Origin: Burkholderiales bacterium
GTDB taxonomy: Bacteria; Pseudomonadota; Gammaproteobacteria; Burkholderiales; Burkholderiaceae_C
Reading direction: 5' to 3'
DNA: 57,703 nt
Assembly (NCBI GenBank): GCA_016185015.1
Contig: JACPOI010000046.1
Coordinates: 1-57,703 of the forward strand
In this document: positions 1 through 57,703 of the stretch, piece after piece
Position numbering within the stretch: position 1 is the first letter of the stretch
Layout of the letters: every line of letters begins with the position of its first letter
Translations under genes and position numbers: made by a program
The notes under the pieces: generated by a model
The model's database searches: none
What the model was told of the DNA's origin: nothing
What the model saw: only the letters and a program-made list of their open reading frames with translations

Positions 1-88
1 ACCCTTTGAATCACCGCATAACGTCCAGCCTCTTTGACACTCATCCATGCCCCTTTCCCGTCCATCTATGCCCCCTGTTTAAAAATAA

Positions 89-131
89 GGGGACATTTCT
101 AACTTGGATAAAGGTGACATTACCAACTTGG
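89..131. repeat. IS21-like terminal direct repeats
   Basis: GGGGACATTTCTAACTTGG (89-107) and GGTGACATTACCAACTTGG (113-131) are two near-identical 19-mers spaced by 24 bp. Multiple short repeats of the type GGNGACATT-N2-NAACTTGG resemble what I recall of the ends of IS21-family elements in proteobacteria. No istA/istB frame is visible inside the window, so this is either the edge of an element lying to the left or a relic. Confidence 0.45.
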
Positions 132-282
132 GCTCACAGGCCTTTAAGTTCCAGCCTCAGCCCTTACAATAGAAAGCGACGGGCCTTCCCGCATGGTGAA
201 GCGGCCAACCGGGTCAGGTGGGGAACCAAGCAGCCCTAACTGTGGAGCCAGTGCCGGGGTCGAGGTCCGTCACCTCATACAT

Positions 283-324
283 CTGCAAGTCATTTTGTGC
301 CTGAAGGCACAGAAGGACTTGCAG
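283..324. terminator. Nested palindrome downstream of the GlcG-like gene
   Basis: CTGCAAGTC (283-291) pairs with GACTTGCAG (316-324), enclosing a second hairpin GTGCCT/AGGCAC (297-302 and 305-310). Read on the minus strand it begins 30 nt after the stop codon of the 355-780 gene, so it may act as a transcript 3' structure. There is only a short T-rich stretch, so intrinsic termination is not assured. Confidence 0.4.
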
Positions 325-354
325 GACAAGCCGGGCCTGCGTGCCCCCTGCGTA

Positions 355-780
355 TCAAGCGGCGACCAGGCCGGCGGCCTCGATCCCCGCGATGCAGATC
401 TTTTCGTCCTCGTCCCCGGTGCCACCGCTGGCGCCAGCCGCGCCTAGGATCTGGCCCTGCGCGTTCTTGATCAGCACCGCGCCCGGCTGCGGCAGGAACT
501 GCCCCTGGGCGGTGGCCGCCAAGGAGACAAAGAAGTTGGGATTGTCCTTGGCGCGATTGGCGAGCACACGGCTGGAAACACCCATGCCCACGGCCCCCCA
601 GGCCTTGCCTTTGGCAATGTCGAAGCGAAACATGCTCGCGCCGTCTTCACGCAGAAAGGTCACCAGATCACCGGCACGGTCCAGCACGACGATGCCCATG
701 GGCTGGTAGCCGGCGGTGCGTGCCGCCTTGGCGGCGGCCTGGGCGATGGTGAGGGCGGTGTCTAGGGTGAGTTCGGACAT
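355..780 (-). CDS. GlcG/HbpS-family protein (DUF336)
   Basis: This encodes 141 aa, the usual length of the GlcG/HbpS (DUF336) family: small alpha/beta proteins that bind haem or degradation products and often sit in catabolic operons without a defined reaction. The sequence shows the family's start (helical segment followed by GIVVLDRAGDLVTFLRED), the conserved KAWGAVGMGVSSR region and the glycine-rich end GAAGASGGTGDEDEKI. It has no signal peptide, so it is probably cytoplasmic. It is the last gene of the minus-strand run that starts with the flavin reductase at 5779. Family assignment is firm; the role in the pathway is inferred from position only. Confidence 0.85.
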   Translation of the reverse strand: MSELTLDTALTIAQAAAKAARTAGYQPMGIVVLDRAGDLVTFLREDGASMFRFDIAKGKAWGAVGMGVSSRVLANRAKDNPNFFVSLAATAQGQFLPQPGAVLIKNAQGQILGAAGASGGTGDEDEKICIAGIEAAGLVAA

Positions 781-876
781 GGCAGAGGCTCGGATGGATG
801 GAATCGTTGGGAACCGGCAGGCGCCGGCGGACGGAACCCACGCGCCGCACAGGACACGTGGGTACCGGGGAAGACA

Positions 877-1767
877 CTAGAGTTTGCCACCGGTACTGAG
901 CCACCAGACCGGCAGCTTGGAGCAATCGGCGGCATCCAGCCCGCTCTGTGCGGCCTGGTCAAAGCTCTTGAGCGTGGCTTCGGTCAGCGGCAACTTGCGC
1001 CCGAGCGACTGGGCCTGGGCGAGCATCGCACGCACGTCTTTGCGCATGGTGGCCACGTCCACGGTGACCGCCTCGTTTTTCTGGCCGGCCAGCGCCTGCG
1101 CGATCATGGGGCCGCGCACCTTGAGCATATTGGGTCCGCCCGAGGACTCGGAGAACACCTCGATCACCCGCTGCGGATCCAGACCGAGGGGCTCGATCAG
1201 GGACAGCGCCTCACCCAGGGTCTGCCAATAGACCATCAGCGGCAGGTTGATCGCCAGCTTCATGGTCGCGCCCGCCCCATGGGGACCGACGTGCTCGATG
1301 CGACGGCACAGCAGCACGAGCACCGGACGGGCCCGCGCCAGGTCGGCCGCTTCGCCGCCGACAAAACCCAGCAACTTGCCGTCCTTGGCCGGACCAACGC
1401 TGCCGCTGACCGGGCATTCGAGGTAGGCGGCCTGCACGGCGCGCGCGCGCGCCGCCTGCTCCTGCTGCTTGGCGGGCTTGACGGTGCTCATCTCGATGAA
1501 GAGCTTGTCCTTGACCGGCCCGGACCACAAGCCCTGGGCCGAGAGGTAGACATCGTCCAGGGCCTGCTCGTTGGTGAGCAGGCTGAGCACCACATCACAC
1601 TGCGTGGCCAGTTCGGCGGGCGTGGCCGCCCAGGCGATGCCGCTGTCGAGCAGCGTTTGCGCACGCGCCTTCGAGCGGTTCCAGACGGTGACCGGTTGGC
1701 CCAGGGTGTGCAGGCGCGAGGCGATCGCGCTGCCCATCTTGCCGGTTCCTGCAATGCCTATGCGCAT
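877..1767 (-). CDS. NAD(P)-dependent 3-hydroxyisobutyrate dehydrogenase-like oxidoreductase
   Basis: This is a 296-aa beta-hydroxyacid dehydrogenase. The N-terminal Rossmann motif GIAGTGKMGSAIASRL binds NAD(P); the substrate loop CPVSGSVGPAKDGKL and the active-site helix GATMKLAINLPL with its conserved lysine are present, as in 3-hydroxyisobutyrate or tartronate semialdehyde reductases. It should oxidise a beta-hydroxyacid or reduce a semialdehyde in the pathway encoded by this operon. The gene starts at an ATG preceded by AAGGGGG and lies 26 nt downstream of the Bug receptor gene. The exact substrate cannot be read from the sequence. A second paralogue lies at 7716-8648. Confidence 0.88.
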   Translation of the reverse strand: MRIGIAGTGKMGSAIASRLHTLGQPVTVWNRSKARAQTLLDSGIAWAATPAELATQCDVVLSLLTNEQALDDVYLSAQGLWSGPVKDKLFIEMSTVKPAKQQEQAARARAVQAAYLECPVSGSVGPAKDGKLLGFVGGEAADLARARPVLVLLCRRIEHVGPHGAGATMKLAINLPLMVYWQTLGEALSLIEPLGLDPQRVIEVFSESSGGPNMLKVRGPMIAQALAGQKNEAVTVDVATMRKDVRAMLAQAQSLGRKLPLTEATLKSFDQAAQSGLDAADCSKLPVWWLSTGGKL

Positions 1768-1793
1768 GATGTGCCCCCTTGTCGCGTTGCAGG

Positions 1794-2783
1794 CTAGTCA
1801 GCCTTGATGTTGTTGTCGGCCACCAGCTTGGCGTACTTGGCCGTCTCCGCAGCGAGGAAGGCCTTGAACTCGTCCTGGGTGCTGGCATGGGCCTCGACGC
1901 CCAGACCGGCGAACCGCTCCTTCAGGTCGGGGTTGGCCATGATCTTGACCAGCGCCTGCTGGTAGCTGTCGACAACGGCCTTGGGTGTGCCGGCGGGCAC
2001 GAAGACGCCCCACCAGTTGACGGCCACCAGGCCCGGCAGGCCGGCTTCGGCGAAGGTGGGGATGTCGGGGCTCATGGGCGAGCGCTGCTCGCTGGTGATG
2101 GCCAGCGCGCGCAGGCGACCGGTGCGGATGTGCTGGATGACCGGCAGGGCGTCCGAGACCATCATCTGGATCTGGCCGGCGATCAGGTCGGTCACGGCCA
2201 GGCCGCCGCCCTTGTAAGGCACGCTCACCATCTTCACACCCGCCTGGCGCATGATGAGCTCGCCCCCCAGGTGCGCCATGCTGCCAGGGCCGCTGGTGCC
2301 GAAATTGATGGAACCGGGCTGGGCGCGCGCGGCCTTGAGCAGGTCGTCCAGCGTCTTGTAGGGTGAGGATGCCGGCACGGCCAGGATGTTGGGGCCGGTC
2401 GCCGTGAGCGCCACCGGAATGAAATCCTTCTCCATGCTGTAGGGCACCTTGCTGATCAGCGGGTTCACCGCTGCCGGGCCCAGGTTGCCCACCACGAAGG
2501 TGTAGCCGTCGGCCGGCTGGCGCGCCGTGAATTCCATGCCGATGGAGCCGGCCGCGCCGGGCTTGCTTTCGATGATGACAGGTTGCCCCCAGTGCTCGCT
2601 GAGCTTCTGGCCCATGATGCGGGCCATCAGGTCGGAGCTGCCGCCCGGTGGATAGGTCACCACCAGCCTGACCGGCTTGTTGGGGAAACCTTGCGCCGCC
2701 ACGATGGACGACAGGCCGCTCAGGCCCAGGGCCAGCAGCAGCAGGCTGGTTCTTTTCAGACTCGATCGCAACACCGACTTCAT
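1794..2783 (-). CDS. Bug-family tripartite tricarboxylate transporter substrate-binding protein
   Basis: This is a periplasmic solute receptor of the Bug/TctC family, very numerous in Burkholderiales. The start is placed at 2783 because the ATG there is preceded by AAGGAGATGAC; the longer frame upstream has no such site. It begins with a signal peptide (basic MKSVLRSSLKR, hydrophobic LLLLALGLSGLSSIVAA, cleavage before QGFPNK). Mature protein shows the family landmarks PVRLVVTYPPGGSSDLMAR and GAAGSIGMEF and ends normally (329 aa). No TctA/TctB membrane partners are in the window, which is usual for orphan Bug receptors. Its place among the catabolic genes suggests it binds the pathway substrate. 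Confidence 0.92.
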   Translation of the reverse strand: MKSVLRSSLKRTSLLLLALGLSGLSSIVAAQGFPNKPVRLVVTYPPGGSSDLMARIMGQKLSEHWGQPVIIESKPGAAGSIGMEFTARQPADGYTFVVGNLGPAAVNPLISKVPYSMEKDFIPVALTATGPNILAVPASSPYKTLDDLLKAARAQPGSINFGTSGPGSMAHLGGELIMRQAGVKMVSVPYKGGGLAVTDLIAGQIQMMVSDALPVIQHIRTGRLRALAITSEQRSPMSPDIPTFAEAGLPGLVAVNWWGVFVPAGTPKAVVDSYQQALVKIMANPDLKERFAGLGVEAHASTQDEFKAFLAAETAKYAKLVADNNIKAD

Positions 2784-2913
2784 GTCATCTCCTTGGGTTG
2801 TTGGAAATTCAACTACTCGCCGAACTGGACATCGACTTTTCATTCTGCGTGCACACCATAAAAAGCATCGAGGGTGTTAACCCTGTGATCCCTGGCACGT
2901 CATGGGCTGGGGC

Positions 2914-4113
2914 TCAGGCCTTGATCTTCAGCAGCTTCATGGCGTTGAGCCCTTCGATCATGCGGCGCTCGCTGGCGGGCAGCCCCTTGACGCCGGCAAT
3001 CAGGCCCAGCGGATCTTCCTCGCCCATGTCGTAGGGATAGTCGGTGCCCAGCAGGACATGGTCGGCACCGTAACGGTCGATCAGGTTCTTCAACATGCGC
3101 GGGTCGAAGGTGATGGTGTCGAAATAAAACTTCTCCAGATAGCTGGAGGGCTTGCGCTTGATCACCGTGCGCGTGTCGGGACGGGCCTTCCAGGCGTGGT
3201 CCATGCGGGCCCAGTAATGGGCCAGGAAGCCGCCACCGTGCGCCGCAATGAACTTGATCTTTGGATGGCGCGCCACCACCCCGTCGAAGATCAGGTGGCT
3301 GACGGCCACCGTGGTCTCCAGCGGGTTGCCGATCACATTGTTGAAATAGTGGTTGCGCAGCCGCTCGCCCTGGGTGTAGCCCAGCGGGTGCATGAAGATC
3401 ACGGTGCCGAGCTCGTTGGCCTTGGCAAAGAACTTCTCCAGCCCCAGGCGCGGATCGGTCAGGTTCATGCCGTTGACGTTGGTGCAGATCTCCACCCCGC
3501 GCAGGCCCAGGGTCTTGACGCAGTACTCAAGCTCGCGCACCGCGAGCTCGGCGTTCTGCAACGGCACCGAGCCCAGGCCGACAAAGCGGTCGGGATGCCC
3601 GGCCACCAGTTCGGCAATGCCGTGGTTCACGTCGCGCGCGAGTTCGGCGCCCAGCTGGGGTTCGGTGAAATAGAAGTAGTGGTAGGGCGCGGGGCACACG
3701 GCCTGGATGTCCACGCCCATGCGGTCCATGTCCTGCAGCCGCTCCTCCACACCCATCAGCTTGGGCGCACGGGTCTTCATCTGCAGCGCATTGGTCTGGT
3801 TGGTCAGATCGTTGGCGAAGATGACGGTGGGATCGTGCTGCGCGGCGTTCAGATGCGCGGTCTTCTTGTTGACCTCGGGATTGAGGTAATGGCAGTGGAT
3901 GTCCACCACTTTGGACTGGCCGCGGCGGTTCTTGACCACATGGGTTGTGGCAGCCTTGGCTTTCACGGCCGTCTTGCCCGCAGCCTTGGCAGGCGCAGTG
4001 CGTGCCTTGGGGGCCGGACTGGCCTTGGCGGCACGGGAGCCCCCCGCCAATGAAAAGCCCTCGGTGTGGCCGTGGGCGGGGTCGCTGCAGCTTGCGGCAC
4101 AGGTGTAGAACAT
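2914..4113 (-). CDS. ACMSD-like amidohydrolase / decarboxylase
   Basis: A 399-aa TIM-barrel metal-dependent enzyme of amidohydrolase_2 type, related to 2-amino-3-carboxymuconate-6-semialdehyde decarboxylase and gamma-resorcylate decarboxylase. The first metal ligands are in VVDIHCHYLNP (HxH, about residue 72); further landmarks are AAHGGGFLAHYW and LLGTDYPYDMGEEDP with the conserved Asp. Such enzymes remove a carboxylate or hydrolyse a ring product. The first ~65 residues are a Ser/Ala/Lys-rich low-complexity extension (including repeated KA/AKA units) not expected in the family; a later start is possible but no better ribosome site was found, and ATG 4113 follows AAGGA. It is co-directional with a flavin monooxygenase pair, consistent with aromatic or heterocycle breakdown. 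Confidence 0.82.
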   Translation of the reverse strand: MFYTCAASCSDPAHGHTEGFSLAGGSRAAKASPAPKARTAPAKAAGKTAVKAKAATTHVVKNRRGQSKVVDIHCHYLNPEVNKKTAHLNAAQHDPTVIFANDLTNQTNALQMKTRAPKLMGVEERLQDMDRMGVDIQAVCPAPYHYFYFTEPQLGAELARDVNHGIAELVAGHPDRFVGLGSVPLQNAELAVRELEYCVKTLGLRGVEICTNVNGMNLTDPRLGLEKFFAKANELGTVIFMHPLGYTQGERLRNHYFNNVIGNPLETTVAVSHLIFDGVVARHPKIKFIAAHGGGFLAHYWARMDHAWKARPDTRTVIKRKPSSYLEKFYFDTITFDPRMLKNLIDRYGADHVLLGTDYPYDMGEEDPLGLIAGVKGLPASERRMIEGLNAMKLLKIKA

Positions 4114-4149
4114 GGCTTGTCCTTGGATCGGTTCAGGAATCGGAGGGGG

Positions 4150-5241
4150 TCAACGGCGCAGCGCGGCATTGACGCGCGGCATCACCTCGGTGGCAAAGAG
4201 CTCCATCGAGCGCTTGCCCAGGGCCGGGTCCATCCAGTCGTGGCAGGCGTAGAGCAGGTTGCCGAAGTCGCCCACCTTCTCGCGGAAGGCCAGGATCTGG
4301 TCCACGACCGAATTGACGGTGCCGGCCAGCACGAGCCGTTGCGTCACGTACTCGGGCGTGATGAGCGCGTCGTCCATCGCGGGGTCGGTCTTGAACAGGT
4401 TGCCGCGCCCACCCCCGCCCACCAGCTTGCGCACCAGCTGCTTGAAGTAGAAATGGTAGGGCCCGCCCTCCTCCAGGGCATAACGGCGGGCCGTGGCCTC
4501 GTCATCGGCCACGAAGATGCTCTTGGCCACGCGCCACTCGCTCGGGTCGGCCTTCGCCCCGACGCTTTCGCGACCTTCCACGTACTTGGGCCAATGGGTC
4601 TTGACCCACTCCGGCATCAGGAAGTTGGCCGAGATCGGCTGCCAGCCGCGCTTGGCCATCTCCGTCACGCCTTGTGAGAAAGGCGCCACCGCCGTACCCA
4701 CGATGAGGGGATGGGGGCGCTGGTAGGGCTTCATGATGAAACCCTGCCCGATCTCGGGAATCATGGTCTTGCCCACCGACACCTTCCAGAACTCGCCTTC
4801 GAGGTCGTAGGGTGGATCGGAAGCCCAGATCTTGAGCACCATGTTGATGCCCTCGACGAACATGGCATTGCGGTTCTTGCCGAAGTTGCCGAAGACCTCG
4901 GCATCCGACATCAGGCCGCCGGGGCTGATGCCCATGATGAAGCGGCCCTTGAGCATGTGGTCCAGCATGGCCGCCTGCGCGGCGATGGCGGCCGGGTGCG
5001 AGTTGGGCACGTTGATGGTGCCGGTGCCCAGCATGATGTGCTTGGTCTCGGCCACCAGGCTGGCCAGGAACATCATGCTGGAGGTGACGGTCTCGGCCGC
5101 ATCGGTGACATGCTCGCCCACAAAGGCCTCGCTATAGCCCAGGCGGTCGGCCAGCAGAACCGCCTCGCGGTCCTCGGCCAGGGTCTGCCCGATGTCGCGC
5201 CCCAGCGCGTGCAGGGGCATCATGAACATGCTGTGTTTCAA
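4150..5241 (-). CDS. Luciferase-like flavin-dependent monooxygenase
   Basis: This 363-aa protein belongs to the bacterial luciferase-like (LLM) superfamily, which uses reduced FMN from a partner reductase to hydroxylate or cleave substrates. Recognisable parts are LADRLGYSEAFVGEHVTD near the N-terminus, IMLGTGTINVPNSHPAAIAA, and the GRFIMGISPGG segment. The start is a TTG at 5241: AGGAG lies 6 nt before it, whereas the first in-frame ATG (5229) would be 18 nt from that site. It ends 36 nt before the amidohydrolase gene and starts 34 nt after the flavin reductase, the classic two-component arrangement. The substrate is unknown. Confidence 0.88.
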   Translation of the reverse strand: MKHSMFMMPLHALGRDIGQTLAEDREAVLLADRLGYSEAFVGEHVTDAAETVTSSMMFLASLVAETKHIMLGTGTINVPNSHPAAIAAQAAMLDHMLKGRFIMGISPGGLMSDAEVFGNFGKNRNAMFVEGINMVLKIWASDPPYDLEGEFWKVSVGKTMIPEIGQGFIMKPYQRPHPLIVGTAVAPFSQGVTEMAKRGWQPISANFLMPEWVKTHWPKYVEGRESVGAKADPSEWRVAKSIFVADDEATARRYALEEGGPYHFYFKQLVRKLVGGGGRGNLFKTDPAMDDALITPEYVTQRLVLAGTVNSVVDQILAFREKVGDFGNLLYACHDWMDPALGKRSMELFATEVMPRVNAALRR

Positions 5242-5275
5242 GGTGAACTCCTAAGGAATGGATGTGGTCGCAGGC

Positions 5276-5779
5276 TCAGGCCGTGCTGCACTCGGCGCCT
5301 TGCACATAGGCACCCTGGCAGAACAGCAGGGAGGGCTTGCGCTGGTAGGTGTAGTTCTCGACCTGCCCCAGGAACAGCACATGGTCGCCCACCTGCAGGC
5401 GCTCGGCCGTCCGGCATTCGATGGTGGCCACGCAGTCCTGTAGCACGGGCAGCCCCTCCAGCCCGGGCGTGAACGCCACGCCCTCGAACTTGTCGGCGAC
5501 CGAACTGGCAAAACGCCGGGAGAGGTGGAGCTGGTCGAGGGACAGGATGTTGATGACAAAACGGCCCGTGCGGTCAAAGACGTCCAGGCTCGGGGACGAT
5601 GCCAGCAGGCTCCACGAGACGATGGGCGGCGAGAGCGAGACCGAACTGAAGGAATTGGCCGTCACACCCACCCGGCGGTCGGCGGCCTGCCCGGAGGTGA
5701 CCACGGTCACACCCGTGCCAAAGCTCCCGAAGACGTTGCGCAGCTCGCGCGCGTCGAAGGCGGTTCGTGGAGTGTTCAT
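5276..5779 (-). CDS. Flavin reductase (HpaC/RutF-like)
   Basis: A 167-aa flavin reductase of the split-barrel FMN-binding fold that supplies FMNH2 to the neighbouring monooxygenase. The family pattern is clear: RNVFGSFGTGVTVVTS, GVTANSFSSVSLSPPIVSWSL and SLDVFDRTGRFVINIL. Length is typical. It is the first gene of the six-gene minus-strand catabolic run, and its start codon lies 1 nt from a cluster of TGATCA repeats that looks like an operator. Partnership with the 4150-5241 oxygenase is inferred from adjacency. Confidence 0.9.
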   Translation of the reverse strand: MNTPRTAFDARELRNVFGSFGTGVTVVTSGQAADRRVGVTANSFSSVSLSPPIVSWSLLASSPSLDVFDRTGRFVINILSLDQLHLSRRFASSVADKFEGVAFTPGLEGLPVLQDCVATIECRTAERLQVGDHVLFLGQVENYTYQRKPSLLFCQGAYVQGAECSTA

Positions 5780-5809
5780 GTGATCACTTTAGATTGATCA
5801 CATGATCAA
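5780..5809. promoter_or_regulatory. TGATCA-repeat operator before the catabolic operon
   Basis: Three TGATCA hexamers occur at 5781-5786, 5795-5800 and 5803-5808; the last two form TTGATCA-CA-TGATCAA, an inverted repeat with 7-bp arms. The cluster touches the start codon of the flavin reductase gene, so a bound repressor would block transcription or initiation. The adjacent TetR-family gene is the natural candidate, but the pairing is inferred. Confidence 0.55.
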
Positions 5810-5895
5810 CAGCACTGGGAGTTTCCCTTAGGGCCCGCTGACGATCCGGCAGGGGGTGCGCAGATCTCCTTTCGGGATGGGGCGAAATCCGGCGC

Positions 5896-6585
5896 TCAGG
5901 CGCGTTTCTTTGCGCGGGTCTTCGCTGGGGTCGCCACACCCAGGATCTGCGGCAGCACGACACGCGCGCCGGCCATGAAATGGGCAATGGTCAGGCGGAT
6001 CATCTCGTTCACATCGCCCTCCATCGGCACATCGAAGATCCAGCGCCTCTGCCCGAAGTAGAAGACGCGCGCATTGATGCTCCACACCAGTTCGATCTCG
6101 GCGGTCTGCAGGGGCAATACCTTCACATCGGGCAGCTGCAGCGTGTGGCGCAGCTCCAGCGCGATGGGCTCCAGGATGCGCTGGCGCAGCACCTCCAGGT
6201 ACTTCTTGTTGATGCTCTCGCCGCGCAGGCCGGAGAACATGAAGATGCGCACCCAGTCGCGCGTCAGCGCCACCTTGGAGTATTCGATGTAGAGGCTGAC
6301 CAGGCGCTCTTCCAGGGGAAGGCTACGGTCGCGGATGACCGACTCCCAGAAGGGGTTCCAGCGTCCCAGATAGACCTCCTGGTAGACCCGATCGATCAGC
6401 GCGTCCTTGTTGGGAAAGTACTTGTAGATCAGGGACTGGGTCACCCCCAGGCGGCGCGCCAGCTCACGCGTGTCGCCACCCATGCCCACTTCGGAGAAGA
6501 ACTCGACCGCCCCGCGCACGATCTGCTGTTCGCGCTCGGGCCCGCTCAATCGCGTCTTGCGGGGTGGGGTGCCTCTGGTGCTCAT
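5896..6585 (-). CDS. TetR/AcrR-family transcriptional regulator
   Basis: A 229-aa one-domain repressor type: an N-terminal helix-turn-helix (REQQIVRGAVEFFSEVG ... ELARRLGVTQSLIYKYFPNK, about residues 18-60) followed by a helical ligand-binding domain. The start at 6585 is chosen because the ATG overlaps the stop of the upstream Gfo/Idh gene (ATGA, 6582-6585) and gives the HTH at its usual distance; the longer in-frame extension is antisense-like sequence. The C-terminus is Lys/Arg-rich (TRAKKRA). It probably controls the operon starting at 5779, where TGATCA repeats lie 87-116 nt downstream of its stop. Confidence 0.9.
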   Translation of the reverse strand: MSTRGTPPRKTRLSGPEREQQIVRGAVEFFSEVGMGGDTRELARRLGVTQSLIYKYFPNKDALIDRVYQEVYLGRWNPFWESVIRDRSLPLEERLVSLYIEYSKVALTRDWVRIFMFSGLRGESINKKYLEVLRQRILEPIALELRHTLQLPDVKVLPLQTAEIELVWSINARVFYFGQRRWIFDVPMEGDVNEMIRLTIAHFMAGARVVLPQILGVATPAKTRAKKRA

Positions 6586-7649
6586 GCGGGGCTGTCCGGG
6601 TCCGGTGCAGCCACAGGCACGATCCGGCCCGAGGCGGCAGACGTCATGATGGCCTCCAGGGCCGCCACATTGGCCAGCATCTCGCGGTGGCTCACCGGAT
6701 AGGGGCGCTCCTGGCGGATGGCCGCGGCAAACGCCTCCAGGTTGGCAAGCACCGTGGGATGCGGCGGCGCAAAGCTGCGCACGGGCGCCTGGCCGCGCAT
6801 CACGCGGCAGATGTCCCAGCCGGTAGGCTGCTCGGGGTGCGTGCGGTCGCGGATCTCGAACCAGCCCTGCGAGCCATAGACCGCAAGGCGGCCTTCGAAG
6901 GGGGTCGCCAGGATGGCGCTGATCAGGGCATTGGCGCCACCGGGGAAAGCCAGCATGAGGCCCAGGGTGTCGCCATTCTCGAAATCGGAACCGCGTGTGG
7001 CCAGGCGCGCCCACACCGCCTCGCTGGGCCCCAGGATGGCGATGGCCAGGTCCACCAGATGGATGCCCGTGGCCGTCAGCGGCCCGACCGGAGCGTGCTG
7101 GTTCGACAGGCGCCAGTTGTCCTTGGGCAACGCGAAAAACTTGTCCTGGCTGAAGTTCGCTTCAATCTGCAGGATGGTGCCGAAGACCCCTGCCTCGATT
7201 TCCTGGCGCAGGGCGATCACCGAGGGCTCGAAGCGGCGCTCGTGCCCGATGCCCAGCACACGCTGGTGGCGCTCGCAGCTGGCTATGGCGCGGCGCGCAT
7301 CCTCGAGCGTGAGGCACAGGGGCTTTTCGCAGAAGACATGCTTGCCCGCCTCGGCGGCGGCCACGATCTGGTCGGCATGCTGCTGATGCGGGGTGCACAG
7401 GATCACCGCCTCCATCCCGCCGAGCGACAGGAAGGCCTCCATATCGGCCAGGACCTGTACCCCCGCCAGCATGGGGTCCGACGCCATCTCGCGGCGCAGA
7501 TCGGCGCTGACCTCCACCACCGCCACGAGGTTCAGGCGATCGGACTGCGCTATCTGGCGGGCGATGGTCTTGCCCCACCAGCCGTAGCCCACCAGCCCCA
7601 CGGTGACCGGTTTGCTGGACAGAGCGGAGGTTTGGTCTGGTCTGGTCAC
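6582..7649 (-). CDS. Gfo/Idh/MocA-family dehydrogenase
   Basis: This is a 355-aa NAD(P)-dependent oxidoreductase of the glucose-fructose oxidoreductase / inositol dehydrogenase family. The N-terminal dinucleotide site VGLVGYGWWGKTIARQ and the hallmark EKP lysine motif (GKHVFCEKPLCLTLEDA) are present; the C-terminal half has the family's GPLTATGIHLVDLA segment. It starts at GTG 7649 and overlaps the TetR gene by 4 nt, so the two are translated together. It diverges from another dehydrogenase gene at 7716. Substrate is probably a hydroxylated or cyclitol-like metabolite; not determinable here. Confidence 0.88.
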   Translation of the reverse strand: MTRPDQTSALSSKPVTVGLVGYGWWGKTIARQIAQSDRLNLVAVVEVSADLRREMASDPMLAGVQVLADMEAFLSLGGMEAVILCTPHQQHADQIVAAAEAGKHVFCEKPLCLTLEDARRAIASCERHQRVLGIGHERRFEPSVIALRQEIEAGVFGTILQIEANFSQDKFFALPKDNWRLSNQHAPVGPLTATGIHLVDLAIAILGPSEAVWARLATRGSDFENGDTLGLMLAFPGGANALISAILATPFEGRLAVYGSQGWFEIRDRTHPEQPTGWDICRVMRGQAPVRSFAPPHPTVLANLEAFAAAIRQERPYPVSHREMLANVAALEAIMTSAASGRIVPVAAPDPDSPA

Positions 7650-7715
7650 GGCTTGAACCCTGGTTAGATGTCTTGTCTTAGACTACGCAGGAATTTACAC
7701 CAAATAGGAGATCAA

Positions 7716-8648
7716 ATGACCACCAAGAAAAAAACTGCAGCGCCTGCAGCAGCCCCGGCCACCCGCATCGGATTCCTGGGCCTGGGCATCATGGGCTCGG
7801 CCATGTCCGCCAATCTGCTGAAGGCCGGCTTCGAGGTCTTCGGCTTCGACCCCGACACCGCGGCCCGCGCGCGCCTGAAGAAGGTCGGCGGCAGGCCCTG
7901 CACCAGCATGGCGGATCTGGCCTCGCGGGTGGACGTGATCATCACCTCGCTGCCCAGCCCCAAGGCGCTGATGGATGCCGCGCAGGCCGTGGCCCAGGCC
8001 GGAAACAAGGGCCTGATCGTGGTGGAAACCAGCACGCTGGAAGTGGACGACAAGTTGGCCGCCAAGAAAATCCTGGCTAAAAAGGGCATCACGCTGCTGG
8101 ACTGCCCGCTCTCGGGCACCGGCGCCCAGGCCGTGCGCAAGGACCTCTCGATCTATTCCAGCGGTCCGGCCAAGGCGGTCAAGCAGCTGGCACCGGTGTT
8201 CGAAGGTTTCGCCAAGGCCAATTACTACCTGGGCGAGTTCGGCAATGGCATGAAGATGAAACTGATGGCCAATCTTCTGGTGGCCATCCACAACGTCTCG
8301 ACCGCCGAGGTGCTGCTGTTCGGCCAGCGTTTCGGCATCGACCCGGCGCTCGCGGTCAAGGTCCTGTCCGATGGCGCGGGCGGCTCACGCATGCTGGATG
8401 TGCGCGGCCCCATGATGGTCGACCAGAGCTGGGACCGGGCCACCATGAAGGTCGGCATCTGGCAAAAGGACATGAAGCTCATCAGCACCGCCCTGGCGCA
8501 AACGCAGACCCCGGCGCCGCTGTTTGCCGCCACCCTGCCGGTCTACAACGCCGCCATGGGCATGGGCCATGCCGACAACGACACGGCGGCGGTATTCGAT
8601 GTGCTGGCCCAGATGTGCAGCCCCAAGAAGGCCGTCAAGCGCAAATAG
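7716..8648 (+). CDS. NAD(P)-dependent beta-hydroxyacid dehydrogenase-like protein
   Basis: A 310-aa second member of the 3-hydroxyisobutyrate dehydrogenase family in this region. The start at 7716 is set by AGGAG 5 nt upstream; the frame upstream of it has none. After a short Lys/Ala-rich tail (MTTKKKTAAPAAAP) come the NAD site RIGFLGLGIMGSAMSANL, the loop DCPLSGTGAQAVR and the active-site segment GNGMKMKLMANLLVAIHNV with its lysine. It ends Lys-rich. It is transcribed away from the Gfo/Idh-TetR pair and is convergent with the broken flavoprotein gene. Function in the same catabolic route is plausible only from proximity. Confidence 0.87.
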   Translation: MTTKKKTAAPAAAPATRIGFLGLGIMGSAMSANLLKAGFEVFGFDPDTAARARLKKVGGRPCTSMADLASRVDVIITSLPSPKALMDAAQAVAQAGNKGLIVVETSTLEVDDKLAAKKILAKKGITLLDCPLSGTGAQAVRKDLSIYSSGPAKAVKQLAPVFEGFAKANYYLGEFGNGMKMKLMANLLVAIHNVSTAEVLLFGQRFGIDPALAVKVLSDGAGGSRMLDVRGPMMVDQSWDRATMKVGIWQKDMKLISTALAQTQTPAPLFAATLPVYNAAMGMGHADNDTAAVFDVLAQMCSPKKAVKRK

Positions 8649-8658
8649 GGAACACGGC

Positions 8659-8677
8659 GGGCAGGCCCCGCCTGCCC
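8659..8677. terminator. Hairpin between convergent genes
   Basis: GGGCAGG (8659-8665) pairs with CCTGCCC (8671-8677) right after the stop of the 7716 gene. No T-run follows, so termination strength is uncertain. Confidence 0.35.
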
Positions 8678-8721
8678 TGCCCGGCCGCTGCGGCACCTGC
8701 ACGTCTGACGCGCTGAAGCCG

Positions 8722-10041
8722 TCAGCTCCGCAGGTAGCGCAACACCCCCTGCGCCGCCCGCCGGCCGCTGGCCAGGCAGGCCGTGAGCAGGTAGCCCCCG
8801 GTGGGGGCCTCCCAGTCCAGCATCTCGCCGGCGCAGAACAGACCAGGCAGGGCCTCGCACATCAGGTCCGCGTTCAGCACTTCGAACAGCACGCCACCGG
8901 CACTGCTGATGGCCTCGTCGATCGGCCTGGCCGCGACCAGCTGCAGCGGTAAGGCCTTGATCGCTGCCGCCAGCTTGCCGGCGTCGTGCATGTCTTCCTT
9001 GCCCAGCAGCTCGTGCAGGACCGCGGCCTTGATGCCGTCGATGCCCAGCCGGCTCTTGAGGTGGCTGGACAGCGAACGCGAACCGCGCGGGTGCGACACC
9101 TCGGTCAGCACGCGTTCGACCGGCAGGTCGGGCAGCAGGTCCAGGTACAAGGTGGCGTGCCCGGTGCGGATGATCTACTCGCGCAGCAGGCTGGACGCCG
9201 CATAAATCAGGCTGCCCTCCACGCCGGTGGTGGTGGCGACAAATTCGCCCTTGCGTTCGAAGCTGCGGCCCAGGCCGTCCGTGCAGCGGATGGCCACCGT
9301 CTTGAAAGGCTGGCCGGCAAAACGACTGGCAAAAAACTCGCTCCAGCCCACGGGCGCCGGCACCGCCTGCACCGGCAGGGCCTGCCCCTCGGGCGGCAGC
9401 TTGCGCTGCAACGCCACATCGAACCCGCAATTCGCCGGCAGCAGAGGCGCCACCGCCACGCCGCGTGAGGCCAGCAGCGGCACCCAGGCACCGTTGGAGC
9501 CCAGCCGCGCCCAGCTGCCGCCGCCCAGGGCCAGCACCACCGCATCGGCCTGCGCGCGCACCTCGCCTTCCGGCGATTCGAAACGCAGTTCGCGGCCGTC
9601 ATCGGACCAGCCCAGCCAGCGATGCCGCATGTGGAACGCCACACCCGCCCCGCCGTGCGCGGGATGGCGCAGCCGTTGCAGCCAGGCGCGCAGCAGCGGC
9701 GCGGCCTTCATGTCCTTGGGAAACACGCGACCGGAACTGCCGACGAAAGTTTCGATGCCCAGGTCTTGCGCCCAGGCGCGCAGCTCGGGCGCGCCGAAGC
9801 CACGCAGCAGCGCCTCGATCTGCGTGCGGCGGTCGCCGTAGCGTTCGGAAAAACGGTCCGCCGATTCGGAATGCGTGAGGTTCATGCCGCCCTTGCCGGC
9901 CAGCAGGAACTTGCGCCCCACCGAGGGCATGGCGTCGTACAGGTCCACGGCCACGCCGGCGTTCACCAGCACCTCGGCCGCCATCAGGCCGGCCGGGCCA
10001 CCGCCGATCACCACCACTTTTTTGTTCTGCATTTCAATCAT
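8722..10041 (-). pseudogene. HI0933/BaiN-like flavoprotein, interrupted by an in-frame amber codon
   Basis: The gene encodes an NAD(P)/FAD-dependent oxidoreductase of the HI0933/YhiN/BaiN type: N-terminal FAD site KVVVIGGGPAGLMAAEVLV and the segment GRKFLLAGKGGMNLTHSE, C-terminal GLFCAGEMLDWEAPTGGY. At 9175-9177 a TAG interrupts the frame between SSLLRE and IIRTGHATLYLDLLPDLP. Both halves are in the same frame and the join is seamless, so a single substitution in a codon such as CAG, GAG or AAG explains it. With the stop ignored the product is about 438 aa, the family's size. The last third with the second FAD-contact motif would be lost, so the gene is probably inactive unless the stop is a sequencing error or is suppressed. 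Start may be ATG 10041 or 10032. Confidence 0.85.
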
Positions 10042-10094
10042 TCCATTCACCGGCGCACGACACCCACGCCATGCATCCACCCAGACCAGGGGCA

Positions 10095-10190
10095 CTACGG
10101 AACCGGCTCAGCCGGGCCGTTGGTGCCGCCCCCCTCCCGCCACAGGCGAGAGAGGGGGGAGACGCGCAGCGGCTCAGGGGGTGTTTCACC
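10095..10190 (-). repeat. Dispersed GC-rich repeat, copy 1
   Basis: Copy 1 of an element also found at 23889-23984. Shared blocks in order are GGAACCGGC, GCCGGGCC, a run of C then a run of G forming a hairpin, GCAGCG and GGGGGTGTTTCAC, which ends next to the stop codon of the minus-strand gene above. Read on the minus strand it begins GTGAAACACCCCC and can fold into two hairpins, so it may act as a transcript end for addA. Confidence 0.6.
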
Positions 10191-13100
10191 TTATTTGATC
10201 TCTTCAAGGGTTCCCTGTGCGCTCAGAAAGGCGGCGCGCACCGGCTCGCCCGGACAGGCCGCCTGCACCGCGGCCCGGTAATCGTGCAGCTGCGACTTCA
10301 ATTCTTGCTGGATCTGCGGCTGCGCAGCCGACTTGTAGTCCAGCACCCACCAGCAGCCGTCGGCCCGGCGCACCAGCCGGTCGATGCGGCGCACGCTGCC
10401 CTGCAGCGTGACGGGCACCTCGTTGCCTTGCCAGGCCACCTCGCCCGAGCGCCAGGCCCAGGCACCCTCGCCCTGCAGGATGCGCAGGGCCATGGCCGCA
10501 GCCTGCCGGGCCTGCGCTTCGTCCAGGCTGAACTCGGCACCGGCACGCTGCACCTGGGATGCAGACCAGCCCGTGGCATCCAGCGCCGCCCATTCCAGCA
10601 GGCGGTGCATGGCCTGGCCCACCCTGGCCTCGGGCGTAGAGGCATCCTGAGCAGCTCCCATTTTGATAGCAAACGGCGCCGGCGCAGAAAACACGGGCAG
10701 CACGGGCAGGCTGATCACCCCGGGCGTGCGGGCCGTGACGGGACCGGCCAGCTCGGGGATGTCCTCCCGAGCCAGAGGATCGCAGCCCGCCTGCAGGCGC
10801 TGCCACCAGCTCGCATCGTTGGCCTGGTGCGGCTGGACCGACGACAGCACCAGGCAGCGCTGGGCCCGCGTCAAGGCCACGTAGAGCGCATTGAGCTCCT
10901 CGCGCTGGCGTGCTTGCTCCTCCACCTGGAGCGCCTCGCGCACGCTGGGCGGCACCCGGCTCTCGCTGGCCAGGAAGATGAAAGAACGCGGCACCTCGTC
11001 CTCGCCCGGCCAGTCCAGCAGGACCCCCATGCTCTGGGCGCGCTGGGCCGGCGCGTCGGTGTCGAGCAGCAGCACCAGCCCGGCCTCCAGCCCCTTGGCG
11101 CCGTGCACGGTCAGCAGGCGCACTGCATCGGCATCGGCCAGTGCAGGCGCCGGCACCCCGCCGGCTTTGAGCGCCCGCACGAATGCGTACGGCGTGGCGT
11201 AGCGCGCGCCATCCACCTGCAGGGCAGCCGCCAGCAGGGCCTGCAGGTTGGTACGCGCGGCCTCGCGCTGGGTCGGCGGCGCGGCGGCCACATAACGCGC
11301 CAGCACGTCACCATCGTCGTAGATGGCGTGGAGCGCGTCATGCGGCGGCAGCGTGTCCAGCCAGTGCTTCCAGCGCAGCAGCGGCGGCACGCTGGCCTGC
11401 AGCGCGGGCGGCAAGCCCTGGCCTTGCTGCAGCAGGTCGAACCAGGGCGCCCGGTGTTCGCGCTGGTGCAGCGCCAGCGCGACGAGATCGTCATCGCTGA
11501 TGCCGAACAGCGGCGACTTGAGCGCGCGCGCCAGCGACAGGTCGTGCGCGGGCGAGACCAGGGCGTCGAGCAGGGCCACCAGGTCCTGCACCTCGGGCGC
11601 ATCGCCCAGGTCGCTCTTCTCGGGCTGCTGCGCCGGGATGCCCAGCTCGCGCAACTCCTCCTGCATGACGGCCAGGCGATCGCGCTTGCGCGCCAGCACC
11701 ATGATGTCTTTCGGAGCCAGACCACCGCGTATCTGCGCGGCCAGCCAGCGCGCCGCCTGACGGCATTCCAGCGTGCGCAGCGTTTCCTCGGGCGTGACGC
11801 GCGGCTGAGTCAGGCTGTCGCGCCAGACCGCCGGGGCCACCGCGCCCTTCTCCGGCTTGTCGGGCCGCGGAATCTGCGGCAGGGCCCGCACGCTGCCCGT
11901 CTCTTGCGATTCAGTGGTGTGGGCCCGAAAGCCTTCGTAGTCCTTCTGCGCCTGGGCCTCCTCCATGGCCTGGTTCACCAGGGCCAGCACGGCGGGCGCA
12001 TTGCGTCGTGTGTGGTCGCAGCTCAGCAGCTCACCGCCGAGTTCACGCACAAAGGCCTTGGCTGCCTTGAAGACCTGCGGCTCCGCTCGGCGGAAGCGGT
12101 AGATGCTCTGCTTGGGATCGCCCACGATGAAAAGCCGCGGCGCCAGCGCGCCACCACCGCTGCCCGCGTAGCTGCTGAGCCAGGCGTGCAGCGCCTGCCA
12201 TTGCAGGGGGTTGGTGTCCTGGAACTCGTCGATCAGCAGGTGACGGGTGCGCGCGTCCAGCCGCTCCTGCACCCAGCCCCCGAGTACCGGGTCGGCCAAC
12301 AGGTGCAAGGCGGCACGCTCGATGTCGCTCATGTCGACCCAGCCACGTTCGCGCTTGAGCATGGCGTATTCGTCGATCAGCAGGCGCGTGAGCCGCGTCA
12401 GCCGCTGCTGGTAACGCCAGGCCTCGTGCTGCTGCTGCGCGGCGCACAGGCGCTGCAACTCGGGCTCGGCCTCCTGCGCCGCGGCCAGTTTCAGCAGGTG
12501 CTGCGTCAGGCGGTCCTCGTCCTTGACGAAAAAACCAGTGCGCAGGGTCTGCAGCGCCTCGTCGAGCTGCGCCGCGCTGGCCGCAGCGTCCAGCAGGGCA
12601 TAGGCGTCGATGACGGCCGCCGCCGCCTTCTGCGGTGTCTTGTTCTTTTCCTGGCCCAGGGCCTGGGCCCGGGCCAGCCACCGCGCACGCACGGCCGGCT
12701 GGCGCAGCACATGCGCTGGCGTGTCCTCGCCGCCCAGCTCGGGATAGAGCACCTCAAAGGCCGGCACCGACGCCTCCACCGTGCCGGCCCCGTCGGCCAG
12801 CAAGAACTCCACACGGCGCTGCAGGGCCGCGGTCAGCGCGTTCTCGGTCTGGAAACGGCCATGGCCGGCCACCACGGCCTCGTAGTCGGCCCGCGCCTCG
12901 GGTTCGCGCAGCAGGCGCGCCTGGAACGGCCGCCAGACCTGGGTAATGGCCGGGACATCGTCCTCCAGCAGTTCGTAACCCGCCGGCAGGCCCAGCGTCT
13001 CCAGCACCGACATCGGCGCATTGCGCAGCAGGGCCGCGAACCAGCTGTGGAAGGTCCGGATCTGGACCGGCCGGCCCTGGGCCAGCAGCTGGCCATAGAG

Positions 13101-13442
13101 CTGGCGCAGGGGGACACACAGCTCCCGCGCGCGCGCCGGCTCGACGCCGCGGACCAGCAGCTCCTTGTGCAATTGCTCGTCGCTGGCGTGGGCAAACTGC
13201 TCCAGCCACTCCATGAGGCGCTGGCGCATCTCGCCGGCGGCCTTCTTGGTGAAGGTGATGGCCAGGATCTCGTGCGGCGCGGCGCCGTCGAGCAGTGCAC
13301 GCAGGATGCGCGAGACCAGCATCCAGGTCTTGCCGGCGCCGGCGCAGGCTTCCACGGCGACGTGACGGTTGGGGTCGCAGGCGATCTTGTAGAAGTCTTC
13401 TCTCGCGACCGGATCGCCGTTGCGTTCGTAGGCGGGGTTCAT
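10191..13442 (-). CDS. addA: UvrD/RecB-type helicase-nuclease (AddA-like)
   Basis: A 1083-aa superfamily 1 helicase with a C-terminal RecB-like nuclease, the larger subunit of an AddAB-type enzyme that resects double-strand breaks for recombination. Seen in order: Walker A ACAGAGKTWML (about residues 32-42), Walker B LLIDEFQDTNPLQW, motif III LFIVGDPKQSIYRFR, motif V LLTVHGAKGLEAGLVLL, motif VI LNALYVALTRAQRCLVL, and near the end the PD-(D/E)xK nuclease signature WWVLDYKSAAQPQ. ATG 13442 is preferred over GTG 13460 since GGAGG lies 8 nt before it. The partner gene lies upstream in the same direction, separated by a 412-bp gap with an inverted-repeat element, so addA may need its own promoter. 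Confidence 0.93.
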   Translation of the reverse strand: MNPAYERNGDPVAREDFYKIACDPNRHVAVEACAGAGKTWMLVSRILRALLDGAAPHEILAITFTKKAAGEMRQRLMEWLEQFAHASDEQLHKELLVRGVEPARARELCVPLRQLYGQLLAQGRPVQIRTFHSWFAALLRNAPMSVLETLGLPAGYELLEDDVPAITQVWRPFQARLLREPEARADYEAVVAGHGRFQTENALTAALQRRVEFLLADGAGTVEASVPAFEVLYPELGGEDTPAHVLRQPAVRARWLARAQALGQEKNKTPQKAAAAVIDAYALLDAAASAAQLDEALQTLRTGFFVKDEDRLTQHLLKLAAAQEAEPELQRLCAAQQQHEAWRYQQRLTRLTRLLIDEYAMLKRERGWVDMSDIERAALHLLADPVLGGWVQERLDARTRHLLIDEFQDTNPLQWQALHAWLSSYAGSGGGALAPRLFIVGDPKQSIYRFRRAEPQVFKAAKAFVRELGGELLSCDHTRRNAPAVLALVNQAMEEAQAQKDYEGFRAHTTESQETGSVRALPQIPRPDKPEKGAVAPAVWRDSLTQPRVTPEETLRTLECRQAARWLAAQIRGGLAPKDIMVLARKRDRLAVMQEELRELGIPAQQPEKSDLGDAPEVQDLVALLDALVSPAHDLSLARALKSPLFGISDDDLVALALHQREHRAPWFDLLQQGQGLPPALQASVPPLLRWKHWLDTLPPHDALHAIYDDGDVLARYVAAAPPTQREAARTNLQALLAAALQVDGARYATPYAFVRALKAGGVPAPALADADAVRLLTVHGAKGLEAGLVLLLDTDAPAQRAQSMGVLLDWPGEDEVPRSFIFLASESRVPPSVREALQVEEQARQREELNALYVALTRAQRCLVLSSVQPHQANDASWWQRLQAGCDPLAREDIPELAGPVTARTPGVISLPVLPVFSAPAPFAIKMGAAQDASTPEARVGQAMHRLLEWAALDATGWSASQVQRAGAEFSLDEAQARQAAAMALRILQGEGAWAWRSGEVAWQGNEVPVTLQGSVRRIDRLVRRADGCWWVLDYKSAAQPQIQQELKSQLHDYRAAVQAACPGEPVRAAFLSAQGTLEEIK

Positions 13443-13854
13443 TGTTTTTGCCTCCGGCACGGGGTTTTATCCCCCCCTATCCCCCCCCGCCCCCTTCCCA
13501 CCCCAGCCGGGGCGGGAAGGGGGAGCTGGATTTGGCTTCTGGTTGCTGGATAGGCTTCTACGGCGCCGACGTCGCTACCGATTTTTTGGTGCCAACATTT
13601 CAGGCTGACGGTCGTAGAGAAAGCGAATGTGTGTGCATGCGCCCGGCTGGCCGCTGCGCGCCAGCGATCGAGCCATTGACTACGACCATAGCCGAGCAAT
13701 CTCAGCACACCAACTGCCGTTGCGCCGCCTCCCACGTAGAAGCGTAGCCGGCGCGACGAAACAGAATCGGGCTCCCCTTTCCACCCCGGCGGGGGTGGAA
13801 AGGGGCGGGGGGGATAGGGGGGGGAAAGCAACACCCTAGGTGAGTAGAAAAATC
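13443..13854. other. Gap between the two nuclease-subunit genes
   Basis: There is no credible gene in these 412 bases. Almost all of it is the inverted-repeat element described at 13466-13838. The left arm begins about 24 bp from the addA start codon, so any addA promoter would have to lie within or beside the element. Confidence 0.7.
13466..13838. repeat. Inverted pair of a C-rich dispersed repeat (MITE-like)
   Basis: The left arm (from about 13466) reads ATCCCCCCCTATCC, CCGCCCC, TTCCCACCCC-N-GCCGGGG and GGGAGC; the right arm, read on the opposite strand from about 13838, has the same blocks in the same order, and the likeness continues to GCTTCTACG (13554-13562) against CGTAGAAGC (13735-13743). 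So arms of roughly 100 bp face each other around a core of about 170 bp with no coding potential. This could be a non-autonomous mobile element or two back-to-back copies of a palindromic repeat. Confidence 0.65.
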
Positions 13855-16377
13855 TCAAGACTCACTCCAAAAATCCCGCCGACACAATCCCCGCGCCGCA
13901 CAGAACTCGCAAACAGTCCCCTCCCCCAACGCCGGCATACCCGCCCCTCCCGCAATGCGCTGCAGGTCATCGACGATGCCGTGGATCAGCGCATCGCGCA
14001 CCTCCACCACATCGTCCTGCTCGAACGTCCGTGTGCCATCCTTCTCGCCCACGTTGACGTAGGCCGCGCGCAGCGTGTCCTGCGGCAACAGTGCTGCATA
14101 GAACGCCAGCTGGGTGTCTTCCAGCGGCGTCTTGGTGCGTTCGCGCGTCACGCTCTGCGGCTCGGTCTTGTAGTCGATGACCATGAGCTCATCGCTGCCG
14201 GAACGGTCGACGCGGTCGAGCCGGCCCACCAGCGCCAGGCTGCCCAGTGGCTGCGCCGACTCGCGCTCGCCCTCGCTGAAGCGCAGCCCGGTGGCCTCGT
14301 GCCCGGCCAACCAGTCCAGATAACCCTCGCGCACCCGAGGCCAGGCGGCCTGGAAAGGCAGGAACTCGTCCTCGGCCAGGCGCATGGACTGCGTCACCTG
14401 GACCGCGGCCGTATCGATCAGCACACGCCGCTGCCCCAGATCGGCGCCGGGGTCTTCATGCAAACCGTCGTGGAAAGCCTTGAGCACGGCGTGCAGCCAC
14501 AGGCCGAAATCGCGCTTGTCGAGTTCGCCTTCGATCTCCTCTGCCTCCTTCAGGCCGAGCTGGCGCAAGGCAAAAAAGCGGTAAGGGCAGTGGCGCAGGT
14601 CCTGGTAGGCGCTGGCTGACAGGCGTGCCACGCCCAGCTGGGGCGCCATCGGCAGCGGCCGTGGCACCGGGGTGGGCACAAGCTCGCGCCTGGCGCGCGG
14701 GTCGTCGGCCTGGCCATCGCCAGATTCATGGCGGATCTGCTGCACCAGCGGGCTGGGCAGCAAGGGCTCTGCGCCCTCGTCGCTGGTGCGCCAGAGCAGG
14801 TCCACCTGCGCGGTACACAGGGCGTCGCGCCAGGCCGCGCGCAAGGCGGCATCTAGCGTCTCGCGGACGGGCAGGCCCAGGGCGGCGCGCTGCGCGGCCG
14901 TCCACAGGCCGGGCGGCTCGGGCGAGGGGTTCAGACGGATCTCGTCGCAGCCCGGCAGCACCGCGGCCGCGAAAGGACGGCCCAGCATCTGCGCCAGCGG
15001 CAGGATCACGACCTGCTCCTGTGGCGGGTAGTCGGGCTTGAAGCTCACGGCCTCCAGCACCTGGTCCACCCAGTGCGTGAACTCGGGCAGCGTCAGGCGG
15101 CGCCGGGCCCACAGCGCATCGGGCGGCAAGGCCGCCCCGCCCGGCCCCAGTCGCAGTGCGCCCAGGACCGCCTCGCCGGCCACGTCGTCCTGCAGCAAGG
15201 CCCACTGGCCGCTGCCCTGCAGCAGCTCGTGCAAGGCCGTGAGCCATTGCGCCAAGGTCCGCCCGCGTTGCAGCGGCTCGCGGGCCGCCTCGACCTGTGC
15301 CAGCAACGCAACCAGCGCAGGCTGCTCGCGCGCATCCAGCGTGGCCGGCACATGGCGCCAGGCGCGCTGCGGCTGGCGCCGCAAGGCGGCTTCGAGCTGG
15401 CGCACGGCCGCGGTGTCGCAGGCGGGAGAGTTCTTGAGCCAGTCCAGCACGGCGTCGCTGCTGGCATTCCAGGCGCAGGCGCGCAAGGCGCCCATGAGCT
15501 GAGCCCCGGCCCGGCTGGTGGAGAGCTTCCAGCCGGTTTCGTCGCGGATCTGCACCGCCTGTCCGGCCAGCATGGCGCGCACGCGGCGCGTCAGCGCACG
15601 GTCGGTGACGACCAGCGCCACTGGCGCACGCCCGGCCTGAAGATGGCGCAGCACGCAGGCGGCGGCCAGCTGCGCCTCGTCCTGTGCGTCGCGCGCGCGA
15701 TGCAGGGCCGGCGTGGCGGGCGAAACCTGCGCCGCCTCGCAGGCCAGCACGAGCATGCGGTCGCCCCAGACCGAGCGCAAGGCCGCGGGCAGCGGGTCGG
15801 GCTGGAAACCGGGCACGGCGACCAGGCAGTCGGTGGACTCGATCACGCGCGATTCAAAAAGCACATCACTGGGATAGGAAGAATTTGCGGCCCAGGCCAC
15901 GGCCAGCTGCGCCACAGCCACCTCCAGCGCCAGCGCGCCGGCATCCATGCCGGTCATGGCCGCCGTGCGGGCCTGCACAGCCCAGGCGGCCCGCTGCGTC
16001 GGCGGCACGGCCGCGGCCAGGGGTGCCAGCTGTTGTGCGGCTTCCAGCAACAAGGGGGTGGCGGCCTGCGCGCGGGCGCCCAGACCAGCCTGCTCCAGCA
16101 GCGCCTGCGCCGTCAGCACGTCGAGCGCGGCGTCGAAGCTGACATCGGTGGGGGACGGTTGGTGCCCGCCCAGGCTGCGGCACCAGTTCTGCGTGGTCTC
16201 GAAGCGCGGCGCAAAGCCGTCCGGGTGCAGGCGGGCCCACAGGCGCGCGGCCTGCGGCATCAGCTGCGCGTAGGGCAGCAGGACCACGGTGCGGGCCGGG
16301 TGCGCGCCGCGTGCGCGCATGTGGGCCTCGATGCCGGCAAGCCACTGTTGCCAACGAAAATCCGTGGTTTCTGTCAC
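13855..16377 (-). CDS. addB: AddB-like nuclease subunit (PD-(D/E)xK)
   Basis: About 840 aa; inactive-helicase/nuclease partner of AddA. The N-terminal part (RTVVLLPYAQLMPQAARLW) has the degenerate helicase fold without a Walker A site. The C-terminal nuclease core shows DELMVIDYKTEPQ. A cysteine set typical of the iron-sulphur staple of AddB is present: one Cys in LRHCPYRFFALRQLG before the nuclease and CEFCAARGLC (spacing 2 and 5) after it. The start is uncertain: GTG 16377 begins VTETTDFRWQQWL and leaves 46 nt to the divergent trxA; in-frame ATGs at 16407 and beyond run toward or into trxA. No strong ribosome site decides. The pair addB-addA is split by an inverted-repeat element. Confidence 0.87.
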   Translation of the reverse strand: MTETTDFRWQQWLAGIEAHMRARGAHPARTVVLLPYAQLMPQAARLWARLHPDGFAPRFETTQNWCRSLGGHQPSPTDVSFDAALDVLTAQALLEQAGLGARAQAATPLLLEAAQQLAPLAAAVPPTQRAAWAVQARTAAMTGMDAGALALEVAVAQLAVAWAANSSYPSDVLFESRVIESTDCLVAVPGFQPDPLPAALRSVWGDRMLVLACEAAQVSPATPALHRARDAQDEAQLAAACVLRHLQAGRAPVALVVTDRALTRRVRAMLAGQAVQIRDETGWKLSTSRAGAQLMGALRACAWNASSDAVLDWLKNSPACDTAAVRQLEAALRRQPQRAWRHVPATLDAREQPALVALLAQVEAAREPLQRGRTLAQWLTALHELLQGSGQWALLQDDVAGEAVLGALRLGPGGAALPPDALWARRRLTLPEFTHWVDQVLEAVSFKPDYPPQEQVVILPLAQMLGRPFAAAVLPGCDEIRLNPSPEPPGLWTAAQRAALGLPVRETLDAALRAAWRDALCTAQVDLLWRTSDEGAEPLLPSPLVQQIRHESGDGQADDPRARRELVPTPVPRPLPMAPQLGVARLSASAYQDLRHCPYRFFALRQLGLKEAEEIEGELDKRDFGLWLHAVLKAFHDGLHEDPGADLGQRRVLIDTAAVQVTQSMRLAEDEFLPFQAAWPRVREGYLDWLAGHEATGLRFSEGERESAQPLGSLALVGRLDRVDRSGSDELMVIDYKTEPQSVTRERTKTPLEDTQLAFYAALLPQDTLRAAYVNVGEKDGTRTFEQDDVVEVRDALIHGIVDDLQRIAGGAGMPALGEGTVCEFCAARGLCRRDFWSES

Positions 16378-16423
16378 AATGCCGCAACTGTAGCCGCATT
16401 GCCACATCGAACAAGGAGCCCTC

Positions 16424-16756
16424 ATGGCCAGCGACCTGATCAAGCATGTTTCCGACGCGTCCTTTGAAGCCGACGTCCTCCAGGCCAGCCAGCCCGTGCT
16501 GGTCGACTATTGGGCCGAGTGGTGCGGCCCCTGCAAGATGATCGCCCCCGTCCTGGACGAAGTGGCCGGCACCTACCAGGGCAAGCTGCAAGTGGCCAAG
16601 ATGAACGTCGACGAGAACCGCGACATTCCCGCCAAGTTCGGCATCCGTGGCATCCCCACGCTCATGCTGTTCAAGGGTGGCCAGCTCGCCGCCACCAAGG
16701 TGGGCGCCATGAGCAAGGCCCAGCTGACCGCCTTCATCGACCAGCAACTGGCCTGA
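16424..16756 (+). CDS. trxA: Thioredoxin
   Basis: This 110-aa protein is a canonical cytoplasmic thioredoxin: the redox site WCGPC lies at residues 33-37 after VLVDYWAE, the cis-proline segment [14 protein letters not shown] follows, and the length matches TrxA. It reduces disulphides in target proteins and is recharged by thioredoxin reductase. ATG 16424 is preceded by AAGGAG. It is divergent from addB and followed by a strong intrinsic terminator before rho. It may be the electron donor for the arsenate reductase at 52405 if that enzyme is thioredoxin-linked. Confidence 0.97.
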
Positions 16757-16780
16757 AGCCACCCGTTCCGCTCTGAACAG

Positions 16781-16815
16781 GGCCGCCGACGCAATACTGC
16801 GCGGCGGCCTTTTTT
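16781..16815 (+). terminator. Intrinsic terminator after trxA
   Basis: GGCCGCCG-A-CGCA (16781-16793) pairs with TGCG-CGGCGGCC around the loop ATAC and is followed by six T (16810-16815). This is a near-perfect rho-independent terminator. Confidence 0.92.
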
Positions 16816-16944
16816 CCTGTCATAATCTCCTGCAATCGCCGGCTCCATCCTGAACCGGTTCGAGTTCCCGGCTGGCAAGACCCCGGCGTCTGCTCAGTCG
16901 CACACCCCCCCGATCGATAGCCACACCCCACTGGGGCTCCATCC

Positions 16945-18207
16945 ATGCACTTAAACGAACTCAAGGTACTGCACGTATCTGAAATCCTCCAGCAGGCCGA
17001 GGCCCTCGAAATTGAGAACACCGGCCGCATGCGCAAGCAGGAGCTGATGTTCGCCATCATCAAGAAGCGCGCCAAGACCGGTGAACAGGTGTTTGCCGAC
17101 GGCGTGCTGGAAATCCTGCCCGACGGCTTCGGTTTCCTGCGCAGCCCGGATTCGAGCTACACCGCCAGCACCGACGACATCTACATCAGCCCCAGTCAGG
17201 TGCGCCGTTTCAACCTGCACACCGGCGACATGATCGAAGGCGAAGTGCGCACGCCCAAGGATGGCGAGCGTTACTTTGCCCTGAACAAGCTGGAGAAGGT
17301 CAACGGCGGCTCGCCCGAGACCAACAAGCACAAGGTGATGTTCGAGAACCTGACGCCGCTGTTCCCCAAGGTGCAGATGAAGCTGGAACAGGACGTCAAG
17401 GGCGAGGAAAACATCACCGGCCGTGTCATCGACATCATCGCCCCCATCGGCAAGGGCCAGCGCGCCCTGATCGTGGCGCAGCCCAAGAGCGGCAAGACCG
17501 TGATGATGCAGCACATCGCCCACGCGATTTCCGCCAACTACCCCGACAGCTACCTGATGGTGTTGCTGATCGACGAGCGTCCGGAAGAAGTGACCGAGAT
17601 GCAGCGCACCGTCAAGGGCGAGGTGATCGCCTCCACCTTCGACGAGCCCGCTGCCCGCCACGTGCACGTGGCCGAGATGGTGATCGAGCGCGCCAAGCGC
17701 CTGGTCGAGCTGAAGAAGGACGTGGTGATCCTGCTGGACTCCATCACACGCCTGGCCCGCGCCTACAACAACGTGGTGCCCTCCTCCGGCAAGGTGCTGA
17801 CCGGCGGTGTGGATGCCAATGCCCTGCAACGCCCCAAGCGTTTCCTGGGTGCCGCCCGCAACGTGGAAGAAGGCGGCTCGCTGACCATCATCGCCACGGC
17901 GCTGGTGGACACCGGCAGCCGCATGGACGAAGTGATCTTCGAAGAGTTCAAGGGCACCGGCAACTCCGAAATCCACCTGGACCGCCGCCTCTATGAGAAG
18001 CGCGTCTTCCCCTCCATCCAGCTCAATCGCAGCGGTACCCGCCGCGAAGAGCTGCTGCTGCAGCCCGAAATCCTGCAGAAAACCCGCATCCTGCGCCAGT
18101 TCCTCTACAACATGGACGAGATCGAGGCCATGGAAATGGTGCTCAAGCAGATGCGCGCCACGAAGAACAACAACGAGTTCTTCGACATGATGCGCCGCGG
18201 CGGCTGA
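16945..18207 (+). CDS. rho: Transcription termination factor Rho
   Basis: Rho is the hexameric RNA helicase that ends transcription at rut sites. The 420-aa sequence is of standard length: N-terminal helical part ([20 protein letters not shown]), the cold-shock-like primary RNA site [19 protein letters not shown], Walker [14 protein letters not shown], the Walker B region [17 protein letters not shown], and the Q- and R-loop segments [19 protein letters not shown]. It ends [10 protein letters not shown] leader of about 130 nt without a gene separates it from the trxA terminator and could carry the autoregulation known for rho in other bacteria; no specific structure was proven. Confidence 0.97.
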
Positions 18208-18212
18208 TCACA

Positions 18213-18242
18213 TTGCGCAAGTCCTTGATTTGCTTGTATAAT
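18213..18242 (+). promoter_or_regulatory. Promoter for rpmE2
   Basis: TATAAT (18237-18242) is a perfect -10; TTGCGC (18213-18218) is a weak -35 with an 18-bp spacer. The start codon of L31 lies 65 nt downstream. Confidence 0.6.
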
Positions 18243-18306
18243 TTGCGTTTTTCGCGGAAAGTAGGCTGGATGGTCCGGCCCGGCTCCCGCACCTAGAGGA
18301 AGAATC

Positions 18307-18564
18307 ATGAAAGAAGGCATCCACCCGAACTACCGCGAAGTCTGCTTCGTGGACCTGTCCAACGGTTTCAAGTTCGTGACCCGTTCCTGCGCCAACGCCA
18401 AGGAAATGATCAAGATGGAAGACGGCCGTGAACTGCCGCTCTTCAAGCTGGACACCTCCAGCGAGTCGCACCCCTTCTACACGGGTACCCAGAAGTCCGT
18501 GGACAACATGGGCGGCCGCGTGGAGAAATTCCGCAACCGCTTCGGCAAGACCGCTGCCAAGTAA
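18307..18564 (+). CDS. rpmE2: Ribosomal protein L31, type B
   Basis: This 85-aa protein matches the longer, zinc-independent type B form of L31 of the large ribosomal subunit: it starts [20 protein letters not shown], has the FVTRSCANA segment without the CxxC pair of the zinc form, then SHPFYTGTQ and the basic end [11 protein letters not shown]. Start at ATG 18307 with AGAGGAAG upstream. It follows rho with its own promoter. In other bacteria type B L31 is used when zinc is scarce; here no second L31 is in view to compare. Confidence 0.96.
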
Positions 18565-18587
18565 TCTGGCGACTGTTTTCCAGTCGA

Positions 18588-18620
18588 GGGCAGCCCGGTA
18601 CGCCGCGCTGCCCATTTCTT
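18588..18620 (+). terminator. Probable terminator after rpmE2
   Basis: GGGCAGC (18588-18594) pairs with GCTGCCC (18607-18613), followed by ATTTCTTT. The loop is long and the T-run broken, so it is weaker than the trxA one. Confidence 0.5.
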
Positions 18621-18657
18621 TGACTGAACCTCTTGTGCCCTCTGGCATGATCCCAGC

Positions 18658-20379
18658 GTGAACCAGCCCAGCCCCGCCATCGTCGCCCAAGGCGCCGTGC
18701 GCCGCCTGCCCCACCTGGCGCTCTGGCTCTTCGCCCTGGCCTATCTGCTCCCCGGCTTCATCGGGCGCAATCCCTGGCGCAGCGCCGACATCACCGCCTA
18801 CGGCTACATGGCCGAGCTGGCCGCCGGCCGCGCCAGCTGGCTGGCCCCCACGCTGCTGGGCCAACCGCCGGAGGTGGACGCCCTGCTGCCCTACTGGCTG
18901 GGCGCCTGGGCGCTGCAACTGGCGCCGTCCTGGATCGCGGCGGACTTCGCCGCCCGCCTGCCCTTCATTGTCATGCTGGGCCTGACCCTCATCGCCGTCT
19001 GGCAAGGCATCTACTACCTGGCGCGCAGCCCGCGGGCCCAGCCCGTGGCCTTCGCCTTCGGCGGTGAAGCCCGGCCCAATGACTACGCCCGCGCGATGGC
19101 CGATGGCGGCATGCTGGCTTTCATCGCCTGCCTGGGCCTGGCCCAGCTCTCGCACGAAACCACCCCCGCGCTGGCCCAGCTGTGCTTCACGGCGCTGAGC
19201 TTCTACGCCTTCGCCGCCATGCCTTACCGGCGCTGGACGCCCACCCTCTCGGCCCTGGTCGGTCTCACCGGCCTCACGCTCTCGGGCGGCCCTTCCATGG
19301 CCCTGCTGCTGGCCCTGGGCGCCCTGCTGGCGCATATGCTGGACCGCAGCCAGGCCCTGGAAAATGCCAGCCACTACCGGCGCGACCTGAAGCGGCTGCT
19401 GGTGCTGCCCGTGGGCGTGGCCGTGCTGGCCAGCGCACTCGACCTCTGGCGCTGGCGCATCGGCCTGCCCGAGCCCACCTGGGCCGCCTGGCATGGCCTG
19501 GGCAGCCTGATGCTGTGGTTCACCTGGCCGGCCTGGCCTCTGGTGTTGTGGACCCTGTGGCGCTGGCGCCGCCAGCTCTTCGACCGCCGGCCCAGCCGCC
19601 ACCTCTCGCTGCCCCTGTGGTATACCGCGATCACCCTGAGCGCCACGCTCATCACGCCGGCCGGGGACCGGGCCCTGCTGCTGGCCCTGCCGGCCCTGGC
19701 CACGCTGGCGGCTTTTGCCCTGCCCACGCTGGGGCGCAGCGTATCGGCCCTGATCGACTGGTTCACGCTGTTGTTCTTCACCACTTCTGCGCTCGTCATC
19801 TGGGTGGTCTGGGTCGCCATGTTGACCGGCTTCCCGCCCCAGCCCGCCGCCAACGTGGCGCGACTGCTGCCCGGTTTCGAGCCGCGCTTCGTCATCCTGC
19901 CCTTCATCTTCGCCACCCTCGCCACGCTGGCCTGGGGCTGGCTGGTGAAATGGCGCATTGGCCGGCACCCCGCCGCCCTGTGGAAAAGCATGGTGCTGCC
20001 CGCTGGCGGTGCCGCCCTGTGCTGGCTGCTGCTGACCACGCTGTGGATGCCGGCGCTGGACTTCGCCCGCAGTTATGCGCCCCTGGTGCGTCGCGTCGAG
20101 GCCACCGTGCAACCGGACAGCTGCCTGGCCTACTTTGGCCTCTCGCGCGGCCAGCTGGCGGCCATGCAACTGCATACCCGCCTGCGCCTGGAGCCGGCCA
20201 ACGACAGCACCCGCTGCGACTGGCTGGTCATCGATCGGGGGATCGTGCGGCAGACCCCCGAGATCGTCAGCCCGGCGCAGTGGCAGTTGCACAGCGAACT
20301 GGGCCACCCGCGCGAAGGCGAAGAAGACCTGGCCATCTACCGCCGCATCACGGTTTCCCCGGCCGCGCCCGCGCGCTGA
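18658..20379 (+). CDS. GT-C-like polytopic membrane protein (ArnT/GT39-related)
   Basis: A 573-aa inner-membrane protein with roughly ten to twelve hydrophobic segments in the first 480 residues and a soluble C-terminal domain. The layout resembles lipid-linked sugar transferases of the ArnT/PMT (GT39/GT83) type: a first loop of the form GRNPWRSADITAYGYM, then ASWLAPTLLGQP and LPYWLGAWAL. The usual acidic pair (Asp-Glu) in that first loop is replaced by Asp-Ile, so catalysis by the standard mechanism is doubtful. It starts at GTG 18658 and ends 3 nt before the MATE gene, so both are probably one transcript. The acceptor and donor are unknown. Confidence 0.6.
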   Translation: MNQPSPAIVAQGAVRRLPHLALWLFALAYLLPGFIGRNPWRSADITAYGYMAELAAGRASWLAPTLLGQPPEVDALLPYWLGAWALQLAPSWIAADFAARLPFIVMLGLTLIAVWQGIYYLARSPRAQPVAFAFGGEARPNDYARAMADGGMLAFIACLGLAQLSHETTPALAQLCFTALSFYAFAAMPYRRWTPTLSALVGLTGLTLSGGPSMALLLALGALLAHMLDRSQALENASHYRRDLKRLLVLPVGVAVLASALDLWRWRIGLPEPTWAAWHGLGSLMLWFTWPAWPLVLWTLWRWRRQLFDRRPSRHLSLPLWYTAITLSATLITPAGDRALLLALPALATLAAFALPTLGRSVSALIDWFTLLFFTTSALVIWVVWVAMLTGFPPQPAANVARLLPGFEPRFVILPFIFATLATLAWGWLVKWRIGRHPAALWKSMVLPAGGAALCWLLLTTLWMPALDFARSYAPLVRRVEATVQPDSCLAYFGLSRGQLAAMQLHTRLRLEPANDSTRCDWLVIDRGIVRQTPEIVSPAQWQLHSELGHPREGEEDLAIYRRITVSPAAPAR

Positions 20380-20382
20380 CCC

Positions 20383-21729
20383 GTGCCTGAGCTCAAGACC
20401 ATCGCGCGCCACGCGGGCACCGTGCTGGTGGGCCAGCTGGCCACCATGGCCTATGGCGTGACGGACACCATCGTCGCCGGCCGCTACGCCGAGGCCTCGC
20501 TGGCCGCGCTATCGGTGGGTTCCGCCATCTACATGAGCGTGTACGTCGGCTTGATGAGCGTGCTGACAGCCCTGCTGCCAGTCTGGTCCGAGCTGCACGG
20601 AGCCCGCCAGCCCGCGAGGCTCGGACACTCCCTGCGCCAGGCCCTCTATCTGTGGCTCGCGCTGGTGCTGGTTGGCCTGTCCATCCTGCTGAACCCGGGG
20701 TTCCTGCTGGACTGGGCCGACGTGCCGCCAGCGCTGCGCGCCGAGGTACTGGCCTACCTGGGCGTGCTGGCCCTGGCCCTGCCGGCCGCGCTGATGTTCC
20801 GGCTCTACAGCACCTTCAACCAGAGCCTGGGCAAGCCCCAGTTGGTCACCTGGCTGCAGCTGGGCTCGCTCGCCGTCAAGGTGCCGCTCTCGATCTGGTT
20901 CGCTTTCGGCGGCCTGGGCCTGGAGGCACGGGGGGCCGAAGGCTGCGCCTGGGCCACGCTGGTCGTGCACCTGGCCATGCTGTCCCTGGCCCTGTGGCTG
21001 CTGCGCACGCGCACCTTGTACACGCCTTACCAATTGTGGCGCCTGCCCGATCGACCCGACTGGAAAGTCCTCGCCGCCTTCGCGCGCCTGGGGGTACCCA
21101 GTGGCCTGACCATCCTGATCGAGGTGACCTCCTTCACGCTGATGGCCCTGTTCGTGGCGCGCCTGGGCACCACCGCGGCCGCCAGCCACCAGATCGCCGC
21201 CAACCTGGCTGCCGTGCTCTACATGGTGCCACTGGCCATCGGCATCGCCACCAGCGCCCGCACCAGCTACTGGCTGGGCGCCGGCCACCCGGGCAAGGCG
21301 CGTCACGCGGTGGGCGTGGGTTTCGTGCTCGTGCTGGGCAGCGCCGTGCTGCTGGCCACCACGCTGGTGCTGGTACGTGGTCCGCTGGCCCGGCTGTATG
21401 CCAGCAGCCCCGAGGTGGTGGCCCTGGCCGTGCCGCTGCTGTTCTGGACTGCGATCTACCACCTGTTCGACGGCCTGCAGGCCCTGGCGGTTTTCGTGCT
21501 GCGCTGCTGGCGCATCACGCTGGCGCCCTTCCTGATCTACGGCGTGCTGCTGTGGGGCCTGGGCTTGTATGGCGGCTTCCTGCTGGCCTATCGCGGTCTC
21601 GGCCCCTGGCCGGCGCTGCAGACCCCGGCGGCCTTCTGGATGGCCGGCGCCGCGGCGCTGGCCCTCGCGGCCTTGAGCTTCTGGCTCATGATCTGGCAGG
21701 TGCTGCGGCGTGAACGCCAGCCCGGCTAG
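20383..21729 (+). CDS. MATE-family efflux transporter
   Basis: A 448-aa multidrug and toxin extrusion type antiporter with about twelve membrane segments in two homologous halves. Typical pieces are LVGQLATMAYGVTDTIVAGRY in the first helix pair, PAALMFRLYSTFNQSLGKP, and in the second half FARLGVPSGLTILIEVTSFT and TTAAASHQIAANLA. It exports cationic compounds or metabolites using a Na+ or H+ gradient. It starts at GTG 20383, 3 nt after the preceding gene, and is convergent with phoR (19-nt gap). Confidence 0.9.
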   Translation: MPELKTIARHAGTVLVGQLATMAYGVTDTIVAGRYAEASLAALSVGSAIYMSVYVGLMSVLTALLPVWSELHGARQPARLGHSLRQALYLWLALVLVGLSILLNPGFLLDWADVPPALRAEVLAYLGVLALALPAALMFRLYSTFNQSLGKPQLVTWLQLGSLAVKVPLSIWFAFGGLGLEARGAEGCAWATLVVHLAMLSLALWLLRTRTLYTPYQLWRLPDRPDWKVLAAFARLGVPSGLTILIEVTSFTLMALFVARLGTTAAASHQIAANLAAVLYMVPLAIGIATSARTSYWLGAGHPGKARHAVGVGFVLVLGSAVLLATTLVLVRGPLARLYASSPEVVALAVPLLFWTAIYHLFDGLQALAVFVLRCWRITLAPFLIYGVLLWGLGLYGGFLLAYRGLGPWPALQTPAAFWMAGAAALALAALSFWLMIWQVLRRERQPG

Positions 21730-21748
21730 TCGCCGCAGCGTCTGACGC

Positions 21749-23086
21749 TCAGGACAGCTGACGCACCCGGCTGGCCGGAAACAGGATGGAAAAGCGCGAG
21801 CCCTTGCCCGGCGTACTCTCGATGCGCAACTCGGCGCCATGGCGTTGCACCACGTGCTTGACGATGGCCAGGCCCAGGCCGGTGCCGCCGGTGTCGCGCG
21901 AACGGCTGCGGTCCACCCGGTAGAAACGCTCGGTCAGGCGCGGAATATGTTCGGGCGCGATGCCCGGGCCGCTGTCCTGCACGTAAAACTCCATGCGGCC
22001 GTCCTCCAGCATCAACCAGCCGCAGCGCACCTCGCCACCGGCCGGCGTGTAGCGCACAGCATTGCTGACCAGGTTGGAGAGCGCACTGTGCAGCTCCGAA
22101 GGCGTGCCGGCCAGTTCACGGGCCGGCGCCGGCTCGAACACCAGCGTCTGTGCCGGGCCGGTCATGGGCGGATTCAGCACCGCCGACAGGGCTTGTGCTT
22201 CCTGCTCCACCTGCCCCATCAGCTTGGGCAATGACGACCACTCGGCAGCCCCGGGCAAGGGGCTGCCCTCCAGGCGCGACAGCATCAGCAGATCACTCAC
22301 CAGGGACTGCATGCGCCCGGCCTGTTGCGCCATCAGGTCCAGGTAACGGGCGCGCTCCGTGGCGTCCAGCTGCAGGGTCTGCAAGGTCTCGACAAAACCC
22401 GAGAGCACGGTCAGCGGTGTACGGATCTCGTGCGAAACGTTGGCCACGAAGTCGCGACGCATGGCCTCGGCCTGCTCGAACATGGTGACGTCACGCGAAA
22501 GCAGCAGGCGCCGACCCTCGCCGTAGTCATGCAGATGCACCGACAGGCGCGAGGGATGGGCGCTGCTGTGGGCCCGCCCCTGCATGAACACGCTGGCCTG
22601 GTAATTCCCCCCGGACACATAGGCCGTGAAAGCCGGATCGCGTACCAGGTTGACCATGTGCTGCAACAGGTCGCGACCCGAGTCCAGTCCGAAATGCTGG
22701 GCGGCCGTCTGGTTGAACCATTCGATGCGCCCGTGTGCGTCCAGCAGCACCACCCCGTTCGGTGAAGCCTGCAGAGCCGCGAGGAAATCCTGCAAACGGC
22801 GATCGCTGTCGCGTGTTTCATGCTCGCGCTGGCGCACCAGCCGGCGCGCGCGCTCGGCGGCTTCACCCCACAGGCCCAGCTTGAGCGGAACATCCGAGAC
22901 GTCGCCGTTGCGCAGCCACTGCAGCACCCGCAGGCCACGCGTGAAATCGAACAGCACCCAGAGCAGGCCCATGACCAGCATGCCGGCCAGTCCGCCCCGG
23001 ATCTGCAGGGCCTCGGGCGCCAGCCAGATGCCGATCACCGCCCCCAAAATCTGGAGCAGCAGAAAAAGGATGAGATGCAAGAGCAT
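21749..23086 (-). CDS. phoR: Phosphate-regulon sensor histidine kinase PhoR
   Basis: The kinase partner of PhoB (445 aa). Order of parts: two N-terminal membrane helices (LLHLILFLLLQILGAVIGIWL and a second near residue 35), a PAS domain (QASPNGVVLLDAHGRIEWFN), the HisKA site FVANVSHEIRTPLTVLSGF with the phosphorylated His, and the ATPase domain with N box LVSNAVRYTP, DSGPGIAPEHIPRLTERFYR and GGTGLGLAIVKHV. It lacks a large periplasmic sensor, as usual for PhoR, which senses through the Pst complex and PhoU. It lies 30 nt after phoB on the same strand and is the last gene of the pst-pho run. Confidence 0.95.
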   Translation of the reverse strand: MLLHLILFLLLQILGAVIGIWLAPEALQIRGGLAGMLVMGLLWVLFDFTRGLRVLQWLRNGDVSDVPLKLGLWGEAAERARRLVRQREHETRDSDRRLQDFLAALQASPNGVVLLDAHGRIEWFNQTAAQHFGLDSGRDLLQHMVNLVRDPAFTAYVSGGNYQASVFMQGRAHSSAHPSRLSVHLHDYGEGRRLLLSRDVTMFEQAEAMRRDFVANVSHEIRTPLTVLSGFVETLQTLQLDATERARYLDLMAQQAGRMQSLVSDLLMLSRLEGSPLPGAAEWSSLPKLMGQVEQEAQALSAVLNPPMTGPAQTLVFEPAPARELAGTPSELHSALSNLVSNAVRYTPAGGEVRCGWLMLEDGRMEFYVQDSGPGIAPEHIPRLTERFYRVDRSRSRDTGGTGLGLAIVKHVVQRHGAELRIESTPGKGSRFSILFPASRVRQLS

Positions 23087-23116
23087 GAAACGACGACCCC
23101 GGGAACGGGAACGTTC

Positions 23117-23830
23117 TCAGCCGCGCAGCGCGGCAGGCACCGGCGCGGGTTGTGCCGACAGGCGGTAGCCGGCACCACGCACGGTCTCCACCATGGCGGC
23201 GGCCTCGCCCAGCGCCTCGCGCAGGCGCTTGATGTGCACGTCCACAGTGCGTTCCTCGATGAAGACGTGGTCACCCCAGACCTTGTCGAGCAGCTGGCCG
23301 CGGCTGTGCACGCGCTCGGCGTGGCTCATCAGGTATTGCAGCAGCTTGAATTCGGTCGGGCCCAGCTTGAGCGCCTGCTCCGCATAGCTCACGCGGTGCG
23401 TGGCCGTGTCCAGCTTGAGGCGGCCGATCTCCAGCGTCACCACCCCCTGGTCGGGGGCGCGCCGGCGCAGCAGGGCGCGGATGCGCGCGAGCATCTCCTT
23501 GGTGGAGAAAGGCTTGGCCATGTAATCGTCGGCACCGGCGTCCAGGCCGGCCACGCGGTCAGCCTCGTCGCCACGCGCCGTCAACATGATGATGGGCACG
23601 GCCTTGGTCCGCGGATCGTTGCGCCAGCGGCGCGCCAGGCTCAGCCCGCTCTCGCCGGGCAGCATCCAGTCCAGCAGCACCAGGTCGGGCAGCACCGCGT
23701 CGATCTCGCGCTGCGCGGCCAGGCCGTCGGGCGCCACGGTGGGCTGGAAACCGTTATGGCGCAGGTTGACGGCGATCAGCTCGGCGATCGCCGGCTCGTC
23801 TTCGACCACTAATACAGCAGGTTGTTTCAT
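23117..23830 (-). CDS. phoB: Phosphate-regulon response regulator PhoB
   Basis: PhoB activates phosphate-starvation genes by binding Pho boxes when phosphorylated by PhoR. The protein is 237 aa: receiver domain VLVVEDEPAIAELI with the phospho-Asp in LVLLDWMLPGESG and the conserved lysine in YMAKPFSTKEML, then an OmpR-type winged helix (LGPTEFKLLQYLMSHAERVHSR ... ERTVDVHIKRLREAL). The start is ATG 23830; sequence upstream in this frame belongs to a dispersed repeat. It probably acts on the many Pho boxes listed in this window. Confidence 0.95.
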   Translation of the reverse strand: MKQPAVLVVEDEPAIAELIAVNLRHNGFQPTVAPDGLAAQREIDAVLPDLVLLDWMLPGESGLSLARRWRNDPRTKAVPIIMLTARGDEADRVAGLDAGADDYMAKPFSTKEMLARIRALLRRRAPDQGVVTLEIGRLKLDTATHRVSYAEQALKLGPTEFKLLQYLMSHAERVHSRGQLLDKVWGDHVFIEERTVDVHIKRLREALGEAAAMVETVRGAGYRLSAQPAPVPAALRG

Positions 23831-23888
23831 TCTTATAACTCCTACGCTCCCGGAAAAACCATGATGCACAAGCCATCCAACCGGGGAA

Positions 23889-23984
23889 CGCCGTGGAACC
23901 GGCTTTGCCGGGCCACTGGCGTTGCCCCCTTGAGGGGGGTGGCGCAGCGACACGCAGTGCGCGGAGCCTGGGGGTGTTTCACTT
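23889..23984 (-). repeat. Dispersed GC-rich repeat, copy 2
   Basis: Same element as 10095-10190: GGAACCGGC-TTT-GCCGGGCC, CCCC-TTGA-GGGGG hairpin, GCAGCG and GGGGGTGTTTCAC. Its edge overlaps the phoU stop codon. On the minus strand it can form two hairpins and so may weaken read-through from phoU into phoB. Confidence 0.6.
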
Positions 23985-24680
23985 CAATACGGATTCAATC
24001 TCTTCGATGGAGGCATGCCGCACATCGGCACCCTTGACGATGTAGATGATGAGCTCGGCGATGTTCTTGGCATGGTCGCCGACACGCTCGATGGCCTTGG
24101 CCAGGAACAGCAAGTCCAGGCTGGGCGAGATGGTGCGGGGGTCTTCCATCATGTAGGTGATCAGCACGCGCACGAAGCTGTCGAACTCCCTGTCGATCAG
24201 ATCGTCTTCCTTCAGGATGGCCACGGCGTTCGTGGTGTCGAGCCGGGCAAAGGCATCCAGCGCCTTGCGCAGCTGGCCGGCGGCCAGGTCGGCGGCCGTA
24301 CGCAGCTCGGAGGCCGGCAGGGCGCGCGGCGCGCCGCTGTGGATGATGGACAGCACCATACGCGCCATCTTCTCGGCCTCGTCACCGGCGCGCTCCAGGT
24401 TGGCGATGGCCTTGGAGATGGCCATCAGCAGGCGCAGGTCGCGCGCGGTAGGCTGGCGCCGCGCAATGATGGAGGAGATCTCGTGATCGAGTTCGACCTC
24501 CATGGTGTTCACCCGGTGTTCCAGTTCGATCACCTGACGGGCTTCGTCGGCGTTGAACTGGCCCAGGGCCTGGACCGCCTGCTGGACCTGGGCTTCGACC
24601 AGGCCGCCCATTTCCATGACGCGGCTGGAGACGGAACTCAGTTCGCTGTCGAACTGGGTGGAGAGATGTTTTTCGGGCAT
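23979..24680 (-). CDS. phoU: Phosphate signalling protein PhoU
   Basis: PhoU (233 aa) links the Pst transporter to PhoR and shuts the Pho response off when phosphate is plentiful. The protein is two tandem three-helix bundles with the metal-binding repeats ANLERAGDEAEKMAR and KAIERVGDHAKNIAELI. The start is set at ATG 24680 (MPEKHLSTQFD): AAGGAGG lies 8 nt before it, while ATG 24686 is too close to that site. It follows pstB by 13 nt. The stop codon lies inside the dispersed repeat. Confidence 0.95.
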   Translation of the reverse strand: MPEKHLSTQFDSELSSVSSRVMEMGGLVEAQVQQAVQALGQFNADEARQVIELEHRVNTMEVELDHEISSIIARRQPTARDLRLLMAISKAIANLERAGDEAEKMARMVLSIIHSGAPRALPASELRTAADLAAGQLRKALDAFARLDTTNAVAILKEDDLIDREFDSFVRVLITYMMEDPRTISPSLDLLFLAKAIERVGDHAKNIAELIIYIVKGADVRHASIEEIESVLK

Positions 24681-24693
24681 GTGCATTTCCTCC

Positions 24694-25479
24694 TTAGCCG
24701 AAGCGGCCGGTGATGTAGTCTTCCGTCTCTTTGCGCGTGGGCTTGAAGAACATCTGCTCGGTGGAGCCGAACTCCACCAGGTCGCCCAGGTACATATAGG
24801 CCGTGTAATCGCTGCAACGCGCCGCCTGCTGCATGTTGTGCGTGACGATCACCACCGTGTAGTCGTCCTTGAGCTCGGTGATCAGTTCCTCGATCTTGGC
24901 GGTGGAGATCGGGTCCAGCGCCGAGCAAGGTTCGTCCAGCAACAGGACTTCGGGCTTGATCGCGATGCCGCGTGCGATGCACAGGCGCTGCTGCTGGCCG
25001 CCCGACAGGCTGGAGCCGCTCTGCTTGAGCTTGTCCTTGACCTCGTTCCACAGCGCCGCCTTGCGCAAGGCCCATTCGACGCGCTCCTCCAGATCGGTGG
25101 CGCTGAGCGATTCGAACAGCTTGATGCCGAAGGCGATGTTGTCGAAGATCGACATCGGGAAAGGCGTAGGCTTCTGGAACACCATGCCGACCTTGGCGCG
25201 CAACAGGGCCACGTCTTCCTTGCTGGTCAGCAGGTTCTGGCCGTCGAGCAGCACCTGCCCTTCGGCGCGCTGGTCCGGATAGAGCTCGTACATGCGGTTG
25301 AACACGCGCAGCAGGGTGGACTTGCCACAGCCCGAGGGGCCGATGAAGGCCGTGACCTTGTTCTGCGGAATATCCAGGTTGATGTCCTTGAGCGCGTGGA
25401 ACTTGCCGTAGAAGAAGTTCAGGCCACGCGCCGAGATCTTCGGGGCATGCGTGGCGGCCGGGGTGGAAGTGGGTTCCAT
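24694..25479 (-). CDS. pstB: Phosphate ABC transporter ATPase PstB
   Basis: ATP-binding subunit of the high-affinity phosphate importer. Walker [10 protein letters not shown], signature [14 protein letters not shown], Walker [13 protein letters not shown] and the switch His in VTHNMQQA are all present. The start is placed at 25479 ([11 protein letters not shown]), giving 261 aa like other PstB proteins, with AAGG at suitable distance; ATG 25512 would add 11 residues and has no ribosome site. It sits between pstA and phoU. Confidence 0.95.
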
Positions 25480-25529
25480 GGTTTGCCTTGCAGAAAATTC
25501 GCTGGTGTACATGAGGTCGGTCCCGGGGC

Positions 25530-26387
25530 TCAGCCCTTGTGGCGCGTCAGCACGCGCGCAATGATGTTGAGCCCGAGCACGGTGACCGTGATCAGCAGCA
25601 CGCCGGCCCAGGCCAGGTGTTGCCAGTTCTCGTAGGGGCTCATGGCGAACTTGAAAATCGTCACTGGCAGGCTGGCCATGGGGTCGCCGAGGTTAGAGGT
25701 CCAGAACTGGTTGTTGAGCGCCGTGAACAGCAGCGGCGCCGTCTCGCCCGAGATGCGCGCCACTGCCAGCAGCACACCGGTGACCACGCCGGCACGCGCC
25801 GCACGCAGGGTGATCATCAGGATGACCTTCCACTTGGGCGTGCCCAGCGCATAGGCGGCCTCGCGCATGGCGGAGGGCACCAGCTGCAGCATGTTCTCGG
25901 TGGTGCGGATCACGACCGGGATCACGATCAGCGCCAGGGCCATGACACCGGCCCAGCCGGAGAAGGACTTGAAGCGCGCCACCACCACGGCATAGACGAA
26001 CAGGCCGATCACGATGGAGGGCGCCGACAGCAGGATGTCGTTGACGAAACGCGTCACCTCGGCCAGCCAGCCCTTGGGGTCGTACTCGGCCAGGTAGATG
26101 CCGGCCATGATGCCGATGGGCGTGCCGACAAAGGTCGCCAGCAACACCATGAGGAAAGAGCCGTAGATGGCGTTGGCGATGCCACCCGCCTCGTTGGGCG
26201 GCGGGGTCATCTGCGTCAGGGTGGCCCAGGCCAGGCCGCCGACGCCCAGCCGCAGCGTTTCCCACAGGATCCAGAACAGCCAGAACAGGCCGAAGACCAT
26301 GGCGCCCAGGGACAGCGTCAGGGCCAGGATGTTGATGCGCTTGCGGCGCTGATACGCGACGCTGCGAGCCCGGTCTTGTGCGTTCAT
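25530..26387 (-). CDS. pstA: Phosphate ABC transporter permease PstA
   Basis: Second membrane subunit of the Pst importer, 285 aa with six predicted helices. The ABC permease loop is seen as [18 protein letters not shown]. The start at 26387 overlaps the pstC stop codon (ATGA, 26384-26387), indicating coupled translation; sequence further upstream in this frame is the pstC gene read out of frame. It ends with a short basic tail (VLTRHKG). Confidence 0.94.
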
Positions 26388-27349
26388 GACTTGGCTCCCT
26401 CGCTCTTCTTGAGCTGCAGCAGCAGCATTTTGGACAGGGTCAGCACGACGAAAGTGATGAAGAACAGCACCAGGCCCAGGTAGATCAGCGAGGCCTGGTG
26501 CAGGCCGGAGGCCGCCTCGGCAAACTCGTTGGCCAGGGCCGAGGTGATGCTGTTGGCTGCATCGAACACGCTGAGCGTATTGAGCTGGTTCATGTTGCCG
26601 ATGACGAAGGTGACGGCCATGGTCTCGCCCAGGGCACGGCCCAGGCCCAGCATGATGCCGCCGACGACACCGGCCTTGGTATAGGGCAGCACCACCTTGG
26701 AGACCACCTCCCAGGTGGTGGAGCCCAGGCCGTAGGCCGACTCCTTGAGCAGCGGCGGCGTCACCTCGAACACATCGCGCATCACGGCCGCGATGAAGGG
26801 AATGATCATGATGGCCAGGATGATGCCGGCCGACAAAATGCCGATACCCACCGGAGGCCCTGACACCAGGGCGCCCAGATAAGGCACACCGCTGAACAGC
26901 TTCTGCAACGGTGTCTGCACGTACTGGGCCAGGATGGGGCCGAACACCAGCAGGCCCCACATGCCGTAGACGATGGACGGCACGGCCGCCAGCAGCTCAA
27001 CGGCGGTGCCCAGCGGGCGCTTGAGCCAGGCCGGGCACATCTCGGTCAGGAACAGGGCGATGCCGAAACTGACCGGAACGGCGATCAGCAGCGCGATAAA
27101 GGAGGTGGCCAGGGTGCCATAGATCATCACCAGGCCGCCGAAATTCTCCTGCACCGGGTCCCACACCGGGCTGGTCAGGAAACCCAGACCATAACGTTCG
27201 ATGGCGGGCCAGGCGCCCACCAGCAGGGAGATCAGGATGCTGGCCAGCAGCGCCAGAGTCAACCACGCCGCGCCTTTGGCAAGCCAGCCGAACAGGACAT
27301 CGAACCAGGCTCCGGTTCGGGACGGTGACGCAGACGTGGAAGAACTCAT
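26384..27349 (-). CDS. pstC: Phosphate ABC transporter permease PstC
   Basis: First membrane subunit of the Pst importer, 321 aa. Visible features are the N-terminal helix [19 protein letters not shown], the conserved loop [20 protein letters not shown] facing PstB, and [19 protein letters not shown]. It follows pstS by 24 nt and overlaps pstA by 4 nt. Confidence 0.95.
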
Positions 27350-27373
27350 GACGTGCTGGTGTTTCAGTTTGGA

Positions 27374-28417
27374 TTACTTGAACGCGATGGCCTTGCCCGA
27401 AGCGTCCTTGATCTGGCTCCAGGACTTCTCGATGGCAGCCTTCACGCTGGCGGGCATGGGCACATAGTCCAGGTCGTCGGCCATCTTGTCGCCGTTGGCG
27501 TAGGCCCAGGAGAAGAACTTCAGGGCGGCAGCGGCGTTGACCGGCTTGTCCTGGGTCTTGTGCATCAGGATGAAGGTGGCACCGGTCATGGGCCAGGCAT
27601 CCTTGCCAGGCTGCTCGGTCAGGATCTGGTAGAAGCTCTTGGCCCATTCGGCGCCGGCAGCGGCGGCCTTGAAGGCCGTGTCGTCCGGCGAGACGAAGTT
27701 GCCGTTCTTGTTCTTCATCTGGGCAAAGACCATCTTGTTCTGCTTGACGTAGGCGTACTCGACATAACCGATCGAGTTGGGCAGGCGGCCCACGAAAGCG
27801 GCCACGCCTTCGTTGCCCTTGCCACCGGCGCCGGTGGGCCAGTTCACGGCGGTGCCCTCACCGACCTTGTCTTTCCACTCGGGGCTGACCTTGCTCAGGT
27901 AGTTGGTGAAGATGAAGGTGGTGCCGGAACCGTCAGCGCGGCGCACCGGGGCGATGGCTGCATCCGGCAGGTTCAGGCCGGGGTTGATCGCCTTGATCGC
28001 TGCATCGTTCCACTTGGAGATCTTGCCCAGGTAGATATCGGCAATCAGCGCACCCGTCAGCTTGAGCTGGCCGGCAGCGATGCCGGGGATGTTCACCACC
28101 GGCACCACGCCACCGATCACGGTGGGGAACTGCACCTGGTCCTTCTTGGCCAGGTCCTCGTCCTTGAGCGGCATGTCGGACGCGCCGAAGTCCACGGTCT
28201 TGGCGTCGATCTGGCGGATGCCGGCACCGGAGCCTACCGACTGGTAGTTGATCTTGACGCCGGAAGCCTTGTTGTATTCGGAGGCCCACTTGGCGTACAG
28301 GGGGGCCGGGAAGCTGGCGCCGGCGCCGGTCACGTCCTGGGCCGAAGCCAGGCTGGACACCGCCAGCAGCGTCGCGGCGCTCAGGCCGAAAAGTGCACGT
28401 TTGAAAGTCGTTGTCAT
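27374..28417 (-). CDS. pstS: Phosphate-binding periplasmic protein PstS
   Basis: The receptor of the Pst importer, 347 aa. A signal peptide (KRALFGLSAATLLAVSSLASA) is cut before QDVTGAGASFPAPLY, the family's N-terminus; phosphate-contacting segments include GSGAGIRQI, FGASDMPL and RRADGSGTTFIF. The start is ATG 28417 with AGGAG 7 nt upstream; a TTG one codon earlier is not needed. It heads the pst-pho operon and is preceded by a Pho box at 28467-28484. Confidence 0.97.
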   Translation of the reverse strand: MTTTFKRALFGLSAATLLAVSSLASAQDVTGAGASFPAPLYAKWASEYNKASGVKINYQSVGSGAGIRQIDAKTVDFGASDMPLKDEDLAKKDQVQFPTVIGGVVPVVNIPGIAAGQLKLTGALIADIYLGKISKWNDAAIKAINPGLNLPDAAIAPVRRADGSGTTFIFTNYLSKVSPEWKDKVGEGTAVNWPTGAGGKGNEGVAAFVGRLPNSIGYVEYAYVKQNKMVFAQMKNKNGNFVSPDDTAFKAAAAGAEWAKSFYQILTEQPGKDAWPMTGATFILMHKTQDKPVNAAAALKFFSWAYANGDKMADDLDYVPMPASVKAAIEKSWSQIKDASGKAIAFK

Positions 28418-28466
28418 CAAAAGCTCCTGGGGTTGGTTGGAGATGAAGTGACTTTAAGAAGCTTTT

Positions 28467-28484
28467 GTGTCATCCATATGACAA
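28467..28484 (-). promoter_or_regulatory. Pho box of the pst operon
   Basis: On the minus strand TTGTCAT-ATGG-ATGACAC has the 7-4-7 layout of a PhoB site. It ends 49 nt before the pstS start; a TTAAAG about 9 nt further on can serve as -10. Confidence 0.7.
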
Positions 28485-28518
28485 GGCCAAAGAAGCCGCC
28501 TCCCAGGGTGTCGCAATT

Positions 28519-28536
28519 CTGTCACGAAAGAGTCAC
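28519..28536 (+). promoter_or_regulatory. Pho box facing the divergent binding-protein gene
   Basis: CTGTCAC-GAAA-GAGTCAC on the plus strand is a 7-4-7 PhoB site, 52 nt before the ATG at 28589. TAAGCT at 28547 is a poor but correctly placed -10. Confidence 0.65.
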
Positions 28537-28588
28537 CGAGTCTCCCTAAGCTGGGCCCTCGCCTTTCCTACCCCGCAAGCGAGCCCCC

Positions 28589-29731
28589 ATGCCCCAAGCC
28601 GTTTCCCCGCACCGCCGCCAGCTCCTGCTGGGCACCTGCGCCAGCGCCCTGCTGACCAGCCTGCCAGCGCTTGCCCAGCCTTCGAGGGCGGTCGTTGCAC
28701 GTGTCCCGGAAATCGTGCAGATCGTCGACGCCTCCCCGGGCCAGTTGGACGTGTCGCGCGACTTCCTGATCGGCTCGCGCGCGGCCTGGCAGGACTACAA
28801 CGCCCGGGGCGGCTGGCGGGGCCGCCCGGTGCAACACACCGTGCTGGAAGTCGACGGCAGCCAGGGCGGCCTGCGACTGGCCCTGGACACCGTACGCTCA
28901 CTGCCCAACTGCCTGGCCCTGTGCGGGACCGCGGGTGACCGCGCGGCCGCCCAGCTGGTGAGGCTGATACAGCAGGAACAACTGGACATCGCGCACGTGG
29001 CCCCCTGGCTGCACGACGAGACGTTACCCGGCAACGACCGGACGTTCGCCATCTTCGCCTCGCGCCAGGAACAGATCGGCCATGCGCTGAAATCGCTGGC
29101 CATCATCGGCGTGCCCGAATTGGGCGCCGTGTTTGCCTCTGCGGCGGAGCAGTCCCTGTACCAGCCGGAGGTCGAACGCATCGCCACCGGGCTGAAACTG
29201 CGCCTCCAGTCTTACGCGCCCCAAGGCACGCTCCAGCGCCTGGGCCAGCAGTTGACCCCGCAGACCCCGCCGATCCTGCTCTTCATCGGCGGCACGCCGG
29301 AACTGGCCCAGTTCACGCTCGGGCTGGAAAAGCAGGATCGTCAGCGCTACGTCATCGGCCTGGCCGACGTCAACCTGCAGACCCTGAACCAGCTGGGGCA
29401 ATCGCGCAATACCCCGGTCATGGCCACCCAGGTCGTGCCCATGGTCACCGCCAGCCTGCCCATCGTGCGTGCCTACCGCCACACACTGGCGCGCCTGTTC
29501 GACGAGCCGCCGACGCCGCAGAGCCTGTCGGGTTTTATCGCCGCGCGGTATGCCCAGGAAGTGCTCAACGCCCTGGAGCCCGGCGCCACGCGGGCCCAGG
29601 TGCTGCAGGCCTTCCAGAAACAGGGCGCGCTCGATCTGGGCGGCTTTCGCATCAGCCACCAGGCGCAGCGGCGCGTGGGAGCCTATGTCACCCAAAGCAT
29701 GCTGAGCGCCGACGGCCGCATCCTCGGCTGA
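28589..29731 (+). CDS. Periplasmic ligand-binding protein (type I, Leu/Ile/Val-binding-like)
   Basis: A 380-aa exported receptor of the periplasmic-binding fold type I (Peripla_BP_6). The N-terminus has a twin-arginine-like signal (HRRQLLLGTCASALLTSLPALA) cut before QPSRA. In the body, LDVSRDFLIGSRAAWQDYN, LALCGTAGDRAAAQLV and the C-terminal GFIAARYAQEVLNAL follow the family layout. No permease or ATPase genes accompany it, so it may be a sensor or an orphan receptor. It diverges from pstS and has its own Pho box, so phosphate starvation control is likely. The ligand is unknown. Confidence 0.75.
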   Translation: MPQAVSPHRRQLLLGTCASALLTSLPALAQPSRAVVARVPEIVQIVDASPGQLDVSRDFLIGSRAAWQDYNARGGWRGRPVQHTVLEVDGSQGGLRLALDTVRSLPNCLALCGTAGDRAAAQLVRLIQQEQLDIAHVAPWLHDETLPGNDRTFAIFASRQEQIGHALKSLAIIGVPELGAVFASAAEQSLYQPEVERIATGLKLRLQSYAPQGTLQRLGQQLTPQTPPILLFIGGTPELAQFTLGLEKQDRQRYVIGLADVNLQTLNQLGQSRNTPVMATQVVPMVTASLPIVRAYRHTLARLFDEPPTPQSLSGFIAARYAQEVLNALEPGATRAQVLQAFQKQGALDLGGFRISHQAQRRVGAYVTQSMLSADGRILG

Positions 29732-29846
29732 AACTTGTGAATAAAGCTACTGCGCTTGCCCGTCGCCGCGTTGGGCGGCTCGCTACGATTTCTTCCCGGG
29801 TTTTGCGGCCGGGTACCATAAGTCCGATGAAGCCTGAGACCCGCGC

Positions 29847-31343
29847 ATGAAAAACGGAACCGAACTCGCCGCCATCGACCTGGGCTCCAACAGCTTCCGG
29901 CTTGAAATCGCCCAGCTCGACCACGGCCTGCTCAAGCGCCGCGAATACCTCAAGGAAACCGTGCGCCAGGGCAATGGCCTGGATGCAGACCGCAACCTCA
30001 GCGAAGACGCCATGCAGCGAGGCTGGGACTGCCTGGGTCGTTTCGCCGAACGCCTGGCCGGCTTCAAGAAAAACCAGGTGCGCGCCGTCGCCACCCAGAC
30101 GCTGCGCGAAGCCCGCAACCGCGAGGTCTTCCTGGAACGCGCGCAGAAGATCCTGGGCTTTCCCATCGACGTCATCTCCGGCCGCGAGGAAGCGCGCCTC
30201 ATCTACCAGGGCGTGGCCCACCTGTTACCGCAGTCCGACGAGCGCCGCCTGGTGGTGGACATCGGCGGGCGCTCCACCGAACTCATCCTGGGCCAGGGTT
30301 ACCGCCCGCGTTTCATGGACTCCTACCGCGTGGGCAGCGTGGCCTGGTCCATGCGTTATTTCCCCGACGGCGCCTTCAGCGCCGAGGCCTTCGAGACCGC
30401 CGAGGTCGCCGCCCAGGCCGTGCTGGACGAAGCCCTCACCAGCTGCCGGCGCGAAGACTGGGACCTGGCCTACGGCTCCTCGGGCACCGTGGGCGCCGTC
30501 GGCGATGTGCTGCAGGCCGCTGGCTGGGCCGAAGGCCTGATCACGCAGGAGGGCCTGGACTGGCTGCTGGAGCGCCTGCTCAAGGCCGGCAGCGCCGAGC
30601 GCCTGCGCATCGAAGGCATGAAGGATGACCGGCGCGCCGTGATCGGCGGCGGCGTCAGCGTGCTGCGCGCCCTCTTCGCCCTGCTGGACATCGAAGAAAT
30701 GCACGTGGCCCAGGGCGCGCTGCGCCACGGCGCGCTCTACGACCTGCTGGACCGAGAACACGAACAGAGCGACCAGCGCAGCACCAGCGTGGCGCGCCTC
30801 GCGCGCAACTTCAATGCCGACCCGGCCCAGGCCCGGCGCGTGAGCCAGGTGGCGCACCACCTGCTGCGCCAGCTGGCCGGCCCGGGCGAAGCCGAGGAAC
30901 TGGAACGCGCCCTGCGCAAGCTGGGCTGGGCCGCGCAGCTGCACGAGATCGGCAGCGCCATCTCGCACAGCGATTACCACAAGCACGGCGCCTACATCCT
31001 GGACAACGCCGACGCCGCCGGCTTCACCATGAACGAACTGCACCGCCTGGGCCAGCTCGTGCTGGGCCACCGCGGCAAGCTGCGCAAGCTGGACCTGGCG
31101 TTCGACGACGCAGCCTTCGTGCTGCAGCTGCTGGCCCTGCGCCTGGCCGTCATCCTCTGCCACGCGCGGCGCGATCCGGACCTGCAGGGCTTGCGCCTGG
31201 ACTGGGATGGGGAGCGTGAAGTGCAGCTCGACTGCCGCGCCGACTGGGTCGCCAAGTACCCGCAGTCGGCTTATCTGCTGCAGGAAGAAATGCAGGCCTG
31301 GCAGAAGACGGCCTGGACGCTGGACGTCCTGAACGCGGGCTGA
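29847..31343 (+). CDS. ppx: Exopolyphosphatase (Ppx/GppA)
   Basis: Hydrolyses inorganic polyphosphate from its ends (or the related pppGpp). The 498-aa protein has the ASKHA fold: phosphate-1 loop AAIDLGSNSFRLEIAQLD, the catalytic EGR region as ISGREEARLIYQGVA, phosphate-2 loop VVDIGGRSTELILG, then the C-terminal HD-like helical domain (LHEIGSAISHSDYHKHGAYIL). Length is that of Ppx. No Pho box was found in front of it, unlike ppk1 at 47248, suggesting that polymer synthesis rather than breakdown is the phosphate-controlled step here. Confidence 0.95.
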   Translation: MKNGTELAAIDLGSNSFRLEIAQLDHGLLKRREYLKETVRQGNGLDADRNLSEDAMQRGWDCLGRFAERLAGFKKNQVRAVATQTLREARNREVFLERAQKILGFPIDVISGREEARLIYQGVAHLLPQSDERRLVVDIGGRSTELILGQGYRPRFMDSYRVGSVAWSMRYFPDGAFSAEAFETAEVAAQAVLDEALTSCRREDWDLAYGSSGTVGAVGDVLQAAGWAEGLITQEGLDWLLERLLKAGSAERLRIEGMKDDRRAVIGGGVSVLRALFALLDIEEMHVAQGALRHGALYDLLDREHEQSDQRSTSVARLARNFNADPAQARRVSQVAHHLLRQLAGPGEAEELERALRKLGWAAQLHEIGSAISHSDYHKHGAYILDNADAAGFTMNELHRLGQLVLGHRGKLRKLDLAFDDAAFVLQLLALRLAVILCHARRDPDLQGLRLDWDGEREVQLDCRADWVAKYPQSAYLLQEEMQAWQKTAWTLDVLNAG

Positions 31344-31357
31344 GCCTTGCCGATCAC

Positions 31358-31378
31358 GGCGCCGAGGCCGACGGCGCC
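31358..31378. terminator. Hairpin between convergent genes
   Basis: GGCGCCG and CGGCGCC form a 7-bp stem between ppx and the small exported protein gene. No T-run is present, so this is a weak candidate. Confidence 0.3.
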
Positions 31379-31386
31379 CCGACGGC

Positions 31387-31680
31387 CTAGCGCGAGATCT
31401 TGCGCTCAATTTCGACCACGGCCCCCGACCTGAAGGTGATGACCGTCAAGGTGTCCGGATCCTGCGCATGCGGGAAGTAGGTCCAGGTCTTCTCCTCGGG
31501 CAGGCCCCTGAGGGCGTTGTTGGCAACCACGGATTCGTGATCCGGCTTGCCCACACGCACGAGGACTTCGCCCTCGGACATGCCCCTGCGGATGAAGCCG
31601 CGTTCGCGGGCATCCTGGGCCAGGGCCGCAAAGCTGGCGATGAGGAGCAGAGGCAGGAGGAAAACTCGGAAGATGTTCAT
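31387..31680 (-). CDS. Small exported protein, BamE/SmpA-like fold
   Basis: 97 aa with a signal peptide (MNIFRVFLLPLLLIASFAALA cut before QDARERG). The mature part GMSEGEVLVRVGKPDHES followed by WTYFP and a beta-rich end resembles the two-repeat fold of the SmpA/OmlA (BamE) or DUF2845 group, but it lacks a lipobox cysteine. It is probably periplasmic. The start at 31680 puts the signal peptide at the N-terminus; a longer start at 31716 adds an unlikely polar leader. Function unknown. Confidence 0.7.
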   Translation of the reverse strand: MNIFRVFLLPLLLIASFAALAQDARERGFIRRGMSEGEVLVRVGKPDHESVVANNALRGLPEEKTWTYFPHAQDPDTLTVITFRSGAVVEIERKISR

Positions 31681-31829
31681 GTGCGATTCCCCTTGATTGC
31701 GCGTTGGAGAGTGCACGGGAAGGGGTTTGACACCATGGCCAGACGGTCATCGCCTGTTCCTCCCATGCTTAGGGCGAGCGCTTATTTATATCTGAAATCT
31801 GCCACACGCAGGCCAAGTCGCGCCGGCCT

Positions 31830-32483
31830 TCAGGCCAGCCAACCCACCTTGCGCAGCGCCTGCACCAGCCCTTCGGCAAACTGGCGGTAGCCCTGGGCGT
31901 TGGCATGCACACTGTCGGCACGCAGACTGGGGTTGGACAAGACGGCAGCCCAGCCGGCCGCGTGCAGCGGGAGCTTGAGCTCCTCCGCCAGCTCGGCGTA
32001 GAGTGGATGGTCTTTGAGGCTGCCCGTGCCGGCCGCCAGCAGCGAGACCTGGGGCACCGCCACCAGCAGCACCTGGGCACCACCGGCGCTGGCAGTTCGG
32101 CTGATCTCGCGGATCGTTTCCTTGGCCCCGGCCGCGCTCATCTGGCGCAGGAAATCGTTGCCGCCGATGCTCACGATGACCAGCGCGGGTTGGTGCTCCT
32201 GCAGCAGGGCGGGTAGCCGTGCCAGCGCCTGGGCCGTGGTGTCACCCGAGACGCCACCGTTCACCACCTGCCAGCCCGTCAAAGCCTGCAAGACCGCTGG
32301 GTACGCCGTGTCTGCCGAGGCCCCCACGCCCGAGGTCAGCGAATCGCCGAGGGCCAGCACGGTGCTGCCGGCAGGCAAGGGCTGGGCCTTGGGCGCGCGC
32401 TTGCCGCAGGCGGGTAACAAGGTGGCAACTGCAAGGGCCCCAAGCAGATGACAGCGGGACCGATGATGATGAGAGGGCATCAT
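31830..32483 (-). CDS. Arylesterase / TesA-like SGNH hydrolase, lipoprotein
   Basis: A 217-aa GDSL-type esterase acting on short aryl or acyl esters or thioesters. SGNH blocks are all visible: block I VLALGDSLTSG with the nucleophile Ser, block II NGGVSGDTT, block III IVSIGGNDFL, and block V DSVHANAQGY with the Asp-His pair. The leader LLGALAVATLLPACGK has a lipobox-like LLPAC, so it is probably a lipoprotein. Its start codon abuts the end of an attC-like site (32484), marking the edge of the cassette cluster. Confidence 0.88.
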   Translation of the reverse strand: MMPSHHHRSRCHLLGALAVATLLPACGKRAPKAQPLPAGSTVLALGDSLTSGVGASADTAYPAVLQALTGWQVVNGGVSGDTTAQALARLPALLQEHQPALVIVSIGGNDFLRQMSAAGAKETIREISRTASAGGAQVLLVAVPQVSLLAAGTGSLKDHPLYAELAEELKLPLHAAGWAAVLSNPSLRADSVHANAQGYRQFAEGLVQALRKVGWLA

Positions 32484-32549
32484 GGGTAACGTAGAAGTAA
32501 CCGGCCTGCGCGGCTTTTCGCTTAGGTCCGATTGACTTCCGGGTTATGC
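32484..32549 (-). other. attC-like site of the Abi-alpha cassette
   Basis: Minus strand: GCATAAC at the left end and GTTACCC at the right end act as the outer core sites; inside, GGAAGTCAATCGG faces CCGGTTACTTC, which pair with one extrahelical base, the asymmetry typical of attC. It starts just past the stop codon of the 32553 gene. Confidence 0.6.
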
Positions 32550-32552
32550 GTC

Positions 32553-33293
32553 TTACGCACCTTGGACCCAATGAGGGTTGAGGTCATCGGGTACGCAAGA
32601 CTGCGCGAACATCTTTCCGAAACTCTCGAGAGCGATGACGCTCTTGATGTTTACGCCGGTCTGGCGGGAGGTGGCATCGTCCATAATCGGTTCTTGATTT
32701 CCGTCTTGCCAGATACCTGCCAGATTGAGGCTGTGGAGATGGTCCATATAGAGTCCGAAGTTGCCAGGGAACACGAGTTCGCTTAGCGGAAACTCATTGT
32801 GTGTCGTCGTTCTTGGTCCGAACGTACTCGATTCCTGACGAAACATGGCATGCTGTCGGAAAGAAAAGGGGCGTCGTTTAAGGTGAAAGAGAATCAGCGC
32901 CTCATCGGGACTCAGCTGAGTGATCAATTGAGCGAACGCAGGATGAGCTTCGCTCACCCGCTCTCGGTCGATGGCTCGGGCTAGAAGGTTGAGGAAAAGC
33001 TCGGCATTGATGCTCGTCTCTTCGACATATTGGAGGCCAGCGAACACAGGACCCGCAAGTTGCGGATGCGCTTTAACCCTGCGCTCCTCTGGTACTTTCT
33101 CGGCGACGCGTTCGAGGTACCGTTTCCATCGCTGATGTTGAGCGGCTAGATAATCCACGGGTGCCAAGGCAAAACGTGCCACCTTCGCTGCATTTCCGAG
33201 CGCTTCACCCACCTCTCTTGCAGCAGGTTGTGCTACGTCGCGGTAGGCCTCGGCGATTGGTACAACCTTTCCAATGTCTTCAAGCCAGTTCAT
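32553..33293 (-). CDS. Abi-alpha (DUF4393) protein
   Basis: 246 aa matching the Abi-alpha/DUF4393 family, which is linked to abortive phage infection: an N-terminal amphipathic helix (AYRDVAQPAAREVGEALGN), the segment HPQLAGPVFAGLQYVEE, then ELFLNLLARAIDRE and HPAFAQLITQLSPDEALIL. No membrane anchor or enzymatic motif is seen. The gene is a single-gene cassette: it starts 24 nt after one attC-like site (33317) and its stop is followed by another (32549). GC content and codon use are clearly lower than in the flanking core genes, in keeping with acquisition. The defence role is known only for the family. Confidence 0.8.
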   Translation of the reverse strand: MNWLEDIGKVVPIAEAYRDVAQPAAREVGEALGNAAKVARFALAPVDYLAAQHQRWKRYLERVAEKVPEERRVKAHPQLAGPVFAGLQYVEETSINAELFLNLLARAIDRERVSEAHPAFAQLITQLSPDEALILFHLKRRPFSFRQHAMFRQESSTFGPRTTTHNEFPLSELVFPGNFGLYMDHLHSLNLAGIWQDGNQEPIMDDATSRQTGVNIKSVIALESFGKMFAQSCVPDDLNPHWVQGA

Positions 33294-33316
33294 ATCAACT
33301 TAGAGCTCTAATAGAC

Positions 33317-33397
33317 GCATAACGTAAAAATGACCGGCGGACAGTAGGCCTGCGACTGCCGGCCGATAGGACGTCCGCGTCGATTGCCATGTTAGCC
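33317..33397 (-). other. attC-like site of the second cassette
   Basis: Minus strand: GGCTAAC (33397-33391), which contains the TAA stop of the 33392 gene, to GTTATGC (33323-33317). The interior AATCGAC...GCGGAC pairs with GTCCGC...GTCATT with a bulged C; about 81 bp in all. Confidence 0.7.
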
Positions 33398-34012
33398 CTC
33401 ACCGCCGAGTTCCCAAAGGTAGATGTCAAACACTCTTTCCTTGAACCATCCCTTCTGCACCACCCTTCGTAGCCCCGTTTCGCTTGGCTGAGGCGCCGGC
33501 AGGAACGGCCTAGCCGATGGTAAGAGCTGCACTGCAGCCTCGATTCCAGTTTTGTACTTCGCGTATTCCTTCTTCCAGGCATCAAAGTAGGTTGCGTAGT
33601 CGCCCTTGGGCCCCGGGTCTGCACCGAGCTTCCTCAATGCGATCCATGCGCGATCGTCGTAGATCTTGAAAGGACTGCGCGAGCTAAGCCAAAGTAACTT
33701 GGAGGCAGCTGAGATGTTCCTCTGAAATTTGGCCCGACGAAACGCGTCAGCCAGGGCCTCCACACTTTCAACCGGGTGCATATCCGACTGAGTTCGAACA
33801 TTCACGAGTTCCCTCGTAACACGAAGCGCGCGATCGTCTTTATCGATTCCCGAGAAGTTCCGCGATACCTGAAAGAAACGCAGCGCAGTACGAACAGCCT
33901 CCACGCTGGGACTGGCCTTTCGCACCTCGCGATGGAGCTTTGACTCCTTATGCTGCCACTGCAGCAAGAAGCGCATTGCACAAAACTCTAGGGTCAGCGA
34001 CGACTGGTGCAT
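33392..34012 (-). CDS. Cassette-encoded protein, possible OGG-like fold
   Basis: 206 aa of unknown function. The central stretch NISAASKLLWLSSRSPFKIY followed by DDRAWIALRKLG and YFDAWKKEY resembles the pattern of OGG/HhH-type proteins (ASKLL..P...IYD.RA..AL) found in some defence regions, but I cannot confirm the fold or a catalytic Lys/Asp pair. It starts directly next to an attC-like site (34016) and its TAA lies within the next one, the tight packing expected of an integron cassette. Lower GC than neighbours. Confidence 0.6.
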   Translation of the reverse strand: MHQSSLTLEFCAMRFLLQWQHKESKLHREVRKASPSVEAVRTALRFFQVSRNFSGIDKDDRALRVTRELVNVRTQSDMHPVESVEALADAFRRAKFQRNISAASKLLWLSSRSPFKIYDDRAWIALRKLGADPGPKGDYATYFDAWKKEYAKYKTGIEAAVQLLPSARPFLPAPQPSETGLRRVVQKGWFKERVFDIYLWELGGEG

Positions 34013-34015
34013 GAA

Positions 34016-34075
34016 GGCTAACGTTTGAGATGAGCGGGAGCCGTAGGCGATCCGCTCTCGATTGAATTGTTAGGC
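34016..34075 (-). other. attC site of the first cassette
   Basis: Minus strand: GCCTAAC (34075-34069), containing the TAA of the 34070 gene, to GTTAGCC (34022-34016). The arms CAATCGAGAGCGG and CCGCTCATCTCAAAC pair imperfectly around an inner loop. At 60 bp with good core sites it is the clearest attC in the window. Confidence 0.82.
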
Positions 34076-34390
34076 TTCTTGTCCATACCGACGTCCTGTT
34101 TGCAGTGCTGTGACTATTGCTCCTGCAACTGTGGCTAACGCGCCAGCACTCTCGAGGCACGGTTCCAAATGCGCAGCCAATAGCTCGGCTTGCGACCATT
34201 CGAGCGCCCAACTCTTTCCGGTGTGCTGATTTCGGAGAGACGGGGACAAGAAACCAACGAACTCGCCAGGATATCCGCTGCCCGGCAAGAAAAGCTCGTA
34301 TGTCTCGGAATCTGCGGCAAACACGAGAAGGTATGACCTGTCGCCCTCCATCTTCGCCGCGAGAATTTCAGACACTGCGGTGATCTGCAT
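34070..34390 (-). CDS. Cassette-encoded small protein of unknown function
   Basis: 106 aa from ATG 34390 (a TTG at 34396 would add two residues). The beta-rich start MQITAVSEILAAKMEGD and RSYLLVFAADSETYELFLP is followed by a helical end; no known domain recognised, no signal peptide or membrane segment. It is the first gene of the cassette cluster: a GTTAGGC core site (34404-34398, minus strand) sits 7 nt before the start and the stop is embedded in the 34016-34075 attC. Confidence 0.65.
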   Translation of the reverse strand: MQITAVSEILAAKMEGDRSYLLVFAADSETYELFLPGSGYPGEFVGFLSPSLRNQHTGKSWALEWSQAELLAAHLEPCLESAGALATVAGAIVTALQTGRRYGQEA

Positions 34391-34730
34391 TTCCAATGCC
34401 TAACGTGATATAGACCGCAAAAGTACGGAATAACATGGACTGACGTTCATCCTGACGCCTCCCCTGCTGCAAGCTAAGTGCTTGTTTTGTTTGAAGAATT
34501 CAGGCAAATATAGCGCAGGACCGAACTCCTAACAAACCGTGAAACCCCGCAAAAGTGCGGAATAACATCGGCGCTGCGTTCGCGGCCACAAGACCGGACG
34601 GACGCAAGTGCTTGTCGGCACAGCATTTTTCCCGCGTCCGCGACCAGCACGGCCAATTAAAGCCGACAAACCCCGCAATGTTTCCGCGCCCGCACTGTCA
34701 CGCCACTGCCTGGTGCGGGGCCGTTCTTCC
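34391..34730. other. Leader region of the cassette cluster (attI-like?)
   Basis: 340 bases without a gene. It holds two imperfect tandem copies of a ~130-bp unit: TAAC core (34398-34404 and 34527-34533), CCGCAAAAGTNCGGAATAA (from 34415 and 34547), and AAGTGCTTGT (34476-34485 and 34606-34615). Each copy begins with a core-site-like CCTAAC. No integrase frame is visible. This may be a duplicated recombination site or the remains of cassettes that lost their genes. Confidence 0.55.
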
Positions 34731-35594
34731 TCAAACCCGCCGCAGCAAGGCCTGCCCCGCCATGACCTCTGTCCCCGTCTCGATGCCCCCCACCAGCTCC
34801 ATCCCCTTCGGAGCCAGCACCACGATGGTCGAGCCATGCTCGAACCAGCCCATCTCCTGTCCCCGCTTGAGCGGCGCATTGCAGGCGATGACCTGCTCGC
34901 CCCGGTAGTCGTGGTGCAGGTTCAGGTCGAGAAAATGCAGGCGCACGCTGGCCACGAGGATGGCACCCACGGGCACGATGGTCAGCGCCTGACCTGACGG
35001 CAGCGCGGCTTCGATCACGGCGCGGTCGTTGCGGCAATAGAGTTGCGGCACGCGCTTGAGCGCGATGGGGTTGACGTTCCACATATCGCCCTGGATATGT
35101 GTGACACGCTTCACCGTGCAGTCGGTGGGCGCGTGAAAGCGGTGGTACATGCTGGCGCGCAGGCGCAGCGTGACGTAGCTGCCGCCCTGGTGTTTCTCTG
35201 CCAGCTCAGCGCTACCCAGCAACTCGGTGAGGCTGTAGGGCATGCCCTTGATCTGCAGCAACTCATCCCCTTCGATGCGGCCGTGACCGCCAACAATGCC
35301 GTCGCTGGGACTACAAACCACCTCAGGATCGGCGTCGAAAGGCCGGGCGCCGTCCTTGAGCTCGCGCACAAAACAGTCGTGCAGGCTGTCGAAGTGCTGT
35401 TTCTTCGCCTCGCTCAGGTCCAGATCGCCGAAAAACCTGAACAGGGCAATCGAGGCATCACGCACCAGCGGCTGGCGCACCTTGCTGAAGCGGCCCATGA
35501 AACGCGTCAACGCCACGCGGGGCAGGCGGTTGGTGAGCACGAAGTTCAGGCCTTCCTGCTGCAGGAGGCGGTCACGAAATTTTGGGCTTGTCAT
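34731..35594 (-). CDS. psd: Phosphatidylserine decarboxylase
   Basis: Makes phosphatidylethanolamine from phosphatidylserine. The 287-aa proenzyme has the family landmarks FVRELKDGARPFD, CSPSDGIVGGHGRIEGDELLQIKG, the catalytic His region LRASMYHRFHAPTDCTV, and near the C-terminus the self-cleavage site HGST (Ser 255), whose Ser becomes the pyruvoyl group. The inner-membrane enzyme is complete. It is divergent from the aminotransferase gene and lies just upstream of the cassette cluster, so cassettes could be transcribed from the psd promoter. Confidence 0.94.
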   Translation of the reverse strand: MTSPKFRDRLLQQEGLNFVLTNRLPRVALTRFMGRFSKVRQPLVRDASIALFRFFGDLDLSEAKKQHFDSLHDCFVRELKDGARPFDADPEVVCSPSDGIVGGHGRIEGDELLQIKGMPYSLTELLGSAELAEKHQGGSYVTLRLRASMYHRFHAPTDCTVKRVTHIQGDMWNVNPIALKRVPQLYCRNDRAVIEAALPSGQALTIVPVGAILVASVRLHFLDLNLHHDYRGEQVIACNAPLKRGQEMGWFEHGSTIVVLAPKGMELVGGIETGTEVMAGQALLRRV

Positions 35595-35609
35595 GTTGTT
35601 TTCACAAGG

Positions 35610-35650
35610 TTGTCAAATGGTTTGAATACAAAGAGTCATCGTCGTTTCAC
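35610..35650 (+). promoter_or_regulatory. Candidate degenerate Pho-box array before the aminotransferase gene
   Basis: TTGTCAA-ATGG-TTTGAAT (35610-35627) and GAGTCAT-CGTC-GTTTCAC (35633-35650) have the 7-4-7 layout and about 11-bp phase, 30 nt before the ATG at 35680. The match to CTGTCAT is partial. Confidence 0.4.
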
Positions 35651-35679
35651 ACGGCTGCCCCAAAGGAAACCGAAGGACC

Positions 35680-37323
35680 ATGACTTACGAACTTGCCTGG
35701 ATTGCCGGCGCTGTTGGCGTCACCCTGCCCGCCCTCAAGCGCCGACTGGAGCTCTCGCGCGCCAAGCACCCCTCGCTGGCCGGGCATTCGCGCATGGCCA
35801 AACGCCTGGCGCGCTGGATTCCGGGTTACGCCTACGACGAGGCCACCTTCTATGCCTGCGATGGCGCGCCCGATACCGTGGCGCAACAACGCCGCGCGGG
35901 CTTCTTTGCACTCGCCGGCCGGCTGCAGGCGAAGGCGCCGCAGTCGATCGCGCTGACCAAGGCAGCGCGCGACGGTCTGCCGGATCTGCGTTTCACGGGC
36001 GCCTACCGCGTGCCCTACCAGTTCAGCCCCTACCTGCGCCAGCATCTGCAAGTGGGTGGCTTCGTACAAGCCAGCGAGGGCGTGAGCGTGACGGACCTGG
36101 ACGGCAATCGCTACATCGATCTCACCGGCTCCTACGGCGTCAACGTCATGGGCATGGACTTCTACAAATCCTGCATCGCCGCAGGCGCGCGCATTGCGCA
36201 GGATCTGGGCCCCGTGCTGGGCGCCTACCACCCCTGCGTGGCCGACAACGTGGCGCGCTTGCAGCAGATCAGCGGGCTGGACGCCGTGTCCTTCCACATG
36301 AGTGGCACCGAGGCCGTGATGCAGGCCGTGCGCCTGGCCCGATACCACACGGGCAAGCGCCACCTGGTGCGCTTCTGCGGGGCTTACCACGGCTGGTGGG
36401 AAGACGTGCAGCCGGGCCCGGGCAACCCCCTGCCCCCGCGCGAGACCTACACCCTGCGCGACATGCACGAGGCTTCGCTCAAGGTGCTGCGCACCCGCCG
36501 CGACATCGCCTGCGTGCTCATCAACCCCCTGCAGGCCCTGCACCCCAACAAGAACGCCCCGGGTGATTCCACCCTGCTCGACAGCAGCCGCAGCGCGGGC
36601 TACGACCGGGCAGCCTACACGCGCTGGCTGCAACAAGTGCGCGAGGTCTGCACCGAGCGCGGCATCGTGCTGATCTTCGACGAGGTCTTCCTGGGTTTCC
36701 GCCTGGCCGCACGCGGCGCGCAGGACTACTTTGGCGTGCAGGCCGATCTGGTCACCTACGGCAAGACGCTGGGCGGCGGCCTGCCCGTGGGCGTGGTTTG
36801 CGGCAAGCAGGCGCTGATGCAGCGCTTCCGCGAGGACAAGCCGGCCGACATCTGCTTTGCGCGCGGCACCTTCAACGCCCACCCCTATGTGATGGGCGCC
36901 ATGAACGAATTCCTGCGCCGACTGGAAACGCCCGAGGTGCGCGCGATCTACGTTGACCTCGACCGCACCTGGGACCAGCGGTGCGAGCGCTTCAACGACC
37001 GCATGCTGGCCGAAGGCCTGCCCTTGCAGGCCGCGAACATGAGCAGTGTCTGGACGCTGAGCTACACCCGCCCCTCGCGCTACAACTGGATGCTGCAGTA
37101 TTACCTGCGCGATCATGGCCTGGCCCTGAGCTGGGTGGGCACGGGCCGTTTCATCTTCAGCCTGAACTTCAGCGAGAGCGATTTCGAGGACATGCTGGAG
37201 CGTTGTGTGCAGGCCGGCTTGCAGATGCAGCGCGACGGCTGGTGGTGGCAGGCCCCGGGCCTGACGAACAAGACCATCAAGCGCGGGCTGCTGCGGGAAA
37301 TGCTGCGCCATCTGTGGCGCTAG
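35680..37323 (+). CDS. Class III PLP-dependent aminotransferase with N-terminal extension
   Basis: 547 aa. The class III (ornithine / GSA aminomutase-like) core runs from about residue 110: SGTEAVMQAVRLARYHTG, CGAYHGWWEDVQPGPGN, the PLP-Asp segment LIFDEVFLGFR and the Schiff-base lysine in LVTYGKTLGGGLPVG. About 100 extra N-terminal residues, basic and helical, begin with a hydrophobic helix (ELAWIAGAVGVTLPALKRRL), so the enzyme may be membrane-associated. It is divergent from psd, has a candidate Pho box, and is followed by the convergent Mpo1-like gene. The product is unknown; the surroundings suggest a role in lipid head groups, which is inference. Confidence 0.82.
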   Translation: MTYELAWIAGAVGVTLPALKRRLELSRAKHPSLAGHSRMAKRLARWIPGYAYDEATFYACDGAPDTVAQQRRAGFFALAGRLQAKAPQSIALTKAARDGLPDLRFTGAYRVPYQFSPYLRQHLQVGGFVQASEGVSVTDLDGNRYIDLTGSYGVNVMGMDFYKSCIAAGARIAQDLGPVLGAYHPCVADNVARLQQISGLDAVSFHMSGTEAVMQAVRLARYHTGKRHLVRFCGAYHGWWEDVQPGPGNPLPPRETYTLRDMHEASLKVLRTRRDIACVLINPLQALHPNKNAPGDSTLLDSSRSAGYDRAAYTRWLQQVREVCTERGIVLIFDEVFLGFRLAARGAQDYFGVQADLVTYGKTLGGGLPVGVVCGKQALMQRFREDKPADICFARGTFNAHPYVMGAMNEFLRRLETPEVRAIYVDLDRTWDQRCERFNDRMLAEGLPLQAANMSSVWTLSYTRPSRYNWMLQYYLRDHGLALSWVGTGRFIFSLNFSESDFEDMLERCVQAGLQMQRDGWWWQAPGLTNKTIKRGLLREMLRHLWR

Positions 37324-37328
37324 GAAAG

Positions 37329-37363
37329 AAAAAACCCGGTGCGACGGAACCCGCCGCACCGGG
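37329..37363 (-). terminator. Intrinsic terminator for the Mpo1-like gene
   Basis: On the minus strand CCCGGTGCG pairs with CGCACCGGG (37355-37363 and 37335-37343) and is followed by six T (37334-37329). Convergent with the aminotransferase gene and probably useful to both. Confidence 0.85.
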
Positions 37364-37372
37364 AACATGGCA

Positions 37373-38020
37373 TCAGGCCTGGTGACGGGCCAGTTCGGCC
37401 TCGTGCTCGGCACGTTCCTCGATCAGGTGCTCGGGCTTGGCGATCAGCTCGCCCTGCAGCAGGTACAGCGGCGACTTCCAGTAGAGCAGGATGTCGTGGA
37501 AAGGGTCGGTGATGATCTTGGTGGCCCAGACGATGCCGGTATAAAGACTTTGGGTCACGGCCAGTTGCAGCACGCGGAAGGCCAGGCCACCCACCCCCAG
37601 CCAGAGCCAGAGCCAGCCGACGTTGAGCACGTAGCCGCTGGGCTGGGTGTGCGCCTCCAGCAGGCCGAAGAAGTCCGGCTGCAGCCAGAGCACCACGGGC
37701 AGGCCGGCCCAGACGGCCATGAGCACCACCTTGCGCTTGAGGTTGTAGCCCACCTTGATCTCTTCCTTGTACTCGTGGGTGGCGTGGTTCACCTCGTCAT
37801 AACCCTTGGGCTCGAAGAAGAAGTGGCCCGACTGACGCGAGACCATGGAGATCAGCCAGGCGATCAGCGCGGCCACCGGCGGCTGGATGAAGAGGAAGGC
37901 ATAGGCCACCAGGAAGGACACAGCGCTGATGAGGTGCAGCGACTGGTTGATGCGGCTGTGGTGGTAGTAGCGGTGGTCGTCCCAGCGCTGGACCTTCAGG
38001 GCTTGCAGAAATTGGCTCAC
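37373..38020 (-). CDS. Mpo1-like / DUF962-type membrane protein
   Basis: 215 aa, four to five membrane segments. The pattern YYHHSRINQSLHLISAVSFL, then IAWLISMVSRQSGHFFFEPK, resembles the DUF962/Mpo1 family, in which His residues near membrane helices bind iron for oxidation of 2-hydroxy fatty acids (known in yeast). The start is GTG 38020 with AAGGAG 6 nt upstream; longer frames overlap the divergent regulatory region. A Pho box lies 70-87 nt upstream. Enzymatic activity here is inferred from the family and not certain. Confidence 0.6.
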   Translation of the reverse strand: MSQFLQALKVQRWDDHRYYHHSRINQSLHLISAVSFLVAYAFLFIQPPVAALIAWLISMVSRQSGHFFFEPKGYDEVNHATHEYKEEIKVGYNLKRKVVLMAVWAGLPVVLWLQPDFFGLLEAHTQPSGYVLNVGWLWLWLGVGGLAFRVLQLAVTQSLYTGIVWATKIITDPFHDILLYWKSPLYLLQGELIAKPEHLIEERAEHEAELARHQA

Positions 38021-38089
38021 GGAGGCTCCTTGTATCGAAGATGCTGGACGTGGAGAGGCCACGCCCAGGGCGCATGCTCGGCCTGCTTC

Positions 38090-38107
38090 ATGAAAAGTCG
38101 ATGACAG
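38090..38107 (-). promoter_or_regulatory. Pho box for the Mpo1-like gene
   Basis: Minus strand CTGTCAT-CGAC-TTTTCAT (7-4-7), 70 nt before GTG 38020; back to back with the plus-strand boxes that follow. Confidence 0.65.
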
Positions 38108-38115
38108 CGCAGTCC

Positions 38116-38177
38116 CTGTCATCAAAAATTCATGTGCCGGCACAGCCAGGCGACCGTCGCTGTCATCGAACTGAGAT
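38116..38177 (+). promoter_or_regulatory. Pho-box pair for the GT4 gene
   Basis: CTGTCAT-CAAA-AATTCAT (38116-38133) and CTGTCAT-CGAA-CTGAGAT (38160-38177). The two sites are 44 bp apart, exactly four 11-bp turns, so they lie on the same DNA face. The gene starts 23 nt after the second. Confidence 0.65.
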
Positions 38178-38199
38178 AAACGCGCGCCAAGATGTCAGC

Positions 38200-39429
38200 A
38201 TGAAACCCGACACCACCGATATCCTGGTCGAAGACCTGCCACCGGCGCAGGCCCATCTGCGCATCGCCGTGGTCACCGAGACCTACCCGCCCGAGATCAA
38301 CGGCGTGGCGCTCACGCTGCAGCGCGTGGTGGAGGGCCTGCGCGAGCGCGGCCACCAGGTCCAGCTGGTGCGCCCGCGCCAGGCCAGCGAAGCGCCTGCG
38401 GGTGCATCGGGCGACGTACTCATGCGCGGCATGCCCATCCCGCGTTACCCGCACCTGCAGCTGGGCCTGCCCTCGCGCCGCCAGCTCGAACCGCTGTGGA
38501 CGATCAAGCGGCCGGACCTGGTGCACATCGCCACCGAAGGCCCGCTGGGCTGGTCGGCGCTGCGCGTGGCGCGCAAGCTGCGCATTCCGGTCACCTCGGA
38601 TTTCCGCACCAATTTCCACGCCTACAGCAGCCACTACGGCATGGGCTGGCTGAGCAAGCCCATCATGGCCTACCTGCGGCGCTTCCATAACCAGACGCTG
38701 TGCACCATGGTGCCCACACGCGGCCTGGCCGATCGCCTGAGCGCCGCCGGCTTGGAGCGCCTGCAGGTGGTGGCGCGCGGCGTGGACAGCAGCATCTTCG
38801 ATCCGGTGCACCGCAGCGAGGCGCTGCGCGCCAGCTGGGGTGCCGGGCCTGACACCCCGGTGCTGCTGTGTGTGGGCCGCCTGGCCAAGGAAAAGAGCCT
38901 GCCGCTGCTGGTGCGCGCCTACGCCCAGGCGCGGCTGCAACGACCTGATCTCAAACTGGTACTGGTGGGCGACGGCCCGATGCGCTCCGAGTTGCAGGCG
39001 CTGGCGCCCGAGGCCATCTTCACCGGCACGCTGGCGCGCCCGGCCCTGGCGCAGCACTACGCCTCGGCCGACCTCTTCGGCTTTCCGAGCCAGACCGAGA
39101 CCTTCGGCAATGTGGTGCTGGAGGCCATGGCCAGCGGGCTGGGTGTGGTGGCCTTCGACTATGCCGCTGCCTCGGAAAACATCCAGGCTGGCCACAACGG
39201 CCTGCTCGCGCCCATGGACGACGACGAGGCCTTTGTGCGTCAGATCGTCGAGCTGGCGCAGGACGGCGCCCTGCTGCAGCGCCTGCGCACGGCCTCGCGC
39301 GATGCGGCGCTGCAGAACGACTGGGCCGGCATCGTGGCGCAGATCGAGAGTGTCATGAAGCTGGCCATCGCCACCAGCATGGCCGGCGACGCGCGCCTGC
39401 CCTCAATCGCGCCGCAGCAGATGGCCTAG
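38200..39429 (+). CDS. GT4-family glycosyltransferase (probable lipid glycosyltransferase)
   Basis: 409 aa, retaining GT-B fold. The N-terminal domain has LRIAVVTETYPPEINGVALT and the sugar-acceptor segment VTSDFRTNFHAYSSHYG; the C-terminal nucleotide-sugar domain has LLCVGRLAKEKSLPLLV and the E-x7-E motif within FGFPSQTETFGNVVLEAMA. This is the type of enzyme that glycosylates diacylglycerol or phosphatidylinositol. The start is ATG 38200 just after two Pho boxes; in-frame codons upstream run through those boxes. The 3' end overlaps the lplT-like gene by 27 nt on the other strand. A second GT4 gene is at 47259. Confidence 0.87.
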   Translation: MKPDTTDILVEDLPPAQAHLRIAVVTETYPPEINGVALTLQRVVEGLRERGHQVQLVRPRQASEAPAGASGDVLMRGMPIPRYPHLQLGLPSRRQLEPLWTIKRPDLVHIATEGPLGWSALRVARKLRIPVTSDFRTNFHAYSSHYGMGWLSKPIMAYLRRFHNQTLCTMVPTRGLADRLSAAGLERLQVVARGVDSSIFDPVHRSEALRASWGAGPDTPVLLCVGRLAKEKSLPLLVRAYAQARLQRPDLKLVLVGDGPMRSELQALAPEAIFTGTLARPALAQHYASADLFGFPSQTETFGNVVLEAMASGLGVVAFDYAAASENIQAGHNGLLAPMDDDEAFVRQIVELAQDGALLQRLRTASRDAALQNDWAGIVAQIESVMKLAIATSMAGDARLPSIAPQQMA

Positions 39430-40686
39430 CAAGGAGCGCCGCCCCGGCGCCCCGCGGCGTTGCCACAGGTTGCGCCCGATGAACGCGGCCAGACCCAGGC
39501 CGGCCAAGCCCATGACGATCTGCACCGGCACCTGCAGGGCGATCAGCCCCGCGTAGAGTCCCAGCATGAGAAGAACGCTGAGGTTTTCGTTGAAACCCTG
39601 TACGGCGATCGACTGCCCCGCCGTCAGCAGGCGGTGGCCGCGGTGCTGCAACAAGGCGTTCATGGGCACCACCAGCATGCCGCCCAGCGCTCCCACCATC
39701 AGCAGCGAGGGCACGGACCAGGTCCAGTCCGGCACCCAGACCGTCAGCGCCATCAGCCCGCCCATCACCAGGCCCAGGGGCAGCACGCTGGTGGCGTGGC
39801 GCAGGCGCAGGCGGCTGGCCACCAGCACGGCGCCCGCGACCACCCCGACGGCGACGATGCCCTGCAGATAGGCGGCCCGGTCCAGGCTCAGGCCCAGCAC
39901 CTGCACGGCCCAGTGCAGCACGGCGAACTGAAGCATGGCCCCGATGCCCCAGAAGGTGGTGGTGACCGCCAGCGACAGGCCGCCGCTGCGATCGCGCCAG
40001 AGCGTGGCATTGGCGCGCCGGAAGTCGGCCAGCATGCGCAGGGGCGCCCGGTCGCGCACCGGGTAAGACTTGCCGCTGGGCACGATGCGCAGATTGCAAA
40101 GCGAGGACAGCGCGTAGAGACTGATGACCAGCAGCAGAGACACGTTGAGCGCGGGCGAGGAGGCGCCAGCCGCCACCGGCCACAGGGCACCGGCCCAGCC
40201 CACGGTACCGGAGCCCAGCCACAGCGGCGAGATCAGGCCGCCGCCCAGCACCGTGCCCAGCAGCACGGAGAGCACCACTGTCGATTCGATCCAGCCATTG
40301 GCCGCCACCAGTGCGGCAGGCGGCACGCTTTCGGTCAGCAGGCCGTATTTGGCCGGCGCATAGGCCGAGGCCCCCAGGCCCACCAGGGCAAAGGCCAGCA
40401 TGGGATGCATGCCATACAGCAGCGCCAGCGCGCCCAGCAGCTTGAGCGCGTTCATCCAGGCCATGAGGCTGCGCTTGCATACGGCGTCGGCCAGCGCGCC
40501 GATGAAGGGCGCCAGGAGGACGTAGGACAGGGTGAAGGCGAACTTGAGCAGCGGCGCCCACCACAACGGCGCGCCCAGGTGATGCAGGTGGGCGATGGCG
40601 ACGATGAGCAGCGCGTTGTCGGCCAGCGAGGAAAGAAACTGGGTGGCCATGAGCCACCCGAAGCCGCGCGGCAACTGCCTAGACAT
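39403..40686 (-). CDS. lplT: LplT-like lysophospholipid transporter (MFS)
   Basis: 427 aa with about twelve membrane helices. The N-terminus (GFGWLMATQFLSSLADNALLI) and the segment FVLLAPFIGA-like VLLAPFIGALADAVCKRSLM, YAPAKYGLLTESVPP, match the LplT lysophospholipid flippase group of the major facilitator superfamily, which brings lysolipids back to the inner leaflet for re-acylation. Start at 40686 overlaps the end of ugd by 8 nt, indicating one transcript. Upstream in-frame sequence is ugd read in another frame. Confidence 0.85.
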   Translation of the reverse strand: MSRQLPRGFGWLMATQFLSSLADNALLIVAIAHLHHLGAPLWWAPLLKFAFTLSYVLLAPFIGALADAVCKRSLMAWMNALKLLGALALLYGMHPMLAFALVGLGASAYAPAKYGLLTESVPPAALVAANGWIESTVVLSVLLGTVLGGGLISPLWLGSGTVGWAGALWPVAAGASSPALNVSLLLVISLYALSSLCNLRIVPSGKSYPVRDRAPLRMLADFRRANATLWRDRSGGLSLAVTTTFWGIGAMLQFAVLHWAVQVLGLSLDRAAYLQGIVAVGVVAGAVLVASRLRLRHATSVLPLGLVMGGLMALTVWVPDWTWSVPSLLMVGALGGMLVVPMNALLQHRGHRLLTAGQSIAVQGFNENLSVLLMLGLYAGLIALQVPVQIVMGLAGLGLAAFIGRNLWQRRGAPGRRSLLGHLLRRD

Positions 40687-42121
40687 GCGCCATGGAAGGG
40701 GCGCTCTCGGCCAGGTCGGCGGCCAGGCGGACACCGGGCACGGCCTGGCTGGCCAGTGCATTGCGCCGGCCGATGCCCTGGTAGGCAATGCCCTGCTCCT
40801 GCAGTTGCTGTGGGTCGTAGAGATTGCGGCCATCGATGATGAGTGGATGGCGCAGGGCCTGGCGGATCAGCCCGAAATCCGGGTTGTGGAAGAGCTTCCA
40901 CTCGGTCACCACCAGCAGGGCGTCGGCGCCATCGAGCGCGGAGATGGCGTCGCCCACGAGCGTGAGGCGCGACAGGCCATCCGGAATGTCGGCCAGGTCT
41001 TCGGCCAGCACGGCCAGCGCCGCCTCCATGGCCACCGGGTCGTGGGCCACCACCTCGGCGCCGCGCAGGATGAGTTGGCGGATCAGGTGACGGCTGGGGG
41101 CCTCGCGCATGTCGTCGGTCTGCGGCTTGAAGGCCAGGCCCCAGACGGCGAAGCGGCGCCCGCGCAGATCACTGCCGAAGTGGGCCATGACCCGGCGCGC
41201 CAGGATCTGGCGCTGGGCCTGGTTGACACGCTCGGTGGCCTCCACCAGCTGCATCTGGCTGCCATGCTGCTGTGCGGTCTGCATCAGGGCGCGCGTGTCT
41301 TTGGGAAAGCAGCTGCCGCCATAGCCGGTGCCCGCGTAGAGGAAACTCGGGCCGATGCGGCTGTCGCTGCCGATGCCACGGCGGATGGCATCCACGTCTG
41401 CCCCCACCAGATCGGCCAGGTTGGCCATCTCGTTCATGAAGGAAATGCGCGCGGCCAGCATGGCGTTGGCAGCGTACTTGGTCAGCTCGGCGCTGCGCAC
41501 ATCCATCCAGACCGTGCGTTCGTGGTGGCGGTTGAGCGAAGCGTAGAGGCGTGTCATGGCGGCGCGCGCCATCTCGCCGGGGGCACCAGCGGGCAAGCCG
41601 ATCACGATGCGGTCCGGGTGCATGAAGTCGTCGATGGCCGCGCCTTCCTTGAGGAACTCGGGGTTGGAGATCACGGCAAGGGGCAGCGAAGACAGGTCGC
41701 GCTCGGCCAGCGCCTCGGCCAGCACCGCACCGACGCGCTCGGCCGTGCCCACCGGCACGGTGGACTTGTTCACGATGACCAGGGGATGCGTCAGGCAACG
41801 ACCCACCTGGCGCGCCACCTCCAGCACGTGGACCAGATCGGCCGAGCCATCCTCCTTCGGCGGCGTGCCGACGGCGATGAACAGCACCTCGCAGGCTTCC
41901 AGCGCATCGGGCAAGCGCGTGGTGAAGAACAGGCGCTGGTCGCGGGTGTTGCGCTGGATCACGCTGTCCAGCCCGGGCTCGTAGATCGGCACCACACCCG
42001 AGCGCAGCAGCTCCACGCGGCGCGGGTCGCTGTCCATGCAGACCACTTCGTGGCCCATGTCGGCCAGACAGCTCGCCGTCACCAGACCCACATAACCCGC
42101 ACCGATCACTGATACTTTCAT
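40679..42121 (-). CDS. ugd: UDP-glucose 6-dehydrogenase
   Basis: Oxidises UDP-glucose to UDP-glucuronate with two NAD+. The 480-aa protein has the NAD site VSVIGAGYVGLVTASCL, the segment VNKSTVPVGTAER, the structural KYAANAMLAARISFMNE and the catalytic cysteine in GYGGSCFPKDTRAL, then the C-terminal VWGLAFKPQTDDMREAPS. The start is ATG 42121 with GAGGTG upstream rather than the GTG two codons earlier. It could supply sugar nucleotide to the GT4 enzymes in this region, as in glucuronosyl-diacylglycerol synthesis; that link is inferred. Confidence 0.94.
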   Translation of the reverse strand: MKVSVIGAGYVGLVTASCLADMGHEVVCMDSDPRRVELLRSGVVPIYEPGLDSVIQRNTRDQRLFFTTRLPDALEACEVLFIAVGTPPKEDGSADLVHVLEVARQVGRCLTHPLVIVNKSTVPVGTAERVGAVLAEALAERDLSSLPLAVISNPEFLKEGAAIDDFMHPDRIVIGLPAGAPGEMARAAMTRLYASLNRHHERTVWMDVRSAELTKYAANAMLAARISFMNEMANLADLVGADVDAIRRGIGSDSRIGPSFLYAGTGYGGSCFPKDTRALMQTAQQHGSQMQLVEATERVNQAQRQILARRVMAHFGSDLRGRRFAVWGLAFKPQTDDMREAPSRHLIRQLILRGAEVVAHDPVAMEAALAVLAEDLADIPDGLSRLTLVGDAISALDGADALLVVTEWKLFHNPDFGLIRQALRHPLIIDGRNLYDPQQLQEQGIAYQGIGRRNALASQAVPGVRLAADLAESAPSMAHV

Positions 42122-42163
42122 GGTCACCTCGCTAGTTTGTTGGGGTGATCATGGAAGCGTCAT

Positions 42164-42203
42164 GTGACCGCGGCGTGTCCGCGCCATGAACAATCGGTGA
42201 CCG
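42164..42203 (-). promoter_or_regulatory. Degenerate four-unit Pho-box array before ugd
   Basis: Minus strand 7-mers CGGTCAC, TGTTCAT, CGGACAC and CGGTCAC recur every 11 bp (42203, 42192, 42181, 42170), 43 nt before the ugd start. Single units match CTGTCAT/C only partly, but the strict phase is notable. Confidence 0.45.
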
Positions 42204-42226
42204 GGCCAACGGCCCTCGCGCACGGT

Positions 42227-44104
42227 TCAGGCCGGGACCGTCACGCGCCGCGGCATCACGAAGAGGCCGTTACCTGCAAGCTTGGCCTCGCGCTTGGCCA
42301 ACGCGGCCTGGGTGGCGACCTCCTCCGCATCGCGAAAGGCCAGCTTGCCGACCTGCACCGCACCGATGGAAACTGTGGTGCAGGGGAAGAAGCGCATGAC
42401 CCCGTGCCGGTCCTCGGCGTGGATGCCGCCACACAGGCGCGCCGCCTCGTCGAAGAGCTCGCGCGCCTGCTGGGCGAATTCGTCGACGATGCGCTCGCAG
42501 CGCTGCGCCCAGTCGTCGCTCTGGAACAGGATCATGAAATCATCGCCGCCCACATGGCCGACGAAGTCGCGCTGGGGATCGCTGTGCGCCACGGCCAGCC
42601 GCGCCAGCAGGCGGATCATCTCGTCGCCGCGCCAGTAACCATACTGGTCGTTGAAGGGCTTGAAGTTGTTCATGTCGATGTAGCAGGCGACAAACTCGCC
42701 CTGGCTCTCGATCAGGCGCTTGATGTGCAGGCTGATGGGGATGTTGCCCGGCAACGAGGTCAGCGGGTTGGCGTGGCGGGCCGCCTCCAGGCGCAACTCG
42801 GTGACCGAGCGCACCAGCTGCTCGCCCGTGCCCAGGCCCACGTAACGACCGTTCTCGGTGACGATGAAACCGTCGCTCAGGTAGCGCTGGTCCTGCGAGG
42901 TCAGGATGCCGACCAGCTCCTCGATGTCGTGGCTGCGCTCGATCAGTCGCGGTTGCTGGTTGGCGTGCAGCAGGCAGGACTTCTTGCCGAAGATCTCGCG
43001 GAAGTACAGGGTGGCGTAATGGTCCATGAACTGCTGGCGGTTGATGATGGCCAGCGGACATTCGTCGTCCACCACCGCCACCGCGTGCAATTCGGGATAG
43101 GCCTGGAAGATGGCTGCCACCTCGTCGTTGCTGGCGCGGCAGCCGATCGCCGGCGCATGGATGAGCGACAGATGGCGCAGTTGCCCCATGCGGGCCACGT
43201 AGCGTTGCTCGGGCATCACCGCCACCCGCGTGTCGTGCAGCACCTGCACCGCCGCAGCAAGGATCTCGGGCTGCACCTCGGCCCCTGGACGCCCCAGGAA
43301 ATAGCCCTGGCCATAGGCGATGCCGAGATCGCGGATGACACGCAGGTCGGCCTCGTTCTCGATGCCCTCGGCCACCAGCGCCGTGCCGAAGACATCGGCG
43401 ATCTGCAGCAGGGCCTGCAAGGTCTTGAGCTTGTCGGCGCTGCAGCTGATGTCGCGGCTGAAATACTTGTCGATCTTGACGATATCGGGCCGGATCTGCG
43501 ACCACAGGCGCAAGCTGGAGCGGCCATCGCCAAAATCGTCGAGCGCCAGTGACAGGCCCACGGCATGCAGCGCACGGGCCACCTCGACCAGCCCGTCCAT
43601 GTCGTGCACGCGTTCATGCTCGGTGATCTCAAGCACCACCATGCGCGGCGACACCTCCAGCGCGCGCATGGCGCGCGCCAACGTCTGGGTGCCGTCTACC
43701 GCCACCAGCCGCTCCAGTGCATGGGCGCTGATGTTGAGAAACAGCCGGCCCGGCTGGCGCTGGCGCCCCCAATCCCGCAGCGCCAGGTAGATGCAATAGA
43801 GCTCGAACTCATAGAGCAGGCCTTCGGCCTGGGCCGCGCCCAACAGCGCATCGGCCGACTGCAGCAGGCTGCCCTGCGGCCCGCGGATCAGCGCCTCATG
43901 CGCATGCACCGATACGCCCTTGAGATCGATGATGGGCTGGAACACCGGGTAGAGAGCGTCACCACGCATCAGGCTGGCCAACGGTCCGCCCCGCTCACTC
44001 AAGGTGGACAGGAATTCGTGGGCAAAGAGGCGGACATGATCAATCATGGGGTGGCGGTGCGCAACGTGTGCATCCTCCGGATCAGCAAGCAGAGTTTCCA
44101 GCAT
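42227..44104 (-). CDS. EAL-CBS-GGDEF signalling protein
   Basis: 625 aa with domains in the order EAL (about 50-280), a CBS pair (about 300-440) and GGDEF (about 450-610). The EAL site is intact: HEALIRG, metal Asp pair in LALDDFGDGRSS and VAEGIENEADL, so cyclic-di-GMP phosphodiesterase activity is likely. The diguanylate-cyclase signature reads GGDDF instead of GGDEF, so that domain may be weak or regulatory. The CBS pair would bind adenine nucleotides. Soluble, no membrane segment. Two Pho boxes in a five-unit array lie before it, suggesting that phosphate starvation alters c-di-GMP. Confidence 0.9.
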   Translation of the reverse strand: MLETLLADPEDAHVAHRHPMIDHVRLFAHEFLSTLSERGGPLASLMRGDALYPVFQPIIDLKGVSVHAHEALIRGPQGSLLQSADALLGAAQAEGLLYEFELYCIYLALRDWGRQRQPGRLFLNISAHALERLVAVDGTQTLARAMRALEVSPRMVVLEITEHERVHDMDGLVEVARALHAVGLSLALDDFGDGRSSLRLWSQIRPDIVKIDKYFSRDISCSADKLKTLQALLQIADVFGTALVAEGIENEADLRVIRDLGIAYGQGYFLGRPGAEVQPEILAAAVQVLHDTRVAVMPEQRYVARMGQLRHLSLIHAPAIGCRASNDEVAAIFQAYPELHAVAVVDDECPLAIINRQQFMDHYATLYFREIFGKKSCLLHANQQPRLIERSHDIEELVGILTSQDQRYLSDGFIVTENGRYVGLGTGEQLVRSVTELRLEAARHANPLTSLPGNIPISLHIKRLIESQGEFVACYIDMNNFKPFNDQYGYWRGDEMIRLLARLAVAHSDPQRDFVGHVGGDDFMILFQSDDWAQRCERIVDEFAQQARELFDEAARLCGGIHAEDRHGVMRFFPCTTVSIGAVQVGKLAFRDAEEVATQAALAKREAKLAGNGLFVMPRRVTVPA

Positions 44105-44161
44105 TCCATTCCAGGGACCGCAGTTCCGACGGCATTCAGACAGTCACTGTGCCGCAGCAGC

Positions 44162-44212
44162 GTGACAGGACGGTGACATCCGGGTTTCTGTTTCATGACA
44201 GACACAAGACAG
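44162..44212 (-). promoter_or_regulatory. Five-unit Pho-box array before the EAL-GGDEF gene
   Basis: Minus strand: CTGTCTT-GTGT-CTGTCAT (44212-44195) and ATGTCAC-CGTC-CTGTCAC (44179-44162), in exact 11-bp phase with one weak unit (CAGAAAC) between. The start codon lies 58 nt downstream. Confidence 0.75.
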
Positions 44213-44287
44213 CTGACCCAACCACGATTGCAGCGATGTTTGAAACTATATAAACTGTTTTCATCACAAGCTCATCGGTACTTTTTC

Positions 44288-44659
44288 ATGCAAGAAAACG
44301 TCAAGTCCACCGCCAGCCGTCCTGCCGCCAAACGTGCCCGCCCGACGCCGACGAAGAAGCCCTCCCGCAAGCCCGCCGCCCAACCCGTCGTCAAGGCCGG
44401 CAAGAAACCCGCCCCTCCGGCCAAGCCCGTCAAGGTCAAGAAGCCCAAGCTGGTGCGTGACAGCTTCACCAGTCCCAAGGAGGAGTACGGTGTGCTGGCC
44501 GAACTCAAGCAGCGCTGCGCCAAGCTCGATCACCCGGCCAAGAAAAGCGAACTGCTGCGCGCGGGCATCAAGGCGCTGGCGGGCTTGAGCGACAAGAGCC
44601 TGCTGGCTGCGCTCAAGGCCGTTCCGTCGATCAAGACCGGCCGGCCCAAGCAGGCCTGA
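44288..44659 (+). CDS. Lys/Ala/Pro-rich basic protein with RHH-like end
   Basis: 123 aa. Residues 1-55 are a disordered basic tail rich in K, A and P, like histone H1-type tails of proteobacteria. Residues 60-123 form a compact helical domain (KEEYGVLAELKQRCAKLD, KKSELLRAGIKALAGLSD, ending VPSIKTGRPKQA) whose KSELLRAGIKAL helix is reminiscent of ribbon-helix-helix DNA-binding proteins. Start ATG 44288 is preferred; an AT-rich stretch with TATATAA lies about 40 nt upstream. It is probably a DNA- or RNA-binding protein; target unknown. It is convergent with sixA. Confidence 0.65.
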   Translation: MQENVKSTASRPAAKRARPTPTKKPSRKPAAQPVVKAGKKPAPPAKPVKVKKPKLVRDSFTSPKEEYGVLAELKQRCAKLDHPAKKSELLRAGIKALAGLSDKSLLAALKAVPSIKTGRPKQA

Positions 44660-44667
44660 GGCTCTGT

Positions 44668-45129
44668 TCAGAGCACGTCGGGCGACTGCACCGACACCAG
44701 GGTGGTCTGCGAGATGCCGTCGCGCAGGCGATGGCGCAGCCACCAGACAGCACCCTTCTTGACGCTGCACTCGCTGCCATGGATGGCGAGCAGGCGCGCG
44801 ATGGTCTGACCCAGCACCGGCTGGTGCCCGACCACCACGGTGACACCACGTCCGTCGGGCCATTGAACGGCCTGCAACAGTTGTTCGACCGTGGCACCAG
44901 GCCCCAGTTCTTCACGGAGTTTGAACTTGCGGCCCAGGGCCAGCGCCGTCTGCTCGGTGCGGCGCGCCGGACTGACCAGGATGCGGGCCCCTTCGGGCAA
45001 CTGGCGGTCCAGCCAGCCCGCCATGCGGGCCGCCTGTTTTTCGCCGCGCGGCGTCAACGCGCGCGCAAGGTCATCCCCACCCGGCTGGGCCTCATGCGCT
45101 TCCGCGTGACGCCACAGCAACAGGTCCAT
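44668..45129 (-). CDS. sixA: SixA-like phosphohistidine phosphatase
   Basis: 153-aa histidine-phosphatase fold. The catalytic motif is LLLWRHAEAHE (RHA in place of RHG, as in SixA), with second His in VVVGHQPVL and the Arg in SPARRTEQTA. SixA removes phosphate from phosphohistidine in phosphotransfer proteins. The start at 45129 lies one base after the ppk1 stop (TGA-G-ATG), so translation is coupled to ppk1. Confidence 0.87.
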   Translation of the reverse strand: MDLLLWRHAEAHEAQPGGDDLARALTPRGEKQAARMAGWLDRQLPEGARILVSPARRTEQTALALGRKFKLREELGPGATVEQLLQAVQWPDGRGVTVVVGHQPVLGQTIARLLAIHGSECSVKKGAVWWLRHRLRDGISQTTLVSVQSPDVL

Positions 45130-45130
45130 C

Positions 45131-47248
45131 TCAGGCTCCACGCGGCTCGCGCAGCGCGTAACGCGCCATGAGGGCATCCTGGGCGCTGATGGCCGGGCGG
45201 CCGGCCGTGGGGGCCACCTTGGTGTAGCGCCCGTCCGGCTGCAACTCCCAGCTGCCCAGGGTGTCGCCCATGGCCGCCACCAGGCATTCGTCGACGATGC
45301 GCTGGCGCAGCAGCGGGTCCAGCACTGGCCAGGCCAGCTCGACCCGGCGCAGCATGTTGCGGTTCATCCAGTCGGCACTCGACAGATAGAGCTCCTCGGT
45401 CTCGCCGGCGCGGAAATAGAAGACCCGCGCATGTTCGAGAAAACGTCCGATCAGCGAGCGCACGCGGATGTTGCCGGTCTGTCCGGGCAGCTGTGCGGGC
45501 AGCATGCAGGCCCCACGCACGATCAGGTCGATCTTCACGCCCTTCTGTCCGGCGTCAATCAGGGCGCGAATGAGGGCCTCGTCGGTCAGGGCATTCATCT
45601 TGGCGACGATGCGCGCCGGCTGGCCTGCAGCGGCCGCAGCGCCCAGGCTTTCGATCTTCTCCAGCAGCCTGCGATGCAGTTGGAAGGGCGCCACCCACAG
45701 GTGCTTGAGACGCGGCAGGCGGCTCTGGCCGGCCAGGTGCACGAAGACGTGTTCGATATCGGCGGTCAGCCCCGCGTCGGCCGTGAGGTGGCTGAGGTCG
45801 GTGTAGAACCGTGCCGTCATCGGGTTGTAGTTGCCAGTGGACAGGTGGGCGTAACGCTTGAAGTGCCGGCCTTCGCGTCGTGTCACCAGCATCATCTTGG
45901 CGTGGGTCTTGAGACCGACCACGCCGTAGAGCACCTGCACGCCGATGGATTCGAGCTGCTCGGCCCAGTTGATATTGACCTCTTCGTCGAAGCGGGCCTT
46001 GAGCTCCAGCACCACCGTCACTTCCTTGCCGCGGCGCACAGCCTCGCGCAGCAGGTCCATCAGGACGGAGTTGGCACCGGTGCGGTAGATGGTCTGCTTG
46101 ATGGCCAGCACCTGCGGGTCGTTGATCGCCTCGCGCAGGAAATCGAGCACACCGTCGAAGCTTTCATAGGGCTGGTGGATCAGCTTGTCGCCGCGCTTGA
46201 GCTGATCGAAGATGGACTGCCCCGGCACCAGCTGGACGGGATAGGACGGCTTGTAGGACGGGAAACGCAGGCGCGGCTCGTCCACCAGGTCCACGAGCTG
46301 GCCCAGGCGCACCAGATTCACCGGCCCGTGCACGCGAAAGAGCGCGCCTTCGGGCAGCTCGAACTGGCGCAGCAGGAAGCCTGCCAGGTAATCGGAGCAG
46401 CCGGCGGATACCTCCAGCCGCACGGCCTGGCCGTAGTGGCGGTGCTGCAGACCCTGGCGCAGGGCGGTGCGCAGGTTCTTGACGTCGTCCTCATCCACCG
46501 CGAGGTCCGAGTGGCGCGTGACGCGGAACTGCGAGAACTGGCTCATCTCGCGCCCGGGGAACAACTCGGCCAGGTGGGCGCGGATGACACTGGAGAGCGA
46601 GACGAACAACCGGCGCTTGCCGCACAGGTTCTCGGGCAGGCGGATCAGGCGCGGCAGGGCGCGCGGCACCTTGACGATGGAAACGTCGTTCTCGCGGCCG
46701 AAGGCATCGTGTCCGCCCAGGCGAACAATGAAGTTGAGCGACTTGTTGGCCACTTGTGGGAAGGGATGCGAGGGATCCAGCCCCACCGGTATCAGCAGGG
46801 GCCGCACCTCCTGCTCGAAGTACTGCTTGACCCAGCGCCGCTGCGCGGTGTTGCGGTCGCCGTGCGAGATGATCTTGATGCCCTGCTTCTCGAAGGCCGG
46901 CATCAGCTCGTCGTTGTACAGGGCGTACTGGCGCTCCACCAGGCTGTGGATGGCCACCGACATGGCGTCGAAAGATGCCGCGGTATAGGTGCCCGACTGG
47001 TCCTGCCCCTGCTTGGCGCTCAGATGGGGTTCGGCGCGCACCTCGAAGAATTCATCGAGGTTGGAGGACACGATGCACAGGTAGCGCAGGCGCTCCAGCA
47101 GCGGCACCTCGGGCCGGCAGGCCCAGTCGAACACACGCTCATTGAAGGCCAGGATGCTCTGGTCGCGGTCCAACAGGGCGGGCACGGTGATGCGCTGGGC
47201 ACTTTCGTCAGGCACGGTCAACTCCAGGCTGGAAGATTGCAAAGTCAT
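45131..47248 (-). CDS. ppk1: Polyphosphate kinase 1
   Basis: Makes long-chain polyphosphate from ATP. The 705-aa sequence has the N domain SILAFNERVFDWA, the helical H domain VSSNLDEFFEVR, and two catalytic domains with the autophosphorylated His in GLKTHAKMMLVTRR, plus STGNYNPMTARFYTD. Length is normal. The ATG at 47248 has no Shine-Dalgarno before it (TAAACAATCTGTC) and the Pho-box geometry predicts transcription starting close to it, so the mRNA may be leaderless. The gene is followed by sixA. Its Pho box lies inside the 3' end of agt. Confidence 0.94.
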   Translation of the reverse strand: MTLQSSSLELTVPDESAQRITVPALLDRDQSILAFNERVFDWACRPEVPLLERLRYLCIVSSNLDEFFEVRAEPHLSAKQGQDQSGTYTAASFDAMSVAIHSLVERQYALYNDELMPAFEKQGIKIISHGDRNTAQRRWVKQYFEQEVRPLLIPVGLDPSHPFPQVANKSLNFIVRLGGHDAFGRENDVSIVKVPRALPRLIRLPENLCGKRRLFVSLSSVIRAHLAELFPGREMSQFSQFRVTRHSDLAVDEDDVKNLRTALRQGLQHRHYGQAVRLEVSAGCSDYLAGFLLRQFELPEGALFRVHGPVNLVRLGQLVDLVDEPRLRFPSYKPSYPVQLVPGQSIFDQLKRGDKLIHQPYESFDGVLDFLREAINDPQVLAIKQTIYRTGANSVLMDLLREAVRRGKEVTVVLELKARFDEEVNINWAEQLESIGVQVLYGVVGLKTHAKMMLVTRREGRHFKRYAHLSTGNYNPMTARFYTDLSHLTADAGLTADIEHVFVHLAGQSRLPRLKHLWVAPFQLHRRLLEKIESLGAAAAAGQPARIVAKMNALTDEALIRALIDAGQKGVKIDLIVRGACMLPAQLPGQTGNIRVRSLIGRFLEHARVFYFRAGETEELYLSSADWMNRNMLRRVELAWPVLDPLLRQRIVDECLVAAMGDTLGSWELQPDGRYTKVAPTAGRPAISAQDALMARYALREPRGA

Positions 47249-47258
47249 GACAGATTGT

Positions 47259-48344
47259 TTACAGCATAGATGACATTGGTGTGACAGTATCGTCCGATGG
47301 TCCTTTCAGGACTGTGTCCTGCCGCACAGGCACCAGATGGGCCAGGAATTGCTGCGCTGCCTGTTCCCAGCTGAACACTTCGGCCCGCTGGCGTGCTGCA
47401 TGGCGCGGCACGGCCTGCGCCCGGTACCAGGCCCGTTGCAGATCCTCGTCCAGCACCCCACCCTGGGCCCGGCCTTCGTGCTGGCCCAGCACCTCCAGCG
47501 GCCCATCCACCGGGTAGGCCGCCACGGGTGTGCCGCAGGCCATGGCCTCCAGCATGACCAGGCCGAAGGTCTCGGAGCGGCTGGGCATGACAAACACATC
47601 GGCCGCCGCATACACCTGGGCCAGTTCGGCCCGCGGCAGGATGCCCAGCCAGTGCACGCGCGGGTAGCGCGCCTTGAGCGCAGTTTCCAGCGGCCCCACG
47701 CCGCAGACGACCTTGCTTCCCGGCACATCGAGCTGCAGAAAGGCCTCGATGTTCTTCTCGTAGGACACCCGCCCCACGAAAAGCGATACCGGCCGGGGCA
47801 GATCCTGCAGCCCGGCATGGCTGCGCACCGCGTCCTGGTAGGGGAAGAGCCTGAGGTCCACGCCGTGTGTCCAGGGTCGCAGGTTCCTGAAACCACGCTC
47901 TTGCAACAGGTTCAGGACACCCTGCGTGGGCACCAGCACCCCCGAGGACGGACGGTGGAAATGGCGGAACAGGGCATACCCCAGGGTCAGAGGGATGTGC
48001 AGCGCAGCCTGTAGGATTTCCGGGAAACGGGTGTGGTAGGCCGTGGTGAAGGCCAGGCCGTGCTTCAGGCCATAGGCCCGCGCGGCCCAGCCCAGCGGGC
48101 CCTCGGTGGCAATGTGGATGGCCTGCGGCGCCAGTGCGTCCAGACGCGCACCCAGCGCCTTGCGCGGTCGTACGGCCAGGTCGATGCCGGCATACCCCGG
48201 GCAGGGGCGCGTGCGGAACTGGCCGGGGTGGATCACCTCGACCTCGTGGCCGGCGGCCCGCACCTCGCGCACCAGTTCGACCAGCGTGGTCACCACGCCG
48301 TTGACCTGGGGCTCCCAGGCGTCGGTCACCAGCGCGATCTTCAT
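47259..48344 (-). CDS. agt: GT4 glycosyltransferase, probable Agt (diacylglycerol glycosyltransferase)
   Basis: 361 aa, GT-B fold: N domain KIALVTDAWEPQVNGVVTT and TTAYHTRFPEILQAALHIP, C domain SLFVGRVSYEKNIEAFL and the E-x7-E motif within SRSETFGLVMLEAMACG. It resembles the Agt enzymes that add glucose or glucuronate to diacylglycerol during phosphate starvation and that sit beside plcP in many bacteria. It overlaps plcP by 4 nt (ATGA), so the two are co-translated: PlcP makes diacylglycerol, Agt uses it. UDP-sugar could come from ugd at 40679. Confidence 0.85.
   Translation of the reverse strand: MKIALVTDAWEPQVNGVVTTLVELVREVRAAGHEVEVIHPGQFRTRPCPGYAGIDLAVRPRKALGARLDALAPQAIHIATEGPLGWAARAYGLKHGLAFTTAYHTRFPEILQAALHIPLTLGYALFRHFHRPSSGVLVPTQGVLNLLQERGFRNLRPWTHGVDLRLFPYQDAVRSHAGLQDLPRPVSLFVGRVSYEKNIEAFLQLDVPGSKVVCGVGPLETALKARYPRVHWLGILPRAELAQVYAAADVFVMPSRSETFGLVMLEAMACGTPVAAYPVDGPLEVLGQHEGRAQGGVLDEDLQRAWYRAQAVPRHAARQRAEVFSWEQAAQQFLAHLVPVRQDTVLKGPSDDTVTPMSSML
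47270..47287 (-). promoter_or_regulatory. Pho box of ppk1
   Basis: Minus strand CTGTCAC-ACCA-ATGTCAT, 21 nt before the ppk1 start; AACAAT ten bases further on fits -10. It lies within the last codons of the upstream glycosyltransferase gene. A further CTGTCAT overlaps the start codon. Confidence 0.8.
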
Positions 48345-49213
48345 GCGGTGGCGGCGCGCACGGCGTTCTGCAGGGCCACGGTCGGTGCGGTGTCGCCCCA
48401 GCGCACCAGTTCGAGCCGGCCATCATGGTGCTCGACCAGGGCGGTCAGGCTCTCGACCCAGTCGCCGTCATTGCAGTAAAGGATACCTTCGATCTCGCGG
48501 ATCTCGGCATGGTGGATGTGGCCGCAGACCACACCCTGGTGGCCACGTTTTTTCGCCTCGTGCGCCACGGCCTGCTCGAAGTCGCTGATGAAGTTGACCG
48601 CCTTCTTGACCTTGTGCTTGAGGTAGGCGGAGAGCGACCAGTAAGGCAGGCCGAACCTGGCGCGCAGGTGATTCAGGTAGCGGTTGAGCTTGAGTGTGAA
48701 CTCGTAGAGGTTGTCGCCCACATAGGCCAGCCACTTGGCGCACTGGATCACGCCGTCGAAATAGTCGCCGTGGGTGACCCACAGGCGCTTGCCATCAGCC
48801 GTGAGGTGCACGGCATCGTCCACCACCTCGATGCCGCCGAACTGGTGGCCGATGAAACCGCGCGCGAACTCGTCGTGGTTGCCCGGCACGAAGACCACGC
48901 GGCAGCCCTTGCGTGCGCGGCGCAACAGCTTCTGCACCACGTCGTTGTGCGCCTGCGGCCAGTACCAGCGCCGGCGCAGCTGCCAACCATCGATGATGTC
49001 GCCCACCAGGTAGAGGTGCTCGCTGGAACTGGCCTTCAGGAATTCCAGCAGGTCCTCGGCGCGGCAACCGGGTGTGCCCAGGTGCAGGTCGGAGATGAAG
49101 ACGGCGCGGTAGCGCTTGCCACCGCCCTTGTCCTCGTCCTGGTCGTCGTCATGCCCTTGGCGCGCCATGGCCTGACCCAGCCAGCTGCTGCGGTGTTCGA
49201 GCGGGCTTTTCAT
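48341..49213 (-). CDS. plcP: PlcP-like phospholipase C (metallophosphoesterase, LpxH-like)
   Basis: 290 aa of the calcineurin-type phosphoesterase fold with all metal motifs: AVFISDLHLGTPG, LVGDIIDGWQLRRR, VFVPGNHDEFARG, WVTHGDYFDG and VVCGHIHHAEI. Automated calls often read UDP-2,3-diacylglucosamine diphosphatase, but the neighbours (olsB before, agt after, Pho box nearby) and the length fit PlcP, the starvation-induced enzyme that removes phosphocholine or phosphoethanolamine from membrane lipids. It overlaps olsB by one base (TGATG) and agt by four. Confidence 0.83.
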   Translation of the reverse strand: MKSPLEHRSSWLGQAMARQGHDDDQDEDKGGGKRYRAVFISDLHLGTPGCRAEDLLEFLKASSSEHLYLVGDIIDGWQLRRRWYWPQAHNDVVQKLLRRARKGCRVVFVPGNHDEFARGFIGHQFGGIEVVDDAVHLTADGKRLWVTHGDYFDGVIQCAKWLAYVGDNLYEFTLKLNRYLNHLRARFGLPYWSLSAYLKHKVKKAVNFISDFEQAVAHEAKKRGHQGVVCGHIHHAEIREIEGILYCNDGDWVESLTALVEHHDGRLELVRWGDTAPTVALQNAVRAATA

Positions 49214-50037
49214 CAGGCGCCAAAGAAGTGTTTGCGGTAACGCGCCGGCAGGTCGCCGATGCGCATCAGCATGGGCAGGTCGGCGCTGTTGAAGTCCGGG
49301 TCCCAGGCCGGCGCGCCGAGCACCTTGGCGCCCAGGCGCAGGTAACCCTTGATCAGGGCCGGCGGCTCGACGTCCAGGCTGCTGTCGAGCTCATCGACCG
49401 GCAGCGCCAGGCGCGGCCAGACCTGGTGTTCGATGGGTGCCATATGGGTCTCGCGCACCTGGCGCCAGATGCTGGCCGCCACATCGCCGCTGATCACGCC
49501 GTTGTGCAGCATGGGGATGCTGGCGCAGCCGATCATGGTGTCGAGCTTGTTGCGCACCATGAACTCGGCCAGCGCTCCCCACAGGGCCATGATGATGCCC
49601 CCGTGACGGAAATCCGGGTGCACGCAGCTGCGGCCCAGTTCCACCATGCGCTCGCGCAGGGCGCGCAGGCGCGTCAGGTCGAACTCCAGCTCGCTGTAGG
49701 TGCTGCCGATGCGCTGGGCCTGCTCGGGCGTGAGCACGCGGTAGGTGCCGATGACCTGCTGGCTTTCCTGGTCACGCACGATCAGGTGTTCACAGTAATC
49801 GTCGAACAGGTCCACGTCGTGGCCGGGCACCGTGGTGGAGAGGCGCGCGCCCATCTCGCCGACAAAGATGTCGTGCCTCAGGCGCTGCGCCGCACGGACT
49901 TCATCGAGGTGGCGCGCCCACGAAACTTCAAAGCCGCCGCGCTCTTGCGCAGGGACAGACTGATCAGGGCGGTGAAGTGACCCCCGAGGCATGGCAACGG
50001 GTGACAGCGGGAAAGTGGGGTTCGGTAGTTCTTTCAT
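49213..50037 (-). CDS. olsB: OlsB-like N-acyltransferase (ornithine lipid synthesis)
   Basis: 274-aa GNAT-related enzyme of the OlsB/haemolysin-like acyltransferase group that transfers a 3-hydroxyacyl chain to ornithine, the first step to phosphorus-free ornithine lipids. Seen: AAQRLRHDIFVGEMGARL, DDYCEHLIVRD, VIGTYRVLTPEQA, and ELGRSCVHPDFRHGGIIMALW. AGGAG precedes ATG 50037. No olsA-type O-acyltransferase is next to it, so the second step must be encoded elsewhere. First gene of the overlapping olsB-plcP-agt unit; a terminator separates it from the gene upstream. Confidence 0.85.
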   Translation of the reverse strand: MKELPNPTFPLSPVAMPRGSLHRPDQSVPAQERGGFEVSWARHLDEVRAAQRLRHDIFVGEMGARLSTTVPGHDVDLFDDYCEHLIVRDQESQQVIGTYRVLTPEQAQRIGSTYSELEFDLTRLRALRERMVELGRSCVHPDFRHGGIIMALWGALAEFMVRNKLDTMIGCASIPMLHNGVISGDVAASIWRQVRETHMAPIEHQVWPRLALPVDELDSSLDVEPPALIKGYLRLGAKVLGAPAWDPDFNSADLPMLMRIGDLPARYRKHFFGA

Positions 50038-50081
50038 TTTTTCTCTCCTGTTTTTGATGTCAGTGGATCGGTTGGGCGTAT

Positions 50082-50106
50082 AAAAAAGCCCCGGCTGGTC
50101 GGGGCT
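50082..50106 (-). terminator. Intrinsic terminator between the Pho-box gene and olsB
   Basis: On the minus strand AGCCCCG pairs with CGGGGCT around a 6-nt loop, followed by six T. It would stop or reduce transcription from the 50616 promoter into olsB. Confidence 0.85.
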
Positions 50107-50115
50107 CGCAAGAGG

Positions 50116-50616
50116 TCAGGTGGCAACGGCGCCTCCATCGCGGCGCCGCTCGACCAGGGTGGCCGTTTCGCCGTCGTGTTGGGTGTTGAAGAAGATGAAG
50201 CGCCGGTCCGGCGTACCCACGATGCCGGAGCGCAGAGTGGTCCGCTCCCCTGCGCGGGCCAGGGCCGCCACCGCCAGCGTGCGTGCGCGCAGTCGGTCGG
50301 GCATCACCAGCCAGCACCCCTGGCGCTCCAGGATCTCGATGGCGCCGTGCAATTCACCTTGCTCAACGAACAGGGACAGCACGCCATGCCGGGGGTTGCC
50401 GTCCAGCGGCTGGAACAGCAGGCCGGCGGCGCGCTGCCCGGGGCTCAGTGCCCAGTGGTGCAGCACCTGGGTGCGCCCGGTCTGCGGCAGCCCCCCGTCT
50501 CCCTGGAACACGGGCCACCAGCCGGCATCGCGCAGGCGGCCGACCTCCCGGCCCATGGCCAAGCCGGACCAGGCTTCGCCGGGTTCGCGTGGGGTGGGAG
50601 CGCCGTGGTTCTGCAT
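50116..50616 (-). CDS. Uncharacterised protein behind a strong Pho box
   Basis: 166 aa from ATG 50616 (MQNHGAPTPREPGEAWSG) with AAGG shortly before it. I recognise no domain. The sequence has an orderly beta-rich middle (TQVLHHWALSPGQRAAGLLF, GVLSLFVEQGELHGAIEIL) and end (GTPDRRFIFFNTQHDGETAT), no signal peptide and no membrane helix, so a soluble cytoplasmic protein is likely. The Pho box lies 46-63 nt upstream. It is first in line before olsB-plcP-agt and divergent from the arsenic operon. A role in the starvation response is inferred from regulation alone. Confidence 0.65.
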   Translation of the reverse strand: MQNHGAPTPREPGEAWSGLAMGREVGRLRDAGWWPVFQGDGGLPQTGRTQVLHHWALSPGQRAAGLLFQPLDGNPRHGVLSLFVEQGELHGAIEILERQGCWLVMPDRLRARTLAVAALARAGERTTLRSGIVGTPDRRFIFFNTQHDGETATLVERRRDGGAVAT

Positions 50617-50661
50617 GCCTTGCAGTGTGCGCAGGCTTGATGACGGCTTTGTGGCTGCCAC

Positions 50662-50679
50662 ATGACATCTCCATGACAT
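50662..50679 (-). promoter_or_regulatory. Pho box (perfect direct repeat)
   Basis: Minus strand ATGTCAT-GGAG-ATGTCAT: two identical 7-mers with a 4-nt spacer, the cleanest Pho box in the window. CACAAA or ACAAAG follows at -10 distance. Confidence 0.85.
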
Positions 50680-50702
50680 CGGCCAACCGGCTCCAAAGGG
50701 GC

Positions 50703-50740
50703 TTGCCATCCATTCAATGTTTCAAGTATTATTGAAACAT
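50703..50740 (+). promoter_or_regulatory. arsR promoter and operator
   Basis: TTGCCA (50703-50708), 18-bp spacer, TATTAT (50727-50732). The inverted repeat ATGTTTCAA-N6-TTGAAACAT (50717-50740) covers the -10 and the first two bases of the arsR start codon, so ArsR binding would block the promoter. Confidence 0.8.
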
Positions 50741-51089
50741 GAAGAAAACCAAGACCACCGAAACCGAGGCCCTGCGATCCCTGGCGGCGCTGGCCCAGGC
50801 GCAGCGCCTGCGCGCCTTCCGCGCGCTGGTGGTGGCCGGCCCGGCCGGGCTCACGCCCGGCCTGCTGGCGGTGCAGCTGGACATCAGCCCCAGCGCGCTG
50901 TCCTTTCACCTCAAGGAGCTGGTACACGCCGGCTTGGCCCGCAGCGAGCCCGATGGCCGGCACCTGGTCTACCACGCCAATTTCGCGCAGATGGACGCCC
51001 TGCTGGCCTATCTGACCCAGCACTGCTGCCAGGGCGCCAGCTGTGAAGTCGCACCGGCAGGCCGCAAGGCCTGCACGCCCGCCACATGA
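50739..51089 (+). CDS. arsR: ArsR-family repressor
   Basis: 116 aa winged-helix repressor of the arsenic operon. The HTH is seen in LLAVQLDISPSALSFHLKELVHAGLARSE and the wing in PDGRHLVYHANF. It lacks the ELCVCDL type site; cysteines are at the C-terminus (HCCQGASC), suggesting arsenite is bound there. The start codon lies 7 nt after the -10 hexamer, so the message would be leaderless. It overlaps the next gene by 4 nt (ATGA). Confidence 0.92.
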   Translation: MKKTKTTETEALRSLAALAQAQRLRAFRALVVAGPAGLTPGLLAVQLDISPSALSFHLKELVHAGLARSEPDGRHLVYHANFAQMDALLAYLTQHCCQGASCEVAPAGRKACTPAT

Positions 51090-52408
51090 AGCTGGCCGAC
51101 ACCCTGAACCTCGCATGCGCCTGTCGCACGCTGGACGCGCAGCAGCTGCGCACCGAGCTGGAGACCACCCCGGCCCTGAGCGGCCTGGTCGATCAGCTCG
51201 CGCTGAGCCACCCGCACCTGTTCGCGGCCACCGTCGTCTTCCTGGATCCGAAGACACGCGACGAGATCGCGCAGGCCGTAGCCGCACTCGATCGTGTCTG
51301 CGCCCTGCCCGCCTGGCAGGAGCACGCCCTTGCGGGCGCTGATGCCCAGACACGCGAAGACCACGGGCCGCAAGGCGTGTTCATGGGCTACGACTTCCAT
51401 CTCAGCGCCGAGGGGCCCCGGCTGATCGAGATCAACACCAACGCGGGAGGCGCCTTCCTCAACGCGGCGCTCGCGCGGGCACACCGCGCCTGCTGCGGCG
51501 CCATGCCGGCTTTCATGGACCCGAACGGCGAACTGGACCGGACCGAGGCCGTGATCGTGGACATGTTCCGCAGCGAATGGCAGGCCCAGCGCGGTGAGCG
51601 CCCCTGGCGCAATGTGCTGATCGTCGACGACGAGCCGCTGGCCCAGTACCTGGCGCCTGAATTCACCCTGGCGCGCAACCTCTTTGCTGCGCAGGGCCTG
51701 CGGGCCGTGGTGGCCGATCCCCGGGAGCTGCAGTGGCACGACGGTGCGCTGTGGCATCCGGCCCTGCCCGCAGACCAGCCGGTGGACCTGGTCTACAACC
51801 GCCTGACGGACTTTGCACTGGCCCAGCCCGAACACGCCGCCCTGCGCGCGGCCTGGGCCGCAGGCGCGGTCGTGCTCACCCCGCATCCGCGCGTCTACAC
51901 CGTGGCCGCCGACAAGCGCCGCCTGATCGACCTGTCCGACCCGGCCCACCTCGAAGCACTGGGCGTGACCGCGGCCGACCGGGCCCGGCTCGCACGCGTG
52001 GTGCCAGCCACCGAGGCCGTCACGGCCGAAGGCGCCGAGACGCTGTGGGCGCGCCGGCGCAGCCTGTTTTTCAAACCCGCCACCGGCTTCGGCGCGCGCG
52101 CAGCCTACCGCGGCGACAAGCTCACGCAACGCGTGTGGCGCGAGATCGTCGCCGGTGACTACGTGGCCCAGGCCCTGGTGCCGCCGAGCGAGCGCCTGGT
52201 CAGCGTCAACGGCCAGGCCCAGCGTCTCAAGCTCGATCTGCGCGCCTACGCCTACCGGGGCCAGGTTCAATTGCTGGCGGCGCGCACCTGGTCCGGCCAG
52301 ACCACGAACTTCCGCACCGAAGGCGGTGGTTTCTCGCCCGTCGTGGTGCTGCCCGACGCCCTCCAACCCGACGGCCCCGCCGTTGCCATGTCACCTGAAT
52401 CCGCATGA
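51086..52408 (+). CDS. ATP-grasp-like protein in the arsenic operon
   Basis: 440 aa with no standard arsenic-resistance assignment. Features suggest an ATP-grasp ligase: HLSAEGPRLIEINTNAGGAF (acidic metal-binding pattern EINTN), and near the C-terminus the nucleotide-loop-like LFFKPATGFGARAAYRGDKL followed by YVAQALVPPSER. The order of motifs (EINTN before the KP-GFG loop) is unlike classical ATP-grasp enzymes and hints at a circularly permuted form. It overlaps arsR and arsC by 4 nt each, so it is produced together with them. It may ligate a small peptide or thiol for arsenic handling; this is inference. Confidence 0.6.
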   Translation: MKLADTLNLACACRTLDAQQLRTELETTPALSGLVDQLALSHPHLFAATVVFLDPKTRDEIAQAVAALDRVCALPAWQEHALAGADAQTREDHGPQGVFMGYDFHLSAEGPRLIEINTNAGGAFLNAALARAHRACCGAMPAFMDPNGELDRTEAVIVDMFRSEWQAQRGERPWRNVLIVDDEPLAQYLAPEFTLARNLFAAQGLRAVVADPRELQWHDGALWHPALPADQPVDLVYNRLTDFALAQPEHAALRAAWAAGAVVLTPHPRVYTVAADKRRLIDLSDPAHLEALGVTAADRARLARVVPATEAVTAEGAETLWARRRSLFFKPATGFGARAAYRGDKLTQRVWREIVAGDYVAQALVPPSERLVSVNGQAQRLKLDLRAYAYRGQVQLLAARTWSGQTTNFRTEGGGFSPVVVLPDALQPDGPAVAMSPESA

Positions 52409-52908
52409 ACTCACCTGCCCTGAACGTCCTCTTTCTCTGCACGCACAACTCGGCGCGCAGCATCCTGGCCGAAGCCACACTCAACCACATCGGTGGCGGC
52501 CGCTTCAAGGCCTATTCGGCCGGCAGCAGCCCGCGCGAGAACCAGCAGCCCAACCCCTTGGGCCTCAAGGCCCTGCAAGCTGTCGGCATCGACACCTCAA
52601 GCCTGCGCAGCAAGAGCTGGGACGAGTTCGCCGGCGCGAACGCACCGCAGATGGACCTGATCATCACGGTCTGCGACAACGCGGCCGGCGAGGTCTGCCC
52701 GATCTGGCCTGGCCACCCGGCTACCGCGCACTGGGGTTATGCCGACCCGTCCGAAGTACAGGGCACGGAAGAACAGCGGCTGGAGGCCTTCCGCCAGACC
52801 CTGCTGGCCATCCGCCGCCGTCTGGACCTGCTGGTCAACCTGCCGCCGGAGAAACTGGCGCGCCAGCTGATCCAGACCACGGCCCGTGATCTGTCCGGGA
52901 GAACTTGA
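52405..52908 (+). CDS. arsC: Arsenate reductase (low-molecular-weight phosphatase type)
   Basis: 167 aa. Reduces arsenate to arsenite. The P-loop LFLCTHNSARS has the nucleophilic Cys 12; a further Cys pair lies in VCDNAAGEVCPIWPG and the Asp of the family in YADPSE. This is the thioredoxin- or mycothiol/glutathione-linked phosphatase-type ArsC. It overlaps the ATP-grasp gene by 4 nt and is one base before acr3. The extra C-terminal ~20 residues are helical. Confidence 0.93.
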   Translation: MNSPALNVLFLCTHNSARSILAEATLNHIGGGRFKAYSAGSSPRENQQPNPLGLKALQAVGIDTSSLRSKSWDEFAGANAPQMDLIITVCDNAAGEVCPIWPGHPATAHWGYADPSEVQGTEEQRLEAFRQTLLAIRRRLDLLVNLPPEKLARQLIQTTARDLSGRT

Positions 52909-52909
52909 G

Positions 52910-53986
52910 ATGAGCGCGCAATGTGAAGTGACCGCCAGGCAGGCCGCTGGCGCCCCCATGAGCGTGTTCGAGCGCTACCTCACGGTCTGGGTCTTCTTGT
53001 GCATCGTGGCCGGCATAACGCTGGGCCAGCTGATGCCCGAGCTGTTCCAGGCCATCGGCCGCATGGAACTGGCCCGGGTCAACCTGCCCGTGGGCGGGCT
53101 GATCTGGGTGATGATCATCCCCATGCTGGTCAAGGTGGACTTCGGCGCGCTGCACGAGGTGCGCCAGCACGTCAAAGGCATCGGCGTCACGCTGTTCGTG
53201 AACTGGCTGGTCAAGCCCTTTTCCATGGCCCTGCTGGGCTGGTTCTTCATCCGGTATCTGTTCGCACCGCTGCTGCCGGCCGAGCAGATCGACAGCTACA
53301 TCGCCGGCCTGATCCTGCTGGCCGCCGCGCCCTGCACGGCCATGGTCTTCGTCTGGAGCCGCCTGACCGGTGGCAACCCGCTGTTCACGCTGACGCAGGT
53401 GGCCGTGAACGACAGCATCATGGTCTTCGCCTTCGCACCGCTGGTGGCCTTGCTGCTGGGCCTGTCGGCCATCACGGTGCCCTGGGACACCTTGCTGACC
53501 TCGGTCGTTCTGTACATCGTGATCCCGGTGATCCTCGCGCAGCTCTTGCGCCGGGCCCTGCTGGCCCGAGGGCAGGCCATCTTCGACGCCGCGATGCTCA
53601 GGATCGGCCCCTGGTCCATCTCGGCCCTGCTGGCCACCCTGGTGCTGCTCTTCGCCTTCCAGGGCGAGGCCATCCTGAAACAGCCCTTGGTGATCGCCCT
53701 GCTGGCCGTGCCCATCCTGATCCAGGTTTTCTTCAACGCAGGCCTGGCCTACTGGCTCAACCGCGCTGTGGGTGAAAAGCACGAGATCGCCTGCCCCTCG
53801 GCGCTGATCGGGGCTTCCAACTTCTTCGAGCTGGCCGTGGCCGCCGCCATCAGCCTGTTCGGCTTCAACTCCGGGGCCGCGCTGGCCACCGTGGTCGGTG
53901 TGCTGATCGAGGTGCCGGTGATGCTGCTGGTGGTGCGCATCGTGAACCAGTCCAAAGGCTGGTACGAACGCAGCGACACCGCCTGA
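52910..53986 (+). CDS. acr3: Arsenite efflux pump Acr3
   Basis: 358 aa with ten membrane helices, of the BART superfamily. Conserved Acr3 pieces: YLTVWVFLCIVAGITLGQL, MLVKVDFGALHEVRQH, LAAAPCTAMVFVWSRLTGG with the functional Cys, and SALIGASNFFELAVAAAISLFG. It exports arsenite made by ArsC. It starts at ATG 52910, one base after the arsC stop, and ends 3 nt from the convergent glmM. Confidence 0.95.
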   Translation: MSAQCEVTARQAAGAPMSVFERYLTVWVFLCIVAGITLGQLMPELFQAIGRMELARVNLPVGGLIWVMIIPMLVKVDFGALHEVRQHVKGIGVTLFVNWLVKPFSMALLGWFFIRYLFAPLLPAEQIDSYIAGLILLAAAPCTAMVFVWSRLTGGNPLFTLTQVAVNDSIMVFAFAPLVALLLGLSAITVPWDTLLTSVVLYIVIPVILAQLLRRALLARGQAIFDAAMLRIGPWSISALLATLVLLFAFQGEAILKQPLVIALLAVPILIQVFFNAGLAYWLNRAVGEKHEIACPSALIGASNFFELAVAAAISLFGFNSGAALATVVGVLIEVPVMLLVVRIVNQSKGWYERSDTA

Positions 53987-53989
53987 ACC

Positions 53990-55321
53990 TCAGGCGCGCA
54001 GGGTGGCGGCCAGGCGCTCGGCGCAGCCCTGGGCCTGGGCCGCATCACGCGCCTCCACCATGACACGTACCAGCGGCTCGGTACCGCTGGCGCGGATCAG
54101 GACACGACCGCTGTCGCCGAGTTCGGCTTCCACGACTTTCGTCTCCGAAGCAAGCCGCGTATTGGCCTTCCAGTCCTGGCCTGGCTGCAAACGCACATTG
54201 ATCAGGGTCTGCGGGAACAGCGTGACGTTGGCCAGCAGCTGGGCCATGCTCTGGCCGCTGCGCACGCAGGTCTGCAGCACCTGCAGGGCCGACACCAGGC
54301 CGTCACCCGTGGTCTGCTTGTCCAGCGCCAGCAGGTGGCCCGAGCCTTCGCCGCCCAGGAGCCACTTGTGCTTGTTCAGTTCTTCCAGCACGTAACGGTC
54401 GCCGACCTTGGCGCGCACGAACTGCACACCGCGTTTCTTCAACGCCACTTCCACGGCCATATTGGTCATGAGCGTGCCCACGACACCGGGCACGTGCTCA
54501 TCGCGGCCCAGCCGGTCGTCGACCATCAGGTAGAGCAGTTCGTCGCCGTTGTACAGGCGACCGTTGGCGTCGACCATCATCAGGCGATCGGCATCGCCAT
54601 CGAGCGCCACGCCGTAGTCGGCTTGGTGGGCCTTGACCGCGGCCACCAGGGCTTGCGTGTGCGTGGCCCCGACCTCATGGTTGATGTTCAGGCCATCGGG
54701 CGCACAGCCGATGGCGATCACCTCGGCGCACAGCTCGTGAAAGACCTTGGGGGCGATCTGGTAGGCCGCGCCGTGCGCGGCATCCACGACGATCTTCAGG
54801 CCCTTGAGCGTGAGGTCCGTCGAGAAAGTGCTCTTGCAGAACTCGATGTAACGACCGGCCGCATCGTCGAGCCGGCGCGCACGCCCCAGGCTGGCGGAGT
54901 CCACCCAGACCGGCGGCTCGTCCACCGCCGCTTCCACCGCCATTTCCCACGCGTCAGGCAGCTTGCTGCCCTGGGCGCTGAAGAACTTGATGCCGTTGTC
55001 CGGGTAGGCGTTGTGGCTGGCGCTGATGACCACCCCCAGCGAGGCACGCTGCGCGCGCGTCAGGTAGGCAACCCCCGGCGTGGGCAGAGGTCCCAGCAGG
55101 ACCACATCGACACCGGCGGAGTTGAAGCCGGATTCGAGCGCACTCTCCAGCATGTAGCCGGAAATGCGGGTGTCCTTGCCAATCAACACCACAGGACGTT
55201 CTTCCGTGCGCTTGAGCACATGGCCCACGGCATGCGCCAGGCGCAACACGAAATCCGGGGTGATCGGGGCCTGCCCCACCGTGCCGCGGATGCCGTCGGT
55301 CCCGAAGTATTTCCTGCTCAT
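53990..55321 (-). CDS. glmM: Phosphoglucosamine mutase
   Basis: Converts glucosamine-6-phosphate to glucosamine-1-phosphate for UDP-GlcNAc and cell-wall synthesis. 443 aa: N-terminal [14 protein letters not shown], phosphoserine loop [18 protein letters not shown] with Ser 102, metal loop [14 protein letters not shown], sugar loop GGEGSGHL and C-terminal phosphate site [14 protein letters not shown]. It is the last gene of the conserved ftsH-folP-glmM order. Confidence 0.97.
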
Positions 55322-55434
55322 ATGTCCATTCCCCTGCTCTGTCTGCGTTATTCAATGCGATTCATTTTATGGCGACGCTGAATGAGTCCTGGCGATCGCC
55401 CGAGGCCAGGATGCGGCACGCGCTGGGGACCCGT

Positions 55435-56310
55435 TCAGCGTTGCCCCATGGCTGCCAGCACTTTGAGCGCCTGCGTGGTTTCCCGCACATCATGGACCCG
55501 CACGATGGCCGCACCCCGCTCCACCGCCAGCAGCGCGGCCGCCACGCTGGGCGCCATGCGCTCGTGCTGGCCTGCCGGCACCGTGCTGCCCGGTGGCGGG
55601 CCGGCCACGGCCCCCAGGGAAGATTTACGCGACCAGCCCGCCAGCAAAGGATAGCCGGCAGCCAGCAGCTCGCTCTGGCGCGCCAGCAGGGAGAAATTCT
55701 GCGCCACGGTCTTGCCGAAACCGATGCCGGGATCGAGCACGATGCGTTCCCGGGCCACGCCCAGCGCGCGCAAGGCCTGCGCGGCCTCTTGCAGGAAAGC
55801 CTGGACGGCCGGTACGACGTCGCCCTCCATGGGTTTGACCTGCATGGTGCGGGGCTCGCCATGCATGTGCATCAGGCAGACGCCGCAGTTCGGATGACGG
55901 GCGACGACCTGGCGGCCGTCCAGCGGATCGGCCGCATCCGACCAGCGCAGGGCCCAGATGTCGTTGACGATGTCTGCCCCCAGGTCGAGGGTGGCCTGCA
56001 TGAGCCGCGGTTTGTAGGTGTCGATGGACAGGGGCACGCCCAGCTTGAGCGCCTCGCGCAGCACCGGCAGCACACGCGCCAGCTCTTCGTCCAGCGGCAC
56101 CTGCACGGCCCCCGGGCGGGTCGATTCGCCGCCGAGGTCCAGGATGTCGGCGCCATCCTTGAGCAGCTGTTCGCAGTGGGCCAGCGCCGCGCGGGTGCTG
56201 GCATGCCGGCCGCCGTCGGAAAAGGAGTCGGGCGTGATGTTGACGATGCCCATGACCTGCGGCCTGGACAGGTCGACGGCGTAACGGGTGGTTTGCCAGA
56301 TCATGGGCAT
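55435..56310 (-). CDS. folP: Dihydropteroate synthase
   Basis: Folate pathway enzyme joining p-aminobenzoate to the pterin. 291 aa from ATG 56310 (56304 is an equal alternative). TIM barrel with QVMGIVNITPDSFSDGG, ADILDLGGESTRPGA, PLSIDTYKPRLMQA, VCLMHMHGEPRTMQ and RIVLDPGIGFGKT. It lies 113 nt before glmM and is preceded by a terminator that isolates it from ftsH. Confidence 0.96.
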   Translation of the reverse strand: MPMIWQTTRYAVDLSRPQVMGIVNITPDSFSDGGRHASTRAALAHCEQLLKDGADILDLGGESTRPGAVQVPLDEELARVLPVLREALKLGVPLSIDTYKPRLMQATLDLGADIVNDIWALRWSDAADPLDGRQVVARHPNCGVCLMHMHGEPRTMQVKPMEGDVVPAVQAFLQEAAQALRALGVARERIVLDPGIGFGKTVAQNFSLLARQSELLAAGYPLLAGWSRKSSLGAVAGPPPGSTVPAGQHERMAPSVAAALLAVERGAAIVRVHDVRETTQALKVLAAMGQR

Positions 56311-56334
56311 CACTGTACTTGCGGGGCAAAGCAA

Positions 56335-56355
56335 AACGGGGCAGCCAGCCCCGTT
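56335..56355. terminator. Terminator after ftsH (two-way)
   Basis: AACGGGGC pairs with GCCCCGTT around a 5-nt loop; T-runs or A-runs occur on both sides, so it works best as an intrinsic terminator for ftsH on the minus strand though T content there is modest (TTTTG). Confidence 0.7.
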
Positions 56356-56375
56356 TTTTCATATCAGACCGACAC

Positions 56376-57703
<1,328 letters not shown>

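Follow-up and report, generated by a model that had tools for sequence, protein, structure and literature searches.

Membrane upkeep without phosphate is known from few lipids, namely glycolipids, ornithine lipids and betaine lipids, and TuaD, which recurs below, is a UDP-glucose dehydrogenase. According to the main text of its description, PlcP-Agt remodelling in Pseudomonas aeruginosa employs two glycosyltransferases, Agt1 with UDP-glucose and Agt2 with UDP-glucuronate, the genes for which lie apart from each other, at PA3218-3219 and at PA0842 (PMC8528852). In Pseudomonas putida BIRD-1, PlcP, OlsAB and TuaD are reported in the main text as missing from a Pho mutant at low phosphate (PMC5082522), and the plcP neighbourhoods of marine heterotrophs carry genes for non-phosphorus lipids (agt, btaAB) alongside, with Pho boxes (PMC4796936, main text).

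The locus described here lies in a window of 57,703 nucleotides (the whole stretch of DNA that was analysed) from a freshwater bacterium of the order Burkholderiales. It resembles the P. aeruginosa system in having plcP beside a GT4 glycosyltransferase gene with Pho boxes, its agt, GT4b and ugd being comparable to Agt1 plus Agt2, and differs in that these genes are not split between two loci; it resembles the marine plcP neighbourhoods in its accompanying lipid genes and boxes, and the Pho-dependent lipid renovation of BIRD-1 with respect to PlcP, OlsAB and TuaD. A single block beside the phosphate-uptake genes would hold the swap of phosphate lipids for phosphate-free ones. The word "aminotransferase" is absent from the main text of all three papers, and "decarboxylase" from those of the marine and BIRD-1 papers; a conserved Pho-box module centred on an aminotransferase suggests that some lipid has escaped notice until now. 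We read the locus as a PhoB-controlled phosphate-sparing island that would combine PlcP-dependent lipid remodelling with a conserved accessory pathway, and put the probability of this at about 0.68.

Table. Features of the window, with positions, strand and the evidence for each.
Feature	Position	Strand	Evidence
pst-pho operon phoR-phoB-phoU-pstB-A-C-S	21749-28420	-	labels from translations and gene order, without family search
pstS, operon head	27374..28420	-	label from translation and gene order
pstS Pho box	28466..28483	-	24.5 bits; part of training set
psd paralogue (phosphatidylserine decarboxylase family)	34731..35594	-	Pfam PF02666 190.7 bits; passes TIGR00163 (177.9 bits, cut-off 111.75); GST self-cleavage site present (HGST)
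Three Pho half sites, 11-bp register, pointing to AT3	35589..35617	+	19.3 and 16.8 bits
AT3, class III aminotransferase	35680..37323	+	profile match
Mpo1-like all-helical putative membrane protein	37373..38020	-	conserved H16, H20, H29, H66
Mpo1-like gene's Pho box	38089..38106	-	12.6 bits, pstS matrix
GT4b Pho box	38161..38178	+	15.6 bits; weaker one, 9.5 bits, at 38117
GT4b, lipid-type GT4 glycosyltransferase	38200..39429	+	similar to models of GlcN-PG synthase and of monoglucosyl-DAG synthase, under the cut-off of each
lplT, lysophospholipid transporter	39403..40686	-	NCBIfam PRK11195 447.8 bits (cut-off 297, passed)
ugd, UDP-glucose 6-dehydrogenase family	40679..42121	-	profile match
EAL-GGDEF protein	42227..44104	-	Pfam/NCBIfam profile match
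EAL-GGDEF Pho boxes	44161-44178, 44194-44211	-	16.8 and 12.3 bits, pstS matrix
sixA-like histidine phosphatase	44668..45132	-	Pfam/NCBIfam profile match
ppk1, polyphosphate kinase	45131..47248	-	Pfam/NCBIfam profile match
ppk1 Pho box	47269..47286	-	23.4 bits; within agt 3' end
agt, first GT4	47259..48344	-	below NCBIfam equivalog cut-off
plcP-like calcineurin-type phosphoesterase	48341..49213	-	profile match
olsB-like ornithine N-acyltransferase	49213..50037	-	best OlsB model 157 bits (cut-off 350); PF13444 120 bits
Terminator-like hairpin between hyp50 and olsB	50086..50107	-	
hyp50	50116..50655	-	without Pfam family; start codon uncertain
hyp50 Pho box	50661..50678	-	20.9 bits, pstS matrix

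Most gene identities in the window are consistent with Pfam and NCBIfam. The plcP-like product was rejected as LpxH (UDP-2,3-diacylglucosamine diphosphatase), scoring 48.7 bits (cut-off 134) and 42 bits (cut-off 190). A second psd of this genome is found on contig 17. AT3 carries about 100 extra residues at its N-terminus, starting with a long helix, and K362, the presumed PLP lysine, is invariant in both homologue alignments. The aminotransferase domain of mycosubtilin synthase is part of a PKS-NRPS and acts on an ACP-bound acyl chain. This domain (6kfm) is the nearest solved relative of AT3 by both sequence and fold, AT3 differing from it in being free-standing and in its N-terminal helix. 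The Mpo1 assignment is weak, with the window protein under the Pfam gathering score for PF06127 (20.5-21 of 24 bits); the same model matches all 38 aligned Mpo1-like sequences at E<=0.1 (best 1.5e-5). AlphaFold predicts the structure of the Mpo1-like protein with good confidence (pLDDT 86.6), but it has no fold match in the PDB at E<=0.001 and so gives no help with the chemistry, and by sequence nothing in the PDB matches at E<=0.1 (one match at 0.72).

A Pho-box matrix was learned by EM from pstS promoters only, taken from 22 relatives and the window (23 genomes), and scores in the window and in named genomes were set against Markov-1 resampled sequence. With this matrix 11 sites in the window reach 12 bits or more (0.89 expected), every one before a gene between 28.4 and 50.7 kb; as tandem 7-mers that keep an 11-bp register ahead of genes, they have the sequence form of a Pho regulon. 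Matches to CTGTCAT-N4-CTGTCAT with up to three mismatches number 10, against 3.5 (sd 1.8) in shuffles, and are equalled in 0 of 100 shuffles. By either measure the boxes stand above randomised sequence, and those that the original prediction placed before ppk1, the Mpo1-like gene, GT4b, the EAL-GGDEF gene and hyp50 were recovered at 12.3-23.4 bits. The aminotransferase box it called weak is among the best in the window, and the weak box it saw at ugd scores 5.7 bits, of which about 10 are expected per window; a search for an above-chance ugd box in the window found none. Two further boxes (14.1 and 13.5 bits) are predicted at the 28589 gene. No Pho box was found in the window for lplT, nor directly before olsB; the nearest to olsB, and the nearest upstream of plcP and the adjoining agt, is that of hyp50, with the terminator-like hairpin between. 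The 4.02-Mb genome has three exact matches to TGTCAY-N5-TGTCAY, all of them inside the island, and the window, 1.4% of the genome, holds 9 of the 31 dyads with at most one mismatch (binomial 4e-10, counting overlapping sites as independent; 11 for the reversed pattern in the whole genome). Outside the window, 10 of 21 scorable dyad sites (one further site, without a locus, was left out) also reach 12 bits, so boxes are not exclusive to the island. The predicted co-regulation of the island genes by PhoB, with a common lipid theme, is well supported by these boxes together with the comparative genomics that follows.

By gene content the island is two things, the pst-ppk1-agt-plcP-olsB block of the host's family and an inserted module of the psd paralogue, AT3, the Mpo1-like gene and the second GT4 (GT4b), with or without lplT and ugd. 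Genes in 40 relatives were labelled by tblastn matches, and the counts are conditional because these relatives were picked mostly by rank from 220 plcP-positive genomes. The common arrangement among them is pst-ppx-sixA-ppk1-agt-plcP-olsB, with ppk1 accompanying plcP in 34 of the 40 plcP stretches (and pst too in 21 of those 34), whereas psd-AT3-Mpo1-GT4b(-lplT-ugd) is present in only six, and turns up in other places as a module of its own. Boxes of at least 12 bits precede ppk1 in 26/34 relatives, olsB in 16/35 and GT4b in 5/6, counted over genes whose match starts early and whose upstream stretch is long enough. The idea of one remodelling programme, collected in one block, therefore survives as PhoB co-regulation with a common lipid theme (from independent boxes and comparative genomics) and for the pst-ppk1-agt-plcP-olsB part, but not as a single ancestral unit; the inclusion of lplT and ugd is weakened by the missing lplT box and a ugd box not above chance in the window. 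The interval first delineated also missed the core of the module, psd lying beyond it and AT3 and the Mpo1-like gene not being seen as a linked pair.

Of 299 genomes sampled from the host's family, 93 have an AT3 gene, and further classes of the phylum have it as well. In the 80 best AT3 loci of named genomes, taken from at least 575 relatives, AT3 has psd as a neighbour in 78, Mpo1 in 75, GT4b in 71 and lplT in 39; missing psd, Mpo1 or GT4b partners coincide with contig ends except for one GT4b (L205), and gene order is kept in 68 of the 70 loci where all four module genes are seen. This company of psd and Mpo1 also disfavours AT3 as the haem-pathway GSA aminomutase (HemL), for which it scores 165.7 bits against an equivalog cut-off of 527.3. 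In the same 80 loci, omitting genes with a late match start or a short upstream stretch, a box of at least 12 bits on either strand lies upstream of Mpo1 in 51/73, GT4b in 50/70 and AT3 in 23/79 (median 10.2; 1/5 in family relatives), and the box of the gene itself reaches 12 bits in 41/73 Mpo1 and 34/70 GT4b homologues; of resampled sequences, scored on a single strand, 0.6-1.9% get to 12 bits. Relatives keep the gap position of the AT3 half sites. No psd gene (0/78) has such a box in its own direction, lplT has one in 3/38, and ugd in 4/21 (median 9.3, above the shuffle mean of -1.2). Of 32 module loci whose stretch is free of pst, pho, plcP, ppk1, ppx and olsB genes, 23 carry a box of at least 12 bits in the Mpo1-GT4b gap, and four of 23 distant loci (L247, L248, L253, L255) lack any box of 10 bits or more within the module or next to it. 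At two loci (L245, L246) psd is not adjacent to AT3 and is therefore not obligatory; one psd row, an antisense ORF (L258), was excluded from the psd motif check. In two genomes (L135, L136) a single protein joins AT3 to an Mpo1-like domain; the Mpo1 assignment is weaker still in these fusions, at 27-28% identity and with a Pfam E of 0.09 for L135 and no Pfam match for L136. BtaA was seen as a partner in these two only, so a betaine lipid is not the general product. PmtA-like and PldB-like neighbours occur in other classes, both under NCBIfam cut-offs. A literature search, covering few subscription papers and preprints, found no paper describing psd-AT3-Mpo1-GT4b, and the module is apparently an unstudied, widely shared enzyme set.

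In the proposed scheme, phosphate starvation would lead phospho-PhoB to bind the boxes of pstS, ppk1, hyp50(-olsB-plcP-agt), EAL-GGDEF, AT3 and Mpo1/GT4b. PlcP, judged from its family, would remove phospholipid head groups to give diacylglycerol, which Agt and GT4b would glycosylate, with UDP-glucuronate supplied by Ugd as in Pseudomonas; OlsB would begin ornithine lipids and LplT recycle lyso-phospholipids. The accessory pathway (AT3, Mpo1-like protein, Psd paralogue and GT4) would need PlcP or a stand-in, as its genome distribution suggests. The Mpo1-like protein might oxidise, and AT3 then aminate, a membrane-bound lipid carbonyl, the substrate being a guess, and the product is perhaps an amino(glyco)lipid, phosphate-free and, as a further guess, replacing phosphatidylethanolamine.

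Alternatively, Psd, Mpo1, AT3 and LplT, with PmtA-like and lysophospholipase-like genes found elsewhere, could rebalance PE/PC and acyl chains while PlcP thins the phospholipids. We consider this unlikely: the intact self-cleavage motif of psd, the frequency of lplT and the PmtA-like and PldB-like neighbours fit it, but AT3 is left without a role, and in several lineages these genes are often accompanied by a glycosyltransferase too. The nearness of AT3 to mycosubtilin (acyl-type) and GSA aminotransferases, its long N-terminal helix, and its pairing or fusion with a putative membrane protein, odd for a soluble substrate, make head-group salvage rather improbable. There, AT3 would act like a PLP phospho-lyase, freeing phosphate from PlcP-made phosphoethanolamine, while Psd supplies PE to PlcP, GT4b takes DAG and no new lipid arises, in line with the dependence of AT3 on plcP, the adjoining psd (78 of the best 80 loci) and the membership of ethanolamine-phosphate phospho-lyase among class III enzymes. 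That unrelated genes gather near pst through common PhoB control is highly improbable, since boxes do precede the non-lipid genes ppk1, EAL-GGDEF and 28589 but the module moves as a unit to pst-free stretches with its boxes kept, and AT3 and the Mpo1-like gene can be fused.

For the preferred reading, an accessory lipid pathway tied to PlcP, the distribution of plcP is informative. Within the family it is found in 92/93 AT3-positive against 128/206 AT3-negative genomes (Fisher 3e-14, ignoring relatedness), the one AT3-positive genome with no plcP match (G291) being 58% complete, and across the host's class in 9/11 against 93/358, again ignoring relatedness. A GT4 fusion (five complete) follows AT3 in nine AT3 genomes from other families that are negative for plcP; in the 18 AT3 genomes tested, which left out six AT3-positive genomes (the genus of L245) and G291, the nine with the fusion are without plcP and the nine without it have plcP. 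For the N-terminal half of the fusion no Pfam model reaches its cut-off (best E 0.03), and nothing in the PDB matches by sequence at E<=0.1 (two at 0.31 and 0.35); a PHP-type fold is a guess prompted by a DMHCHDHH motif noticed on visual inspection. We tentatively suggest, as a possibility, that in many Pseudomonadota a phosphate-free amino- or aminoglycolipid not yet described is produced, under the control of PhoB, by AT3 together with the Mpo1-like protein, the Psd paralogue and a GT4, the fusion performing both the phospholipase-type and the glycosyl-transfer step in plcP-less lineages. An agt gene accompanies plcP in 4/13 AT3-positive against 23/27 AT3-negative relatives (p 0.001; agt scored within the 20-kb stretch only, AT3 over the whole genome), and we count its rarity in AT3-positive relatives as glycosyltransferase substitution, in favour of the preferred reading.

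The window is one entire contig of a 4.02 Mb genome (66 contigs). Genes were called by frame composition and named with Pfam and NCBIfam; the pst-pho labels reflect a reading of the translations and gene order. The original prediction was of a PhoB-controlled lipid-remodelling island, and its consensus CTGTCAT-N4-CTGTCAT has 10 window matches with up to three mismatches, a number reached in none of 100 shuffles. Because circularity was to be avoided, predicted PhoB sites (Pho boxes) were scored with an 18-bp matrix trained on the pstS upstream regions of 22 relatives and the window. It is of the TGTCACA-N4-TGTCACA type, with a TTAAAGT/TACAGT-like element evident by eye ~8 bp after the site. 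Eleven window sites reach 12 bits, with 0.89 expected, confirming the predicted excess of boxes over chance; sites of this score precede pstS, a Peripla_BP_6 family gene, a class III aminotransferase gene (AT3), the gene for an Mpo1-like protein (Mpo1), a second GT4 glycosyltransferase gene (GT4b), an EAL-GGDEF gene, ppk1 and the minus-strand gene hyp50. The Peripla_BP_6 family gene lies between pstS and ppx, and the Pho half sites upstream of it, three in number, are in register. Genome-wide, the exact dyad occurs three times, always inside the island, and the one-mismatch dyad 31 times, nine of them in the window (11 for the reversed-pattern control). Ten of the 21 scorable sites outside the window also reach 12 bits (two are intragenic), so the predicted regulon is concentrated in the island without being confined there. 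A 12.5-bit site precedes a gene read as PhoX-like from its N-terminus (contig 65, L116), and a 17.9-bit site precedes the gene for a secreted-looking protein (contig 30, L099).

Positions of features discussed in the text
Feature	Location	Position (strand)
Three Pho half sites in register	Window	28509-28537
Peripla_BP_6 family gene	Window	28589-29731
EAL-GGDEF gene and its two Pho boxes	Window	42227-44211
hyp50	Window	50116-50655 (-)
arsR and the three genes with it beside olsB	Window	50739-53986
GT4-fusion protein	L134	10844-13552
AT3 and Mpo1-like domain in one protein	L135	8265-10493
AT3 and Mpo1-like domain in one protein	L136	9007-11223
Module adjoined by plcP and ugd	L258	4790-14163

Interest centres on the inserted psd-AT3-Mpo1-GT4b module, on which a literature search found no paper. 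Among the best 80 of at least 575 AT3 loci, from named genomes, psd is present in 78, Mpo1 in 75, GT4b in 71, lplT in 39, plcP in 25 and ugd in 21. All absent psd and Mpo1 genes and eight of nine absent GT4b genes fall past contig ends (at most 1.3 kb of sequence remaining there); in L205 the absence of GT4b within 10 kb is genuine. The order psd(-) AT3(+) Mpo1(-) GT4b(+) is kept in 68 of the 70 loci showing all four (exceptions L187 and L210), and the AT3-Mpo1 spacing is 2.4-3.3 kb in L152, L153 and L156. Because neighbouring genes alternate in strand, an operon cannot account for the order. At L258 the module, with lplT, is adjoined by plcP, ugd and a diglucosyl-DAG-synthase-like glycosyltransferase gene. 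A comamonad-type module also occurs in records titled as Akkermansia, Bordetella and Klebsiella MAGs (L176, L207 and L213); at least the title of L176 looks wrong, since its gene order and identities agree with Limnohabitans L175.

In these best 80 of at least 575 loci, boxes of at least 12 bits in gene direction precede Mpo1 in 41/73, GT4b in 34/70 and AT3 in 23/79 (AT3 median 10.2 bits versus a resample mean of -2.8), and resamples for these three reach 12 bits in 0.6-1.9%. The figures are 4/21 for ugd, 3/38 for lplT and 0/78 for psd, and for control genes in AT3 loci 0/9 (phoU), 0/9 (pstB), 0/6 (sixA), 0/5 (phoR), 1/9 (phoB) and 2/4 (arsC). Where the stretch lacks pst, pho, ppx, plcP, ppk1 and olsB genes alike (32 loci), the Mpo1-GT4b gap contains a box of at least 12 bits in 23; it does so in 28 of the 37 other loci, versus 0/138 AT3-coding windows of equal length. 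Nineteen of 23 distant loci have at least one site of 10 bits or more inside or next to the module; sites at distant loci, on both strands and some not before genes, number 59 in ~159 kb of module versus 17 in ~257 kb of surroundings.

In 20-kb stretches around plcP from 40 relatives, out of the 220 plcP-positive genomes among 299 of the family (own genome included), pst-ppk1-agt-plcP-olsB is usual (olsB in 35, ppk1 in 34, agt in 27, pstS in 22), commonly ordered phoR-phoB-phoU-pstBACS-ppx-sixA-ppk1-agt-plcP-olsB; the AT3 module is present in six. Boxes of at least 12 bits in gene direction precede ppk1 in 26/34 relatives, olsB in 16/35, GT4b in 5/6, the Peripla_BP_6 family gene in 5/11, EAL-GGDEF in 2/5, Mpo1 in 2/6, arsR in 4/14 (its promoter region often common to olsB), ppx in 3/27 and AT3 in 1/5, with three further AT3 sites at 10-12 bits. 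None precedes psd (0/6), ugd (0/3), lplT (0/4), sixA (0/32), agt (0/28), plcP (0/40), phoU (0/19) or glmM (0/9) in the relatives. In the window a terminator-like hairpin separates hyp50 from olsB, and a weak sigma-70-like match immediately precedes olsB; olsB-plcP-agt would be transcribed from the hyp50 box through the hairpin, or from another promoter. Beside olsB are arsR, a gene whose 440-residue product weakly matches ATP-grasp, an arsC-like gene (by reading) and an SBF/Acr3-type gene, and arsR falls within the plcP stretch of 14/40 relatives. Arsenate uptake as phosphate may explain these neighbours.

AT3 is present in 93/299 family genomes, and plcP in 92 of these versus 128/206 AT3-negative genomes (Fisher 3e-14, ignoring shared ancestry); the one exception, G291, is 58% complete. 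With shared ancestry again ignored, agt is in the plcP stretch of 23/27 AT3-negative versus 4/13 AT3-positive relatives, as if GT4b occupied the place of Agt. Across classes of the phylum AT3 occurs in 25/398 sampled genomes, own and other classmates included. Of the loci read in other classes, eight (L245-L248, L252-L254, L257) have, along with AT3 and Mpo1, agt, a PmtA-like methyltransferase gene or both, with psd in six and a lysophospholipase-like gene in one genus group. A single protein joins AT3 to an Mpo1-like domain in L135 and L136; the domain shows 27-28% identity and matches Pfam weakly, and these loci also hold plcP, agt, BtaA (PF11899) and a methyltransferase, L135 pst genes too. 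The gene directly after AT3 in nine genomes encodes a protein whose N-terminal half is unassigned and, in L134, contains a DMHCHDHH motif. The complete form, of ~900 residues with a C-terminal GT4, is seen in five (L134, L249, L250, L251, L255), and in four (L137, L222, L239, L242) a contig or locus end cuts before GT4. plcP is found in 0/9 genomes with this fusion protein versus 9/9 other AT3 genomes (18 tested), and we infer that the protein substitutes for PlcP and Agt. Class-wide, plcP is in 9/11 genomes with AT3 versus 93/358 without (shared ancestry ignored), and both exceptions bear the fusion protein, complete in G343 and seen as its first 78 residues alone in G483.

The nearest solved relative of AT3, by sequence (E 6.5e-44) and fold, is the mycosubtilin synthase aminotransferase domain; HemL models match it far under cut-off. 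Its presumed PLP lysine is invariant in alignments of 24 and 27 sequences, and a long helix forms the N-terminus of the predicted model (mean pLDDT 79.6). Mpo1 of yeast oxygenates 2-hydroxy fatty acids in an iron-dependent reaction. The Mpo1-like protein has H16, H20, H29 and H66 invariant among 38 sequences and a confident helical model with no PDB relative. The psd paralogue retains the self-cleavage GST and MYHRFHAP region, its cleavage site being HGST, as in all 14 aligned module copies, versus LGST in two housekeeping copies.

Boxes, box conservation, linkage, fusion and PlcP dependence are established at the level of genome comparison. From known families, PlcP would yield DAG, a GT4 enzyme would turn it into glycolipid, and Ugd would provide UDP-glucuronate, which P. 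aeruginosa Agt2 uses (PMC8528852); TuaD is absent from a P. putida Pho mutant (PMC5082522). The Mpo1-like protein might oxidise, and AT3 aminate, a membrane-bound lipid, at a guess at the acyl chain or the glycolipid sugar. The island was correctly observed and the main inference is sound, although incomplete.

The two Pho boxes before the EAL-GGDEF gene suggest that phosphate starvation changes cyclic-di-GMP. RapA of Pseudomonas fluorescens is a Pho-controlled EAL enzyme of comparable sort.
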